A DNA stretch of 64,000 nt from assembly GCA_026874595.1 (NCBI GenBank), contig CM049312.1, forward strand, positions 47,991,429 through 48,055,428, given 5' to 3'. The stretch's first letter is position 1. The number at the start of each line of letters is the position of its first letter. Below, piece by piece: positions 1 to 64,000 of this stretch. The position numbers and the translations under genes were made by a program. This DNA is from Sipunculus nudus. Taxonomy: Eukaryota > Annelida > Sipuncula > Golfingiida > Sipunculidae. The notes under the pieces were generated by a model. It made no database searches. It saw only the letters and a list, made by a program, of their open reading frames with translations, and had not been told where the DNA came from.

Positions 1-402
1 GCTCATATCTTGGGAACCGTTTGACCGATTGGGCCAAAGTTTTGCATGTGTATAGTTCTCACATAGCTCTTTATCATACGCAAAACTGGTGGCGTCACCT
101 GCAACCATTTTTGCTCAGCGTCCATCTGTTTGTCTGCCATGGGCTAAAATCACTCATATACATGTAGTGGTTTGACTTATCTGCCTTAAATTTTGCATAT
201 GTATACAACTTAGACGGCTTTCTGGATTTTGTGGTGGGGGGGGGCAACCTACATACACAATTTGGCTGCAGACATCCATGCTAATATGCAACACTTCACT
301 CTATTTCCCCTTGCCACTCAATCCATGCCTTACTTCACCCGTTCCACTCTGATTTAGGCGGATACACGTAGTCGCTTGTCGACTACCCGTATTCTAGTTT
401 TT
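1..402 (+). mobile_element. Family B element, 3' part, cut by the window edge
   Basis: This is the right-hand part of a B element. It contains the repeating text of the family (upper bound phrases such as GTTTGACCGATTGGGCCAAA and the block near CATTTTTGCTCAGCGTCC). It ends with the family 3' signature: GGCGGATAC, then a hairpin GTAGTCG-CTTGTCGACTAC, then CCGTATTCTAGTTTT. The same ending occurs at about 7931, 39693, 46409 and 51402, and in reverse complement at 41844. No protein is encoded. The flanking sequence after 402 matches the interior of the C element at 31981-34586, so this B copy was inserted into a C-type locus. Confidence 0.75.
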
Positions 403-2217
403 CTATATATTCTCTATGCACATGCCAGAAATGATGTCAGTATTGCATAATTGTTTTAAGTTATGGGCCCAAACATAATGCACTTTGTAAAAAAATCAAG
501 AAATATATTTATGTTCTGTCACACCAACATGCACACACCCGAACCTGCTCACAGTTATCCCATAATTAATCAAAACTTGATAATATCATCCATACCCATC
601 CAGTCACTTGCTCTGTTCTCGGAAGTGCTGAAAGAAGCACACTAGACATAGATTTGTGGGAAAAACTGGCCGAGGTTTATTAAAAATAACATTAAAATTT
701 CTATATTCAACATATTCAGCAATTATCCCTTCTTTTCCCATGATGGGAAGGTGGGGTACAACAAGCCATATAAATCGTATAGGTCATATTAAAAGTAAAA
801 GTAGTAGTAGTAAAAGTAAACAGTTTACACCTCGACAAATATACTGTTTAGAAACAATAAACTTTAAAATTTTAACATTAACAAGTAGAACACAGAGTGC
901 TTGAGTCGGTGGCAAAGGGGGTGGTGGTTGGTTTTTCTTCCAGATAGTACGTTGCTGGTTGTCGTTTTTCCTGACATATGAATTCACTGGTCGTCGTTTC
1001 TCCTGGTACTAGTGGTAGATGGTTGCAGAGTCCTGGTTGATAAGTGATCTTGTCCCAGCGCGGGCATGTCTTCTCAAACAATGACCTGGACTGCTATTGG
1101 CCGATACTTACTTCGGGTTTGCAGTGCATTATGGTCGCCCCAAATCTTTCTTAATATAATATTTAATGGAGTTTTTAGTCCAGTTAGAATACGGATGGGG
1201 ATGTATGTAACATATATTTACTAATCGTGACCCTTTTTGTCAAAGTAAGGTTCTCTGTAATCATTATTCCAAATCTAGCGACCTTGAACTTCCGCCCTCT
1301 TGTAAGCAGTGCCGCCATATTGGATATTCGCCCTCTCCTAGTTAATTCCGTGTCTTCATGAACTGGTTATACTGCAGATAAAATTAAACTACTTGTTTCA
1401 AATGAATCTGCTTATTTAGCAAGGTCCTCACGCTGCAGGCTATGGGTTTCCATACGTTAAGATTACCAGATTTCCCAGAACACAGTGTTACCTTAATTAT
1501 CACCAAGCGCCGTCATACTAATAATGATGTCCGCCCTCCAAGTATTCTCACTATTTGTCGGGACAGTTTTTAACTCTGATTTCGGTTATCATTACCTTCT
1601 TTTTAACCAGGCAGGTCTTGGGCTTTAAATATTTGTGTATATACAAGTACTGCCCCCCCCCCCAGTATCATTTCCTTTTATTGGCGCCTAACACACAAAA
1701 TACTGATGGTGTGGCGAGCATAAAATTATTATCTGCTTGGGGCAGAGTAATTGTATTTACTCCCTTAACAAGGGGGTTTGCTGAAGCTAGAGATTTTTTG
1801 TCAGAAATGTAACATTATTTAATCAAGATTCAATTGAATACCCAAAATTTGTTCTGAATTTTACAAATTTTATAAGTTATTAGTATAAATATAAAATTAG
1901 TACCTTAAATTTTGCCCAACTTTGACCATGGCACTTTTGTTTCCTATGAGCACTGTTGATATAATTTTCATATCATGCACACAAAAGGATTTCAGCTTTT
2001 TAGTTTAGAAAGCTGAAAGAAATTGGCTAAAAATTGTGGTTTTTATTACTGTTTTTACGAGACCATGTCAGACCTTGGCATTAGGGATCATATGAAGGAA
2101 ATTAATGATAGAAAAAGATGCAGTTGATAATATTAATCTAGATTCCTACTGTGTCTAGTGTGTACATTGATGTGAAATTAGTCCAAAATGAATATATTAC
2201 TTTTATTTTTTTTAATA
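403..2217 (+). repeat. C-type repeat interior, left flank of the pogo insertion
   Basis: This stretch aligns with 32940-33930, the interior of the C element at 31981-34586. Shared text includes the GTTATGGGCCCAAACATAAT block (about 460 and 33005) and the block around ACTTTGACCATGGCAC (about 1919 and 33218). No gene is recognised; short open frames here have no coding character. It is interrupted by about 1.2 kb (512-1756) absent from the paralogue. It ends with the TA used as target by the pogo element. Confidence 0.7.
512..1756. other. Insertion of about 1.25 kb absent from the paralogous copy
   Basis: In the paralogue at 33040 the text runs directly from GAAATATATTTA into CTCCCTTAACAAG. 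Here the same two blocks are separated by this segment, with a short TATTTA at both junctions that could be a target duplication. No terminal inverted repeats or transposase are evident. The sequence is less AT-rich than its surroundings at 900-1330 and contains GCCATATTGG and CTATTGGCC. It could be a mobile element of unknown class, or old host DNA lost from the other copy. No coding function is visible. Confidence 0.5.
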
Positions 2218-2244
2218 CCGTAAAATCTGTGAAATTTCGCACAT
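2218..2244 (+). repeat. Left terminal inverted repeat of the pogo element
   Basis: Twenty-six of 27 positions match the reverse complement of 6750-6776. The single difference is C against T at base 23. It begins CCGTAAAATC directly after the TA target. Confidence 0.93.
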
Positions 2245-3016
2245 CGATGAATTTCGTACACGGTCTTTCTTCAGAAATCATAATTATTAAAATGACATGT
2301 TAAATTTCGAACTGCCGATGGTCTGTTACGCCATATTTGACGTTAGCTGGACTGCCGTGAATGTAACACTGACGTAACCTCACCCTGTTATCTGGTTTTG
2401 AACACGCCTACCGGTTCGATCGATGTGAATGCCATGCTATTGATAATTAATGCGAATTATATCTACATTATATTGAATGTAATTTGACTGAAAACTAAGA
2501 TTTTTGTTTCAGCGACAATAAAAAAATTAAATTATCTTGAGTGCGAGCTGCTTTATTGTTCAGGATGCGATCGACATGCAGACGTCTGGTGGACGTCCAT
2601 AAGGTTTGACGGAGATCGGAAATTGGATAATCATGATTAACTCCGTAAATGATCTCAAGACCACTAGCTTTACGTGCACCGTAAAGGGGGATTTCCATGT
2701 GTAAGCCAGGTTCAAATTGGATCTTTCATGCAAGCTCGGCGCTCCAATGTGTATGTAATGCCATTGTTAATCAGTTTGAAGATTAATGCTAATTTCCATT
2801 AAAGCATTTACAATAAATATCTTGAATGTGAGTTATTTTTTTTTACTTACCTCGAACTGCACCTTATGACAGGCATATTGGGCAAACACACAACGCGTCA
2901 AGGTTGGTCGCACACAGGAATAAACAGGAATGCGGTTTAATCATTAGATATTTGCACAGGCGCACTGTTATGTCATCAAGTGACCGCTGATGACCATGGT
3001 CACTCAAGAGTATTAA

Positions 3017-3598
3017 ATGGTACATCAATGTTCAGTACCCGGGCTCCGTATCACCCAACAAACAAGTCACACGAGATCAAACGGTACAACAAAGCCATCT
3101 TACAACCTAATGGGCTTCCGTGTTTGTTTCTGCTGGTGTCACACCAGAACGACTCAGCTACGAGTACCCGGGCTCCGTATCACCCAACAAACAAGTCACA
3201 CGAGATCAAACGGTACATCAAAGCCATCTTACAACCTAATGGGCTTCCGTGATTGTTTATGCTGGTGTCACACCAGAACAACTCAGTTTCGAGTACCCCG
3301 CTCCATATCACCCAACCAACAAGTCACCGAGATCAAACGGTACATCAAAGCCATCATACAACCTAGTGGGCTTCCGTGCTTGTTTTTGCTGGTGTCACAC
3401 GAGAACAACTCAAGTTTCGAGTACCCGGGCTTCGTATCACCCAACAAACAAGTCCAAGCACCTTTTGAGAACGTGAATGCCTATAAATATGACCGGTTTA
3501 CAGAAGCGGTATCATTCGACTATCACAGTGATAAAGTGATGACATCCATAAAGAGTTTCTTTAAGCAAGTTGCATCATTCGAGGAAACAATACCTAAG
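3017..3598 (+). CDS. Putative first coding exon of the pogo transposase gene, with 43-residue tandem repeats
   Basis: An open frame (frame 2) runs from an ATG at 3017 to a strong donor, CCTAAG|GTAAGC, at 3598/3599. It is phase 0, as is the acceptor at 4314/4315. The first two thirds consist of a 129-bp (43-codon) repeat; the third and fourth copies are one base out of register with the first two, so the preferred frame of the early copies is another one. In the best frame each unit reads like YPGFVSPNKQ, then EIKRYIKAI, then GLPCLFLLVSHENN. The unique C-terminal part (ANAYKYDRF-like, ending SFEETIPK) is acidic and aromatic. Its function is unknown. An alternative is that only the part after about 3400 is truly coding and the start lies elsewhere. 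Confidence 0.5.
3035..3440 (+). repeat. 129-bp tandem repeat, about 3.2 copies
   Basis: Units start at the GTACCC motif at 3035, 3164, 3293 and 3421, with spacing 129, 129 and 128. The length of 129 is a multiple of three, so copies stay in frame until the third unit, which lost one base. The copies are highly similar, which suggests recent expansion. Confidence 0.92.
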
Positions 3599-4036
3599 GT
3601 AAGCATACGTATTAAACTAAAATAAATACTAAAAATAACAATAATACGTATCAAAATTAATATTATTATTAATATTATTATTATTCCATGTATATATAAT
3701 GCATGTTAGTCTTCTTCTTTGATATAAACTGATATATATTTATAAAGAAGCAACAGTACCTCATAATTAATATTATTAATATCATTTTTATTATTATTAT
3801 TATTATGATTCCATGTATATATAATTCATATTGTTATATTTATAATGCGGAAACAGTACCTAAGGTAAGCATGTGTATAAAAAATATTTAATTAATAATC
3901 ATGGGTATAAACATTACCATTATTATAATAATTATTATTATTCCATGTCCACATTATATTTTATATTTCATAAAAAATATGCTTTTTGTGAGTATTCCTC
4001 TTTGATATAAACTGTGATATACAACTAGATATTGTT

Positions 4037-4071
<35 letters not shown>

Positions 4072-4074
4072 ATT

Positions 4075-4161
<87 letters not shown>

Positions 4162-4314
4162 TATTTAAACAATAATTCTTAATGTGCTATTTATGCCCGA
4201 CTGTTAATGGTTACAGCATACGTAAACAGTATACATACAATTGTTATGTTTGTTATGCATTTTTAACTGAGCTTTATTCAAACAGGTTTATTAAATTAAA
4301 TTTTTTTCGAACAG
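3599..4314 (+). other. Predicted intron of the pogo gene, AT-rich, with repeated donor block and (TA)n
   Basis: It begins GTAAGC after AAG and ends with a pyrimidine tract followed by GAACAG, directly before the conserved basic segment at 4315; both sites are phase 0. Inside, the exon end plus donor (ACAGTACCTAAGGTAAGCAT) is repeated at about 3852, and a diverged piece lies at about 3750, so the donor region was tandemly duplicated. A long interrupted (TA)n run fills about 4038-4160. No coding sequence is visible. Confidence 0.7.
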
Positions 4315-4913
4315 GAATGGCGAATACCAAGTGCCCGGCCATTACGTCCAGCCAAACGACCTGTTGGGCGTCCACGTAAGAAGCCGTATTCAAGACCTGC
4401 AGCCCTTGCTGAACCCACAAAGCCTGAATGTGTGACTCCGTCCACCCCTCATGGGCATACACAGACGCTTCCTGATGCGAGTCCTACTTCACCTCCTAGT
4501 ACTGCTTCAGTCACGCCAGCAGCACCAGCCACAGAGCTCCAACCAATATCCAGTTTCTCCACATAACATGCTTCACCAAAAAGGGGAAAGTATCGGAGTT
4601 ACACACTAAAAGAAAAGTTGGAAGTGGTAGCGGAAGCAAAACTCCATGGTATACGCCCAACAGCAGCACGCTTCTCCATTTCCGTCAGTACGCTGTCAAG
4701 CTGGATAAAGGCGAATTACCACGACAGCACTATTCAAAGAAACAAGAACGGCAGACTTACTGGAAAGTTATATATGGTGAACAAATAGACAATGAAATCG
4801 CCGCGTGGGTGTTGGTGCAGCGTGACATGCAGCTTCGCTAGAGATGTTATGCAGCTATGCAAGACAGACGGTAAAGGAAAAGTGTCCAGATGTGGATTTC
4901 ACTGCGTCACGTG
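4315..4913 (+). pseudogene. DNA-binding part of the pogo transposase (AT-hook, HTH, CENP-B-like), disrupted
   Basis: Frame 1 from the splice acceptor reads a basic segment with an AT-hook core (KRPVGRPRKK), then a Pro/Ser/Thr-rich linker, then TAA at 4564-4566. The same frame resumes with a helix-turn-helix of the pogo/Psq type (YTLKEKLEVVAEAKLHGIRP, then AARFSISVSTLSSWIK) and meets TAG at 4786-4788. The second, CENP-B-like helix-turn-helix is read in frame 3 (about 4779-4836, EIAAWVLVQRDMQLR) and then frame 2 (about 4838-4912, CPDVDFTASRGWLYCFLKSM). Frame 1 then continues as LSLRARTS. So there are two stops and three successive one-base losses; these shifts sum to three and restore the original frame. 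This may be decay or sequencing error. Confidence 0.82.
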
Positions 4914-5850
4914 GTTGGCTTTATTGCTTCCTAAAGAGCATGAACTGAGTTTACGAGCAAGGACCAGCATCTCCCAGAAACTTCCATCACAGCTAGAAGA
5001 GAAAATAGCCAATTTCCACAGATTTGTGACAAAACTTCGAGAGGAAGAGGAAATCGAAAACGAGTTGATCCTTAACATGGATGAGACCCCCGCATATTTT
5101 GACCTAGTTCCGGGGAAGATCTTGGATCAAACTGGTGTAAAGGAAGTTCGTGTGCGTACCAGGGGTTCAGAGAAAAGGCATATTACCGTTGTCTTGACAT
5201 GCACCGCATCTGGAGACATGTTGCCGCCTATGATAATTTTTAAGGGGAAAAGACAACTGAAGCTGAAATCACCCAAGGGTTATGTGATCGCTGTTCAGCC
5301 CAAAGCATGGATGGACCAAGAACTCATGGAGGTGTACATAAGGGACATCGTTAAACCGTACACACAACGAAGGCCATCCATAATGGTATTGGACAGTTTC
5401 AGAGTGCACATATCTGAACCGGTGAAGAAAGTTTTCAGGAAGGCGAATGTTCACCTGGCCGTGATCCCTGGGGGCTGCACATCAAAGCTGCAGCCTCTTG
5501 ACGTTTCCGTCAATAAGCCGTTCAAGACTGTGTTGAGGAAGAAATGGTGCCAGTTCATACACAATTCAGTGTTCGAGCCGTCAAATGATACCCAGAAAGT
5601 TCAAGCGCCAAGCAAACAGGAAATGATTGAATGGATAGCGGATGCCCAACAGGAGCTTGCAGCCAAGCCTGAGCTGGTGCGCCGTTCGTTTAAAGTTACA
5701 GGAATAGCAAACACGCTAAATGGTTCAGAGGACTATCTGAAAGCTAACAAGGAATACCTCCGGGAAATATTCGAGGATGATGACAGCGAGGATGAAGAAC
5801 CTTTCGAGGGATTTAGCGCAGCCATTTCCACCCCGCCCGGTGACGACTAA
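4792..5850 (+). CDS. pogo/Tigger-family transposase, DDD catalytic domain
   Basis: The catalytic part of a cut-and-paste transposase that acts in the nucleus on the element's terminal repeats. Of the 352 residues in this open frame, the homologous part starts near residue 52 (LSLRARTS, then the QKLP motif); the first 50 residues are an out-of-frame reading of the DNA-binding domain, so this ATG is probably not the true start. The acidic triad typical of pogo is present: D97 in NMDETP, D201 in MVLDSF and D237 in KLQPLDVSVNKPF, with 35 residues between the last two. The TSGDMLPPMIIFKG-type strand and PGGCTSKLQPLD are characteristic of the family. The C-terminus is highly acidic (EIFEDDDSEDEE). 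The catalytic domain is open throughout, in contrast to the damaged upstream domain. AATAAA follows at 6029. Confidence 0.93.
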   Translation: MKSPRGCWCSVTCSFARDVMQLCKTDGKGKVSRCGFHCVTWLALLLPKEHELSLRARTSISQKLPSQLEEKIANFHRFVTKLREEEEIENELILNMDETPAYFDLVPGKILDQTGVKEVRVRTRGSEKRHITVVLTCTASGDMLPPMIIFKGKRQLKLKSPKGYVIAVQPKAWMDQELMEVYIRDIVKPYTQRRPSIMVLDSFRVHISEPVKKVFRKANVHLAVIPGGCTSKLQPLDVSVNKPFKTVLRKKWCQFIHNSVFEPSNDTQKVQAPSKQEMIEWIADAQQELAAKPELVRRSFKVTGIANTLNGSEDYLKANKEYLREIFEDDDSEDEEPFEGFSAAISTPPGDD

Positions 5851-6749
5851 CTTTAAACGTTTTTTAATGCCCAACATGGGACAAAATTTGTTCAAACTTG
5901 GATACAGTGTGCTTAACTTAAATGAAACGTCAAACATTGGTAATTTGTTTTATTCAACACACAAAGAACGTGAGTGAAATATATTGATGTGTGTTTTATA
6001 AGATTCACAGTGCCTAGTATTTATTTTCAATAAATACGGAATAATTCTGTCTTTCTTGTTTTATGTTGCCTTAAATAATGTAACGAGTGTGATAAGTTTA
6101 TGGAATTAAATAATTTATCAAGATTGAATCGGTAATAGTTGCACATAGCGGCCCTTGTTTATTGTCTTTATTGTATGAATTGAATGATTCTTATTTAAAA
6201 GTTATACATATTATTTAATATCTGATATTCATAAGCGGGGCATACGGTTTTAGGCACAAAATTTGTTTATAAACACAGGCCTACTTTAATATCTCTCCAT
6301 GAATATAACTGGCAGACGTTCCTGAAGTTTAACGGAGGTTGGATATTTGACATTGGATAAAAAGGATCGATTAACTCTTTAAGTGATCTAAAGACCTCTA
6401 GATTTTTGTGCACCGTTAGTGGGGATTTCCATGCGTAAGACCCGGATGTCAGGCAAGCAAGAACGGGTGTTGAGCTGCATGACAGGATTAAATCCTTCAG
6501 ATATACTATTAAGATTCCTTTTCCAAACTAATTTTAATATAAAATAAACAACACAAGTATAGAAAATAATATTTTTATTCATGAAACTTCATGGTTCACA
6601 CGGATGAATGCAAAATCGACGAGTGAATACTTGAGGCTCCTATTATCGCCAACTGCCGACGAGGCATCTCAACTTGTCAAGACCATAATTTTAAAACTGC
6701 TGAAATGGACTGTTAAATTTCGGACTTCCACAAATTTAATTATTTTTTT
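5851..6749 (+). other. 3' non-coding part of the pogo element with poly(A) signal
   Basis: There is no gene here. AATAAA at 6029-6034 lies about 180 bp after the transposase stop. The segment at about 6296-6440 repeats, in direct orientation, the subterminal block at about 2560-2705 (shared motif GGGGATTTCCATG and the GATCTNAAGACC stretch). It may be a transposase-binding or structural region, though that is inference. Confidence 0.6.
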
Positions 6750-6776
6750 CTGTACGAAATTTCACAGATTTTACGG
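6750..6776 (-). repeat. Right terminal inverted repeat of the pogo element
   Basis: Reverse complement of 2218-2244 with one mismatch, ending TTTTACGG, followed by TA at 6777-6778. The flank TAAATAAAAGCC continues exactly as in the empty site at 33931. Confidence 0.93.
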
Positions 6777-6778
6777 TA

Positions 6779-8266
6779 TAAATAAAAGCCATAAAACCAG
6801 GTACTTATGATTATTATTTAAATGGGTGAATTTTGTATATTCTGGATTCTCAACATCATTGTTTGGTGAAAACTGAATAAATACCAGACATGGTGCAAAT
6901 ACTTTGCAATTGTATTTAAATACGAATATGAATATGTACTCCATTATAAAATTTCTTGCATAAAGAATGGGAATTCAGGTAAAAATTAAAGCATATGAAT
7001 ACCAGTGCAAATACTTTCAAAATGTATTCATGAATGCATTCATGAATATATTCTTTAATATAATTGTATCCGCCAAAACGAAGTTTTGCGGATACTGTGT
7101 TTTTGACCGGGTTCCGCCGCCCTGTTCATTTCCGGAGAACTTCTCTGAGACTACTGGACAGATTTTTCCGAAACTTACACAAATTATCGGGTCACATGTG
7201 AACTGGTGCCTAACCAAGTGATCTTGACCTCTGACCTTTCCTCTCTGCCCAGCGTCTGTTTGTGCGTCTGTTTTCACACATAAACCCACATATCTCAGGA
7301 ACGGTTTGACCAATCAGGAGTTTTTTACACAAATCTAGCCCTGGGATAGCTTTATAACATACACAAAAATGATGGCGCCACCTGCAGCCATTTTTGCACA
7401 GCGTCCATCTGTTTGTCTGCCTTAGGTTAAAATCACTCATATCTCTGCAGTGGTTTGACTAAATTACCTGAAATTCGACATGCTTATACATCCTGCATAG
7501 CTTTCTTGATTTTATGACAGGTGGCGCCACCTACATTCAAGTTCACGCTGCAGACATTAATGCTTATATCTCCGGACTTGTTTGACCAATCAGGAAAAAA
7601 AATTTACACAAATGTAGCCCTTGCATATCTTTATAACATACACAAAAATGATGGCGCCACCTGCAGCCATTTTTGCACAGCATCCATCTGTTTGTCTGCT
7701 GTGGGATATATTCAATCATATCTCTGCAGTGGTTTGACTTTTCCACATGAAATTTTGCATGTGTATACATCTTGGATAGTTTCTCGTTCAAATAACAGGT
7801 GGCGCCACCTACAATCATGTTTATGTGATGTGTGTTTCCCCTTGCCACTCAATCCATGCCTCACTTCACCCGTCCTTCTCTGATTTTGGCGGATACATGT
7901 AGTCGCTTGTGGACTACCTGTATTCTAGTTTTAATAATCATTTCAGCTATATTTCATTTTTAAAAATCATACGATTCTCTTATTATTTTTTATAAAAATT
8001 ATATTTGGGACAATATTTGTAATTTTTTTTTAATAAATTGGTAAACTCTTATATTATATGTTCTGCTTATAAGTTATATGGCCAAGTCAAAATCTGTGTG
8101 ACAATAGTACTCCATTTGTTAATAAAATAAATGAAATCAATCCTCTTCCCTGTATCCAAAGGTACTATCAAAATCATAGATAAGCTAAACAACAACAACT
8201 CATAATACAGCTTATATTTATTACCACACAAAACCAGCATGTGCCTCATTTCTAAATTATATTTTT
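6779..8266 (+). repeat. Right flank of the C-type locus, with a B element inside
   Basis: 6779-7065 and 7933-8262 align with 33931-34200 and 34201-34540, the continuation of the C element. A B element interrupts at 7066. The paralogue goes on to a C 3' end (34553-34586), but here the match stops at 8262, where a D element begins, so the C terminus is missing or displaced. No coding sequence is recognised. Confidence 0.7.
7066..7932 (+). mobile_element. Family B element, complete, 0.87 kb
   Basis: The 5' end is a hairpin, GTATCCGCCAAAAC-GAA-GTTTTGCGGATAC. The 3' part carries the inverted copy GATTTTGGCGGATAC followed by the hairpin GTAGTC...GACTAC and the terminus TATTCTAGTTTT. The interior has tandem units with GGTGGCGCCACC (7520-7531 and 7800-7811). 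The paralogue at 34193-34215 lacks this segment, and the junction lies in a T-run. No protein is encoded. Subterminal inverted repeats plus a 3' hairpin fit a non-autonomous Helentron-type element; no transposition protein was seen to prove it. Confidence 0.85.
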
Positions 8267-8690
8267 ATGCCCCCGCCACAAAGTGGCCGGGGCATATAGT
8301 TTTACCCATGTCCGTCATTCCGTCATTCCGAAATCAAACAGTTGTACAGACTTTTTTTTGCAGTGCCTGAAGATATTGGCCTGAATTTTGGTGTGTGGAC
8401 AGATAATGACCAGTTACAGATCGAGTTCGCGTTTCGTCCTGGTTGACCTACTTTTGACTGTTTAAGGCTCCTAAACTTTGAAAATTTCATGAAAAATAGA
8501 AATTTTCATAACAAATACACATGTACGGACTTTTTTTCGCAATGCCTGCAGATATTGGCCTGATTTTTGATGTGTTGGTAGATAATGACCAGATATAGAT
8601 CAAGTTCACATTTCGTCCAAGTTGACCTACTTTTGACCATTAAACGGCTCCTTAACTTAGAAACTTTCATGAAAAATAGAAATTTTCCTT
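8267..8690 (+). mobile_element. Family D element fragment (ATGCCCCCGCC end)
   Basis: It starts with a near-perfect hairpin: ATGCCCCCGCCAC, AAA, GTGGCCGGGGCAT. The interior is two copies of a unit of about 180 bp (GACTTTTTTTNGCANTGCCTG at about 8348 and 8528, both followed by GATATTGGCCTGA). The 3' end of the family is not seen; at about 8690 the text changes to C-type sequence. Confidence 0.6.
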
Positions 8691-8817
8691 TAATTTTGAC
8701 AGCATATTAACATAAATATTTAATTTGTTAAATCTAAAGTTTTAAAATAAAAGCTACAAAAGCTAGTTATTGATTTCTTTCTTGAGGCTCTATTGTAGTC
8801 ATTTGCTTTGATTACAG

Positions 8818-8908
8818 ATGCAGGGTCCCACTTCAGGTCACTGGAAGTCGGCAATGCCAGGGTTTCTGATTTGTTACAGTCACTGGGGGAGATCCCCTGC
8901 TGTGACAG
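8818..8908 (+). other. Exon-like 91-bp segment inside a C element (copy 1)
   Basis: It is bounded by TTGATTACAG upstream and GACAG|GTGTAC downstream, which fit 3' and 5' splice sites. Two reading frames are open; one reads SHFRSLEVGNARVSDLLQSL then GEIPCCDR, which looks protein-like. A copy with about four differences lies at 13489-13579. I do not recognise the protein. It may be host exon sequence carried by the element, or chance. Confidence 0.35.
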
Positions 8909-10708
8909 GTGTACAGTTATTTTCATATCACCACCCAAATCATCCCCCCCCCCTCCCCCACCCCCCCCTCCCACACCCCCCCCCCTCCATTGTCCGTCGT
9001 CCGTCCGGATGTCCGTCCGTAAGACTGGCACGTTTCGACACCGTTGGACCTACGAATCTGAAATTCGGCATACAGTTAGATATCCCCAAAATCTCCTACC
9101 ATGCCGAAAATTGGGTCAATAGGACTTCGTTCCTACGAGATATTAAGGAAAAACCTCAATTTTTTATTAGAAATCTATTTTCACTCTCCAGGACTGCCTA
9201 ATATCAAAACCACTCATCTGGTTTTCTTCATATTTACCATAAATATTCCTCTATATAGTTTCTATGTACATGCCAGATATTAAGTCAGTATTATATAATT
9301 TAAAAAAGTTATGGGCCCAAACATAATGGACTTTGTAAAAAAATCAGGAAGATATTTGGTCACTTAAGACCAAAAGTGTTAAAGGTAGGGACTTTTTTTC
9401 CAGTAATACAACTTTAATTAATCAAAATTTAATTGTATACCAGATCAAAATTTGTTAAATTTTTTTAAATATTGGCAAAAATATAAAATTGGTACCTTAA
9501 ATTTTGCCCAACTTTGGCCATGGCACTTTTTTCCTGTAAGTACTGTGGATTTAATTTTCACAGCATGTATACATAAGGATTCAATCTGTTAAAATCTGAA
9601 ATTTGAAAATAAAAGCTGCAAAATTAGGCTAGTTATTGAATTTTTTTGGAGACGCTTGTTGTATTCCCTCACATTGTCAAGCAGTCCACTTTGATGACTG
9701 TAGGTCATTCAGTGCACATCTCTATGCTCCCCAGGCTGTTGGCATAATTTTAGATGTCCCCAGGAAAAACTTTATTTAATCAACATTCAATTGTGTACCC
9801 AAAATTAGATCTGAATTTTGCAAATTTTTCAAGTTATTAGCATAAATAAAAAATCAATATCTTAAATTTTGTCCAACTTTGGCACTGTTGGTTTAATTTT
9901 CACAGCATATATACATAAGGATTTAATCTTTTTAAATCTGAAATTTCAAAGAAATTGATTGGAAGGAATAGCTTTTATTCATGTTTTCATACACCATGTC
10001 AAGTGTTGTTTACATCTAGCCCACCTAGTAAGTAGTACAGCCTTCACTTGCATTATGTAACCCACCGCAGGCAGCTTGCCTTGGGTCAGCTTGGCCACTA
10101 CCAGCAGGCTTCCCCTCTGCCCTGCACTCCCCCCCCCCCCCCAGATTGTGCATAAACTAGATGAATGTTATTATTTTCTGTATTTGATTCATTCTTATTC
10201 TAGGCTATGCTACATTTTAGATTTTGTATTGTACCTCCAGGGTAACAATGATTAAAGTGTACATTTAATTGTGTCCACAAAGTGGTGTATTGCTATGAAA
10301 GTGTGGATGTTCATGAGATAAGTAATTCCTTACTTCAGAGGAGTAAAAACTTCACCAGGTGTGAAATTGACTATTAATTCCAGTAATAAATTAAAACTAG
10401 GATAGTAATTAGCACAATGATATTGTTTGTCCCTCATTCAACCAACAGTGTGTATACTATTTGAAAAGATGTTTATCAAATTGTTTTATCAAATTTACTG
10501 AATCTTTTATTTTATTTTGGTGAATAAAATTAAGCATGTACTGAAAACTCCAATGTGCAAAACTTTTTAATAGTGATTCAAGGAATATTCTTGTAGATGC
10601 CATGTTGTGGCATTATTTTCTTTTAAATTCAGTTTAAACATTTATGATTTAAAAATAATAAAATATATGTGTATGCATAATATGACCCAATATGAGCTAC
10701 ACTCTGAT

Positions 10709-10830
10709 GATTGCAACTTTTGCAACAATTCTAATATTTTAACTTATAGTTTCAGTTTTTTACTCTGTATATATTATGATTGCAACTTTTGCAACAATTC
10801 TAATATTTTAACTTATATTTTCAGTTTTTT
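10709..10830 (+). repeat. 69-bp tandem duplication
   Basis: The block GATTGCAACTTTTGCAACAA with its following AT-rich text starts at 10709 and again at 10778, nearly identical. Confidence 0.9.
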
Positions 10831-12748
10831 TTATTAAAAATTTATAAACCTGTAAATAAAAAAATGATTCAGATAAAAACTTCTTAATGGAAAAAGTGGA
10901 TGTGCTTTAAAAAATAGGATTATATATAAACTTAAATGCATTATTCCCTTGAAAGTGAAATAAAGGTATTAGTCCATTCTGTCCACTTGCCTGTCCATCT
11001 GTAAATTTTCATATGCATCACAGTATCTCAAAACTTTTACTGTTTTTTTTCATGACAGTCTTGTCAGAGTATTAGTTTGCAATCATATATTTAGAACTTT
11101 ACTGTAGCCAAGTAGGAGGGCCCCTTTTCTCTAAGCTTTTCTAGGCTCATATAAATGAAAAACATTACAATAGAATATTTCTACATCCACCTTCGTGCTG
11201 CCCTCACTTTTCCCTTCTCCGAACCCCATCCAAAAGTCAGCCTCAGTAAGCAAGAACAAGATGAATCAGATATATTCATACTTTAATATTTTGTATAACT
11301 ATTCGTCCATAGGTACCTATGTACATGCCAGAAATTATGTCAATATTGTGTAATATGTAGACATAGTGAGCATCACAATAATGTACCTTGTCAAGACTTA
11401 AGAGATATTGTGTCATACAGTCACAAATTCATAAATCACTTCATCAGCATAGTTAATCATAACATCATATCTGTCAAATTGAAAGCTTGCAGACTACCAT
11501 ACACTTTAGATTCTTCAACAAATAGCCTTATCATCATTCTACTACTGCTTATTACTGCTGTCATTGCATTCATATTTGCTCAAATATATCACAATTTTCA
11601 ACCCCTCCTAAATAAATAAAAAATAAACCACTATATTTTACTTTATTAATCCATCAGTCAGGTAATTTCATTTATCATTTACTCACACATTACATTACAT
11701 TCCTTTATAATAGCCCAACATGTCCATGATATTCATAAGCTTTATCGACTCAATATAGTATCACAGTGGAGAAACATTTATAGTCCAATCACAATCAGCT
11801 GAGCACCGTGACCCATGGGTCCCTTGTTTTTCATATATTCCTGATTTCTTTTTTAGCAAACCTGTGAGCTTATGCGTTGGTGTGGCGTCGTCCGTCGTCT
11901 GTCGTCTGTACGTTAACCCATACTATCTTGAAAACGGCAAGAGTTAGCATAAAAAAATTTTCTGCAAAAAATTAGTCATTTAAAAAACTCTATCGGATTT
12001 TGCTTATTTTTGGCTATCTTCATTTTCTTAGATTTTATAGAGAAAAAGCTAAAGAGCTTTAACAATCTTCTTCTCCGAAACTGTTCAGCCAAATTGTCCA
12101 ATATTTCACAGAAATGATCCCTGGAACAATCTCTATTAAGTTTGTTAGAATGGTTTAAGTTCGGTGATTTTTTGGCCGAGTTACAGCTAGTTGTAACTTA
12201 GTCATCTGTCCAAAAAAGCATACTAAAATTACAATCTTAGAAACGGCTGGAGCTGTCATCACCAAATTTTATGCCAATGTTGGTCACACGAGTCATGTCT
12301 GAAATTGAGATATTGGTGGTGCCACCTTTATCGGCCTTTTTTGAACGGGGGTCATCAGTGGCCGTATCATACTGACAGCTACAAAAAACTTCTTCTCTGA
12401 AACCATTTGGCCAAATTGTTTAATATCGCACAAAAATGATCCTAGGGTAGTGCATTCTGAAGTTTGTTCAAATGGTCTCAGTTCAGTGACTTTTGACTGA
12501 GTTATGGGAAGCTGAATTTAGTCATATGCCATAACAGCCCATTTTAGCTCAGTGGCTACAAAGATCTTCTTCCCAAATACCACTGGGCCAAATTCTTAAA
12601 TTTCACACATTAATTATCCTTAGATGTTGATAATTCAAGTTTGTTCAAATGGTTTCGGTTCAGTGATTTTTGGTTGAGTTATTGGAAGCTGAACTTAGCC
12701 ATTTTGCTTTATTTTCCCATATGAGTTATAAACCTGCAAAACGTTTTT

Positions 12749-14600
12749 AGCTCAGCTGACTATTAGTCATCTGAGCTATAGTCGTGGTCCATTGTCCGTC
12801 CGTCTGTCCATCCGTCCGTCCGTCCGTAGATGTGGCACGTTTTGAAACCGTAAGACCTAGGAATCCAAAATTCAGCATAATGTTAGATGTCCCCAAGATC
12901 TCCTACCAAGCCGAAAATTGGGTCAATAGGACTTCGTTCCTACGAGATATTAAGGAAAAACCTCAATTTTTTATTAGAAATCTATTTTCACTCTCCAGGA
13001 CTGCCTAATATCAAAACCACTCATCTGGTTTTCTTCATATTTACCATAAATATTCCTCTATATAGTTTCTATGTACATGCCAGATATTAAGTCAGTATTA
13101 TATAATTTAAAAAAGTTATGGGCCCAAACATAATGGATATTGTAAAAAATCAGGAAAAATAATAACTCACTTAACATGAAAAATTTTGAAACTAGAGTCT
13201 ATTTTCTCAAGTATATAACTATGTTTAATTAAGATTCAATTGTTTACCCAAAATTAGATCTGAATTTTGTAAATTTTTTAAGTTATTAGCATAAAAAAAA
13301 AATCAGTACCTTAAATTTTGCCCTACTTTGACCATGGCACATTTTTTTCCTGTAAGCACCATTGATTTTATTTTCACAGCATGTAAACATAAATATTTAG
13401 TTTGTCTAAATCTGAAATTTGAAAATAAAAGCTTGAAAATTAAGCTAGTTATTCATTTTTTTTCTGTAGTCACTTGCTTTGATTACAGATGCAGGGTCCC
13501 ACTCCAGGTCACTGGAAGTCAGCTATGCCAGGGTTTCTGATTTGTTACAGTCACTGGGGGAGATCCCCTGCTGTGACAGGTGTACAGTTATTCCCATATC
13601 ACCACCCCAATCACCCCCCCCCCCCCAACCCAACCCACCAAGTGTTATGCAGTAATTGTTATTGTTTTCACTGTAATGCTGTTTCCACTCCGATATGCAA
13701 AAACTTTCCTTGAAAAAATAATTCAAGGTGTAATCCAGAAGATGCAATGTTGTGTAATGTAGCATTTTTAAAGAAATCAATTTTCTTTTAAATGATTTTA
13801 ACAAATATAAATGAACCAATCAGTATGCTTAAATTATTATAAAATATGAAGCACATTATGGATAAATAAAGACACAATTAAAAATTGTGAAATCTAAATC
13901 AAGTATTATTTTTAGATATTTATTGTTTTGCAGATTTAAAAGATATATTTTTGTGGTAAAAAATAAATAAACATTTGTATGCATGATGTGGTGTTATCTG
14001 ATAAGATTGAGATTTATGATGATGCAATTGAGAATTATGAATCAATTTTTATATTCAGATATATATTGTAAATTGGAAATGTATATAAACTTAAATTAGA
14101 AAATAATTGATGTGATAAAAAAACCAGGATTTAATATAAACATTTGTTCATTGTTTTCCTGCCTCAGCAGAATTTGAGATCAGGCTTTGTTTGCCCTGTT
14201 TTATGTTGTTAATTAGCTATATTTCAACTGTATACATTTCATAAAAAAAAATATATATTTAATAATATATATTATACAAAAAATAGATTCAATTGAACAA
14301 ATGTGTAAACTACTGAAATGTCAACAGTTAATCGAAAAACCAACTAATGATCATGGTAATAGTACAGATCATTTGTTCACAAACTGCTCACAAGCTTTAG
14401 TTTCAACATTAGGAAACACATGGTCAGGTCACAAAATATTTTTTGCAACAATTTCTTGCTCATCAATACAAACCAATCATATAAACCAACCATGGCCTTT
14501 ATTACCTCTTCCTCTTACACTTTATCTCCATTAGATATTATTTTAGATTTTTACCTTCAAGGTTAACATCAGCTGAGCACAGTGACCCATAGGTCCCTTG
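12749..14600 (+). mobile_element. Family C element nested in A, 1.85 kb
   Basis: The 5' end is AGCTCAGCTGACTATTAGTC followed by ATCTGAGCTA, an inverted pair. The 3' end is ATCAGCTGAGCACAGTGACC then CATAGGTCCCTTG. The uninterrupted text AAACCTGCAAAACGTTTTTT then GACTGAAGCCACTGAGGCC at 31030-31070 is the empty site. The interior contains an exon-like segment at 13489-13579 and a C-run at 13613. No transposition gene was found. Confidence 0.85.
13489..13579 (+). other. Exon-like 91-bp segment inside a C element (copy 2)
   Basis: Second copy of the segment at 8818-8908, with the same flanking TTGATTACAG and GACAG|GTGTAC. Both open frames stay open despite about four substitutions. The upstream pyrimidine-rich tract is also preserved. 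Carried coding DNA is one explanation; no protein match could be made. Confidence 0.35.
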
Positions 14601-15905
14601 TTTGATTGACACCACTGAGGCCAATTTGTTTAATATTTTACAAGAATAATCCCTTGAATAATTCTTATAATAATTGTCTTTTATGGTTCCAAAGAATGAT
14701 TTTGGATGAATAATAAAGATTGAATTGAGTCATTTTACCATATATGTTAGCTGTGTGAAGCAGATACATCTAGCCTAGAACCAGTTTATCAGCATCCGTT
14801 ACATCATGCTCCAGATATTTAGATTTCAGGTTATCTTTGGTTAATATTGACAAGAATTTTTTTTAAAAACTTTTAAAAAATGTAGATTTATGATTTTAGA
14901 TATTCCTCATGCCAGGCAATGTTTACAATCACAGGTATACGTTAACCCATACTATTTCGAAAATGAGTGGAGCTAGCATCATGAAATTTAATGCAAAAAA
15001 TTAGCCATCTGAAAGAAATTGGCATTTTCTTAGATTTTTTTGAGAAAAAGCTAAAAAACCTTTAAAAATCTTCTCCTCTGAAACAGTCAAGCCAATTTGT
15101 TCAATATTTCACAGAAATATTCTTTTATGCCATCTCTCTCACGTTTGTTCAAACGGTTCACGTTAGATGAATTTTGGCCGAATTACAGGAAGTTGAACCT
15201 AGTCATCTGTCTAAAAAGCATACTAAAATGACAATATCAGAAACGGCCAGAGTTATCATCACCAAATTTTATGCCAGTGCAAATGTTGATCACTCATATT
15301 TGAAGTTGCAGATTTTGATGTGCCACCTACATTGACCTGTTTTTTATGGGGAAAAACCTCATAATTTTAGCCTCTTTCAGCTTAAAATGTTTATGATAAA
15401 ACTGTCAAGTTGAATCGTTCAATTTTTCAAAAGAATTATCATAGGACATGGTTCTTTCAATCATACCAGAAAAACTTAATTGGTCTTATGGCCGTTATTA
15501 TGTCCAACTCAAACTGAGGACTGCAAAACTGTTCTTCTACAAAATTATTGTTTCAATTATAACTTCTGTTACATGGCACAAAAATTATTCTTAGGTGGCC
15601 TTTGTTCAAGTTTACTTGAATGATTTCTGGTAGAATTATTGGACCTTTAACAATGAAAGAACTGAATCTTTTATTAATCTAGATATTTTGAATAAAAAAA
15701 AGTTTATGAATATTTTAGCTTGAAAAAAAAGCATTTTAGCCAAAGTCTTTCAGTATGTGTAAACAGATTTGCCAACAGGCCAAGATCGTGTCTGTATATT
15801 TAAATAGGTTAAGAAACTGCCAACTGCTTCAGATTTGGCAATAGATCAAGAGTTCATTCAGTGCAGCCAGATATAGGTCAAGAGTTCAGTCAGTGCAGCC
15901 AAGCA

Positions 15906-16012
15906 CAAGGCATGTGATCCCCTCATGGGTGACATGTGAACACCTCATGGGCAGCATGTGATCACCTCATGGGCAGCATGTGATCATCTCATGGGTGTCA
16001 TGCCCCTCAGGG
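15906..16012 (+). repeat. 21-bp tandem repeat in family A
   Basis: Units of the type CATGTGATCACCTCATGGGC recur about every 21 bp, ending near GGGTGTCATGCCCCTCAGGG. The same array is present in the A copies at about 20885, 35652 and 61166 with different unit numbers. Confidence 0.85.
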
Positions 16013-16622
16013 CTGCATGTGGAGCCAATCTATTTATAGCTTTGGCAGACTGCCAACTGTATCAGATTAGGCAACAGGTCAAGAGTTCACTCAGTGCAGC
16101 CAGGTACAGGTCAAAAGTTCACCCAGTCTAGCCAGGTGCAGGTCATGAGTTCACTCAGTATAGTAGCCTGAGCTAGCAAATTTCTCACAGTTCACTCGGG
16201 GCAACTGCCTTTCTCACCTAAGCCTGGTCAGCCCCTTGCATCAGACTTAAGGTAAGTTTGATGTATTGGCCTAATATTCTGACCTGTCTATTTGTCTTTG
16301 ATGGGTTTCTTGTTCACAAGACAGGTGTCACCACCTACAATGACATTTGCACAGTGTGTGACTTTTGTGCCTGCTTATTTCTATTGAAGAATTTGATATA
16401 TCATCCTGAAATTGGGCATATTTATACCTATCGTATTTTAATTATCGTATACTTGTCGTATACAAGACTGGTGGTGCCACCTACAATAATTTTTTGCACA
16501 GTGTGTGTCCCTGCTTATTTCTCAGGAGGTGTTTGATATATCAGTCTGAACTTGGGCATATGTATATATCTGTGATAGCTTTGTTGTATACAAGACTGGT
16601 GGTGCCAGCTACAATCATTTTT

Positions 16623-17874
16623 AGCTCAGCTGACTGTAAGTCAACTGAGGTATAGGAATGGCGCTTTGTCCGTCGTCCGTCTGGATGTTCGTCCCTCCAT
16701 TAGCAGGGCACAAATCGTAACAGCTGGTCCTAGAAACTTCTAAGTGAACATCCAGGGAGGTCAATTAAAAATTTCCTTGGAAACCTGAAATTAGGTCACT
16801 GCAACCTTTTTCCTTCGAGCTATGGGGTTTGAAAGTACCCCCCAGAATAGTAAAAAATTTGATACAAAACCTCCAATATCTTGATAATTAATGCATGGTT
16901 TGTCATGAATCTTGCCTTGAATTTTGACCTTGACTAGTTTTGTCAGTTCCTGAAACGTGGTGGCACCACCTATATTTTTTCCTAGTTTAACAAATATTTT
17001 TCTATTTATTTACTATAAAATGACAATAATCATGTCAGTTTCTCAACTGTCATTACATCTGGTGTCCTAAAACAGGTGTGTTTATTGATCACAAGTGGAT
17101 GCCCTATACTAATCACCCTGTCTGTCAGTCTGTCTGTTTGTATGTCTGTCTGTCTGTCAATCCGTCCATCCACACAAATTAGTTTCCAGATGATAACTCC
17201 AGTTAAGTTTGATATAAATGGCCAACCACTTAAGAAAGAACCATGTTGGTTTTGCGGTCCGACGGTGAAAGGTCAAGGTCACAGGACCCATTTCTTAAAA
17301 AGGAATGTGTATGCATTTGAAGCCAAACTTTTCATCGCAAACCTATCACCTTCAAGATATTGCTGACCTACCACTACGGGAAGATTCTGTTTGATTTTGG
17401 GTCATAGGTCAAAGGTCAAGGTCACAGGGCCCATCCATTGACAAATTAGTTTATGGATGATAATTCTGCTTTAGAATGACAGACTGGCTTCAAACTTGAT
17501 TTGATAATGACCAACCACATATGTAAATTCATTTTGATTTTCAGGGTCCAGCGATCTAAGTTGAAGGTCACAGAAGCCACATCTTTAAAAAGATTGTGGA
17601 TGCACTGTAAATCAAACTTTTCATCCTGAACTTTCCAATGGCTTACTTGCCCAAAGTGAGAAAACCTGTAGAGGTTATCTGGTCAGAAGTCAAGGTCACT
17701 TTTTAAAAGATTGTTACAATAATCCTTATGCTGCAAGTTCAAGGATATTAAGTTCTTAGATTTTTTGGGTACAAGGTCATTGGTTAAGGTCACAGGATTG
17801 TCATTTTGAAAAATTTCTTTCGAAATATCCTTATAGACAAATTCAACTGAGCGTTAAGACCCATGTGTCCCTAG
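16623..17874 (+). mobile_element. Family C element (variant ending CCCTAG) nested in A
   Basis: It starts AGCTCAGCTGACTGTAAGTC and ends ACTGAGCGTTAAGACCCATG then TGTCCCTAG. The uninterrupted A text GCTACAATCATTTTGTGTTG at 36465-36485 is the empty site. The interior has blocks ending AAGGTCAAGGTCACAGG, including a triple AGGTCA at 17406-17424. An almost identical element sits at the same A position at 61791-63054. Confidence 0.85.
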
Positions 17875-18050
17875 TTGTGTTGTGTGCACCCATGCCAAAA
17901 TTTCAGCAGTGATGTTTGTGTAATTGTTTCTTATTCAAAATGTTTAGTACCTGCATTGTTCATATACATGAGAAGTCATGGTCCAGCATTGAAGCATTAT
18001 ACCTGGTGTATTTTCCAATGCACAGGTTCGCATTAGGCCTGTAGGCCTTG

Positions 18051-19101
18051 TTTTATAAAAAAAAAGTCAGCTGAAAAGCATTTTGTATTTGGAAAATAAA
18101 TTTCAAAGTTATTTCAAGTAGGAACCACTTTTGTGTACAGATGGCAGCACTTGGTTTACCATTGGCAGATTGCGAGAGCCTTGATGTTGGCCATTAGCCA
18201 AGATGATGTCAGCGCTATAAATAGTTTTGGCACAGTGCCAGGATTGGAAGAAGTGCAGCCAGGTATAGGTCAAGAGTTCACTCAGTGCAGTAGCTGCATT
18301 CTATATATAGCTTTGGCAGACTGCTCACTGCATCAGATTTGGCACCAAAGTTCAGCCTAGATCAGTTTATAGCTTTGGCAGACTGCCAACTGTGTGAGAT
18401 TATGCAACAGGTCAAGAGTTCACTCAGTGCAGCCAGGTACAGGTCAAAAGTTAACTCAGTCTAACCAGGTGCAGGTTAAAAGTTCCTCAGTGCAGTAGCC
18501 TGAGCCATCAATTTGTCACAGTTCACTCAGAGCAACTGCCTTTCTCACCTAAGCCTGGTCAGCCCATTGCATCAGACTCAAGGTAAGTTTGATGTATTGG
18601 CCTGATATTTTGACCTGTCTGTGTGTCTTTGATGACTTTCTCGTTCACAGGAAAGGTGTTGCCACCTACAATGACTTTTGCACAGACACCTGCTTATTTC
18701 TACAGAGGAATGTCATATATCAGCCTGAAATGGGGCATCTTTATACATATCTAATTGCTTTGTCGTATACAAGACTGGTGGTGCCACCTACAATAATTTT
18801 TGCACAGTGTGTGTCCCTGCTTATTTCTCAGGAGGGGTTTGATATATCAGTCTGAAATGTGGCATATGTTTATATCTTTGATAGCTTTGTTATATACAAG
18901 ACTAGTGGTGCAAGCTACAATCATTTTATGTTGTGTGCACCAATGCCAGAATTTCAGCTGTGATATTTGTGTAATTGTTTCTTATCCAAAATGTTTAGTA
19001 CTTGCATTGTTCATATACATTAAAAGTAATGGTCGAGCATTGAAGCATTATACCTGGTGTATATCCCAATGCCAATTTGCATTAGGCCTGTAGGCCTTGT
19101 T
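18051..19101 (+). mobile_element. 3' half of an older family A element
   Basis: The text continues the A interior interrupted by the A insertion at 11855. It includes the blocks of GGTCAAGAGTTCACTCAGTG type and the TTGCACAGTGTGTGTCCCTG module. It ends with the A terminus, GCATTAGGCCTGTAGGCCTT, at about 19081-19101. No gene is recognised. Confidence 0.75.
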
Positions 19102-19371
19102 TCTCTATTATACAGACCTTCAAAGATGTGGTCATCTGTTAACAGGGCACAAATTGTAACCATTGGACTTAGAATCATCTAACTTGACATCCAGGGAGGT
19201 CCATGAAAAATCTGCTTGGAAACCTGAAAACAGGTCTCTGTAACCCATATCCTCTGAGCTATGCTTCTGTTGAATGGGGATACCACCTTCAAAATTTGGC
19301 ATTGATAAAATTCCTTTTGTGAATGTTTTCCTCGTGAGCTGAGCATCATGACCCCTGGGTCACTTGTTTTT
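19102..19371 (+). mobile_element. C element 3' end
   Basis: It has C interior text (CATCTGTTAACAGGGCACAA) and the terminus GAGCTGAGCATCATGACCCC then TGGGTCACTTG. It closes the nested block that begins near 8691. Confidence 0.75.
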
Positions 19372-20137
<766 letters not shown>

Positions 20138-21793
20138 TGAATCATGTATAAAATTGGGCATGTCTCAGCAGATTTTCTACCACCCCAGTTTAGTAAATAA
20201 ACCATTTCCCTTGCCAGGGTCATTAAAAATTCATCCAGAGAGAGCTGATTGACATCAGCCATGTAAATATGTCTAGGGTATCTTGTGGCCAAAAGTTCTC
20301 CAGAATTTTTAGCGAACCTGTGAGCTTATGCGATGTTGTGGCGTCGTCTGTCTTCTGCCGTCCATCGTCTGTCTGTAAACCCATATTATCATGAAAACGG
20401 CAAGAGCTACCATCCCCAGATTTTATGCAATAATCTGTCACATATCAAATATTGTGGGTTTCAGCTTATTTTTTGCTATCTCCATTTACTTAGATTTTAT
20501 AGGGAAAAAGCTGAAAAACCTTTAAAAAGTCTTCTTCTTGTAACAGTCCAGCCAAATTGTTCAATATTTTACAAAAATGATCCCAGAGGCAAGCCCTCTC
20601 AAGTTTGTTCAAATGGTTTGCATTTGATGAATTTTAGTGGTGTTAAATGAATTTGAACAGTCATTTGGCCTATTAAGCATACTGACAGAGTAATCTCAGA
20701 AATGACATTTTAGCCAAAGTCTTTCAGTATGTGTAAACAGATTTACCAACAGCCCAAGATTATGTCTGTACCTTTAAATAGGTTGAGAAACTGCCAACTG
20801 TTTCAGATTTGGCAACAGATCAAGAGTTCATTCAGTGCTGCCAGATATAGGTCAAGAGTTCAATCAGTGCAGCCAAGCACAAGGCATGTGATCACCTCAT
20901 GGGTGACATGTGTACACCTCATGAGCACCATTAGATCACCTCATGGGTGTCATGTCCCTCAGGGCTGCATGTGGAGCCAATCTGTGAGCTACAGATGCAA
21001 TGGTGTGGCTACTATTTCAGATTTGGCAACAGGCCAAAGGTCAGTCTGGATCTATATATAGCTTTGGCAGACTGCCAACTGTATGTGATTAGGCAACAGG
21101 TCAATAGTTCAATCAGTGCAGCCAGGTATAGGTCAGGAGTTCACTCAGTGCAGTAGCTGTATTCTATTTATAGCGTTTGCAGACTGCCCACTGCATCAGA
21201 TTTGGCACGAAAGTTCAGCCTGGATCTATTTATAGCTTTGGCAGACTGCCAACTGTGTGAGATTATGCAACAGGTCAAGAGTTCACTCAGTGCAGCCAGG
21301 TACAGGTCAAAAGTTCACTCAGTCTAGCCAGGTGCAGGTCATGAGTTCAATCAGTGTAGTAGACTGAGCCTGCAAATTTGTCAGAGTTCACTCGGGGCAA
21401 CTGCCTTTCTCACCTAAGACTGGTCAGCCCCATGCATCAGACTCCAGGTAAGTTTGATGTATGGGCCTGATATTTTGTCTACTTGTCTTTGATGGCTTTC
21501 TTGTTTACAAGACAGGTGTCGCCACCTACAATGACTTTTGCACAGTGTATGCTCCTGCTTATTTCTACAGTGGAATGTCATATATCAGCCTGAAATTGGG
21601 CATGTTTATATATATCGAAAAGCTTTGTCATATACAAGACTGATGGTGCCACCTACAATAATTTTTGCACAGTGTGTGTCCCTGATTATTTCTAAGGAGG
21701 GGTTTGATATATCAGTCTGAAATTAGGCAGAAGTATATATCTCTGATAGCTTTGTTGAATACAAGACTGGTGGTGCCAGTTACTACCATTTTT

Positions 21794-24700
21794 AGCTCAG
21801 CTGACTGTAAGTCATCTGAGCTATAGGGATCACCTTTTGTCCGTCGTCTGTCCGGCCGTCCGGGCGTCTGTCCGTTAACAGGGCACAAATCGTAACCGCT
21901 AGAACTGGAATCTTCTTACTTGACATCCTGGGAGGTCTATGGAAATTCTCCTTGTAAACCTGAAATTAGGTCACTGTGACCTATATTTGCGAACTATGGG
22001 GTTCCGAAGTACCCCCCAGAATAATGGAAAATTTGATACAAAAGCTCAAGTATCTGAACAACTAATGCATTGATTATCATGATTTTTTGCATGGATATTG
22101 ATCATGGAGTGTTTCATCAGTTTCTGCAGACTGGTGGCGCCACCTGTATTTTTCAGATTTTTACCAATATTTTTCTCTATTTTTGAGACCTCTTAAGATG
22201 GGGCCATCTGTTAACAGGGCACAAATCGTAACAACTACACCTAGAATCTTCTCTCTTGACATGCAGGGAGGCCCATAAAAAGTCTCTTTGGAAACCTGAA
22301 ATAAGGTCTCTGTTACTTATAACCTTTGAGCTATGGGGCTCCGAAGTACCCCCCAGAATAATGGAAAATTTGATACAAAAGCTCAAGTATCTAAACAACT
22401 ATTGCAGTGATCACCATGATTCTTTGCATGGATATTGATCATGGAATGTGTCATCAGTTTCTGCAGTATGGTGGCGCCACCTGTATTTTTTTTATTTTTA
22501 TGAATTTTTTTCTGTATTTTTGAGACCTCATAAGATGCAGTCATCTGTTAACATGGCACAAAACGTAACAACTGGACCTAGAATCTTCTCTCTTGACATG
22601 CTGAGGGGCCCATGAAAAGTCTTCTTAAAAACTTGAAATTAGGTCTCTGTTACCCATAACCTCTGAGCTATGGGGCTCCGAAGTACCCCCCAGAAAAATG
22701 GAAAATTTGATACAAAAGCTCAAGTATCTGAACAACTAATGCATTGATCATCATGATTTTTTGCATGGATATTGATCATGGAGTGTTTCATCAGTTTTGG
22801 CAGACTGGTGGCGCCACCTGTATTTTTTCGATTTTTACCAATATTTTTCTCTATTTTTGAGACCTCTTAAGATGCAGCCATCTGTTAACAGGGCACAAAT
22901 CGTAACGACTACACCTAGAATCTTCTCTCTTGACATGCAGGGAGGCCCATAAATAGTCTCTTTGGAAACCTGAAATTAGGTCTCTGTTACCCATAACCTT
23001 TGAGCTATGGGGCTCCGAAGTACCCCCCAGAATAATGGAAAATTTGATACAAAAGCTCAAGTATCTAAACAACTATTGCAGTGATCACCATGATTCTTTG
23101 CATGGATATTGATCATGGAATGTGTCATCAGTTTCTGCAGTATGGTGGCGCCACCTGTATTTTTTTTATTTTTACGAATTTTTTTCTGTATTTTTGAGAC
23201 CTCATAAGATGCGGTCATCTGTTAACATGGCACAAAACGTAACAACTGGACCTAGAATCTTCTCTCTTGACATGCTGAGGGGCCCATGAAAAGTCTTCTT
23301 AAAAACTTGAAATTAGGTCTCTGTTACCCATAACCTCTGAGCTATGGGGCTCCGAAGTACCCCCCAGAAAAATGGAAAATTTGATACAAAAGCTCAAGTA
23401 TCTGAACAATTATTATATTGATCACCATGATTCTTTGCATGGATATTGATCATGAAATGTTTCATCAGTTTCTGCATTCTGGTGGCGCCACCTGTATTTT
23501 TTCAATTTTTAGCTCAGCTGACTGAAAGTCATCTGAGCTATAGGGATCACCTTTTGTCCGTCGTCCGTCCGGCCATCCAGCCGACTGTCCATTAACAGGG
23601 CACAAATCATAACCACTGAACCTGAAATCTTCTCACTTGACATCATGGAAGGTCAATTTAAATTCTCCTTGGAAACCTGAAATTAGGTCACTGTGACCTA
23701 TATCCTCTGAGCTATGGGGCTCTCACGTACCCTAAGAATAATGCAAAATTTGATACAATAACTAATGCATTGATCACCATGATTGTCCACAACTAATGCA
23801 TTTATCACCATGATTCTTTGCATGGATATTGATCATGATGTTTCATCAGTTTCTGCAGACTGGTGGCGCCACATGTATTTTTTCGATTTTTTAAAGTTAT
23901 TTTTCTCTATTTTTGAAACCTTTTAAGATTTGGTCATCTGTTAACAGGGCACAAATCATATCAACTGGACCTAGAATTTTCTGTCATGACATGCAAGGAC
24001 GGTCATAAAAAGTCTATATGGAAACCTGATATAAGGTCTCTGTTACTGATATCCTTTCAGCTATGAGACTCGGAAGTTCCTCCCAGAATAATGCAAAATT
24101 TGATACAATAACTAATGCATTGATCACCATGATTGTCCACATTTGTATTGATAATGGCTTGTTTCATCAGTTTCTGTAGACTGGTGGTGCCACCTGTATT
24201 TTGATTTTTTAAGAATTTTTTTCTTGATTTTTGAGACCTTTAAACATTTGGTCATCTGTTAACAGGCCACAAATCATAATGACTTGACCTAGAATCTTCT
24301 TTCTTAACATGCAGGGAGGTCCATGAAACATCTTGGAAACCTGAAATTAGGTCTCTGTTACCCATATCCTTCATGCTCTGGGGCTCCGAAGTACTCCCCA
24401 GAATAAAGATTTGGTCATCTGTTAACAGAGCACAAATTATAATGACTTGACCTAGAATCTCCTTTCTTGATATGCTGGGAGGCCCCTGAAAAGTCTCCTT
24501 GTGCACCTGAAATTACATCTCTGTTACCCATATCCTTCATCCTATGCGGCTTTGAAATACCCCCCAGATTAAACATTTGGTCATCTGTTAACAGGGCACA
24601 AATCATAATAACTGGACCTAGAATTTTATTTTTTGACATGCTGGGAGACCCCTGAAAAGTCATCTTGTAAACCTTGAAAATAGCTGTCTGTTACCCATAT

Positions 24701-24860
24701 CCTTCATGCTACAGAGCTCCATAGTACCCCAATGAATATTGGATGATTTTATACAAAAGGTCAAGTTTGGAAAAAGTATTTCATTCAAATTTGACATTCA
24801 GATGATAAAATTACTAATGTCTTCCTGGTCAGCTGAGCGTCATGACCCCTGGGTCACTTG
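21794..24860 (+). mobile_element. Family C element with amplified interior, 3.07 kb
   Basis: The 5' end is AGCTCAGCTGACTGTAAGTC and the 3' end is CAGCTGAGCGTCATGACCCC then TGGGTCACTTG. The interior is an array of units of about 335 bp, each with a CATCTGTTAACAGGGCACAA-type start and a GGTGGCGCCACCTGTATTTT-type end. A second C 5' end (AGCTCAGCTGACTGAAAGTC) begins at 23511 in a T-run, so a second C copy inserted into the first and now shares its 3' end. The A empty site is intact at 36465. Confidence 0.82.
22186..23515 (+). repeat. Higher-order tandem repeat, two dimers of about 675 bp
   Basis: Units start at GAGACCTC near 22186, 22521, 22858 and 23197. Units 1 and 3 are almost identical (CTACACCTAGAATCTTCTCT), as are 2 and 4 (CTGGACCTAGAATCTTCTCT, AAAACGTAAC), while 1 and 2 differ more. 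This shows a dimer duplicated as a block. Confidence 0.85.
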
Positions 24861-25036
24861 TAGTGTTGTGTGCACCCATGCCAGAATTTCAGCAGTGATG
24901 TTTGTGTAATTGTTTCTTATTCAAAATGTTTAGTACTTGCATTGTTCATATACATGAGAAGTAATGGTAAAGCATTGAAGCATTACACCTGGTGTAATTC
25001 CCAATGCACAGGTTTGCACTAGGCCTGTAGGCCTTT

Positions 25037-26378
25037 TTATAAACACACGGGCGTAATACCAAGGAGTGATCAGCCAAAGGAAACAGATCGGCAGGACAGT
25101 CCAGAAGCAAACAGTATCCTTCTGCTTCTACAAAGAGTTACGGATAGCATGGGGATTGACCACAGTGCACGTATGTCTCCTCAGAAATAAGTCAATGCTG
25201 ATCAGAACATCGGAAAGGCACAGCCTTTTAGCGATCAAAATATCGTGGAAACAGTGACAAGCAGTGATGATACAGCCAGTCCAACCTGAGGAAATAGTTC
25301 CCCAACCTCCACAATCATCCACCGAAGTCCGCCAGGCCATGAAGACCGTCTTGCGATATTTCGAGAGCTCGAACTACAGTGAACAGTCCGATATTGACGC
25401 TTTTCAGTCATAAGCTGGTAAACAATATTGTTCCATTACGGAATTCTTTGGGGTAGACTCGGATGAAAGAGAAACGGCACAAGGAGAACCATGAGGAATA
25501 TTATATTTTTTTCCGTATATGTTATACATGTGTATCTTTGTAAATAATTTGTACACACTATATTTTTTCTGTAGTTATTTGTAAATTGTTCTTTCTATGA
25601 AAATAACTATGTTAATAAAGTTATAACATTTGAACTACCGCTACGCGTAGACCACAAAGCAGCCTTTTGTCACCAGAGGCATGTATAAGCTGTATATAAA
25701 GCTTGTGCAGGAGAAAAGTTCAAATGATAACACAGTAATATGCGGCGACGATCATCTACACAAGAGCAAAAATATAATGAGAAAGCCAGCTCGAACACAA
25801 AATTTTGGTTAGAATATAGTTGGCAAATTAACATGATGGGAATGTATATTCGAACTTGAGCATATTATTGTACGAACGATCTGTCTACATAACCACTGAT
25901 AACCGACTGTGCAACTTTGTTTTACATGACCGCACATCCGCAGCATTTCGATAGGGGTTTTAATTCCTGCCCAGTTTTAATATCAGCAGTGGCAGGGAAT
26001 TTTTCAGTCTAATCACAAACAAATGTCCAATAACAAGAAACTTTAGCATAGATAAGTGTGAAAATTTTGCAGAAGCTCACAACTTAGTGTCATTTATCCG
26101 CCGACAGGTTACCGCTTTATATTTTGTGTGGCGCAAACATGCCAATAGCAAAAGAAATCCGCGAGAAGGGAGTTTATTGTGCAATGGATAAATAGTTCGT
26201 CTAATTCTAAGAGTGGAAAAGACAACTACGGTTTAGAAAACATACTGAAGGAACCATGGTCCGGCATAGCACCGGCATTGAAGGCACGGGAAGTCCAAAT
26301 CACTGCGCATGAAAATAGAGCCTGCATACTAGTAAATCCGCCGAAAAGGCCTTGGCAGAAATACACCAAGCAATTTTT
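25037..26378 (+). other. Low-repeat intronic island with a possible transposase C-terminal remnant
   Basis: No tandem or family repeat is recognised. At about 25100-25420 several frames carry coding-like text: SPEANSILLLLQRVTDSMGI near 25100, and later STEVRQAMKTVLRYFESSNY then SEQSDIDAFQS, ending at a TAA near 25412. The shape (a helical, acidic tail after a Pro-rich linker) recalls the C-terminus of Tigger/jerky transposases, but this is weak. AATAAAG at 25615-25621 could be its poly(A) signal. No complete gene is present. Confidence 0.4.
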
Positions 26379-28184
26379 AGCGAACCTGTGAGCTTATGCA
26401 ATGGTGCGGCTTCGTCCGTCATACGTCGTGTTGTGCCTCGTGCGTCGTGTGTTGTCTGTATGTTAACCATAGCTATCTGAAAAATGGCAGGAGCTAGCAT
26501 CACCAAATTTTTGGCAAATAATCAGTCTTCTGAAAAACTATCGGATTTTATTTATTTTTTTTTAACTGCATTTTCTTAGATTTTTGCACAGCATCCATCT
26601 GTTCATCTGCTTTGGGATTTAAACACTCCTATCTCTGCATTGGTTGGACCTATCAACCTGAAATTTTGCATGTGTATACATCTTGGACAGTTTTTTTTAT
26701 TTTATGACAAGTGGCGCCACCTACACCACGTTTAAGCTGCAGACATCCAAGCTCATATATTGGGAACTGTTTGACCAGTTGGGCCAAAATTTTGCATGTG
26801 TAGAGATCTCCCATAGCTCTTTATCATACGCAAAACTGGTGGTGCCACCTGTAACCATTTTTGCACAGCGTCAATCTGTTCATCTGCCTGGGGATAAAAT
26901 CACTCATATCTTTGCTGTGGTTTGACTTATCCAACTGAAATTTTGCAGGTTTATACATCCTTGACAGCTTTCTTGATTTTATGGCAGGTGGTGCCACCTA
27001 CATTCAAATTTACGCTGATGACATCCAAGCTCATATCTCTGGAACCATTTGACTGATTGGGCAAAAATTTTGCATGTTTATAGATCTCACATAGTTCTGT
27101 ATCATACGCAAAACTGGTGGCGCCACCTGCAATCATTTATGTACAGTGTCTGTCTGTTTATTTGCCGTGGCATAAAATAACTCCTAACTCGGCAGTGGTT
27201 TGACATATCTGCCTAAAGTTTTGCAGGTTTGTACATCTTGGATAGCTTTCTTGATTTTTTTGCAAGTGGCGCCACCTACATTTATGTATACGCTGCAAAC
27301 ATTCAGGCTTATATCTTAGGCCTGGTTTGACATAGCCCCCTGAAATTTTGCATGTATATAGATCTCACATAGCTCTTAATCATACACAAAATTGGTTGCG
27401 CCACCTGCCACCATTTTTGCACAGCGTCCATCTGTTTGTCTGCCGTGGGCTAAAATCACTCATATCTCAGTAGAGGTTTGACTTATCTGACTAAAATGTT
27501 GCATGTTTATACATCTTGGATAGTTTTCTCAATTTTGTGGCAGGTGGCACCACCTACATTTATGTATACGCTGCAGACATTCAGGCTTATATTTAAGGAC
27601 TGGTTTGACATATTCCCCTGAAATTTTGCATGTGTATAGATCTCACATAGCTCTTAAACAACACAGAAGTGGTGGCGCCACCTGCCATCAATTTTGCACA
27701 GCGTCCGTCTGTTTGTCTGCCATGGGCTAAAATCACTTATATCTCAGGAGTGGTTTGACTTGTCTGCCTAAAATTTTGCATGTTTAAACATCTTTGACAG
27801 CTTTCTGGATTTTGTGGTAGGTGGCACAACCAACATACACATTTCGGCTGCAGACATCCAGGCTATTATGGCTATTATGCAACACACCTCACTCTATCTC
27901 CCAATGCCACTTAATCCATGCCTCACTTCACCCATCCCATTCTGATTTTGGCGGATACAAGTAGTTGCTTGTTGACTACCCCTATTCTAGTTTTTGTGTT
28001 GTGTGCACCCATGCTAGAATTTCAGCAGTGATGTTTGTTTAATTGTTTCTTGTTCTAAGTGTTTAGTACTTGCATTGTTCATATACATGTTACACATGTT
28101 CTTGAAAAGTAATGGTCCAGCATTGAAGTATTATACCTGGTGTATCTCATTGCACAGGTTCGCATAAGTCATGTAGGCCTTGTT
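26379..28184 (+). mobile_element. Family A element, shortened, with an internal B element
   Basis: It begins AGCGAACCTGTGAGCTTATG and ends CAGGTTCGCATAAGTCATGT then AGGCCTTG. A 5'-truncated B element occupies about 26585-27993, with four GGTGGCGCCACC-type palindromes and the terminus CCCTATTCTAG. The A text resumes with TGTGTTGTGTGCACCCATGC. No gene is recognised. Confidence 0.78.
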
Positions 28185-28207
28185 TTAAAGATAAAATATG
28201 GTTATGT

Positions 28208-28381
28208 CATGGCCGGATTTGGCAAACAAAAATGTGGAAACCTCAAACAAAATACACAACGTGTGGATCAACCAATTTCACGTAAGGGTGACTCATTAAT
28301 GAACATGACCGCTATGGGGTCTCGCAAAAACATTCCGCCGATCAGTCAAACAAAACAGTTCATTTTATTAATTTTAGATAA
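28208..28381 (+). other. Possible first coding exon, unidentified
   Basis: An ATG at 28208 opens 58 codons (MAGFGKQKCGNLKQNTQR..., ending FILLILDK) up to GATAAG|GTAAGG, a strong donor in phase 0. Composition is more balanced than in the surrounding repeats. There is no matching downstream exon and no recognised family. It could equally be part of an old mobile element. The start context GTCATGG is acceptable. Confidence 0.3.
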
Positions 28382-28597
28382 GGTAAGGCGCGTGTTGATT
28401 AATTAATTAAACTACTCATCACTAGCACTGGAAGAGCAAAATACATTATCTGTTCTTTCCAAATTAAAGCGACATAATCAGGAGCAATATTATACCTATT
28501 CTTTAGAACTATCAGTTCAGTTTTGCTTTCTACAAAAGCTTGCCAGAAAAACCATTCAAGCACATAGTCTCATTTCCTCGCATACCACTGTTTAATA

Positions 28598-28647
28598 CCT
28601 TGTTATAGCCCTGCGTTTTGGTAAACAGTCTGTTTACGATAACAAGG
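28598..28647. promoter_or_regulatory. Nested palindrome with inverted forkhead-like motifs
   Basis: GTAAACAG-T-CTGTTTAC (28621-28637) is a perfect palindrome holding the forkhead core twice. It is enclosed, asymmetrically, by CCTTGTTAT (28598) and ATAACAAGG (28639). A regulatory role is inference only. Confidence 0.4.
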
Positions 28648-28880
28648 CAGAATGACTGGAGTCTGATTAAGAGGGGCAACACACATTTCTCCCTGTTTCA
28701 GCCAGGGAGAACATGTATTTCATTTTTTGAGCAAAGTCAGTCAGGGCATCTCCTGATTGGCAGGTGTTATGGCACGAAGGCCCTCGTGAAAAAAAGTTAA
28801 ATTTCTTGCGACATGCTGTTCAGTAGCATGGTGCAAGAGAAAAGACTGGTTATCCCATGTGGAACCCTGACTACGAATTC

Positions 28881-28930
28881 TGCGCATGCGCAGTGGAGAA
28901 CTAACAATGTGTGATAAATTGATAACCAAT
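28881..28930 (+). promoter_or_regulatory. NRF1-like palindrome and CCAAT box
   Basis: TGCGCATGCGCA at 28881-28892 matches the NRF1 consensus perfectly. A CCAAT box (ACCAATCAG) follows at about 28925. A reverse CCAAT (GATTGGC) lies at about 28755. Both motif types are common in TATA-less promoters, but no transcript start or adjoining gene is evident. Confidence 0.4.
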
Positions 28931-31900
28931 CAGATTTCATTTTCTCTCCACCTTCTGTATATGATAGATCACTAAATATACAAGTTATACATGAGAAACT
29001 TAGAATGCATGTGTGGTGCAAAATAAATACTTTAATGGTCCTTCGACTCTGAAAGGTCATTTCTGTTTGACAAAACATGTACACCTTCTGTGTGATTCAA
29101 AATCCAGGCTCACATCAGTAACAGCTGGCCGGGTATGTTTAGTTCAGATGGCGTAATATGATAGTCTGCCTTGGTACAGTAAGCTGGAGTTCAGTGAATT
29201 CACAGCTGGGCCTTGTTTTCTGTGACAGTCCTTGGGGGGGGGGGGGGGTGCCAATGTACATAAAACTGGGAATATTTCTGAATACCTTGCCTGAAGAATA
29301 TTGGTTATTGGCACAATAAAAATACAGAAATTTCTTTTTTAAAACCCAAATGCTTTGATCAATCCTGTTGATTTTCTATGGCAGTGTTTTACAGCTGGAA
29401 GGCTGGTGTGTTTATCTGTTTCTAAAACCAATATTATAAGATATTAGATTAATTTTTAGCTCAGCTGACTGTAAGTCATCTGAGCTATAGCGATCACCCT
29501 TTGTCTGTCGTCCATCCGGCCCTCTGGACGTCTGTCCGTTAACAGGGCACAAATCGTAACCGCTGGACCTGGAATCTTCTCACTTGACATCCAGGGAGGT
29601 CCATGAAAATTCTCCTTGAAAACCTGGAATTAGGTCTCTGTTACCCATATTCTTTGAGCTATGGGGCTCCTAAGTACCCCCCAGAATAATGGAAAATTTG
29701 ATACAAAAGCTCACGTATCAGAACAACTAATGCATTGATCACCATCTTTTTGCATGGATATTGGTCATGGAATGTTTCATCACTTTCTGCAGACTGGTGG
29801 CACCACCTGTATTTTGTTTCAATTTTTTACATTTTTTCGATTTTTTTCTCTATTTTTGAGACCTTAAAAGATGTGGTCATATGTAAACAGGGCACATAAT
29901 GTAACCACTGGACCTAGAATCTTCTGTCTTGACATGCAGGAAGGCCCATGAAAAGTCTCTGTGGAAACCTGGAATAATGTCTCTGTTACCCATATTCTTC
30001 GAGCTATGGGGCTTTGAAGTAACCCCAGAATAATGGAAAATTTGATACAAAAGCTCAAGTATCTGAACAACTAATTGTTTGCATGGATATTGATCATGGA
30101 GTGTTTCATCAGTTTCTGCAGACTGGTGGCGCTACCTTTATTTTTAGTGAACCTGTGAGCTTATGCGATGGTGTGGCGTCGTCCGGCATCCGGCGTCTGT
30201 ACGTTAAACCATACTATCTTGAAAACGGCAAGAGTTAGCATCACAAAATTTTATGAAAAAAATTAGTCATCTAAAAAACTCTATCTGATTTTGCTTATTT
30301 TTTGGCTGACTGCATTTTCTTAGATTTTATGGGGAAAAAGCTAAAAAAGGTTTAAAAATCTTCTTCTCCGAAAATGTCCAGCCAAATTGTCCAATATTCA
30401 ACAGAGATGATTCCTGCAACAATTTCTCTCAAGTTTGTTCAAATGGTTTAAGTTCGGTGATTTTTGGCCAAGGAACAGGAAGTTGAACTTAGTCATCTGT
30501 CCAAAAAAGCATACTAAAATGACAATCTCAGAAATGACTGAAGCTATCATCACCAAATTTTATGCCAATGTTGGTCACATGAGTCATATCTGAAATTGAG
30601 GTATTGGTGGCACCACCTGCATCGGCCTTTTTTGTACGGGGGTCATCAGTGCCCGTATCATACTGAAGGCTACAAAAACTTCTTCTCTTAAACTATATGG
30701 CCAAATTGTTTAATATCACACAGAAATAATCCTAGGGTAGTGCTTTCTGAAGTTTGTTCAAATGATCTCAGTTCAGTGACTTTTGGCTGAGTTTTGGGAA
30801 GCTGAATGGAGTCATATGCCATAACAGCCCATTTCAGCTCAGTGGCTACAAAGATCTTCTTCTCAAAAACCACTTGGCCAAGTTCTTAAATTCTTAAATC
30901 TCACACATTCATTATCCTGAGATGTTGATAATTCAAGTTTGTTCAAATGGTTTTGGTCCAGTGATTCTTGGCTGAGTTATAGGTAGCTTAACATAGCAAT
31001 TTTGCTGTATTTTCCCATATTAGTTATAAACCTGCAAAACGTTTTTTGACTGAAGCCACTGAGGCCAATTTGTTTAATATTTTACAAGAATAATCCCCTG
31101 AATAATTCTTATGATGATTATCTTTTGTGGTTCCAAATAATGAATTTTGGCTGAATTATAAAGATTGAATTAAGTCATTTTACCATATATGTTAGCTGTG
31201 TAAAGCAGATTCATCTAGCCTGGCACCAGTTTATCAGCATCTGTTACATCATGCCTCTAGACCTTCAGATTTCAGGTTATCTATGGTTAAAATTGACAAG
31301 AATGTTTTTTAAAAGCTTTTTAAAAATGTAGATTTAGAGATTCAGATATTCTTCATGCCAGGCAATGTTAACAATCACAGGTATACAGCTCTCTGTGGGT
31401 ATATAAAGACGGCTATACATAGATTATAAATAATTGGTATCCATACTCAACTTAATTCAAGATTTTGCCATCAGTTAGATGTATCTGTATTATAATTTTG
31501 CATTCAGTATGCATCTGTAGTAATTTTTAGTGAACCTGTGAGCTAATTTGATGTTGTTGCTGCGTCCATAGTCCATCGTCTGTATGTTAACCCATACTAT
31601 TCGAAAACGACTGGAGCTAGTATCATGAAATGTAATGTAAAAAATTAGCCATCTGAAAAACATTTTCTTAGATTTTAATGAGGAAAAAAAAAAAAACCTT
31701 TAAAAATCTTCTCCGACAAAACAGTTAAGCCAAATTGTTCAATATTTCACAAAGATAATCTTTTATATCATATCTTACAAGTTTGTTCGAATGATTCAAG
31801 TTCAGTGAATTTTGGCCGAGTTACAGGAAGTTGAACTTAGTCATCTGTCCAAAAAAGCATACTAAAATGACAATCTTTTAAAAGGCCAGAGCCATCATCA

Positions 31901-31980
31901 CTAAATTTTATGCCAGTGTTGGTCACATGAGTCATATATGGAACTGGGGTATTGGTGGTGCCACCTGCATCAATCTTTTT

Positions 31981-34586
31981 ACCTGAGCTGACTATAAGTC
32001 ATCTGAGCTATAGTCGTGGTCCTTTGTCCGTCGGCTGTCCGTCCGTCCGTCCATTAAACGTTTTGAAACCGTAAGACCTAGGAATCCAAAATTCGGCATA
32101 ATGTAAGATGTCCCCAAGATCTCCTATGAAGCCGAAAACTGGGTCTTTGCGACTTCGTTCCTGTGAGAAATTAAGGAAAAACCTCAATTTTTTATTAAAA
32201 ACCTATTTTCACACTTCAGGACTGCCTAATATCAAAACCACTCATCTGTTTTTCCTCATATTTACCATAAATATTCCTCTGTATATTTCCTATGTACATG
32301 CCAGAAATTAGGTTTGTATTTTATAATTTAAAAAAGTTATGGGCCCAAACATAATGCATTTTGTAAAAAATCAGGAAAGATATTTGATCACTTAACACAA
32401 AACATGTTAAAGCAATGGACTTTTTTTTCCAGAAATATCACTTTAATTAACCAAAATTAAATTGTATACCCAAAATTAGATCAAAATCTTTTAAATTTTT
32501 TAAAATATTAGCAAAAATAAAAAATTGGTACCTTAAAGTTTGCCCAAATTTGACCATGGCACATTTTTTTCCTGTAACTGCTGTGGATTTAATTTTCACA
32601 GCATGTTTTTGTTAGCATTTCATCTGTTAACACCAAAAATTTGAAACCAGTTGATCAAAAATGAAGATTTTATTCAAGTTTTCATTCACCATGTCACATA
32701 TTGTGTACATCAAGCTAGTGTTATGCAGTTTGCTAGAGCCCAGCTTCAGCTCTCAGTTCCTAAAATTTGGCTTACAGTTAGATGTCTCCAAAATCCCCTA
32801 CCATGCCAAGAATTTGATCACTAAGACTTACTTCCTTTTATATAATGTTAAAAAACTTTAAATTTCCCATTAAAAACCCATTGTTACACAAGACTGCCTG
32901 ATATCAAAACCACTGATCTGACTTTGATCATATATAATATACATATTTTCTATACATTCACTATGCACATGCCAGAAATGATGTCAGTATTGTGTAATTG
33001 TTTTAAGTTATGGGCCCAAACATAATGCACTTTGTAAAAAAACAAGAAATATATTTACTCCCTTAACAAGAGGATTGCTGAAGCTAGAGATTTTTTGTCA
33101 GGGATGTAACATTATTTAATCAAGATTCAATTGAATACCCAAACTTAGTTCTGATCTTTTTCAAATTTTATAAGTTATTAGTATAAATATAAAATTAGTA
33201 CCTTAAATTTTGCCCAACTTTGACCATGGCACGTTTGTTTCCTGTGAGCACTGTTGATATAATTTTCATATCATGCACACATAAGGATTTCAGCTTTTTA
33301 GTTTAGAAAGCTGAAATAAATTGGCAAAAAATTGTAGCTTTTATTAATGTTTTTATGAGACCATGTCAGACCCAGACTCTCCTCAGCTCCTCTTCAGTCA
33401 CCTGTATGTTGACCATATTGACCTTTCAGCAAATTATGCACCCTTGAGGCGAGGCATACATTTGGGCAGCCAGGCAGCTTATAACCAGCCACAGTTGATC
33501 CAGGTGTCCAACCCAATTTATCTAGTAGTTGTTTTGACCAACAACATAAAAATAAACTATAAATGAATAAATTTTGATTGGTTTTTAATAACAAATTAAA
33601 GAAAAATTAATAGGAAAGGAATTGTTAGTTGTTGAGTAACAGGAAATTAACTTGCAGTTACTGATGAAGTATGAACATTGTATGGATGGATAGAATGTCA
33701 AGTATTCCAAATAACACCATGCAGTCACCTATGGTATTTTTCAGTTCAATTTTAATGATAACAAAAATAAATCATATTATTCATTACTAATCATTAGGGA
33801 TCATATGAAGGAAATTAATGATAGACAAAGGTGCAGTTGATAATGTTAATCAAGATTCCTACTGTTTCTAGTGTGTAGATTGATGTGAAAGTAGTCCAAA
33901 GTGAATATATTACATTTATTTTTTTTAATATAAATAAAAGCCATAAACCTGGTACTTATGATCATTATTTAAATTTGTGAATTTTGTATATTCTGGATTC
34001 TCAACATCATTGTTTGGCTCAAACTGAATAAATACCAGACATAGTGCAAATACTTTGCAAATGTATTTGAATAGGCATATGAATCATTACAAAATTTCTT
34101 GCATAAGAATGGAAATTCAGGTAAAAATGAAAGTATTTGAATACCAGTGCGAATACTTTCAAAATGTATTCATGAATGCATTCATGAATATATTCTTTAA
34201 TATTATTTTAATAATCATTTCAGTTATATTTTCTTTTTAAAAATCGTATGATTCTCTTATTATTTTAAATAAAAATTATATTTGGTACAATATTTGTTAT
34301 TATATTTTAATAAATAGTTAAACTCTTATATTATATGTTCTGCTTATAAGTTATATGGCAAAGTCAAAATCTGTGTCACAATAGCACTCCATTTGTCAAT
34401 AAAATAAATGAAATCAGTCCTCTTCCCTGTCTCCAAAGATACTATCAAAATCATATATAAGCTAAACACCAACAACTCATAATACAGCTTTTATTTATTT
34501 CCACACAAAACCAGCATGTGCCTCATTTCCAAATCAAATTTTTTATCATATATAACAGCTGAGCGCCGTGACCCATGGGTCCCTTG
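31981..34586 (+). mobile_element. Family C element, 2.6 kb, holding the empty site of the pogo insertion
   Basis: The ends are ACCTGAGCTGACTATAAGTC and CAGCTGAGCGCCGTGACCCA then TGGGTCCCTTG. The uninterrupted A text TTTTTTTGTACAGGGGTCAT is at about 60146. The interior aligns with 403-2217 plus 6779-8262 and so shows, side by side, the state before the pogo and B insertions. It also carries an extra segment at 33369-33791. Confidence 0.85.
33369..33791 (+). other. Extra 420-bp segment in a C element with an exon-like open frame
   Basis: The paralogue at about 2075 reads GTCAGACC then TTGGCATTAGGG; here about 420 bp lie between those blocks. The first part is open for 67 codons (33363-33566) and protein-like (SHLYVDHIDLSANYAPLRRG, IHLGSQAAYNQPQLIQ), with CATGTCAG before it and ATCCAG|GTGTCC after it. 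I do not recognise the protein. It is either carried DNA or a segment lost by the other copy. Confidence 0.4.
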
Positions 34587-36827
34587 CTTTGTACAGGGGT
34601 CATTGGTCATCTGTACATTAACCCATAATTTCTCAGGAATAGCAGGAGCTACCATCCCCAGATTTTATGCAATAATTTGTCACATATCAAATGTTGTGGG
34701 ATTCAGCTTATTTTTTTGCTTTCAAACTGCATTTACTTAGATTTTATAGGGAAAAAGCTGAAAAAAAAGATTTTAAAAGTCTTCTTTTGGTTAATGGTCC
34801 AGCCAAATTGTTCAACATTTTACAGAAATGATCTCAGAGGCAAGCCCTTTCAAGCTTGTTCAAATGGTTTGCATCTGATGAATTTTAGCGGAGTTACACA
34901 AATTTGAACTTAGTCATTTGGCCAAGTAAGCATACTGACGTAGTAATCTCAGAAATGACAGAAGCTAGTATTACCAAGTATTGTACAGATGTTGGTCACA
35001 TGACTCATATTTGAAGTTGCAGATTTTGTGGTGCCACCTACAGTGACCTGTTTTTTATGGGCAAAAAACTCATCATTTTAGCATCTTTCAGCTTAAAATG
35101 TTTGTGATGAAACTCAAGTTGAATTGTTCAATTTTTCAAAAGAATTATCCTAGGACATGGTTCTTTCAAACATATCAGAATAGATTGAATTTGTTGATTT
35201 TTGGTTGAGTCATGAAAAGCTTAAATTGGTCTTATGGCCATTATTATGTCTATCCAAACTGATGACTACAATAGTGTTCTTCTCCAAAATTATTGTTTCA
35301 ATTATATTTTCTGTAACATTGCACAAAAATTATTTTTAGGTGGCTTTTGTTCAAGTTTACTTGAATGATTTTTGGCAGAACAATTGGACCTTAAACAATG
35401 AAAGGACTGCATCTTTTATTATTCTAGATATTGTGATAAAAAGTTTATGAAAATGTCACCTTTGGCTAAAAAGTATTTTAGCCAAAGTGTTTCAGTATGT
35501 ATTAACAGGATTACCAAAAGGCCAAGATTGTGTCTGTAATTTTAAATAGGTTGAGAAACTGCCAGCTGTTTCAGATTTGGGAACAGATCAAGAGTTCATT
35601 CAGTGCAGCCAGATATAGGTCAAGAGTTCAATCAGTGCAGCCAAGAACAAGGCATGTGATCACCTCATGGGTGACATGTGAACACCTCATGGGCACCATA
35701 TGATTACCTCATAGGTAGCATGTGATCACCTCATGAGTATCATGTGATCACCTCGTGTGTGTCATGCCCCTCAGAGCTGCATGTGGAGCAAATCTGAGAG
35801 CTTATGCAAAGGTGTGGCTACTATTTCAGATTTGGCAACAGGCCAAAGGTCAGTCTGGATCTATTTATAGCCTTGGCAGACTGCCAGCTGTATCAGATTA
35901 GGCAACAGGTCAAGAGTTCACTCAGTGCAGCCAGGTATAGGTCAGAAGTTCACTCAGTGCAGTAGCTGCATTCTATTTATAGCAGTGCAGATTGCCCACT
36001 GCATCAGATTTGGCACCAAAGTTCAGCCTGGATCTATTTATCGCTTTGGAACACTGCAAACTGTGTCAGATTATGCAACAGGTCAAGAGTTCACTCAGTG
36101 CAGCCAGGTACAGGTCAAAAGTTCACTCAGTCTAGCCAGGTGCAGGTCATGAGTTCACTCAGTGCAGTTGCCTGAGCAAGCAATTTGTCACAGTTCACTC
36201 GGGGCAACTGCCTTTCTCACCTAAGCCTGGTCAGCCCCATGCATCAGACTCAAGGTAAATTTAATGTATTGGCCTAATATTTTGACCTGTCTGTGTGTCT
36301 TTGATGGCTTTCTCGCTCACAAGACAGGTGTCACCACCTACAATGACTTTTGCACAGTTTGTGTCCATGCGTTTTTCTCAGGAGAGGTTTGATATATCAG
36401 TCTCAAATTGAGCATATGTATATATCTCTGATAGCTTTGTTGTATACAAGACTGGTGGTGCCAGCTACAATCATTTTGTGTTGTATGCACCCATGCCAGA
36501 ATTTCAGCAGTGATCTTTGTGTAATTGTTTCATATTCAAAATAGTTAGTACTTGCATTGTTCATATACATGAAAAGTAATGGTCCAGCATTGAAGCATTA
36601 TATCAGGTGTATTTCCCTATGCACAGGTTGTATTAGGCCTGTAGGCCTTGTTTCTATTTATGAGACCTTCAAATATAGTGGTCATATGTCCAAAAGCCCA
36701 CTGTAACCCATTTCTAAGGACTATTCACAAAACCCATGATTATTTTGCACTCTGCCAGTCATTTTGCTCCTTGTTCAACATTCCTTGAATTCAGCTGAGC
36801 GTCATGACCTGGCATGGGCCACTTGTT

Positions 36828-39797
36828 AGCGAACCTGTGAGCTTATGCGATGGTGCGGCAGCGTCTGTCAGGTGTCGTGTGTCATGCGTCATCTGTACGT
36901 TAACCATAGCTATCTCAAAAACGGCAGGAGCTAGCATTACCAGATTTTTTTGCAAATAATCAGTCATCCAAAAAACTATATCGGATTTTATTTTTTTTCT
37001 AACTGCATTTTCTTAGATTTTATAGGGTAAAAGCTAAAAAAGCTTTAAAAATCTTCTTCTCCGAAACTGTCCAGCCAGATTGTCCAATATTTCACAGAAA
37101 TGAAGTTTTTTTGAATGGTTCCAGTTCAGAGATTTTTGGCCAAGTTACAGGAGGTCCAACTTTGTTAACTGTGCAAAAAAGCATAGTAAAATTTAAATCT
37201 CAAAAATGGCTGGAGCTATCATCACCAAATTTTATGCCAATGTTGGTCACATAGGTCATATCTGAAATTGAGGTATTGGTGGCGCCACCTGCATCAGCCT
37301 TTTTTGTACGGGGTCATCAGTGCCTGTATCACACTGAGGGCTACAAAAAACTTCTTCTCTGAAACCATATGGCCAAAATGTTTAATATCGCACAGAAATG
37401 ATCCTAGGGTAGTGCTTTCTGAAGTTTGTTCAAATGGTCTCTTTTCAGTGACTTTTGGCTAAGTTATGGGAAGCTGAATTTAGTCATATGCCATAACAGC
37501 CCATTTTAGCTCAGTGGCTACAAAGATCTTCTTCTCAAAAACCACTGGGCCAATTTCTTAAATCTCACACATAAATTATCCTCAGATGTTGATAATTCAA
37601 GATTGTTCAAATGGTTTTGGTTCAGTGCTTTTTGGCCGAGTTATGGGAAGCTGAACTTAGTCAGTTTGCTGTATCTTCCTATATGAGTTATAAACCTGCG
37701 AAATGTTTTTCTACTGATGCCACTGAAGCCAGTTTCTTAAATATTTTACAAGAATAAGCCCTACAATAATTCTTATAATAATTGTCATTAATGGTTCCAC
37801 ATGAATGATTTTTGACTGAATTATGGATATTGAATTGAGTCATTTTACCATATATGTTAGCTGTTACATCTAGCCTGGCACCAGTTTATCAGCATCTATT
37901 ACATCATGCCACTAGACATTTAGATTTCAGGCTATCTTTGGTTAATATTGACAAGAAAGTTTTTTAAAAGCTTTTAAAAAATTTAGACTTATGATTTAAG
38001 TTATTCATCATACCAGGCAATGTTACAATCATGGATATTCAGCTCTCTGTGGCTATATAAGACAACTGTACGTGGATTATAAATTATTAGTATCCCTACT
38101 CAACTTAATTCGAGAATTTGCCATCAATGAGATATATCTGTATTTTAATTTTGCATTCAGTATGCATCTGTAATAATTTTACATATATTCCTGATTTCTT
38201 TTTTATAAAAAGTCAGCTGAAAAGCACTTTGTATTTGGAAAATAAATTTCAAAGTTATTTCAAGTAGGGACCACTTTTGTGCTCAGTTGGCAGTACTTGG
38301 TTTACCATTGGCAGATTTCCAAAGCCTTGATGTTGGCCATTAGCCAAGATGATGTCAGCTCTATAAATAGTTTTGGAACAGTGCCAGGATTGGAAGAAGT
38401 GCAGCGAGGTATAGATCAAGAGTTCACTCAGTGCAGTAGCTGCATTCTATTTATAGCTTTGGCAGACTGCTCACTGCATCATATTTGGCACCAAGTTCAG
38501 CCTGAATCTATTTATAGCTTTGACAGACTGCCAACTGTGTCAGATTATGCAACAGGTCAAGAGTTCAATCAGTGCAGCCAGGTACAGGTCAAAAGTTCAC
38601 TCAGTCCAGCCAGGTGCAGGTCAAGAGTTTACTCAATGCAGTAGCTTGAGGCAGCAATTTGTCACAGGTCACTCGGGGGCAACTGCCTTACTCACCTAAG
38701 CCTTGTCAGCCCAGTGCATCAAACTCTGGGGAAGTTTGATGTATTGGACTGATACCTGTCTATGTGTCTTTGATGGTTTTCTCATTTACAAGACAGGTGG
38801 TGCCACCTACATTGACTTTTGCAGTGTAAGCGCCTGCTTATTTCTACAGAGGAATTTGATACATCAGCCTAAAATTGGGTATGTTTATACATATCAGGTA
38901 GCTTTATAGTGTACGACTGGTGGCGCCACCTACAATCATTTTTGCGCAGTGTATGTCCCTGCTTATTTCACAGGAGGGGTTTGACATATCAGTCTGACAT
39001 TGGGCATATGTATATATCTCTTCATTGTATATAAGACTGGTGGTGCCAGCAACAATCATTGTATCCGCCAAAACAGAGTTTTGCGGATACTATGTTTTCA
39101 GTTGGACGCCGACACTGCTGCCATCGCCGCATAGGTTTCCGGAGAACTCCTCCATAATCACTGGTCAGAATTTTTTAAAATTCGGAATTATGACCGGTCA
39201 AATGTTGACTGCTGCGCCTTCATTTTTGGTTGACCTTTGACCTTTCCTCTCTGGCCAGCGTCCATTTGTGCGTCTGTTTCCACACATAAACCCACATATC
39301 TCAGGAATCGTTTGACCGATAAGGCTAAAGATTTTGCACAAATGTAGCCCTTGAAAAGCTTTATAACATACACAAAAACTGGTGGTGCCATCTGCAACCA
39401 TTTTTGCACAGCATCCATCTGTTCATCTGCCTTGGGATTAAATCACTCATATCTCGGCAGTGGTTTGACTTATCTGCCTAAAATTTTGCATGTTTATACA
39501 TCTTGGACAGCTTTCTGGATTTTGTGGTAGGTGGCGCAACCTACATACACATTTCGGCTGCAGACTTCCAGGCTATTATGCAACACCTCACTCTATTTCC
39601 CCTTGCCACTCAATCCATGCCTCACTTCACCTTTCCTACTCTGATTTTGGCGGATACACGTAGTCGCTTGTTGACTACCCATATTCTAGTTTTTGTGTTG
39701 TGTGCCCTCCAGAATGTAATACATGTTCCCTCTAGTTGAAACATCGCATGTTATCTGTTGTGCATGTGCTAAATCTGACCTCAGGCTATGTGGCCTT
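36828..39797 (+). mobile_element. Family A element with a nested B element
   Basis: It begins AGCGAACCTGTGAGCTTATG. Its first half is uninterrupted and serves as the reference for several insertions. A B element sits at 39061-39693. The A 3' part after it is diverged (CAGGCTATGTGGCCTTGTT at about 39782). No gene is recognised. Confidence 0.75.
39061..39693 (+). mobile_element. Family B element, short complete copy
   Basis: The 5' hairpin GTATCCGCCAAAACAGAGTT then TTGCGGATAC and the 3' end GGCGGATACACGTAGTCGCT then TATTCTAG are both present. The A empty site is AATCATTTTGTGTTG (36470). AGGTCAAAGGTCA (DR1) is present on the minus strand near 39231-39246. There is one main unit instead of a long array. 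Confidence 0.85.
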
Positions 39798-41843
39798 GTT
39801 ATTGTAAACAGACAGAAGTGGACTGTGTTTACAAGCACGCAAAACCATAGCATGGTGTTAAACAGCTCAAAGGGAGGTACTGAGACCGTGTGCTGGGATA
39901 GTTTTGCCTGGAAACTTTTGTATAATCCAAACTTTAACTGATAGTATGAATGAAAAAGTATAATATTGCTCCTGATAATGTTCCTTTAAGAGAAATAATC
40001 AAACACATGTAGAATATGCCAGATATAAATAAAGTTTATTTAATTGGAGGTGTCAGTCCATGAAGGTTGGCAATGATTTTGAAAAACGGAACCAGTTGAA
40101 TCTGATTGAGGAATTTAAAAGGCATATCCATATTGATATTTGAATATTTCTAGATGAGCATAAGATAGAGAATGTAAATGAGGCTGATGTTCTGGTGGAT
40201 GAGTTTGCCTTATCACACCGTCGCAGTTACAGGTGAAAGTTTGGTCAGAAAAGGGAGGAGAAAAAATAGTCCCTCCTACCAGGGTTCATCCTGCTCTAAT
40301 GAACAATGGTCCAATAAAGGTAGGTCCCAGTTTAAAAGTCATTCTGACTCTCCTGCTCAAAATAAAGAGGGGCCACCTAGGACTGAACCTAAGATTTGTA
40401 TATTCTGTGGATTCAATGGGCATATAGAATCTGAATGTTTTAAGAAAAAGAAAAGTCAGAGTTAGCCTAATATTTTAACTGTTATGCAGAGCATGATACC
40501 GGCAAAAATGCCTAGTAATGTAGAGAATAAAGGTGATATACAAAACCCTGTCTTAAAGAGCTGTCAGCCCTTTGTCTCAGACGGTTTTGTTCAATTAGAG
40601 GGAAACAATTCAAGGAAGACACGTATTAAAATCTGAAGGGATACCAGGGCAACACAAAGCCTTGTTTTGAGATCAGTTTTGCCTTCTCTTTAAAGAAGGG
40701 AGGAACCTTGGCTGAATTTCTAAACAAAATTTCAGACTTGTCTTTTGGCGGTTTTGTTCTTTCAATGTACTGTAATCTCTATTTCAATTTTACATTTTTG
40801 TGTTTTGTGTTCATATTTCAGTCTAAATAGTTCATACTTTTTTAACTCCAGTTCCAAGGACAACTGCACTGAGCAGTTCACTAGGTATTTCCTCATATTC
40901 AAGTTTATCTTTACTATATTCTGCTGTAGGATAATTCTTCTGGTTTGAATTTTGAAGCCATTTTACCAACAAGTATATGTGTCTGAAATAGGTACTTAAA
41001 ATATACTGGGTCAAATTAGCTCAAGAAATAACAGAGATCACTTTGGCAATTCACACTAAACTTTAACCAATATTATCAAATTGAGTGGGTCTCATTGCAT
41101 TCACCATAATGTTACAGTCCTCACTCACACCCCAAATCTGACTCAACGTACAGTAACAGAAAAGTTCAGACAGGTATCCTCACAGGTAAAAATAAAAAGT
41201 TATATGTGCTATAAAGGTGTTCTTTTAATCATAAACATATAATTTTGCACAATATTTAAAATAGTTCAGGATTACACATTTTGAAAGCTTAACAAAGTCT
41301 CGATCTGGAATGTCCTGTAACACAAATAATTACTTAATTGAAGCTTAAACAAGAAGTCCAGTCCAATTCAGTGATCACAAGGTGTTCATGATTGTTCACA
41401 ATAAATGTCTGGTTCAGCATTTAACAGAAGTCCATGGTGGTACCCATAAAAGTCCATACGTTCAACAGTAATTCATGGCAGGTCCCCTGATGATTACGTC
41501 AAGAAGTAACTAAAATGTGACTTAGAATTGCACTTATTATACTTATTTTAACTGTGTATAGGCCACTTTAAACCCGGTGACTTTAGCTTTAGCTGTACGG
41601 TGAAAGTATAAGTGGAAACACGCTAAACATATCCATACCTGTATCAATATCTGTGTTCAGACAAGTGGAAACACAGCTATAAATAAGGTCAAGGCAGCCT
41701 GTATTTTGTAAGCTACATGCCAAAAATTTAATTTCCAGTTGTAAAATATTCAGCCATGACTAGTATATCCATAATCAATCGTGCTGAATCCTGCCAGTTT
41801 TGTACAAAATGACTCTTAACCCAGTTAATCTTCACATGGGTAA
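39798..41843 (+). other. Intronic segment with little repeat, containing a retrotransposon fragment
   Basis: Apart from the gypsy-like fragment at 40060-40693, I see no gene, family repeat or strong regulatory motif. Short open frames at 40745-41014 are AT-rich and not protein-like. Confidence 0.55.
40060..40693 (+). pseudogene. Ty3/gypsy-like gag-protease fragment, decayed
   Basis: Frame 1 (40060-40233) carries gag-like helical text (NQLNLIEEFKRHI, then NEADVLVDEFALSHRRSY) with TGA at 40141-40143 and another at 40234-40236. Frame 2 (40178-40465) carries a Gly/Ser/Lys-rich linker and a perfect CX2CX4HX4C zinc knuckle (CIFCGFNGHIESEC), then TAG at 40463-40465. The same frame runs on to an aspartic-protease start after TGA at 40634: the expected DTGA active-site motif reads DTRA, so the glycine is replaced. 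Nothing of reverse transcriptase or integrase and no LTRs were found. It is an old insertion in the HEATR6-like intron. Confidence 0.8.
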
Positions 41844-43300
41844 CTAGAATACGGGTAGTCGACAAGCGACTACGTGTATCCGCCTAAATCAGAGTGGAAC
41901 AGGTGAAGTGAGGCATGGATTGAGTGGCAAGGGGAAATAGAGTGTTGCATATTAGCATGGATGTCTGCAGCCAAATTGTGTATGTAGGTTGCCCACCCAC
42001 CACAAAATCCAGAAAGCCGTCCAAGTTGTATACATATGCAAAATTTAAGGCAGATAAGTCAAACCACTACATGTATATGAGTGATTTTAGCCCGTGGCAG
42101 ACAAACAGATGGACGCTGAGCAAAAATGGTTGCAGGTGACGCTACCAGTTTTGGGTATGATAAAGAGCTATGTGAGAACCATACACATGCAAAACTTTGG
42201 CCCAATTGGTCAAACAGTTCCCAAGATATGAGCTTGGATGTCTGCTGCATAAACTAGAATGCAGGTGGTGCCACCTGTCATAAAATCAAGAGAGCTGTCA
42301 GGGATGTATAAACCTGCTCAATTTTAGGCAGATATGTCAAACCACTGCCGAGATATGAGTGATTTTATCCCATGGCAGACAAACAGACAGGAGCTGTGCA
42401 AAAATGGCTGCAGGTGGCGCCACCAGTTTTGCATATGATGAAGAGCTATGTAAGATCTATACACATGCAAAATTTTGGCCCAATCGGTCAAACGGTTCCC
42501 GAGATATGAGCTTGGATGTCTGCAGTGTAAATGTGAATGTAGGTGGCGCCACCTGTCATAAAATCAGAAAAGCTATCCAGGATGTATACGCATGCCAAAT
42601 TTCAGGTGAATTAGTAAAGTCACTGCAGAGATATGAGTGATTTTAACCCAAGGCAGATGAACAGATGGACACTGTGCAAACATGGTTGCAGGTGGCGCCA
42701 CCATTTTTTGTGTATGTTATAAAGCTCTCCAAGGGCTACATTTGTGCAAAAAAATTTTCCTGATCGGTCAAATGGTTCCAGAGATATGAGCTTGGATGTC
42801 TGCAGCATAAACGTGAATGAAGGTGGCGCCACCAGTCAAAAAAATCAGAAAAGCTATCCAGGATGTTTACACATGCCGAATTTCAGGTGAATTAGTCTAA
42901 TCACTGCAGAGATATGAGTGATTTTAACCCAAGGCAGATGAACAGATGGACACTGTGCAAACATGGTTGCAGGTGGCGCCACCATTTTTGTGTATGTTAT
43001 AAAGCTCTCCAAGGGCTACATTTGTGCAAAAAAATTTTCCTGATCGGTCAAACGGTTCCCGAGATATGTGGGTTTATGTGTGGAAACAGACGCACAAACG
43101 GACGCAGAGTGCAGAGGAAAGGTCAGAGGTCAAAACAAAATCGGGGCGCAGCAGTTCACATGTGACCCAAACATAATCCCGGGTTCCTTAAAATTCCGCC
43201 CAGAGGTTACGGAGGAGTTCTCTGGACACCTACGCGGCGGCGGCGGCGGCGGCGTGCAGCTGAAAACATAGTATCCACAAAACTCTGTTTTGGCGGATAC
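41844..43300 (-). mobile_element. Family B element on the reverse strand, 1.46 kb
   Basis: Read on the minus strand, it starts GTATCCGCCAAAACAGAGTT, then TTGTGGATAC at 43271-43300, and ends GTATTCTAG at 41844. Five GGTGGCGCCACC-type palindromes lie between. It contains GCGGCGGCGGCGGCGGCG (43233-43252) and a DR1 motif near 43125. This is the only family member clearly on the minus strand. Confidence 0.87.
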
Positions 43301-44053
<753 letters not shown>

Positions 44054-44935
44054 TGAGCAGTTTTACGCAGATTTTTCCTTGGAGAAAATCCACAGGGTAT
44101 TGAGACTGCAGCATTTTTGCAAAGACTTTGACACAGTTCTTCCACAGTTTCCACACTTTTCTGCAGAAATTTAGTGAACCTGTGAGCTTATGCGATGGTG
44201 TGGGGTTGTCCGGTGTCTGTACATTAACCCATACTACCAAACGGCAAGAGTTAGCATCACAAAATATTTTGCAAAAAATTCGTCATCTAAAAATCTCTAT
44301 AGGATTTTGCTTATTTTTCGGCTAACTGCATTTTCCTAGATTTTGTAGGGAAAAAGCTAAAAAAGCTTTAAAAATCTTCTTCTCCGAAACTTTCCAGCCA
44401 AATTGTTCATTATTTCACAGAAATGATCCCTGGAACAATCTCTCTCAAGTTTGTTTGAATGGTTCCAGTTTGGAGATTTTTGGCCAAGTTACAGGAGGTT
44501 GAACTTAGTCATCTGTCCAAAAAAGCACACTAAAATTAAAATCTCAAAAACGGCTGGAGCTATAATGACCAAATTTTATACCTATGTTTGTCACATATGT
44601 CATATCTGATTTTGAGGTATTGGTGGCGCCACCTACATTGATGTGTTTTTACAAGCGAAAACGTAATTTTAAACTCTTCTAGCTTACACACTGATTTTTG
44701 ATGAAACTGTTCAGCTGATTGGTTTAAACTTTACATGAATTATTCTATGGTAGGGTTCTGCCAGTTTTATAAGAATAGATTGGGTAAATACAGTTTTAAA
44801 AAAGCATTGTAGCTAATTGAAAAAGGCTTTCTGTATTTGAAAACAGATTTGACTTCATACTGAGTTTCAGCAGCCAAGTACAAACAGGTGGGGTCCAGAC
44901 ATCACCATGGCAACTGACCTGGCTCTGGGGGGGTT

Positions 44936-44996
44936 GTCTAGACAATGTGTCTAGACGTCTAGACACAGCGTCTAGACGTCTGGACACATTGTTTAG
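44936..44996. repeat. Long hairpin built from TCTAGACGTCTAGA
   Basis: Arms of about 28 bases (ending near TCTAGACG on each side) pair almost perfectly. The motif GTCTAGACGTCTAGAC is itself palindromic. A shorter version lies at 49954-49982 in the sister element. It may represent a 5' hairpin end of this B variant. Confidence 0.85.
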
Positions 44997-46409
44997 AAGC
45001 AGAATTTCCAGATTATTGGAACTGTATCTTTCAACTGTTTCAAAAAACTTGGTTTGCATTTTAAGCGAATTGGTTTATCATCAGGTCACATGTGAACTGC
45101 TCATTTTTGGTTGACCTCTGACCTTTCCTTGCTGCCCAGCGTCCATTTGTGCGTCTGTTTCCACACATAAACCCACATATCTTGGGAACCGTTTGACCGA
45201 TCAGGCTAAAAATTTTGCACAAATGTAGCCCTTTGATAGCTTTATAACATGCACTAAAAATGGTGGCGCCACCTGCAACCATTTTTGCACAGCGTCCATC
45301 TGTTCATCTGCCTTGGGTTAAAATCACTCATATCTCTGCAGTGACTTGACTAATTCACCTGAAATTTGGCATGCGTATACATCCTGGATAGCTTTTCTGA
45401 TTTTATGACAGGTGGCGCCACCTACATTCACATTTACACTGCAGACATCCAAGCTCATATCTCGGGAACCGTTTGACCGATTGGGCCAAAATTTTGCATG
45501 TGTATAGATACCTTACATAGCTCTTCATCATAGGCAAAACTGGTGGCGCCAACTGCAACCATTAATGCACAGCGTCCATCTGTTCATCTGCCTTTGGATA
45601 AAATCACTCATATCTCAGCAGTGGTTTGACTTATCCACCTGAAATTTTGCAGGTTTATACATCCTGGACAGCTTTCTCGATTTTATGACAGGTGGCGCCA
45701 CCTACATTCACATTTACTCTGCAGACATCCAAGCTCATATCTCGGGAACCGTTTGACTGATTAGGCTTAAATTTTGCATGTGTATAGATCTGACATAGCT
45801 CTTCATCATAGGCAAAACTGGTGACGCCACCTGCAACCATTTATGCACAGCGTCCATCTGTTCATCTGCCTTTGGATAAAATCACTCATATCTCAGCAGT
45901 GGTTTGATTTATCCACCTGAAATTTTGCAGGTTTATACATCCTGGACAGCTTTCTCGATTTTATGACAGGTGGCGCCACCTACATTCACGTTTACTCTGC
46001 AGACATCCAAGCTCATATCTCGGGAACTGTTTGACCGATTGGGCCAAAATTTTGTTTGTGTATAGATCTCACATAGCTCTTCATCATAGACAAAACTGGT
46101 GGTGCCACCTGCAACTGCTTATGCACAGCATCAATCTGTTGATCTGCCTTGGGATAAAATCACTCATATCTCAGCAATGGTTTGACTTATCCACCTGAAA
46201 TTTTGCAGGTTTATACATCCTGGACAATTTTCTTGATTATATGACAGGTGGCACCACCTACATTCACGTTTAAGCTGCAGACATCCAATCTAATATGCAA
46301 CACACCACGCTCTATTCCCCTTGCCACTTAATCCATGCCTCACTTCACCCGTCCCACTCTGATTTCTGCGGATACACATAGTGGCTTGTTGACTACCCAT
46401 ATTCTGGTT
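44936..46409 (+). mobile_element. Family B variant, 5' end replaced, with 280-bp array
   Basis: The standard GTATCCGCC start is absent; the TCTAGACG hairpin and a stretch shared with 49954-50090 precede it. The interior repeats with a period of about 280 bp (AAAATCACTCATATCTC at 45320, 45600, 45880 and 46158), and each unit has two half-units with GGTGGCGCCACC or near copies (45411, 45691, 45968). The 3' end is TGCGGATACACATAGTGGCT then TATTCTGG, a one-base variant of the usual CTAG. Confidence 0.78.
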
Positions 46410-47252
46410 TTAAAATGTCCTAGTCCGAAACTTGCAGTTCAGAAACGTCCATTTTGCTGAAATCATAATGACTAAGGTAGATATGCAGGACTTAGGAGGA
46501 TCAATATTAAATTTTAAAAATAAACCTCCATTCATACTCCTAAACTTTGCACAGGTTCGCATTAGGCCTGTAGGCCTTGTATATATATTTGTTGTATCCC
46601 CAGACAAAGTCGGGATACTTGTGGTTTCACGACGGTCCCGCCGCCGCCGCAGAAAAACCTTGTGAGCGGGATAACTCAAAAAATATTTCACTGATCTTTT
46701 TCAAACTTTACATTTGTATATATATATGGGTAAGGGGGTGAAGCCTATTTAAAATGGGGTCTTGGCCTATGCTAGGAGAGTGACCTTGACCTAGAATAGG
46801 TCCATTTTTGCTGAAAATAACACAAATTCTTAAATATCTCAAGTAAGCTTGCATGGACTGGTCCAAAAATCAAGGTGACCGAAGATCTTGGATAGCCTTG
46901 TGATATACCGGAAACTGGTGGCGCCATCTATTATCCTATTCTTGTTTTTACACCTTTTAATACCACAATAATTGCCACTTGACAGTACTGTAAGCATTAT
47001 AAGGAAAAAAACTAATGGACAGATTTCTTTCATATTATGCACATGTAGAGAGATGGGTTATGGGATGAGGTCTATTTACATTTGGGTCATGACCTTTACC
47101 ATGAGACTGGCCTTGACCTTTAATGTGTCCATATTTGGTGAAAATCACACATCTCTTATGATATTTTCAGTGTTGATAGCCATATGGATTTCAAGTGTGA
47201 CTTATGTATGGCCCACCACTAAAGTAAGAACCCTATAGGTTCAAGTATCATG

Positions 47253-48032
47253 AGGTCAAAGGTCAAGGTCACTGGATTGGCATCTTTAAAGATACTCCGG
47301 ATGCATTTTAAGCACAACTTTCATCCCAGGTCTTCCATTTTGAATATATAGCTCACTTGCCAATAGTGGATAATCCATATAAGTTTTGAGGTCACAAGGT
47401 CAAAGGTGAAGGTCACAGGAGCCATCTGTCCAAAAATTAGTTTATTGATGAGATGATAATTCCTGCTTTTATTGATGTATAGATTTCAAACTTGACTTGT
47501 ATATGTCCCATTGAAAAAGCAAGACCCAAATTGATTGGGGTCATGAGGTCAAAGGTCAAGGTCACAGGACACATCTTTTAAAAGATTGTGGATGCATTTT
47601 CAGCCAAACATTTCATCTCAGGCATTTTATCTTGCACATACAGTTTCCCTGCCAACAGAGGAAGATGCCTGTCAATTGTGAGGTCACAAGGTCAAAGGTG
47701 AAGGTCACAGGAGCCATCTGTCAAAAATTAGTTTCCGAGATGATAATTCAAGCTTGGTTTAAAATATGGATTTCAAACCTGACTTATATATGGCTCATCA
47801 ATAAATCTAGACCTCTATTGATATATATATAAAAGTGAATGATCAATATCAATTTTGGGGTCACAAGGTCAAAGGTCAAGGCCACAGGAGCCATCTGTCA
47901 AAAAATTAGTTTCTGGATGATAATTCCTGCTTTCATTGATGTATAGATTTCAAACTTGACTTATATATGTCCCATTGAAAAAAGCAAGACCCCAATTGAT
48001 TTTTGGGGTCATGAGGTCAAAGGTCAAGGTCA
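47253..48032 (+). promoter_or_regulatory. Array of AGGTCA triplets (DR1 plus DR0) in element E
   Basis: AGGTCA-A-AGGTCA-AGGTCA occurs at 47253, 47546 and 48014, with near copies at about 47399, 47694 and 47868. AGGTCA repeats with one spacer base are the classic DR1 nuclear-receptor site, and TCAAGGTCA is the extended half-site used by monomeric receptors. Whether receptors bind here is untested. Confidence 0.6.
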
Positions 48033-48108
48033 CAGGACCAACATCTTCAAAAAGATTGTGGATTGATAGATGGAAGAAACAATAATTGCTTGCCAAGTGT
48101 CAGTATAT

Positions 48109-48670
48109 TAGTGGTGGGCCGATCATCTAGTTTTATCGAAAGTCAGTCCGTTTGCTGCCACTTCCAAGCGCTCAATTATTAAAGGCAACTATCGATTACA
48201 TCATAATCATGATAATGAGCCTGTGTTCCCAAATAACTTACTTATGTTACTGAGTATGACACGGTTGATGCGAGAATGCAGGACGTAATAAACCTCTGTG
48301 AACTGGCAGGGAGCTGCAGAATAAGCGGGGAGTTTTGTAACGAGATGTAAATTGCACAATATGGGCTGTATGGCGTTAAACTGCGCCATAAATTATCTGG
48401 GTTTATGCAGCAAGTAGACATCCTGGATTGTCGTTAAATCCTTGTCTATTATAAATAATGAAAATGAAACTTTTAAAAGCATATTTTACCAATAATAAGA
48501 AAGTAAAAAAAGGCAAAAACTTCTTTTTTTTTGTGTATGGTTAAGAAAGTACAGTTTCACTGATAACTGCAGGTTTCCTTATATTTACTTTAACCGATTA
48601 TTAATCGATGATCAATCTGTTTCCTCAAACCGATGATCGATTATGAAAAAGGAACCGACTGCCACCACTA
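48109..48670. mobile_element. hAT-like MITE with 8-bp target duplication
   Basis: The ends are TAGTGGTGGGCCGATCATC and, inverted, CGACTGCCACCACTA. CAGTATAT occurs directly on both sides (48101-48108 and 48671-48678). An 8-bp duplication and the GTGGTG terminus are typical of hAT elements. The interior has further inverted parts (AACCGATTATTAATCGATGA). No open frame for a transposase is present, so it is non-autonomous. Confidence 0.88.
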
Positions 48671-48770
48671 CAGTATATGCTGCTAAAAATGGGGGCCTAT
48701 TCTTAAAGGTGGGGGGCGTACTATGTCTGGGGATACTCAAGCACCTGCGGTGCCAAGAAATGTCAAGTTT

Positions 48771-49084
48771 TAATTGGGCCCTGTCATTCTCCCTGAATCA
48801 TTTAACGTACATGCACCAGGCTCGATGGACATCACTACGTAGCTGGAGATAAATCTCAACTGTTGCAGCAAACTATCGGCAGCTTCTGAAATTAATGATC
48901 ATGGTCATGCATTCAAAACTGTGTGGTTTCAAATTCGCGGTCTGGGAGCGACAGCGAATATCGCAAATTTGAAACCACCGCAAATAAGAAGACAACCACA
49001 GTATTTGTTAACAAAAAAACACTGACTTCTTTATTTATTCATATAGACATTTCCCGCTGCCTAGTGTTACAGAATCTGATTTTT
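48771..49084 (+). other. Short non-repetitive stretch with a 17-bp inverted repeat
   Basis: GTGGTTTCAAATTCGCG (48923-48939) pairs with GCAAATTTGAAACCAC (48963-48978) around a 23-base loop. No gene is seen. Confidence 0.7.
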
Positions 49085-49953
49085 AGCGAACCTGTCGGCT
49101 TATGCAATGGCACAGCGTCGTCCGTCCGTCGTCAGCAGTCCGCCGTCCGTCGTCCAGGGCTAGCTTTCCGCCGTACATGGCTGTAGGTCAGAAACCATCG
49201 GAGCTAGGAACTCCAAATTACATGTAAGAATTAGTCACATGTTAAACTTGGTGCCCTGGAGCTTATTGTTGTGTATCTGCATTAATTTAGATTTTATAGA
49301 GAAAAAGCTTAAAAACCTTTAAAAATCTTCTTCTCTGAAACTGTCCAGCCAAATTGTCCAATAATTCACAGAAATGATCCCTGGAACAATCTCTCTCAAG
49401 ATTTTTGAATGGTTCCAGTTCGGAGATTTTTGGCTGTGTTACAGGAGGTTGAACTTAGTCATCTGTCCAGAAAAGCATTCTAATATGACAATATCAGAAA
49501 TGGCTGGAGCTATCATCACCCAGTTTTATTCTAATGTGTCACATGAGTCATATCTGAAATTGGGGTACAGAGCTATAATCACCAAATTTCATACCAATGT
49601 TTGTCACATATGTCATATGGTGTTGGCGCCACCCACATTGATGTGTTTTTTACAAGCGAAAATGTAATTTTAAACTCTTCTAGCTCATACACTGATTTAT
49701 GATGAAATTATTAAGCTGATTGGTTTAAATTTTACAAGAATTATTCTATGGTAGTATTCTGCCAATTTTATAAGAAAAGATTGGGTAAATACAGTTTTAA
49801 AAAAGCATTGTAGCCAATTGATAAAGGCTTTCTATATTTGAAAACAGATTTGACAACATGCTGACTTTCAGCAGCGAAATCAAGAGGTAACTCAGTACAA
49901 ACAGGTGGGGTCCAGACATCACCATGGCAACTGACCTGGCTCTTGGGGGGGGT

Positions 49954-51402
49954 GTCTAGACAATGTGTCTAGACGTCTAGACAATTTTTAGATGCAGAAT
50001 TTCCAGATTATTGGAACTATATCTTTCAACTGTTTCAAAAAACTTGGTTTGCATTTTAAGCAAATCGGGTTTATCATCAGGTAACATGTGAACTGCTGCG
50101 CCCTCATTTTGGTTGACCTCTGACCTTTCCTCGCTGCCCATGGTCCATTTGTGCATCTGTTTCCACACATAAACCTGCATATCTCGGGAATCGTTTGACT
50201 GATCAGGCTAAAATTTTGCACAAATGTAGCCCTTTGATAGCTTTATAATATACACTAAAAATGGTGGCGCCACCTGCAACCATTTTTGCACAGCGTCCAT
50301 TTGTTCATCTACCTTCGGATAATATCACTCATATCTCAGCATTGGTTTTACTTATCCACCTGAAATTTTGCAGGTTTATACATCCTGGACAGCTTACTGG
50401 ATTTTATGACAGGTGGCGCCACCTACATTCAGGTTTACTCTGCAGACATCCAAGTCATTTCTCGGGAACCGTTTGACCGATTGGGCCAAAATTTTGCATG
50501 TGTATAGATCTCACATAGCTCTTCATCATAGGAAAATAACTGGTGGCCCCTCCTGCAACCATTTTTGCACAGCATCCACCTGTTCATCTTCCTTGTGATA
50601 ATATCACTCATATCTCAGCAGTGGTTTTACTTATCCTCCTGAAATTTTTGCAGATTTATACATCCTGGACAGCTCTCTTGCTTTTATGACAGGTGGCGCC
50701 ACCTACATTCAGGTGTACTCTGCAGACATCTAAGCTAATATTTCGGGAACCTTTGACTGATTGGGCCAAAATTTTGCATGTGTATAGATCTCACATAGCT
50801 CTTCATCATAGGCAAAACTGGTGGCGCCACCTGCATAAATTTATGCACAGCATCCATCTGTTCATCTGCCTAGGGATAAAATCACTCATATCTCAGCAGT
50901 GGTTTGACTTATCCACCTGAAATTTTGCAGGTTTATACATCCTGGACAGCTCTCTTGCTTTTATGACAAGTGGCCCCACCTACATTCAGGTTTACTCTGC
51001 AGACATCTAAGCTAATATCTCGGGAACCTTTGACCGATTGGGCCAAAATTTTGCATGTGTATAGATCTCACATAGCTCTTCATCAAAGGCAAAACTGGTG
51101 GCGCCACCTGGAACCATTTATGCACAGCGTCTGTCTGTTTGTCTGCCGTGGGCTAAAATCACTCATATCCATGTAGTTGTTTGACTTTTCTGCCTAAAAT
51201 TTTGCATATGTATACAACTTGGACAGCTTTCTGGATTTGTGGTAGGTTGCACAACCTACATACACATTTAGGCTGCAGACATCCATGCTAATATGCAACA
51301 TACCTCACTCTGTTTCCCCTTGCCACTCAATCCATGCCTCACTTCACTCTGATTTTGGCAGATACACGTAGTCACTTGTCGGCTACCCGTATTCTAGTTT
51401 TT
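49954..51402 (+). mobile_element. Family B variant, second copy with the TCTAGACG start
   Basis: Same composition as 44936-46409: a TCTAGACG hairpin remnant, the shared CAGAATTTCCAGATTATTGG block, then 280-bp units with GGTGGCGCCACC, and the terminus GGCTACCCGTATTCTAG. The units here differ in number and order from the sister copy. Confidence 0.78.
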
Positions 51403-51586
51403 AAAGTTTACACATTTTTTCTCTATTTTTCAGATATATAAATACAGACTAAATCTTGGCCTGTTGGTTAATCTGTTTGATGCTTCAGTTGAATGGGTAT
51501 CTACCATTCTGATGATAAAATTTACTTTTGTGAATCTCTTCCCAGTCAGCTGAGCGTCATGACCCATGGGTTACTTGTTTGAATGC

Positions 51587-52266
51587 AGCCGCTAGATGGC
51601 GCTGTATGCAAACCTCCCCAACATATCATATTTTGGCCATATCTCCAAAACTGTGAGCCTCAATTACATAAACTATAGCTTATTTTCATCCTCTGAGTCT
51701 TTTCTAAATCCTGGTGTAGTCATTTCGACTCAATCTTGAGTCACTTTGTCAGTGTGTCCGTCTGTTTCTCAGTTTTCATCAAATTTGCCTGCTTACGGTT
51801 CTGGCGTCTCACATATAGCATTCTACAGGTCACAGTTTTGAAAGAATCCTTTTAAAACTATTACATCTTATGTCTTACACTTATATCTCGAAACCGATTT
51901 TTCATTTTCCAGAATTTGCCGCTAGGGGGCGGTGCACTCAAACTTGCACAACATATCATTTTTTGGCCATATCTCCAAAACTATAAACCTCATTTACATA
52001 AACTATAGCTTATGTTCTTCCTCTGGGTCTTTCCAAAAACCTGGTGTATTCATTTGGTCTCAATCTTGAGTCACTTTGTCTGTGTGTCCGTCTGTTTCTC
52101 AGTTGTCCTCAAATTCGCTTGCTTGCCGGTCCTTGCGTCTCACATATAGCATTCTACAGGCCACAGTTTTGAAAGAATCCTTTTAAAACTATTACATCTT
52201 ATGTCTTACACTAATATCTCGAAACTGATTTTTCATTTTCCAGAATTGGCCGCTAGGGGGCGGTGC
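51587..52266 (+). repeat. 331-bp tandem duplication with three CTCF-like motifs
   Basis: The CACATATAGCATTCTACAGG block is at 51810 and 52141, spacing 331. GCCGCTAGATGGCGCTG (51588), GCCGCTAGGGGGCGGTGC (51918) and the same motif again (52249) head the units. These resemble the CTCF core (CCASYAGRKGGCR). All lie in the same orientation. Confidence 0.75.
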
Positions 52267-52797
52267 ACTCAAACTTGCACAACAGTTTGTCAGTATGTTT
52301 GTCTGTTTGTCAGTTGTCCTCAATTTCGCCTGTTTCCCTGCTTAAAATTGGTTCTTTCTTCACAAACTATGGATTATTTTCTTTCACTTTGACACTGCTT
52401 GTTCATCTGACTAACTTTACATCATTTCCGGCAAGCGCGTGACCTCAGGTCATTAAGTTTGTCTGTTTGTCCCTACTCTCCTTGCCACAGTTTTGCAGCA
52501 ATTGACTTGAAACTTACAGGGATGATTGACAACCCATAGTCCTGGAACCCTATTGTTTTTGGTAAACATCGTATCATGGTGAAGGTCAAAGTCATGGAAA
52601 GTATGCAATACAGTTTTTGCTCCATAACTTTGTAACAAATGGTCGTAGCCACTTAAACCATAACTTGTTTTATTTGTCATTCCATAGCCTTTTATTTAAT
52701 GGGTACCTGACTCAAATCTGCTGTTACCATGGTTACACATTTTTGGGTTAAAACTTTATAATTTGAAAATAGTCATGCTACATTTTCTATCTTTGTC

Positions 52798-54985
52798 AAT
52801 TTTTAAGCTACAGACGTCTGGTTTTGGTCATTATGTAGCTTATAGGCAGCTTGGCATGATAAAACTGAAAGTCTCGCCAAATCTCGCACTAGATCTGGTC
52901 AAACATGAAAAAACAAGATTTCACAGAAATGCTTATAACTCAGCAACTTTTTAAGCTAGACCGGTCTGGTTTTTGGCATTTCGTAACATTTGCCAGCCTG
53001 GCATGATAAAACTGCAAGACTGGCCAAATCTCGCACCATATGTTGTCAAACGAGAAAAAAACGAGATTTCACAGAAATGCTTAAAAACTCGGCAACTTTT
53101 ACAGCTACACAGGGCCAGTTTTAGGTATTTGGTAACATTTTGCCAGCTTGACATGATAAAACTACAAGTCTCGTGAAACCTCGCACCATTTGTTGTCAAA
53201 TGTGAAAAAACGAGATTTTGCGGAAATACTTATAACTTGGCAACTTTTACAGCTACACAGATCTAGTTTTTGGTATTTCCTAACATTTTGCCAGCTTGAC
53301 ATGATAAAACTAGAAGTCTCATCAAATCTCGCACCATATGTTCTCAAACGAGAAAAAACGAGATATCATGGAAATGCTTATAACGAGGCGACTTTTACAG
53401 ATATGCAGGTCTAGTTTCGGCATTTGGTAACATTTGGCCAACTTGACATAGTAAAACTACGAGACTGGCCAAATCTCGCACTTTATCTGGTCAAATGTGG
53501 AAAAACGAGATTTCACAGAAATGCATATAAGTCGGCGACTTTTACAGCTACACAGGTCTAGTTTTCGGCATTTCATAACATATGACCAGCTTGACACGCC
53601 AGAAAAGAAATCAGGCCAAATCTCGCACCATCTCTCATCAAGCAAGAAAAAACGAGATATCACGGAAATGCTTATAACTAGGCGACTTTTACGGCTAGAC
53701 AGGTCTAGTTTTTGGCATTTCATAACATTTGGACGGCTTGACATGACAAACCTGCAAGACTAGCCAAATCTGGAACCATATGTCGTCAAACGATAAAAAA
53801 CGAGATTTCACAGAAATGCTAATAACTCAGCAACTTTTACAGCTAGACAGGTCTAGTTTTCGGCATTTCTTAACATTTGGCCAGTTTGACATGACAAACC
53901 TGCAAGACTAGCCAAATCTCGCACCATATGTTGTCAAACAAGAAAAAACAAGATTTCATGGAAATGCTTATAACTCGGCGACTTTTACAGCTACACAGGT
54001 CTAGTTTTCGGCATTTCATAACATATGACCAGCTTGACACGCCAGAAAAGAAATCAGGCCAAATCTTGAAAGCGAGAAAATAAGAGATATCATGGAAATG
54101 CTTATAACTAGGTGACTTTTACAGCTACTCAGGTCTAGTTTTTGGCATTTGGTAACATTTGGCCAACTCGACATAGTAAAACTGCGAGACTGGCCAAATC
54201 TCGCACTATATCTGGTCAAATGTGGAAAAACGAGATTTCACAGAAATGCATATAAGTTGGCGACTTTTATGGCTAGACAGGTCTAGTTTTTGGCATTTCA
54301 TAACATTTGGACGGCTTGACATGACAAATCTGCAAGACTAGCCAAATCTCGCACCATTTCTTGTCAAAAGATAAAAAACGAGATTTCACAGAAATGCTAA
54401 TAACTCAATGACTTTTACAGCTAGACAGGTCTAGTTTTCGGCATTTCATAACATTTGGCCAGCTTGACATGACAAACCTGCAAGACTAGCCAAATCTCCC
54501 ACCATATCTCGTTTAACAAGATAAAATGAGATTTCGCGGAAATACTTATAACCTGGCGACTTTTAGAGCTACACAGGTCTAGTTTTCAGTATTTCATAAC
54601 ATTTTACCAGCTTGGCATGATAAAACTACAAGTCTCATCAAATCTCGCACCATATGTGGTCAAGCGAGAAAAAAATGAGATCATGGAAATGCTTATAACT
54701 AGGCGACTTTTACAGCTACTCGGGTCTAGTTTTCGGCATTTGGTAACATTTGGCCAACTTGACATAGTAAAACTGCAAGACTGGCCAAATCTCGCACCAT
54801 ATCTCGTCAAACAATAAAAAACGACATTTCACAGAAATGCTGATAACTCCGCGACTTTTTAAGCTAGATAGGTCTAGTTTTCGGCATTTCATAACATTTG
54901 GCAAGCTTGACATGACAAATCTGAAAACTTCTCACTGCTTCTTGTCAAACGAGATTAACGGGATTTCATGAAATGTTTGAACTTG
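52798..54985 (+). repeat. Satellite-like array, about 15 units of about 147 bp
   Basis: The motif GAGATTTCACAGAAATGC or a variant recurs at about 52915, 53062, 53210, 53359, 53507, 53656 and so on to about 54960, mostly at 145-149-bp spacing with two short units near 134-137. Units share CTTTTACAGCTACACAGGTC, TAGTTTTCGGCATTTCATAA and CCAAATCTCGCACCATATG. Open frames on both strands follow the period and are not real genes. Confidence 0.92.
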
Positions 54986-55312
54986 GTGCCTTTTACACTA
55001 GAAAGGTATGCAGCTATTCAAGGTCAGTATGCATACATATACGTATTATTCGTTTCTGCTGCCCCCGCAATGTTGCTCATTCATATGACTGTTTCTAAAT
55101 GCACTCTCTGTCTATCTGTCTGTATTATTTCCATTTCCGGCAATCGCGTGACCTCTGGTCATCTTGTTTAATTGTTTCTTGTTCTAAGTGTTTAGTACTT
55201 GCATTGTTCATATACATGTTACACATGTTCTTGAAAAGTATAGGTCCAGCATTGAAGCATTATACCTGGTGTTATCTCATTGCACAGGTTCACAATAGGC
55301 CTGTAGGCCTTG

Positions 55313-56928
55313 TTCTTATTTTTACGAATATTTATCTTCTTTTTTCTACTATAAAATGACAACAATCCTGTCAGTTTCTCAGCTGTGATTCCATCTAGTG
55401 TCCTAAAACCTAGTGCGTTCATTGATCACAAATGGATGCCCTATATTAATCACCCTGTCTGTCTGTCTGTTCATCTGTCTGTCTGTCCATCCATACAAAT
55501 TTTATTTTCAGATAATAACTCCAGGTTGAATTGACATATGGATTTCAAACATGACTTACACATGGCCCACCACTAAAGAAAGAACCTGTATGATTTTTGG
55601 GTCATGAGGTCAAAGGTAAAGACTCACCTATTTAAAAAGATTATGGCTGCAGTTTAAGCCAAGCTTTTCATCCCAAACTTTCCATCTTGCACATTTAGCT
55701 GACTTGCCAGTATGAGGAGAGCATAAATGAATTGAGGTCAAAGGTCAAGGTCACAGGGGCCATCTGTTCACAAATGAGTTTCCAGCTGATAACTCCAGTT
55801 TAGTTTGACATATTGGTTTCAAACTTTACTTATACATGGCTCACCATAGGGTCAAATTAGTTTATGGATGATAATTCTGCTTGGCTAGACAGATTGGCTT
55901 CAAACTTGATTTATTAATGACCCATCACTTAAGTAAGAAACATTTTGCTTTTCAGGGTCCAGACGTCAAAGGTAAAGGTCACAGGAGCCACATCTTCAAA
56001 ATGATTGTGGATGAACTGTAAATCAAACTTTTCATCCCAAACTTTCCATCTTTCACAAATGGGTTACTTGCCAAAAGTGAGGAAATCTGAAGGTTTTGAG
56101 GTTACCTGGTCAGAGTTCAAGGTTGTTACAATAGTCTAAATGCTGCAAGTTCAAAGATAATAAGTTCTAAGAATTTTTGGTCACAAGGTCACAGGACTGT
56201 CATTCTGAAAAATTTCTCTAAAAATATCCTTTTACTCTTTAACTTATAGACAAATTCAGCTAAGTCAAGACCAACGGGTCCCTAGTTCTTGATGACAGTC
56301 TTGTCAGAGTATTAGTTTTGTAATCATATATTTAGAACTTAACTATAACCAAGTAGGAGGGCCCCTTTCCTTTTAGCTTCTCATATGCTTTTATATATGA
56401 AAAACATTACAATAGAATATTTTGCATTTGCAAAAATTTCAAACTTCAGCTGAGCGCCGTGACCCATGGGTCCCTTGTTCTTCATGACAGTCTTGTCAAA
56501 GTATTAGTTTTGTTATCATATATTAAGAACTTTACTTTAACCAAGTAGGAGGTCCATTTCCTCTTAGCTTCTCATATGCTTTTACATATGAAGAACATTA
56601 CAATAGAATCAGCATATTTTGCATTTGCTTAAATTTTTCAAACTTCAGCTGAGCACCGTGACCCATGGGTCCCTTGTTATTGCAAGTGTGTAAAATTTAT
56701 TTAATTTAAAAAATTTAAAGTTAAATTTCAACTGAATACATTTTATAAAATAAAAAATACATATATTTAATAATATATATTATAAAAAATAGTGTAAACT
56801 AATGTAAAACATATGTGTAAACTACTGAACTGTCAACAGTTTATCAAAAAGCCAAACCAAACATGTCAACCAGCCATGGCCTATATATTACCTTTTCTTC
56901 TTAGACTCTATCTCCATTTGATATTTTT
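55313..56928 (+). repeat. C-type interiors with several solo C 3' ends
   Basis: The first part matches 16980-17870 and includes a triple AGGTCA at 55735-55753. C-type 3' ends occur at about 56249-56286 (ending CCCTAG), 56450-56477 and 56645-56677 (ending CCCTTG). The last two are separated by a repeated block of about 195 bp (TTCATGACAGTCTTGTCAAA). No gene is present. Confidence 0.65.
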
Positions 56929-56931
56929 TTA

Positions 56932-57769
56932 AGGCCCTGTCACATTAGCACTGCATGGGCCATACGGGCTTGTTGGTGCATGAATTTTGTTGCACTCAGG
57001 AAAAATTGTGTAGGCAAGCCAAGATTTGGGTAGGTTTTATGTGGAACTTGCTTGTTGGATGCGTTGAATCTGTGTGGGCCATGCCTGTGCTCCTTGTGAC
57101 ATGAAGGCCAGGCGCGTGAGAGCTTACAGACAGGTCCTTGTTAGCTCCAGGCCACATATGGGCACTGCGGCTTATCTGCACACCAGCTCCAGGCCACATA
57201 TTGGGGAGTAGTGCGTGCCGGTAGCACGACTATTTATACGGCAGAGGTAGTTGCAGAACGCCAGCAACTTCCCTGAAGCCAGCCCTCAGATTACCAGCAG
57301 GATGACCGTAGCTAGCCTTCAACATGCCCTCACTTTCCTTGTATACCTCGCTCCATGCCAGCAGAAATAACGGGATACACAGGCAGGTCGGCAGTACCAA
57401 CACCGTTCCTTGTCAGCAAAAGGCATGCTACAATCTGGCATCTGACAAGTGCTGGCGCGAAATTGCCACAGGGCTACAGCCAACCGACTTTCTTCAAGCA
57501 GGTTAACTGCCTGTGATTTGCGACCACTACGGGCCTCCTGCTGGTGTTCTGCGTGAACTTCTGTGGGCAAACTCCTGCAGCTTAACCGGACCAAGTTTTG
57601 AGCATGTTCAAAACTTTGCTGCGGGCAATTTGGAATTCCGTGCTCACCTGTGGGCAAGTCCGGACAAGAAACAGGCAAGATTCTGCCAGGTCAGTGCCAA
57701 CTGCGGGGAGCTGCGGGCAGCCAAAATTGTCACCTGTAAGTTGCACGCAGTGCTAATGTGACAGGGGCT
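56932..57769. mobile_element. PIF/Harbinger-like MITE, 838 bp, TTA target duplication
   Basis: The terminal inverted repeats are 23 bp, one mismatch: AGGCCCTGTCACATTAGCAC at the left and, inverted, AGCCCCTGTCACATTAGCAC at the right. TTA is duplicated on both sides (56929-56931 and 57770-57772). The C paralogue at 14529-14556 (CCATTAGATATTATTTTAGA then TTTTTACC) is the empty site. The interior is GC-richer than its surroundings and encodes no recognisable transposase. A 3-bp TTA/TAA duplication points to PIF/Harbinger. Confidence 0.88.
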
Positions 57770-57772
57770 TTA

Positions 57773-58541
57773 GATTTTTACCTTCAAGTTCAACTTCAGC
57801 TGAGCACAGTGACCCATGGGTCCCTTGTTTAATTCAACCACCAGGGGTCGCTGCATTTTAACCACTTCAAAAAATCATTTTTGTTCCATAGCTTAAAAAT
57901 TATGAATAATGTCACAACTTTAATTTCTGGATCTGAAACTAGGGTAAAGGGCTTATTTTTTGGCAACTTGACTGATTCTGCAGTTACCATGGTGACCTAC
58001 TTAAGAATAGAATAATTGGCATTTTTATGTCAGCCTTTGTAACTTTGTGATTTTAAAGCTATAAAGGTTTAGTTTTTTTTGTATCAGGCAGCATTAATTT
58101 AATGTTTCACTTAATTTGTGAACATATTCTGACTAGATGTATATTTCCAGTAAAAATAACTGACACCTGATTTGGACTTCTGATGTTTTATTTTCAGATA
58201 TATCAAGCTTTAATATCATGCATATATTGCATGTCTTCACAAGATTCCCCCATGCACAGGTGGGATACAAATATTGTATTTCATTGAACAGACGCCGGGC
58301 CTTAAATAGTCGCCTGCCTTATTTAGTCGCTGGGGCAAAATAGTGTTCCAGAAAAATAAATGCCAGCCTTAAATAGACGCCCGGTGTTGTTCAGAGGCCT
58401 GGTTTCAGAGTAGTTTCCATGTTTGTCTTTTCCCGTCACTATAATTGGTGTATTTACCAGTCAAATTGACAGGAGATTGTTTTAGCTTCGGTTTGTGTTT
58501 GTGTTGATAATATGTTTAATTCTTCTATAATCTTTCTCTTT
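57773..58541 (+). other. C 3' end, then a mostly non-repetitive stretch
   Basis: The C terminus CAGCTGAGCACAGTGACCCA then TGGGTCCCTTG ends at about 57828. A CTCF-like ACCACCAGGGGTCGCTGC follows at 57837. At 58290-58410 two inverted blocks (CCGGGCCTTAAATAGTCGCC, CCTTAAATAGACGCCCGG) suggest the end of another repeat family. No gene is seen. Confidence 0.55.
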
Positions 58542-61500
58542 AGCGAACCTGTGAGCTTATGCAATGGTGTGGCATCGTCCATCTGCCGTCGTCCATCGTC
58601 TGTATGTTAACCCATACTATCTTGAAAATGGCAGGAGCTAGCATCACCAAATTTTTGCAAATAATCAGTCATCTAAAAAACTCTATTGGATTTAGCTTAT
58701 TTTTTGGTTAACTGCATTTTCTTAGATTTTATAGGGAAAAAGCTTTAAATATCTTCTTCTCCGAAACTGTTCAGCCAAATTGTCCAATATTTCACAGAAA
58801 TGATTCCTGGAACAATTGTTCGAATGGTTTATGTTTGGTGAATTTTGACGAAGTTACAGGAAGTTGAACTTAGTCATCTGTCCAAAAAAGCATACTAAAA
58901 TTACAATCTCAGAAACGGCTGGAGCTATCATCACAAAATTTTATGCCAATGTTGGTCACATGAGTCATATCTGAAATTGAGGTATTGGTGGTGCCACCTG
59001 CATCAGCCTTTTTTGTACGGGGGTCATCAGTGCCCATATCATACTTATGGCTACAAAACACTTCTTCTCTGAAACCATATGGCTAAATTGTTTAATATTG
59101 CACAGAAATGATCCTAGGGTAGTGCTTTCTGAAGTTTGTTAAAATGGTCTCAGTTCAGTGACTTTTGGCTGCGTTAAGGGAAGCTGAATTTAGTCATATG
59201 CCATAACAGCCCATTTTAGCTCAGTGGCTACAAAGATCTTCTTCTCAAAAACCACTGGGCCAAATTCTTAAATCTCACACATTAATTATCCTTAGATGAT
59301 GATAATTCAAGTTTGTTCAAATGGTTTTGGTTCAGTGATTTTGGCTGAGTTCTGGTAAGCTCAACTAAGCCATTTTGCTTTATTTTCCCATATGAGTTAT
59401 AAACCTGCAAAACATTTTTTGACTGACGCCACTGAGGCCAATTTGTTTAATATTTTACAAGAATAATCCCCTGAATAATTCTTATAATAATTGTCTTTTA
59501 TGGTTCCAAATAATGAAAATAGGCTGAATTTTAAAGATTGAATTGAGTCATTTTACCATATATGTTAGCTGCGTGAAGCAGATACCTCTAGCCTGGCACC
59601 AGTTTATCAGCATCCCTTACATCATGCCTCTTGACCTTTAGATTTCAGGTTATCTGTGGTTTATATTGACAAGAATGTTTTTTAAAAGCTTTTAACTTAA
59701 ATCAAGATTTTGCCATCAGTGACATGTATCTGTTTGATAATTTTGCATTCATTGTGCTATTTCAAAAACTACTGGAGCTAGCATCATGAAATTTAATGCA
59801 AAAAATTAGCCATCTGAAAAAAATTTGCATTTTCTTAGATTTTATTGAGAAAAAGCTAAAAAAACCTTTAAAAATCTTCTCCTATGAAATGGTCAAGCCA
59901 ATTTGTTCAATATTTCACAGAAATAGTCTTTTATACCATCTCTCTCAAGTTTGTTCAAATGGTTCGAGTTCTGTGAATTTTGGCCGAATTACAGGAAGTT
60001 GAACCTAGTCATCTGTCCAAAAAAGCATACTAAAATGACAATCTCAGAAACGGCCAGAGCTATCATCACCAATTTTTATGCCAGTGTTGGTCACATGAGT
60101 CATATATGAAATTCAGGTATTGAGGTGCCACCTGCATTGACCTTTTTTTGTACAGGGGTCATTGGTCATCTGTATGTCAACCCATAATTTCTAAGGAATT
60201 GCAGGAGCTACCATCCCCAGATTTTATGCAATTATCTGTCACTTATCAAATGTTGTGGGATTCAGCTTATGTTTTTTGCTATCTGCATTTACTTAGATTT
60301 TATAGGGGAAAAGCTGAAAAACCTTTAAAAGTCTTCTTGTAAACGGTCCAGCCAAATTGTTCAATATTTTACAGAAATGATCCGAGAGGCAAGCACTCTC
60401 AAGTTTGTTCCAATGGTTTGCATTTGATGAATTTTAGTGGAGTTAAATGAATATGAACGGTCATTTGGCCAAGTAAGCATACTGACATAGTTATCTCAGA
60501 AATGACAGAAGCTAGCATTACCAAGTATTGTGCAATTGTTGGTCACATGACTCATATTTGAAGTTCCAGATTTTGATGTGCCACCTACATTGACCTGTTT
60601 ATTTATGGGCAAAAACCTCATAATTTTAGCCTCTCTCAGCTTAAAATGTTTATGATGAAACTGTCAAGTTGGATCGTTCAATTATTCAAAAGAATTACCG
60701 TAGGACATGGTTCTTTCAATAATATCAGAAAAACTTAAGTTGGTCTTATGGCCATTATTATGTCAAACTCAAACTGAGGACTGCAAAACTGTTCTTCTAA
60801 AAAATTATTGTTTTAATTATAACTTCTGTTACATGGCACAAAAATTATTCTTAGGTGGCCTTTGTTCAAGTTTACTTAATGATTTTTGGCAGAATTATTG
60901 GACCTTTAACAATGAAAGAACTGAATCTTTTATTATTCTAGATATTTTGATAAAAAGTTTATGAATATTTTAGCTTAAAAAAAATCATTTTAGCCAAAGT
61001 CTTTCAGTATGTGTAAACAGATTTGCCAACAGGCCAAGATTGTGTCTGTATATTCACATAAGTTAAGAAACTGCCAACTGTTTCAGATTTGGCAGTAGAT
61101 CAAGAGTTCATTCAGTACAGCCAGATATAGGTCAAGAGTTCAGTCAGTGCAGCCAAGCACAAGGCATGTGATCCCCTAATAGGTGGCATGTGAACACCTC
61201 ATGGGCACCATGTGATCACCTAATGGGTGTCATGCCCCTCATGGCTGCATGTGGAGCCAATCTATTTATAGCTTTGGCAGACTGCCAACTGTATTAGATT
61301 AGGCAACAGGTCAGGAGTTCACTCAGTGCAGCCAGGTACAGGTCAAAAGTTCACCGAGTCTCACTCAGGGCAACTGCCTTTCTCACCTAAGCGTGGTCAG
61401 CCCCATGCATCAGACTTAAGGTAAGTTTGATGTATTGGCCAAATATTTTGACCTGTCTATGTGTCTTTGATGGGTTTCTCGTTCACAAGACAGGTGTCAC

Positions 61501-63230
61501 CACCTACAATGACATTTGCACAATGTGTGAATTTTGTGCCTGCTTATTTCTATAGAGGAATTTGATATTTCATCCTGAAATTGGGCATATTTAGACCTAT
61601 CGTATTCTAATTATCGTATACTTGTCGTATACAAGACTGGTGGTGCCACCCACAATAATTTTTTGCACAGTGTGTGTCCCTGCTTATTTCTCAGGAGGCG
61701 TTTGATATATCAGTCTGAACTTGGGCATATGTATATATCTCTGAAACCTTTTTGTATACAAGACTGGTGGTGCCAGCTTCAATCATTTTTAGCTCAGCTG
61801 ACTGTAAGTCAACTGAGGTATAGGAATGGCCCTTTGTCCCTCGTCCGTCTAGACGTCCGGCTGTCCGTTAGCAGGGCACAAATCATAACAGCTGGTCCTA
61901 GATACTTCTAAGTGAACACTCAGGGAGGTCAATTAAAAATTTCCTTGGAAACCTGAAATTAGGTCACTGCGACCTTTTTCCTTCGAGTTATGGGGCTTGA
62001 AAGTACCCTCCAGAATAGTAAAAAATTTGATACAAATTCTCCAGTATCTTGATAATTAATGCATGGTTTGTCATGAATTTTGCCTTGAATATTGACCATG
62101 ACTAGTTTTGTCAGTTCCTGAAACGTGGTGGTTTTCTTATTTTAACAAATATTTTTCTATTTATTTTTATTATAAAATGACAACAATCATGTCAGTTTCT
62201 CAGCTGTCATTACATCTGGTGTCCCAAAACATGTGTGTTTATTGATCACAAGTGGATGCCCTATACTAATCAACCTGTCTGTCAGTCTGTCTGTTTGTAT
62301 GTCTGTCTTGTCTGTCAACCCGTCCATCCACACAAATTAGTTTCCAGATGATAACTCCAGTTAAGTTTGATATATTGGTTTCAAACTTAACTTATAAATG
62401 GCCCACCACTTAAGAAAGAACCATGTTGATTTTGCGGTCCAACGGTGAAAGGTCAAGGTCACAGGACCCATTTCTTAAAAAGGAATGTGTATGCATTAGA
62501 AGCCAAACTTTTCATCGCAAACCTATCACCTTCAAGATATTGCTGACCTACCACTACGGGAAGATTCTGTTTGATTTTGGGTCATAGGTCAAAGGTCAAG
62601 GTCACAGGGCCCATCCATTGACAAATTAGTTTATGGATGATAATTCTGCTTTAGAATGACAGACTGGCTTCAAACTTGATTTGATAATGACCAACCACAT
62701 ATGTAAATTCATTTTGATTTTCAGGGTCCAGCGATCTAAGTTGAAGGTCACAGAAGCCACATCTTTAAAAAGATTGTGGATGCACTGTAAATCAAACTTT
62801 TCATCCTGAACTTTCCAATGGCTTACTTGCCCAAAGTGAGGAAACCTGGAGAGGTTATCTGGTCATAAGTCAAGGTCACTTTTTAAAAGATTGTTACAAT
62901 AATCCTTATGCTGCAAGTTCAAGGATATTAAGTTCTTAGATTTTTTGGTTACAAGGTCATTGGTTAAGGTCACAGGATTGTCATTTTGAAAAATTTCTTT
63001 CGAAATATCCTTATAGACAAATTCAACTGAGCGTTGAGACCCATGGGTCCCTAGTTGTGTTGTGTGCACCCATGCCAAAATTTCAGCAGTGATGTTTGTG
63101 TAATTGTTTCTTATTCAAAATGTTTAGTACCTGCATTGTTCATATACATGAGAAGTCATGGTCCAGCATTGAAGCATTATACCTGGTGTATTTCCCAATG
63201 CACAGGTTCGCATTAGGCCTGTAGGCCTTG
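58542..63230 (+). mobile_element. Family A element, full length, with a C insertion (4.7 kb)
   Basis: It starts AGCGAACCTGTGAGCTTATG and ends GCACAGGTTCGCATTAGGCC then TGTAGGCCTTG. Removing the C at 61791-63054 leaves a native A of about 3.4 kb, the longest single copy here. The 21-bp array (about 61166) and the modules of GGTCAAGAGTTC type are present. It is the close relative of 11855-18050 and shares its C insertion. There is no open frame long enough for a Rep/helicase, so it is non-autonomous. Confidence 0.85.
61791..63054 (+). mobile_element. Family C element nested in A, twin of 16623-17874
   Basis: It starts AGCTCAGCTGACTGTAAGTC and ends ACTGAGCGTTGAGACCCATG then GGTCCCTAG. From about 62440 it is nearly identical to 17260-17874, with few substitutions. 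It includes the triple AGGTCA at 62586-62604. Confidence 0.87.
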
Positions 63231-64000
63231 TTAATTAAAATTATATTTGGCACAATATTAATAATAATGTAATTAAATTTTAATAAATAGTTAAACTCTA
63301 ATATAATATGTGCTAGTGCTACTCTCAGGTAGGAATATTCTGTAATTATTAAATAACAGTTAACTCATTTGTAAAAAGCATAATTAACATGACTGATAAT
63401 GGACAGTTTATCAAATAATTCTAATGCAATATAGATAGAGTTATATAGCCAAGTCAAAACCTGTGTGACAATAGCACTCTATTTGTAATACAGCTTATAT
63501 TACCACACAAAACCAGCATGCGCCTCATTTCCAAATCATATTTTGTGATCATATATAACAGCTGAGCTCCGTTACCCATGGATCCCTTTTTCTTTTTCAA
63601 ATACTTTTGCTGCAATATAGTTAATGTAATTAGGCCAAGTCAAAACCTGTGTGACAATAGCACTTCTTTTCCAAATGAAATTAATATAAATGAAATCAGC
63701 CCTATTCCCTCTCCAAGGATTTGATCAAAATCATTACATAACTTGAGTTAAAGGCCATAATCCTCATAAATCGGCTTATATTACCACATAAAACCAACAT
63801 TTGTCTACCCCTTCTTCCAAATCATATGTATTGATCATAAATAACAGCTGAGCGCAGTGACCCATGGGCACTGTGTTACCTACTTTACATCCATGCCAGT
63901 ATTTCAGGAGTGACGTTACATGTACATGTTTCACATGTGCTTGAAAAGTATCAAGTATATTTCAAATAAGGGTCAAGCATGTTATCAGGGAAGCATTGTT
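63231..64000 (+). repeat. C- and A-type fragments at the right edge
   Basis: AT-rich text like 34260-34540, with degenerate C ends at about 63561-63590 (CAGCTGAGCTCCGTTACCCA) and 63845-63875 (CAGCTGAGCGCAGTGACCCA). Text like the A 3' part (TTTCACATGTGCTTGAAAAG) runs to the window edge. No gene is present. Confidence 0.6.

Follow-up and report, generated by a model that had tools for sequence, protein, structure and literature searches.

The transposon families A–E found in a stretch of 64,000 nucleotides of Sipunculus nudus DNA (the window) are, with a probability of about 0.93, HINEs, that is, rolling-circle transposons that are non-autonomous and depend for their movement on Helentron proteins; these join a Rep nuclease to a PIF1-type helicase and to an endonuclease at the C-terminus. 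Helentrons are rolling-circle transposons that carry a Rep, a helicase, and an endonuclease. HINEs are an already known type of animal Helentron derivative, and the families of the window are additional representatives of this type. What is new is a link to a partner: family B is tied to an autonomous Rep-PIF1-endonuclease Helentron, whose enzymes probably move it, since both have a common 3' end and a window copy of B retains a fossil of the endonuclease. The Helentron-type, non-autonomous nature proposed in the initial annotation is supported, for family B also by this link. The family letters were assigned here from the reconstruction of the sequences and may differ from the letters used earlier.

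A shared plan was recognized in families A–D: subterminal inverted repeats, a 3' hairpin, CTAG or CTTG, and then T. It had been claimed that at least five families follow one plan; this stood for A–D, both ends of which were verified, with the reservations that E is represented by its 5' hairpin alone and that C has no 5' hairpin. Family A begins with GTATCCGCCAAAACGAAGTTTTGCGGATAC and ends with GCGGATACAYGTAGTCGCTTGTNGACTACCYRTATTCTAG, followed by TTTT. Family B begins with AGCTCAGCTGACTNTAAGTCATCTGAGCT and ends, with variants, with CAGCTGAGCGCCGTGACCCATGGGTCCCTTG followed by TTT. Family C has the ends AGCGAACCTGTGAGCTTATG and GCACAGGTTCGCATTAGGCCTGTAGGCCTTG, the latter followed by TTT, and the 3' end of family D, taken from the full copy on C3, is CGGGGGCATTCGTGTCGTTCCGACACATCTAG, followed by TTC. 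The 5' end dinucleotides of A–D are GT, AG, AG, and AT, and the 3' tetranucleotide is mostly CTTG in B and C and CTAG in A and D. The end sequences are indeed unrelated, as had been stated, the longest string common to two families being 4–6 bases. In hand-typed consensus strings, the 5' end matches the reversed 3' end perfectly over 13 (A), 9 (B), 11 (C), and 9 (D) bases; subterminal inverted repeats such as those of HINEs and Helentrons (~11–15 bp) are present in all four, B and D falling below 11 by perfect match only. Compared with shuffled sequences, the folding energy of the 5' hairpin is low in A (z -6.3), B (-4.3), D (-4.8), and E (-2.3), and C shows no such structure (z -0.01). A 3' stem-loop was found in A, B, C, and D, with short stems; its energy is clear in A (z -3.3) and does not stand out in B (-1.3), C (-0.9), and D (-1.9). 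The interior holds tandem arrays, with units of 278 bp in A, 337 and 166 bp in B, and 22 and 32 bp in C, and repeated units in D. The following features were identified in the window:

358..397, plus strand: A 3' end, the 5' end lying beyond the window (end motif)
7066..7928, plus strand: complete A HINE of 863 bp in B-type sequence (both end motifs; empty paralogue 34118-34295 within B copy 31981-34586)
8267..8687, plus strand: D HINE, 5' hairpin and first ~420 bp (end motif; 88% identity to positions 1-421 of the C3 copy)
11855..18050, plus strand: C HINE into which two B copies are nested (C ends, their pairing deduced from nesting order)
12749..14600, plus strand: complete B HINE nested in C (end motifs; empty paralogues 30959-31134 and 59331-59507, with 37621-37798 more changed)
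14292..14486, plus strand: fossil of the Helentron endonuclease C-terminus in B copy 12749-14600 (tblastn with the L045:1245-2420 protein)
16623..17874, plus strand: B HINE, CTAG-ending variant, nested in C (end motifs; empty paralogues 36389-36565 and 18839-19015)
19970..20098, plus strand: host-gene exon, DUF4042, E 1.5e-9 (context only, outside the elements)
20311..25036, plus strand: C HINE with 22-bp and 32-bp tandem units and a nested B (both C ends, tandem arrays)
21794..24860, plus strand: B HINE containing tandem arrays of 337-bp and 166-bp units, a further B 5' end lying at 23511 (end motifs, arrays)
26379..28182, plus strand: C HINE with nested A sequence, the A 5' end not found (C ends)
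27951-27990, 46368-46407, and 51358-51397: A 3' ends, 5' end not found (end motif)
31981..34586, plus strand: complete B HINE of 2606 bp (end motifs; empty paralogue 60059-60235)
36389..36565, plus strand: C copy free of insertions, which shows the empty site of three B copies (paralogue comparison)
39061..39689, plus strand: complete A HINE of 629 bp in C-type sequence (end motifs, flank alignment)
41844..43300, minus strand: A HINE with 278-bp tandem units, the sole minus-strand element among those listed (end motifs, tandem array)
44173..46579, plus strand: C HINE with nested A sequence (C ends; A 3' end at 46407, CTGG variant)
46594..46618, plus strand: E 5' hairpin (exact copies counted genome-wide)
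58542..63230, plus strand: C HINE with nested B (C ends)
61791..63054, plus strand: B HINE, CTAG-ending variant, nested in C (end motifs)

The B copy at 12749..14600 contains a 5' hairpin, a GTCC microsatellite (12794-12827, ~46 bp into the copy), the endonuclease fossil, and a 3' hairpin. The copies at 21794..24860 and 16623..17874 occupy the same C insertion site, and the A copy at 39061..39689 occupies the same T-tract as three B copies, its right flank matching for ~16 bases and then diverging. The C copy at 20311..25036 has a 3' end with 3 mismatches and terminates in CTTT. The D copy at 8267 has no 3' end in the window; the full copy on C3 measures 1708 bp. A candidate 3' partner for E at 48725, the sole one tried, occurs once in the genome and was rejected as an element end.

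A genome-wide search for the ends, as proposed in the initial annotation, revealed abundant families. In the 1.43-Gb genome, the exact end patterns of A, B, C, and D occur 5,434, 24,613, 3,932, and 2,500 times, respectively, and the exact 5' hairpin pattern of E occurs 695 times; each pattern read backwards gave 0 occurrences. Within the window, sites with a hairpin, CTAG or CTTG, and T number 23, at least 4 of them units of a 148-bp satellite and a few of them chance sites, against 4.0 expected and a maximum of 8 in 30 simulated sequences. An unguided scan for inverted 5' and 3' pairs of whatever sequence adjoining T-runs yielded 11, which is not above chance (mean 5.9, maximum 13 in 20 simulated sequences). 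For this reason, the scan was dropped as evidence, and support comes from the repetition of the ends. Rfam gave no matches within the window at gathering scores.

For six insertions, an empty paralogue exists within the window, and for one D insertion the C3/C7 comparison supplies one; all seven lie in T-rich tracts without a target duplication. Insertion in T-runs without clear duplication had been claimed, and consistent duplications had been named as one of two observations that would count against a Helentron reading; they were sought at these empty paralogues, and none was found. The empty sites contradict an origin as cut-and-paste MITEs, in which the inverted repeats would be true terminal ones. 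Bivalve Pearl elements, which are related, were first described as MITEs, and passages of the same source describe them as short, with ~160-bp central repeats, and re-classified as non-autonomous Helentrons (PMC7492417); the likeness to the window families is one of description only. Nevertheless, the asymmetry of the ends, in which the 3' repeat is followed by an additional hairpin, and the Helentron endonuclease fossil in B make a MITE origin scarcely credible.

The partner of family B was located on C3, where an element comprising loci L028 and L045 encodes Helitron_like_N, PIF1, and endonuclease domains. The B 3' end motif lies ~150 bp past its endonuclease frame, with 0 mismatches and in the CTAG form. 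In a copy on C7, the motif ends in CTTG, and the homology between C3 and C7 stops there; the C7 copies have stops in the endonuclease part. The endonuclease was recognized as Exo_endo_phos (E 1.6e-6) and Exo_endo_phos_2 (E 6.4e-8), and the Rep motif RGSPH is present in L028 and L030. The fossil in the window encodes 65 amino acids with 63% identity to this protein (E 3e-21) and lies 114 bp upstream of the 3' end of this B copy. It is also the single significant match of a tblastn search of the window with six Helentron protein pieces, in agreement with the earlier statement that no autonomous Rep/helicase copy is located there. In the genome, the B-partner endonuclease gave 7,706 first-look candidates, 105 of which were scored, with 108 matches listed. 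Among those listed, 26, by a hand count that omits second pieces of longer copies, start at or after residue 198 of 392, reach at least residue 366, and have 74–92% identity, a pattern of N-terminal shortening such as deletion derivatives would leave.

The 5' end of the partner was not reached. The C3 and C7 copies remain 97% alike as far upstream as the C3 stretch extends (~23.7 kb from the 3' end), and the part of the C7 copy that was read, which reaches ~25 kb upstream, revealed no B 5' end. Two C7 copies are alike far upstream, which is consistent with a shared duplicated segment; they did not help to locate the 5' end, and the C3 copy was used instead. The partner may be very large, or it may lie inside a larger shared segment. 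With it, both enzyme and substrate are defined for the very abundant family B and can be combined in a test.

The same evidence bears on whether canonical Helitrons (A^T target, 5'-TC, CTRR-3') or Helitron2, which has no endonuclease, could be the movers. Canonical Helitrons are not known to have subterminal inverted repeats or an endonuclease. Passages in PMC4067079 agree on both points. The CTAG ends of A and D would fit CTRR, and a Helitron-type RGLPH motif occurs in 1 of the 30 fetched Rep loci (L002), so that canonical Helitrons are probably also present in the genome. However, most B and C copies end in CTTG, the targets are T-tracts rather than A^T, there is no 5' TC, and subterminal inverted repeats are present; for B, the C-terminal endonuclease of the partner contradicts such movers. 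This alternative is regarded as very improbable.

If the families are moved as Helentron derivatives, Rep would nick the 5' end beside a T-tract, the start being marked by the subterminal repeat, to which A, B, D, and E add a 5' hairpin. The helicase would then peel away a single strand up to a stop after CTAG or CTTG, marked by the 3' subterminal repeat and hairpin, and this strand would be joined into another T-tract, so that no target bases would be duplicated. We infer these biochemical steps from sequence features, and likewise the use of the same or sister enzymes by A, C, D, and E.

Whether one machinery serves all families is a separate question. The genome has 143 Helitron_like_N matches, and in two long open frames DUF6570, OTU, Helitron_like_N, PIF1, and Exo_endo_phos occur together. 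The Helentron-type RGSPH motif was found in 26 of the 30 fetched Rep loci. With both strands compared, these loci form a cluster of 23, a pair (the B partner), and 5 singles; an apparent split of Helentron loci into groups 1 and 2 was an artefact of one-strand comparison, and its loss slightly lowers the case for one lineage per family. At least two Helentron lineages are well separated, with ~31% identity in Rep and ~28% in the endonuclease, and among the matches listed, further endonuclease copies have 48–55% identity to that of the B partner. For L012, a member of the large cluster on C13, ~30 kb was followed and a clear end was seen on neither side; on the 5' side, its likeness to a C11 copy ends inside 148-bp satellite units. 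The satellite at 52847-54923 of the window is also present in the 3' flanks. No A, C, D, or E end was found to belong to a Rep/helicase element, the flanks being read past 1.5 kb for two lineages only, and for these in part; the search for a different enzyme class covered the flanks of two Helentron lineages only.

That a single machinery reads structure over sequence in all families, as suggested in the initial annotation, is unproven. In its favour, A, B, and D form 5' hairpins of almost the same geometry from unrelated letters; against it stand the lack of a 5' hairpin in C, the separated lineages, and the fact that only B is linked to one of them. The contrary reading is slightly favoured: the families would be served by separate Helentron lineages, without any enzyme that recognizes more than one end type, and the common hairpin shape would stem from shared descent or from convergence. 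It draws on the clustering of the Rep loci, the diverged endonucleases, and the match of the B 3' end to one lineage, but the hairpin geometry would equally suit one tolerant enzyme. The five end types permit the direct question of whether the enzyme recognizes hairpin shape or sequence.

Similar elements are known from other animals, and HINEs carry satellite-like repeats across invertebrate genomes. Passages on the Cg_HINEs of the Pacific oyster describe features in common with the window families: a 5' subterminal repeat with a complementary inverted repeat, a GTCY/GTCC-type microsatellite, central satellite-like tandem repeats, a 3' subterminal repeat with a palindrome, T-rich (TT) targets without duplication, and many differing end families per genome (PMC7492417). 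In that account, Cg_HINEs could not be related to any autonomous Helentron (PMC7492417), and a passage of another oyster study reports no evidence of autonomous elements (PMC7992393); here, in contrast, B is tied to an autonomous Helentron, and C has no 5' inverted repeat, the comparison being one of architecture and not of sequence. As far as the relevant passages go, the HINE/DINE-1 elements and Helentrons of mites and flies resemble the present ones in that HINEs are deletion derivatives of Rep/helicase/endonuclease elements, the Rep motif has S between G and P, insertion is into T-tracts, and the number of T at the end varies (PMC4067079); the B partner differs in being very large or in a larger shared segment, its 5' end not having been reached within ~25 kb. 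Helraiser and canonical Helitrons, as described in parts of PMC5876387, have in common with the window families a 3' hairpin stop signal, replicative one-strand transfer, and no target duplication, as well as the CTAG end with A and D, and differ in the A^T target and 5'-TC.

Neighbouring insertions tend to share their orientation along the chromosome. In the tested C1 stretch, families agree in orientation in 80–90% of cases at 3–40 kb and are random beyond 200 kb. Of the 94 ends of A, B, C, and D listed from 0.096 to 1.15 Mb, 93 share a strand; beyond 2.65 Mb, with A, B-internal, C, and D markers, 172/207 cross-family pairs agree at 3–40 kb, again random beyond 200 kb, and at 40–60 kb the agreement is still 73%. 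Within families, the results are weak or negative: neighbours are alike for A in 60/99 cases (p 0.016) and, beyond 2.65 Mb, in 42/78 (p 0.33). In the same region, the B-internal list gives 53/79 (p 0.001), and 39/65 (p 0.07) or 26/49 (p 0.37) when thinned to 30 or 100 kb; C gives 55/78 (p 0.0003), and 33/52 (p 0.03) when thinned to 100 kb. The agreement is local. The sequence CTGGATTCTCAACATCATTGTTTGG was rejected as a control repeat, being part of B-type sequence, in which a listed B 5' end often lies ~2 kb away; it served instead as the B-internal marker, and the orientation result therefore comes without a control from another transposon class.

The agreement may reflect nesting: oriented hot sites in older elements would receive most insertions, and islands would grow with one polarity without any role of replication or transcription. 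This comes close to an even chance. In the window, the B and A copies nested in C share its orientation, and one T-tract was used repeatedly. T-runs outnumber A-runs at lengths of at least 4 (758 to 616) and at least 8 (18 to 10), but they are balanced in the window at lengths of at least 5 (253 and 248) and at least 6 (98 and 97), so that T-tract supply alone hardly sets the direction; the 73% agreement between different families at 40–60 kb also speaks against nesting. Local agreement would also fit, without proving it, insertion polarised by replication forks. The host would then set the receiving strand regionally, most plausibly by fork direction, with single-stranded T-tracts on the lagging-strand template as targets, as for bacterial IS200/IS605 elements, and HINE orientation would be a fossil record of fork direction; this is considered rather unlikely. 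Should the cause lie in replication, its direction in a non-model animal could be read from these elements. The host-gene exons of the window number one, on the plus strand.

The elements of the five families (A to E) share the plan of HINEs, the non-autonomous derivatives of Helentrons, as it is laid out in the available text of two papers (PMC7492417, PMC4067079): a 5' subTIR with IR, a microsatellite, tandem repeats, and a 3' subTIR with a palindrome. Insertion into T-tracts and the absence of duplication are the same as well. In its available part, the oyster HINE paper was unable to link its elements to autonomous Helentrons (PMC7492417), and autonomous elements are described as undetected in the corresponding part of an oyster genome paper (PMC7992393). 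What is new here is a partner for family B; in all other respects, these elements add one more case to a known kind.

This partner was found on contig C3, with Helitron_like_N in locus L028 and PIF1 (E 4.6e-23), followed by Herpes_Helicase and Exo_endo_phos, in locus L045. The B 3' end motif starts approximately 150 bp past the endonuclease frame, with 0 mismatches and in the CTAG form, and in a copy on contig C7 it ends in CTTG, followed by TTT. The homology between the C3 and C7 copies ends at the B 3' end (L044:2194 / L045:2602), and the preceding 2.2 kb are 96.9% identical. A B copy in the window (12749-14600) contains a 65-residue piece of the endonuclease (63% identity, E 3e-21), located 114 bp upstream of the 3' end of that copy. 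Because of this piece and the common 3' end, the copy is, judging by sequence, a deletion descendant of a Rep-helicase-endonuclease Helentron. The HINE plan bears out the initial annotation of these families as Helentron-type non-autonomous elements, and for B the endonuclease piece adds to it. A genome search with the endonuclease of the B partner gave 7,706 first-look candidates, of which 105 were scored; of the 108 matches listed, 26 cover no more than the 3'-terminal part (74-92% identity), a pattern that truncation at varied points would produce.

The 5' end of the partner was not seen. The C3 and C7 copies are still 97% alike where the C3 stretch ends, and the B 5' end is absent from the C7 copy up to ~25 kb upstream of its 3' end; the partner is therefore either larger than ~25 kb or part of a larger shared segment. 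Its right flank on C3 (L045:2601-2778) resembles B internal sequence and carries a second B 3' end at 2748-2778, and this Helentron appears to lie inside a B-type HINE. The search for Rep/helicase elements with family ends thus succeeded for the 3' end of B but not for A, C, D, and E; the large-cluster Helentrons were traced in part, short of their ends. One machinery may thus serve all the families, or several may.

The Helitron_like_N profile gave 143 matches in the genome (1.43 Gb, 153 contigs). The Rep motif in 30 of these loci was RGSPH (26), RGLPH (1), RGWPH (1), or neither (2). According to the available text of PMC4067079, Helentrons have S between the G and P of this motif, where Helitrons have L. 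By sequence, 23 of the 30 loci form one large cluster, L028 and L030 (the B partner) pair with each other, and the other five stand alone; Rep identity between the pair and the large cluster is ~31%. Two members of the large cluster have long open frames:

C13:66173500-66183499, L031, open frame of >2,100 codons
C8:80137000-80146999, L032, open frame of >2,100 codons

Their domain order (DUF6570, OTU, Helitron_like_N, PIF1, Exo_endo_phos) is the Helentron make-up. Near-identity among L011, L012, and L020 (~99% over 3.5 kb) and between L003 and L004 (99.7%) suggests recent spread or duplication.

In the window, end motifs were searched on both strands with mismatches allowed. In family A, three copies have both ends, and the plus strand carries four further 3' ends; family B has seven 5' ends and 14 3' ends (both present in five copies), family C has nine and seven, respectively, and family D has a single 5' end. 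All A-D ends are on the plus strand, one A excepted. A fifth hairpin type is also present:

46594-46618, 5' hairpin of family E

Exact matches genome-wide numbered 5,434 (A 5' end), 24,613 (B 5' end), 3,932 (C 3' end), 2,500 (D 5' end), and 695 (E 5' end); the reversed patterns each gave 0. The D 3' end, CGGGGGCAT followed by a hairpin and CTAG, was read from a complete copy on C3. Five families with their own, unrelated ends had been proposed. The longest string common to the ends of different families is 4-6 bases, and the ends of A-D were found, but family E is half verified because the sequence proposed as its 3' end occurs only once in the genome. Two B 5' ends (21794 and 23511) are followed by one B 3' end only (24860), an arrangement that would result from head-to-tail rolling-circle copying with loss of the inner 3' end or from insertion of B into B.

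To look for empty sites among paralogues in the window, the flanks of each candidate 5'/3' pairing were joined; 23 such pairings were tried, many of which combined ends that do not belong together. An uninterrupted paralogue was found for six distinct insertions; a seventh match was a mispairing of one of these. All six lie within T-tracts or T-rich stretches, and their alignments to the empty paralogues contain no target duplication. In nearly all alignments, the filled site has 2-3 extra T or A/T bases relative to the empty one. For the D insertion on C3, a C7 copy of a Helentron is the empty site, again a T-tract without duplication, so the proposed T-run insertion without duplication holds in every site aligned. 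One C T-tract (CAATCATTTT) hosts one A copy as well as three B copies that represent at least two variants; it is either a hot site or partly a single insertion copied along with its host.

The ends were folded as single-stranded DNA. The B and D 5' ends have an identical dot-bracket (7-bp stem, 1x1 mismatch, 5-bp stem, 3-base loop), and that of A is nearly identical (8-bp stem, bulge, 5-bp stem, 3-base loop). In each of these families, 0/200 shuffles were equally stable. The E 5' hairpin (7 bp, 2-base bulge, 3 bp, 3-base loop) has a z of -2.3, with 7/200 shuffles equally stable, and the C 5' end has no fold beyond chance by the same comparison. The 3' hairpins are shorter, and only that of A is distinct from shuffles (z: A -3.3, D -1.9, B copy -1.3, C -0.9). 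Support for the reading of structure over sequence therefore comes from the similar 5' hairpins in A, B, and D, and C, with no 5' hairpin beyond chance, argues against it as a general rule.

Orientation was studied with the first 100 places listed per pattern, all on contig C1 (0.096-24 Mb), where same-strand runs are common to several families. At the C1 start, 93/94 of the A-D ends listed within ~1 Mb (0.096-1.15 Mb) are on the minus strand (B 59/60, A 14/14, C 14/14, D 6/6). With the first 2.65 Mb excluded, cross-family pairs of A, B-internal, C, and D markers among the matches listed agreed in 8/9 cases at 0-3 kb, 39/48 at 3-10 kb, 53/59 at 10-20 kb, 80/100 at 20-40 kb, 64/88 at 40-60 kb, 121/210 at 60-100 kb, 249/436 at 100-200 kb, 426/828 at 200-400 kb, and 1,144/2,324 at 400-1,000 kb. 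The random-sign null has a mean of 0.50 at every distance and understates the spread, since elements recur across pairs and nested copies are non-independent. Four-family neighbour agreement in these C1 matches reaches ~60-100 kb. Tests within single families were weaker, and A alone had no agreement above chance among the matches listed beyond 2.65 Mb. T-runs and A-runs in the window are balanced at a length of at least 5 (253 vs 248) and number 758 vs 616 at a length of at least 4. The agreement may stem from elements nesting in hosts that are themselves oriented, from transcription, or from the direction of replication forks. The markers compared all belong to HINE families. For IS200/IS605, the available text of PMC5371812 describes orientation set by fork direction as established; no title or abstract start on this topic for Helitrons or Helentrons was found in a literature search with subscription journals mostly outside its coverage.

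Elements nested one inside another make up much of the window (C7:47991429-48055428), which also contains two coding features:

19970-20098, plus strand, exon of a DUF4042 gene (E 1.5e-9)
4789-5850, transposase-like open frame, DDE_1 (E 2.7e-25)

Because of the exon, the window is probably at least partly intronic. DUF4042 occurs in HEATR6-like proteins. Relative to this exon, most HINEs of the window lie in sense. The DDE_1 frame is a cut-and-paste transposon, presumably of the pogo/Tigger type. A 148-bp tandem array (52847-54923) and its surroundings (with 51591-51988 and 57838-57997) are ~68-82% alike to DNA 3' of the coding part of the large Helentrons L036 and L037; by this likeness, the satellite is common to Helentron surroundings and the window.
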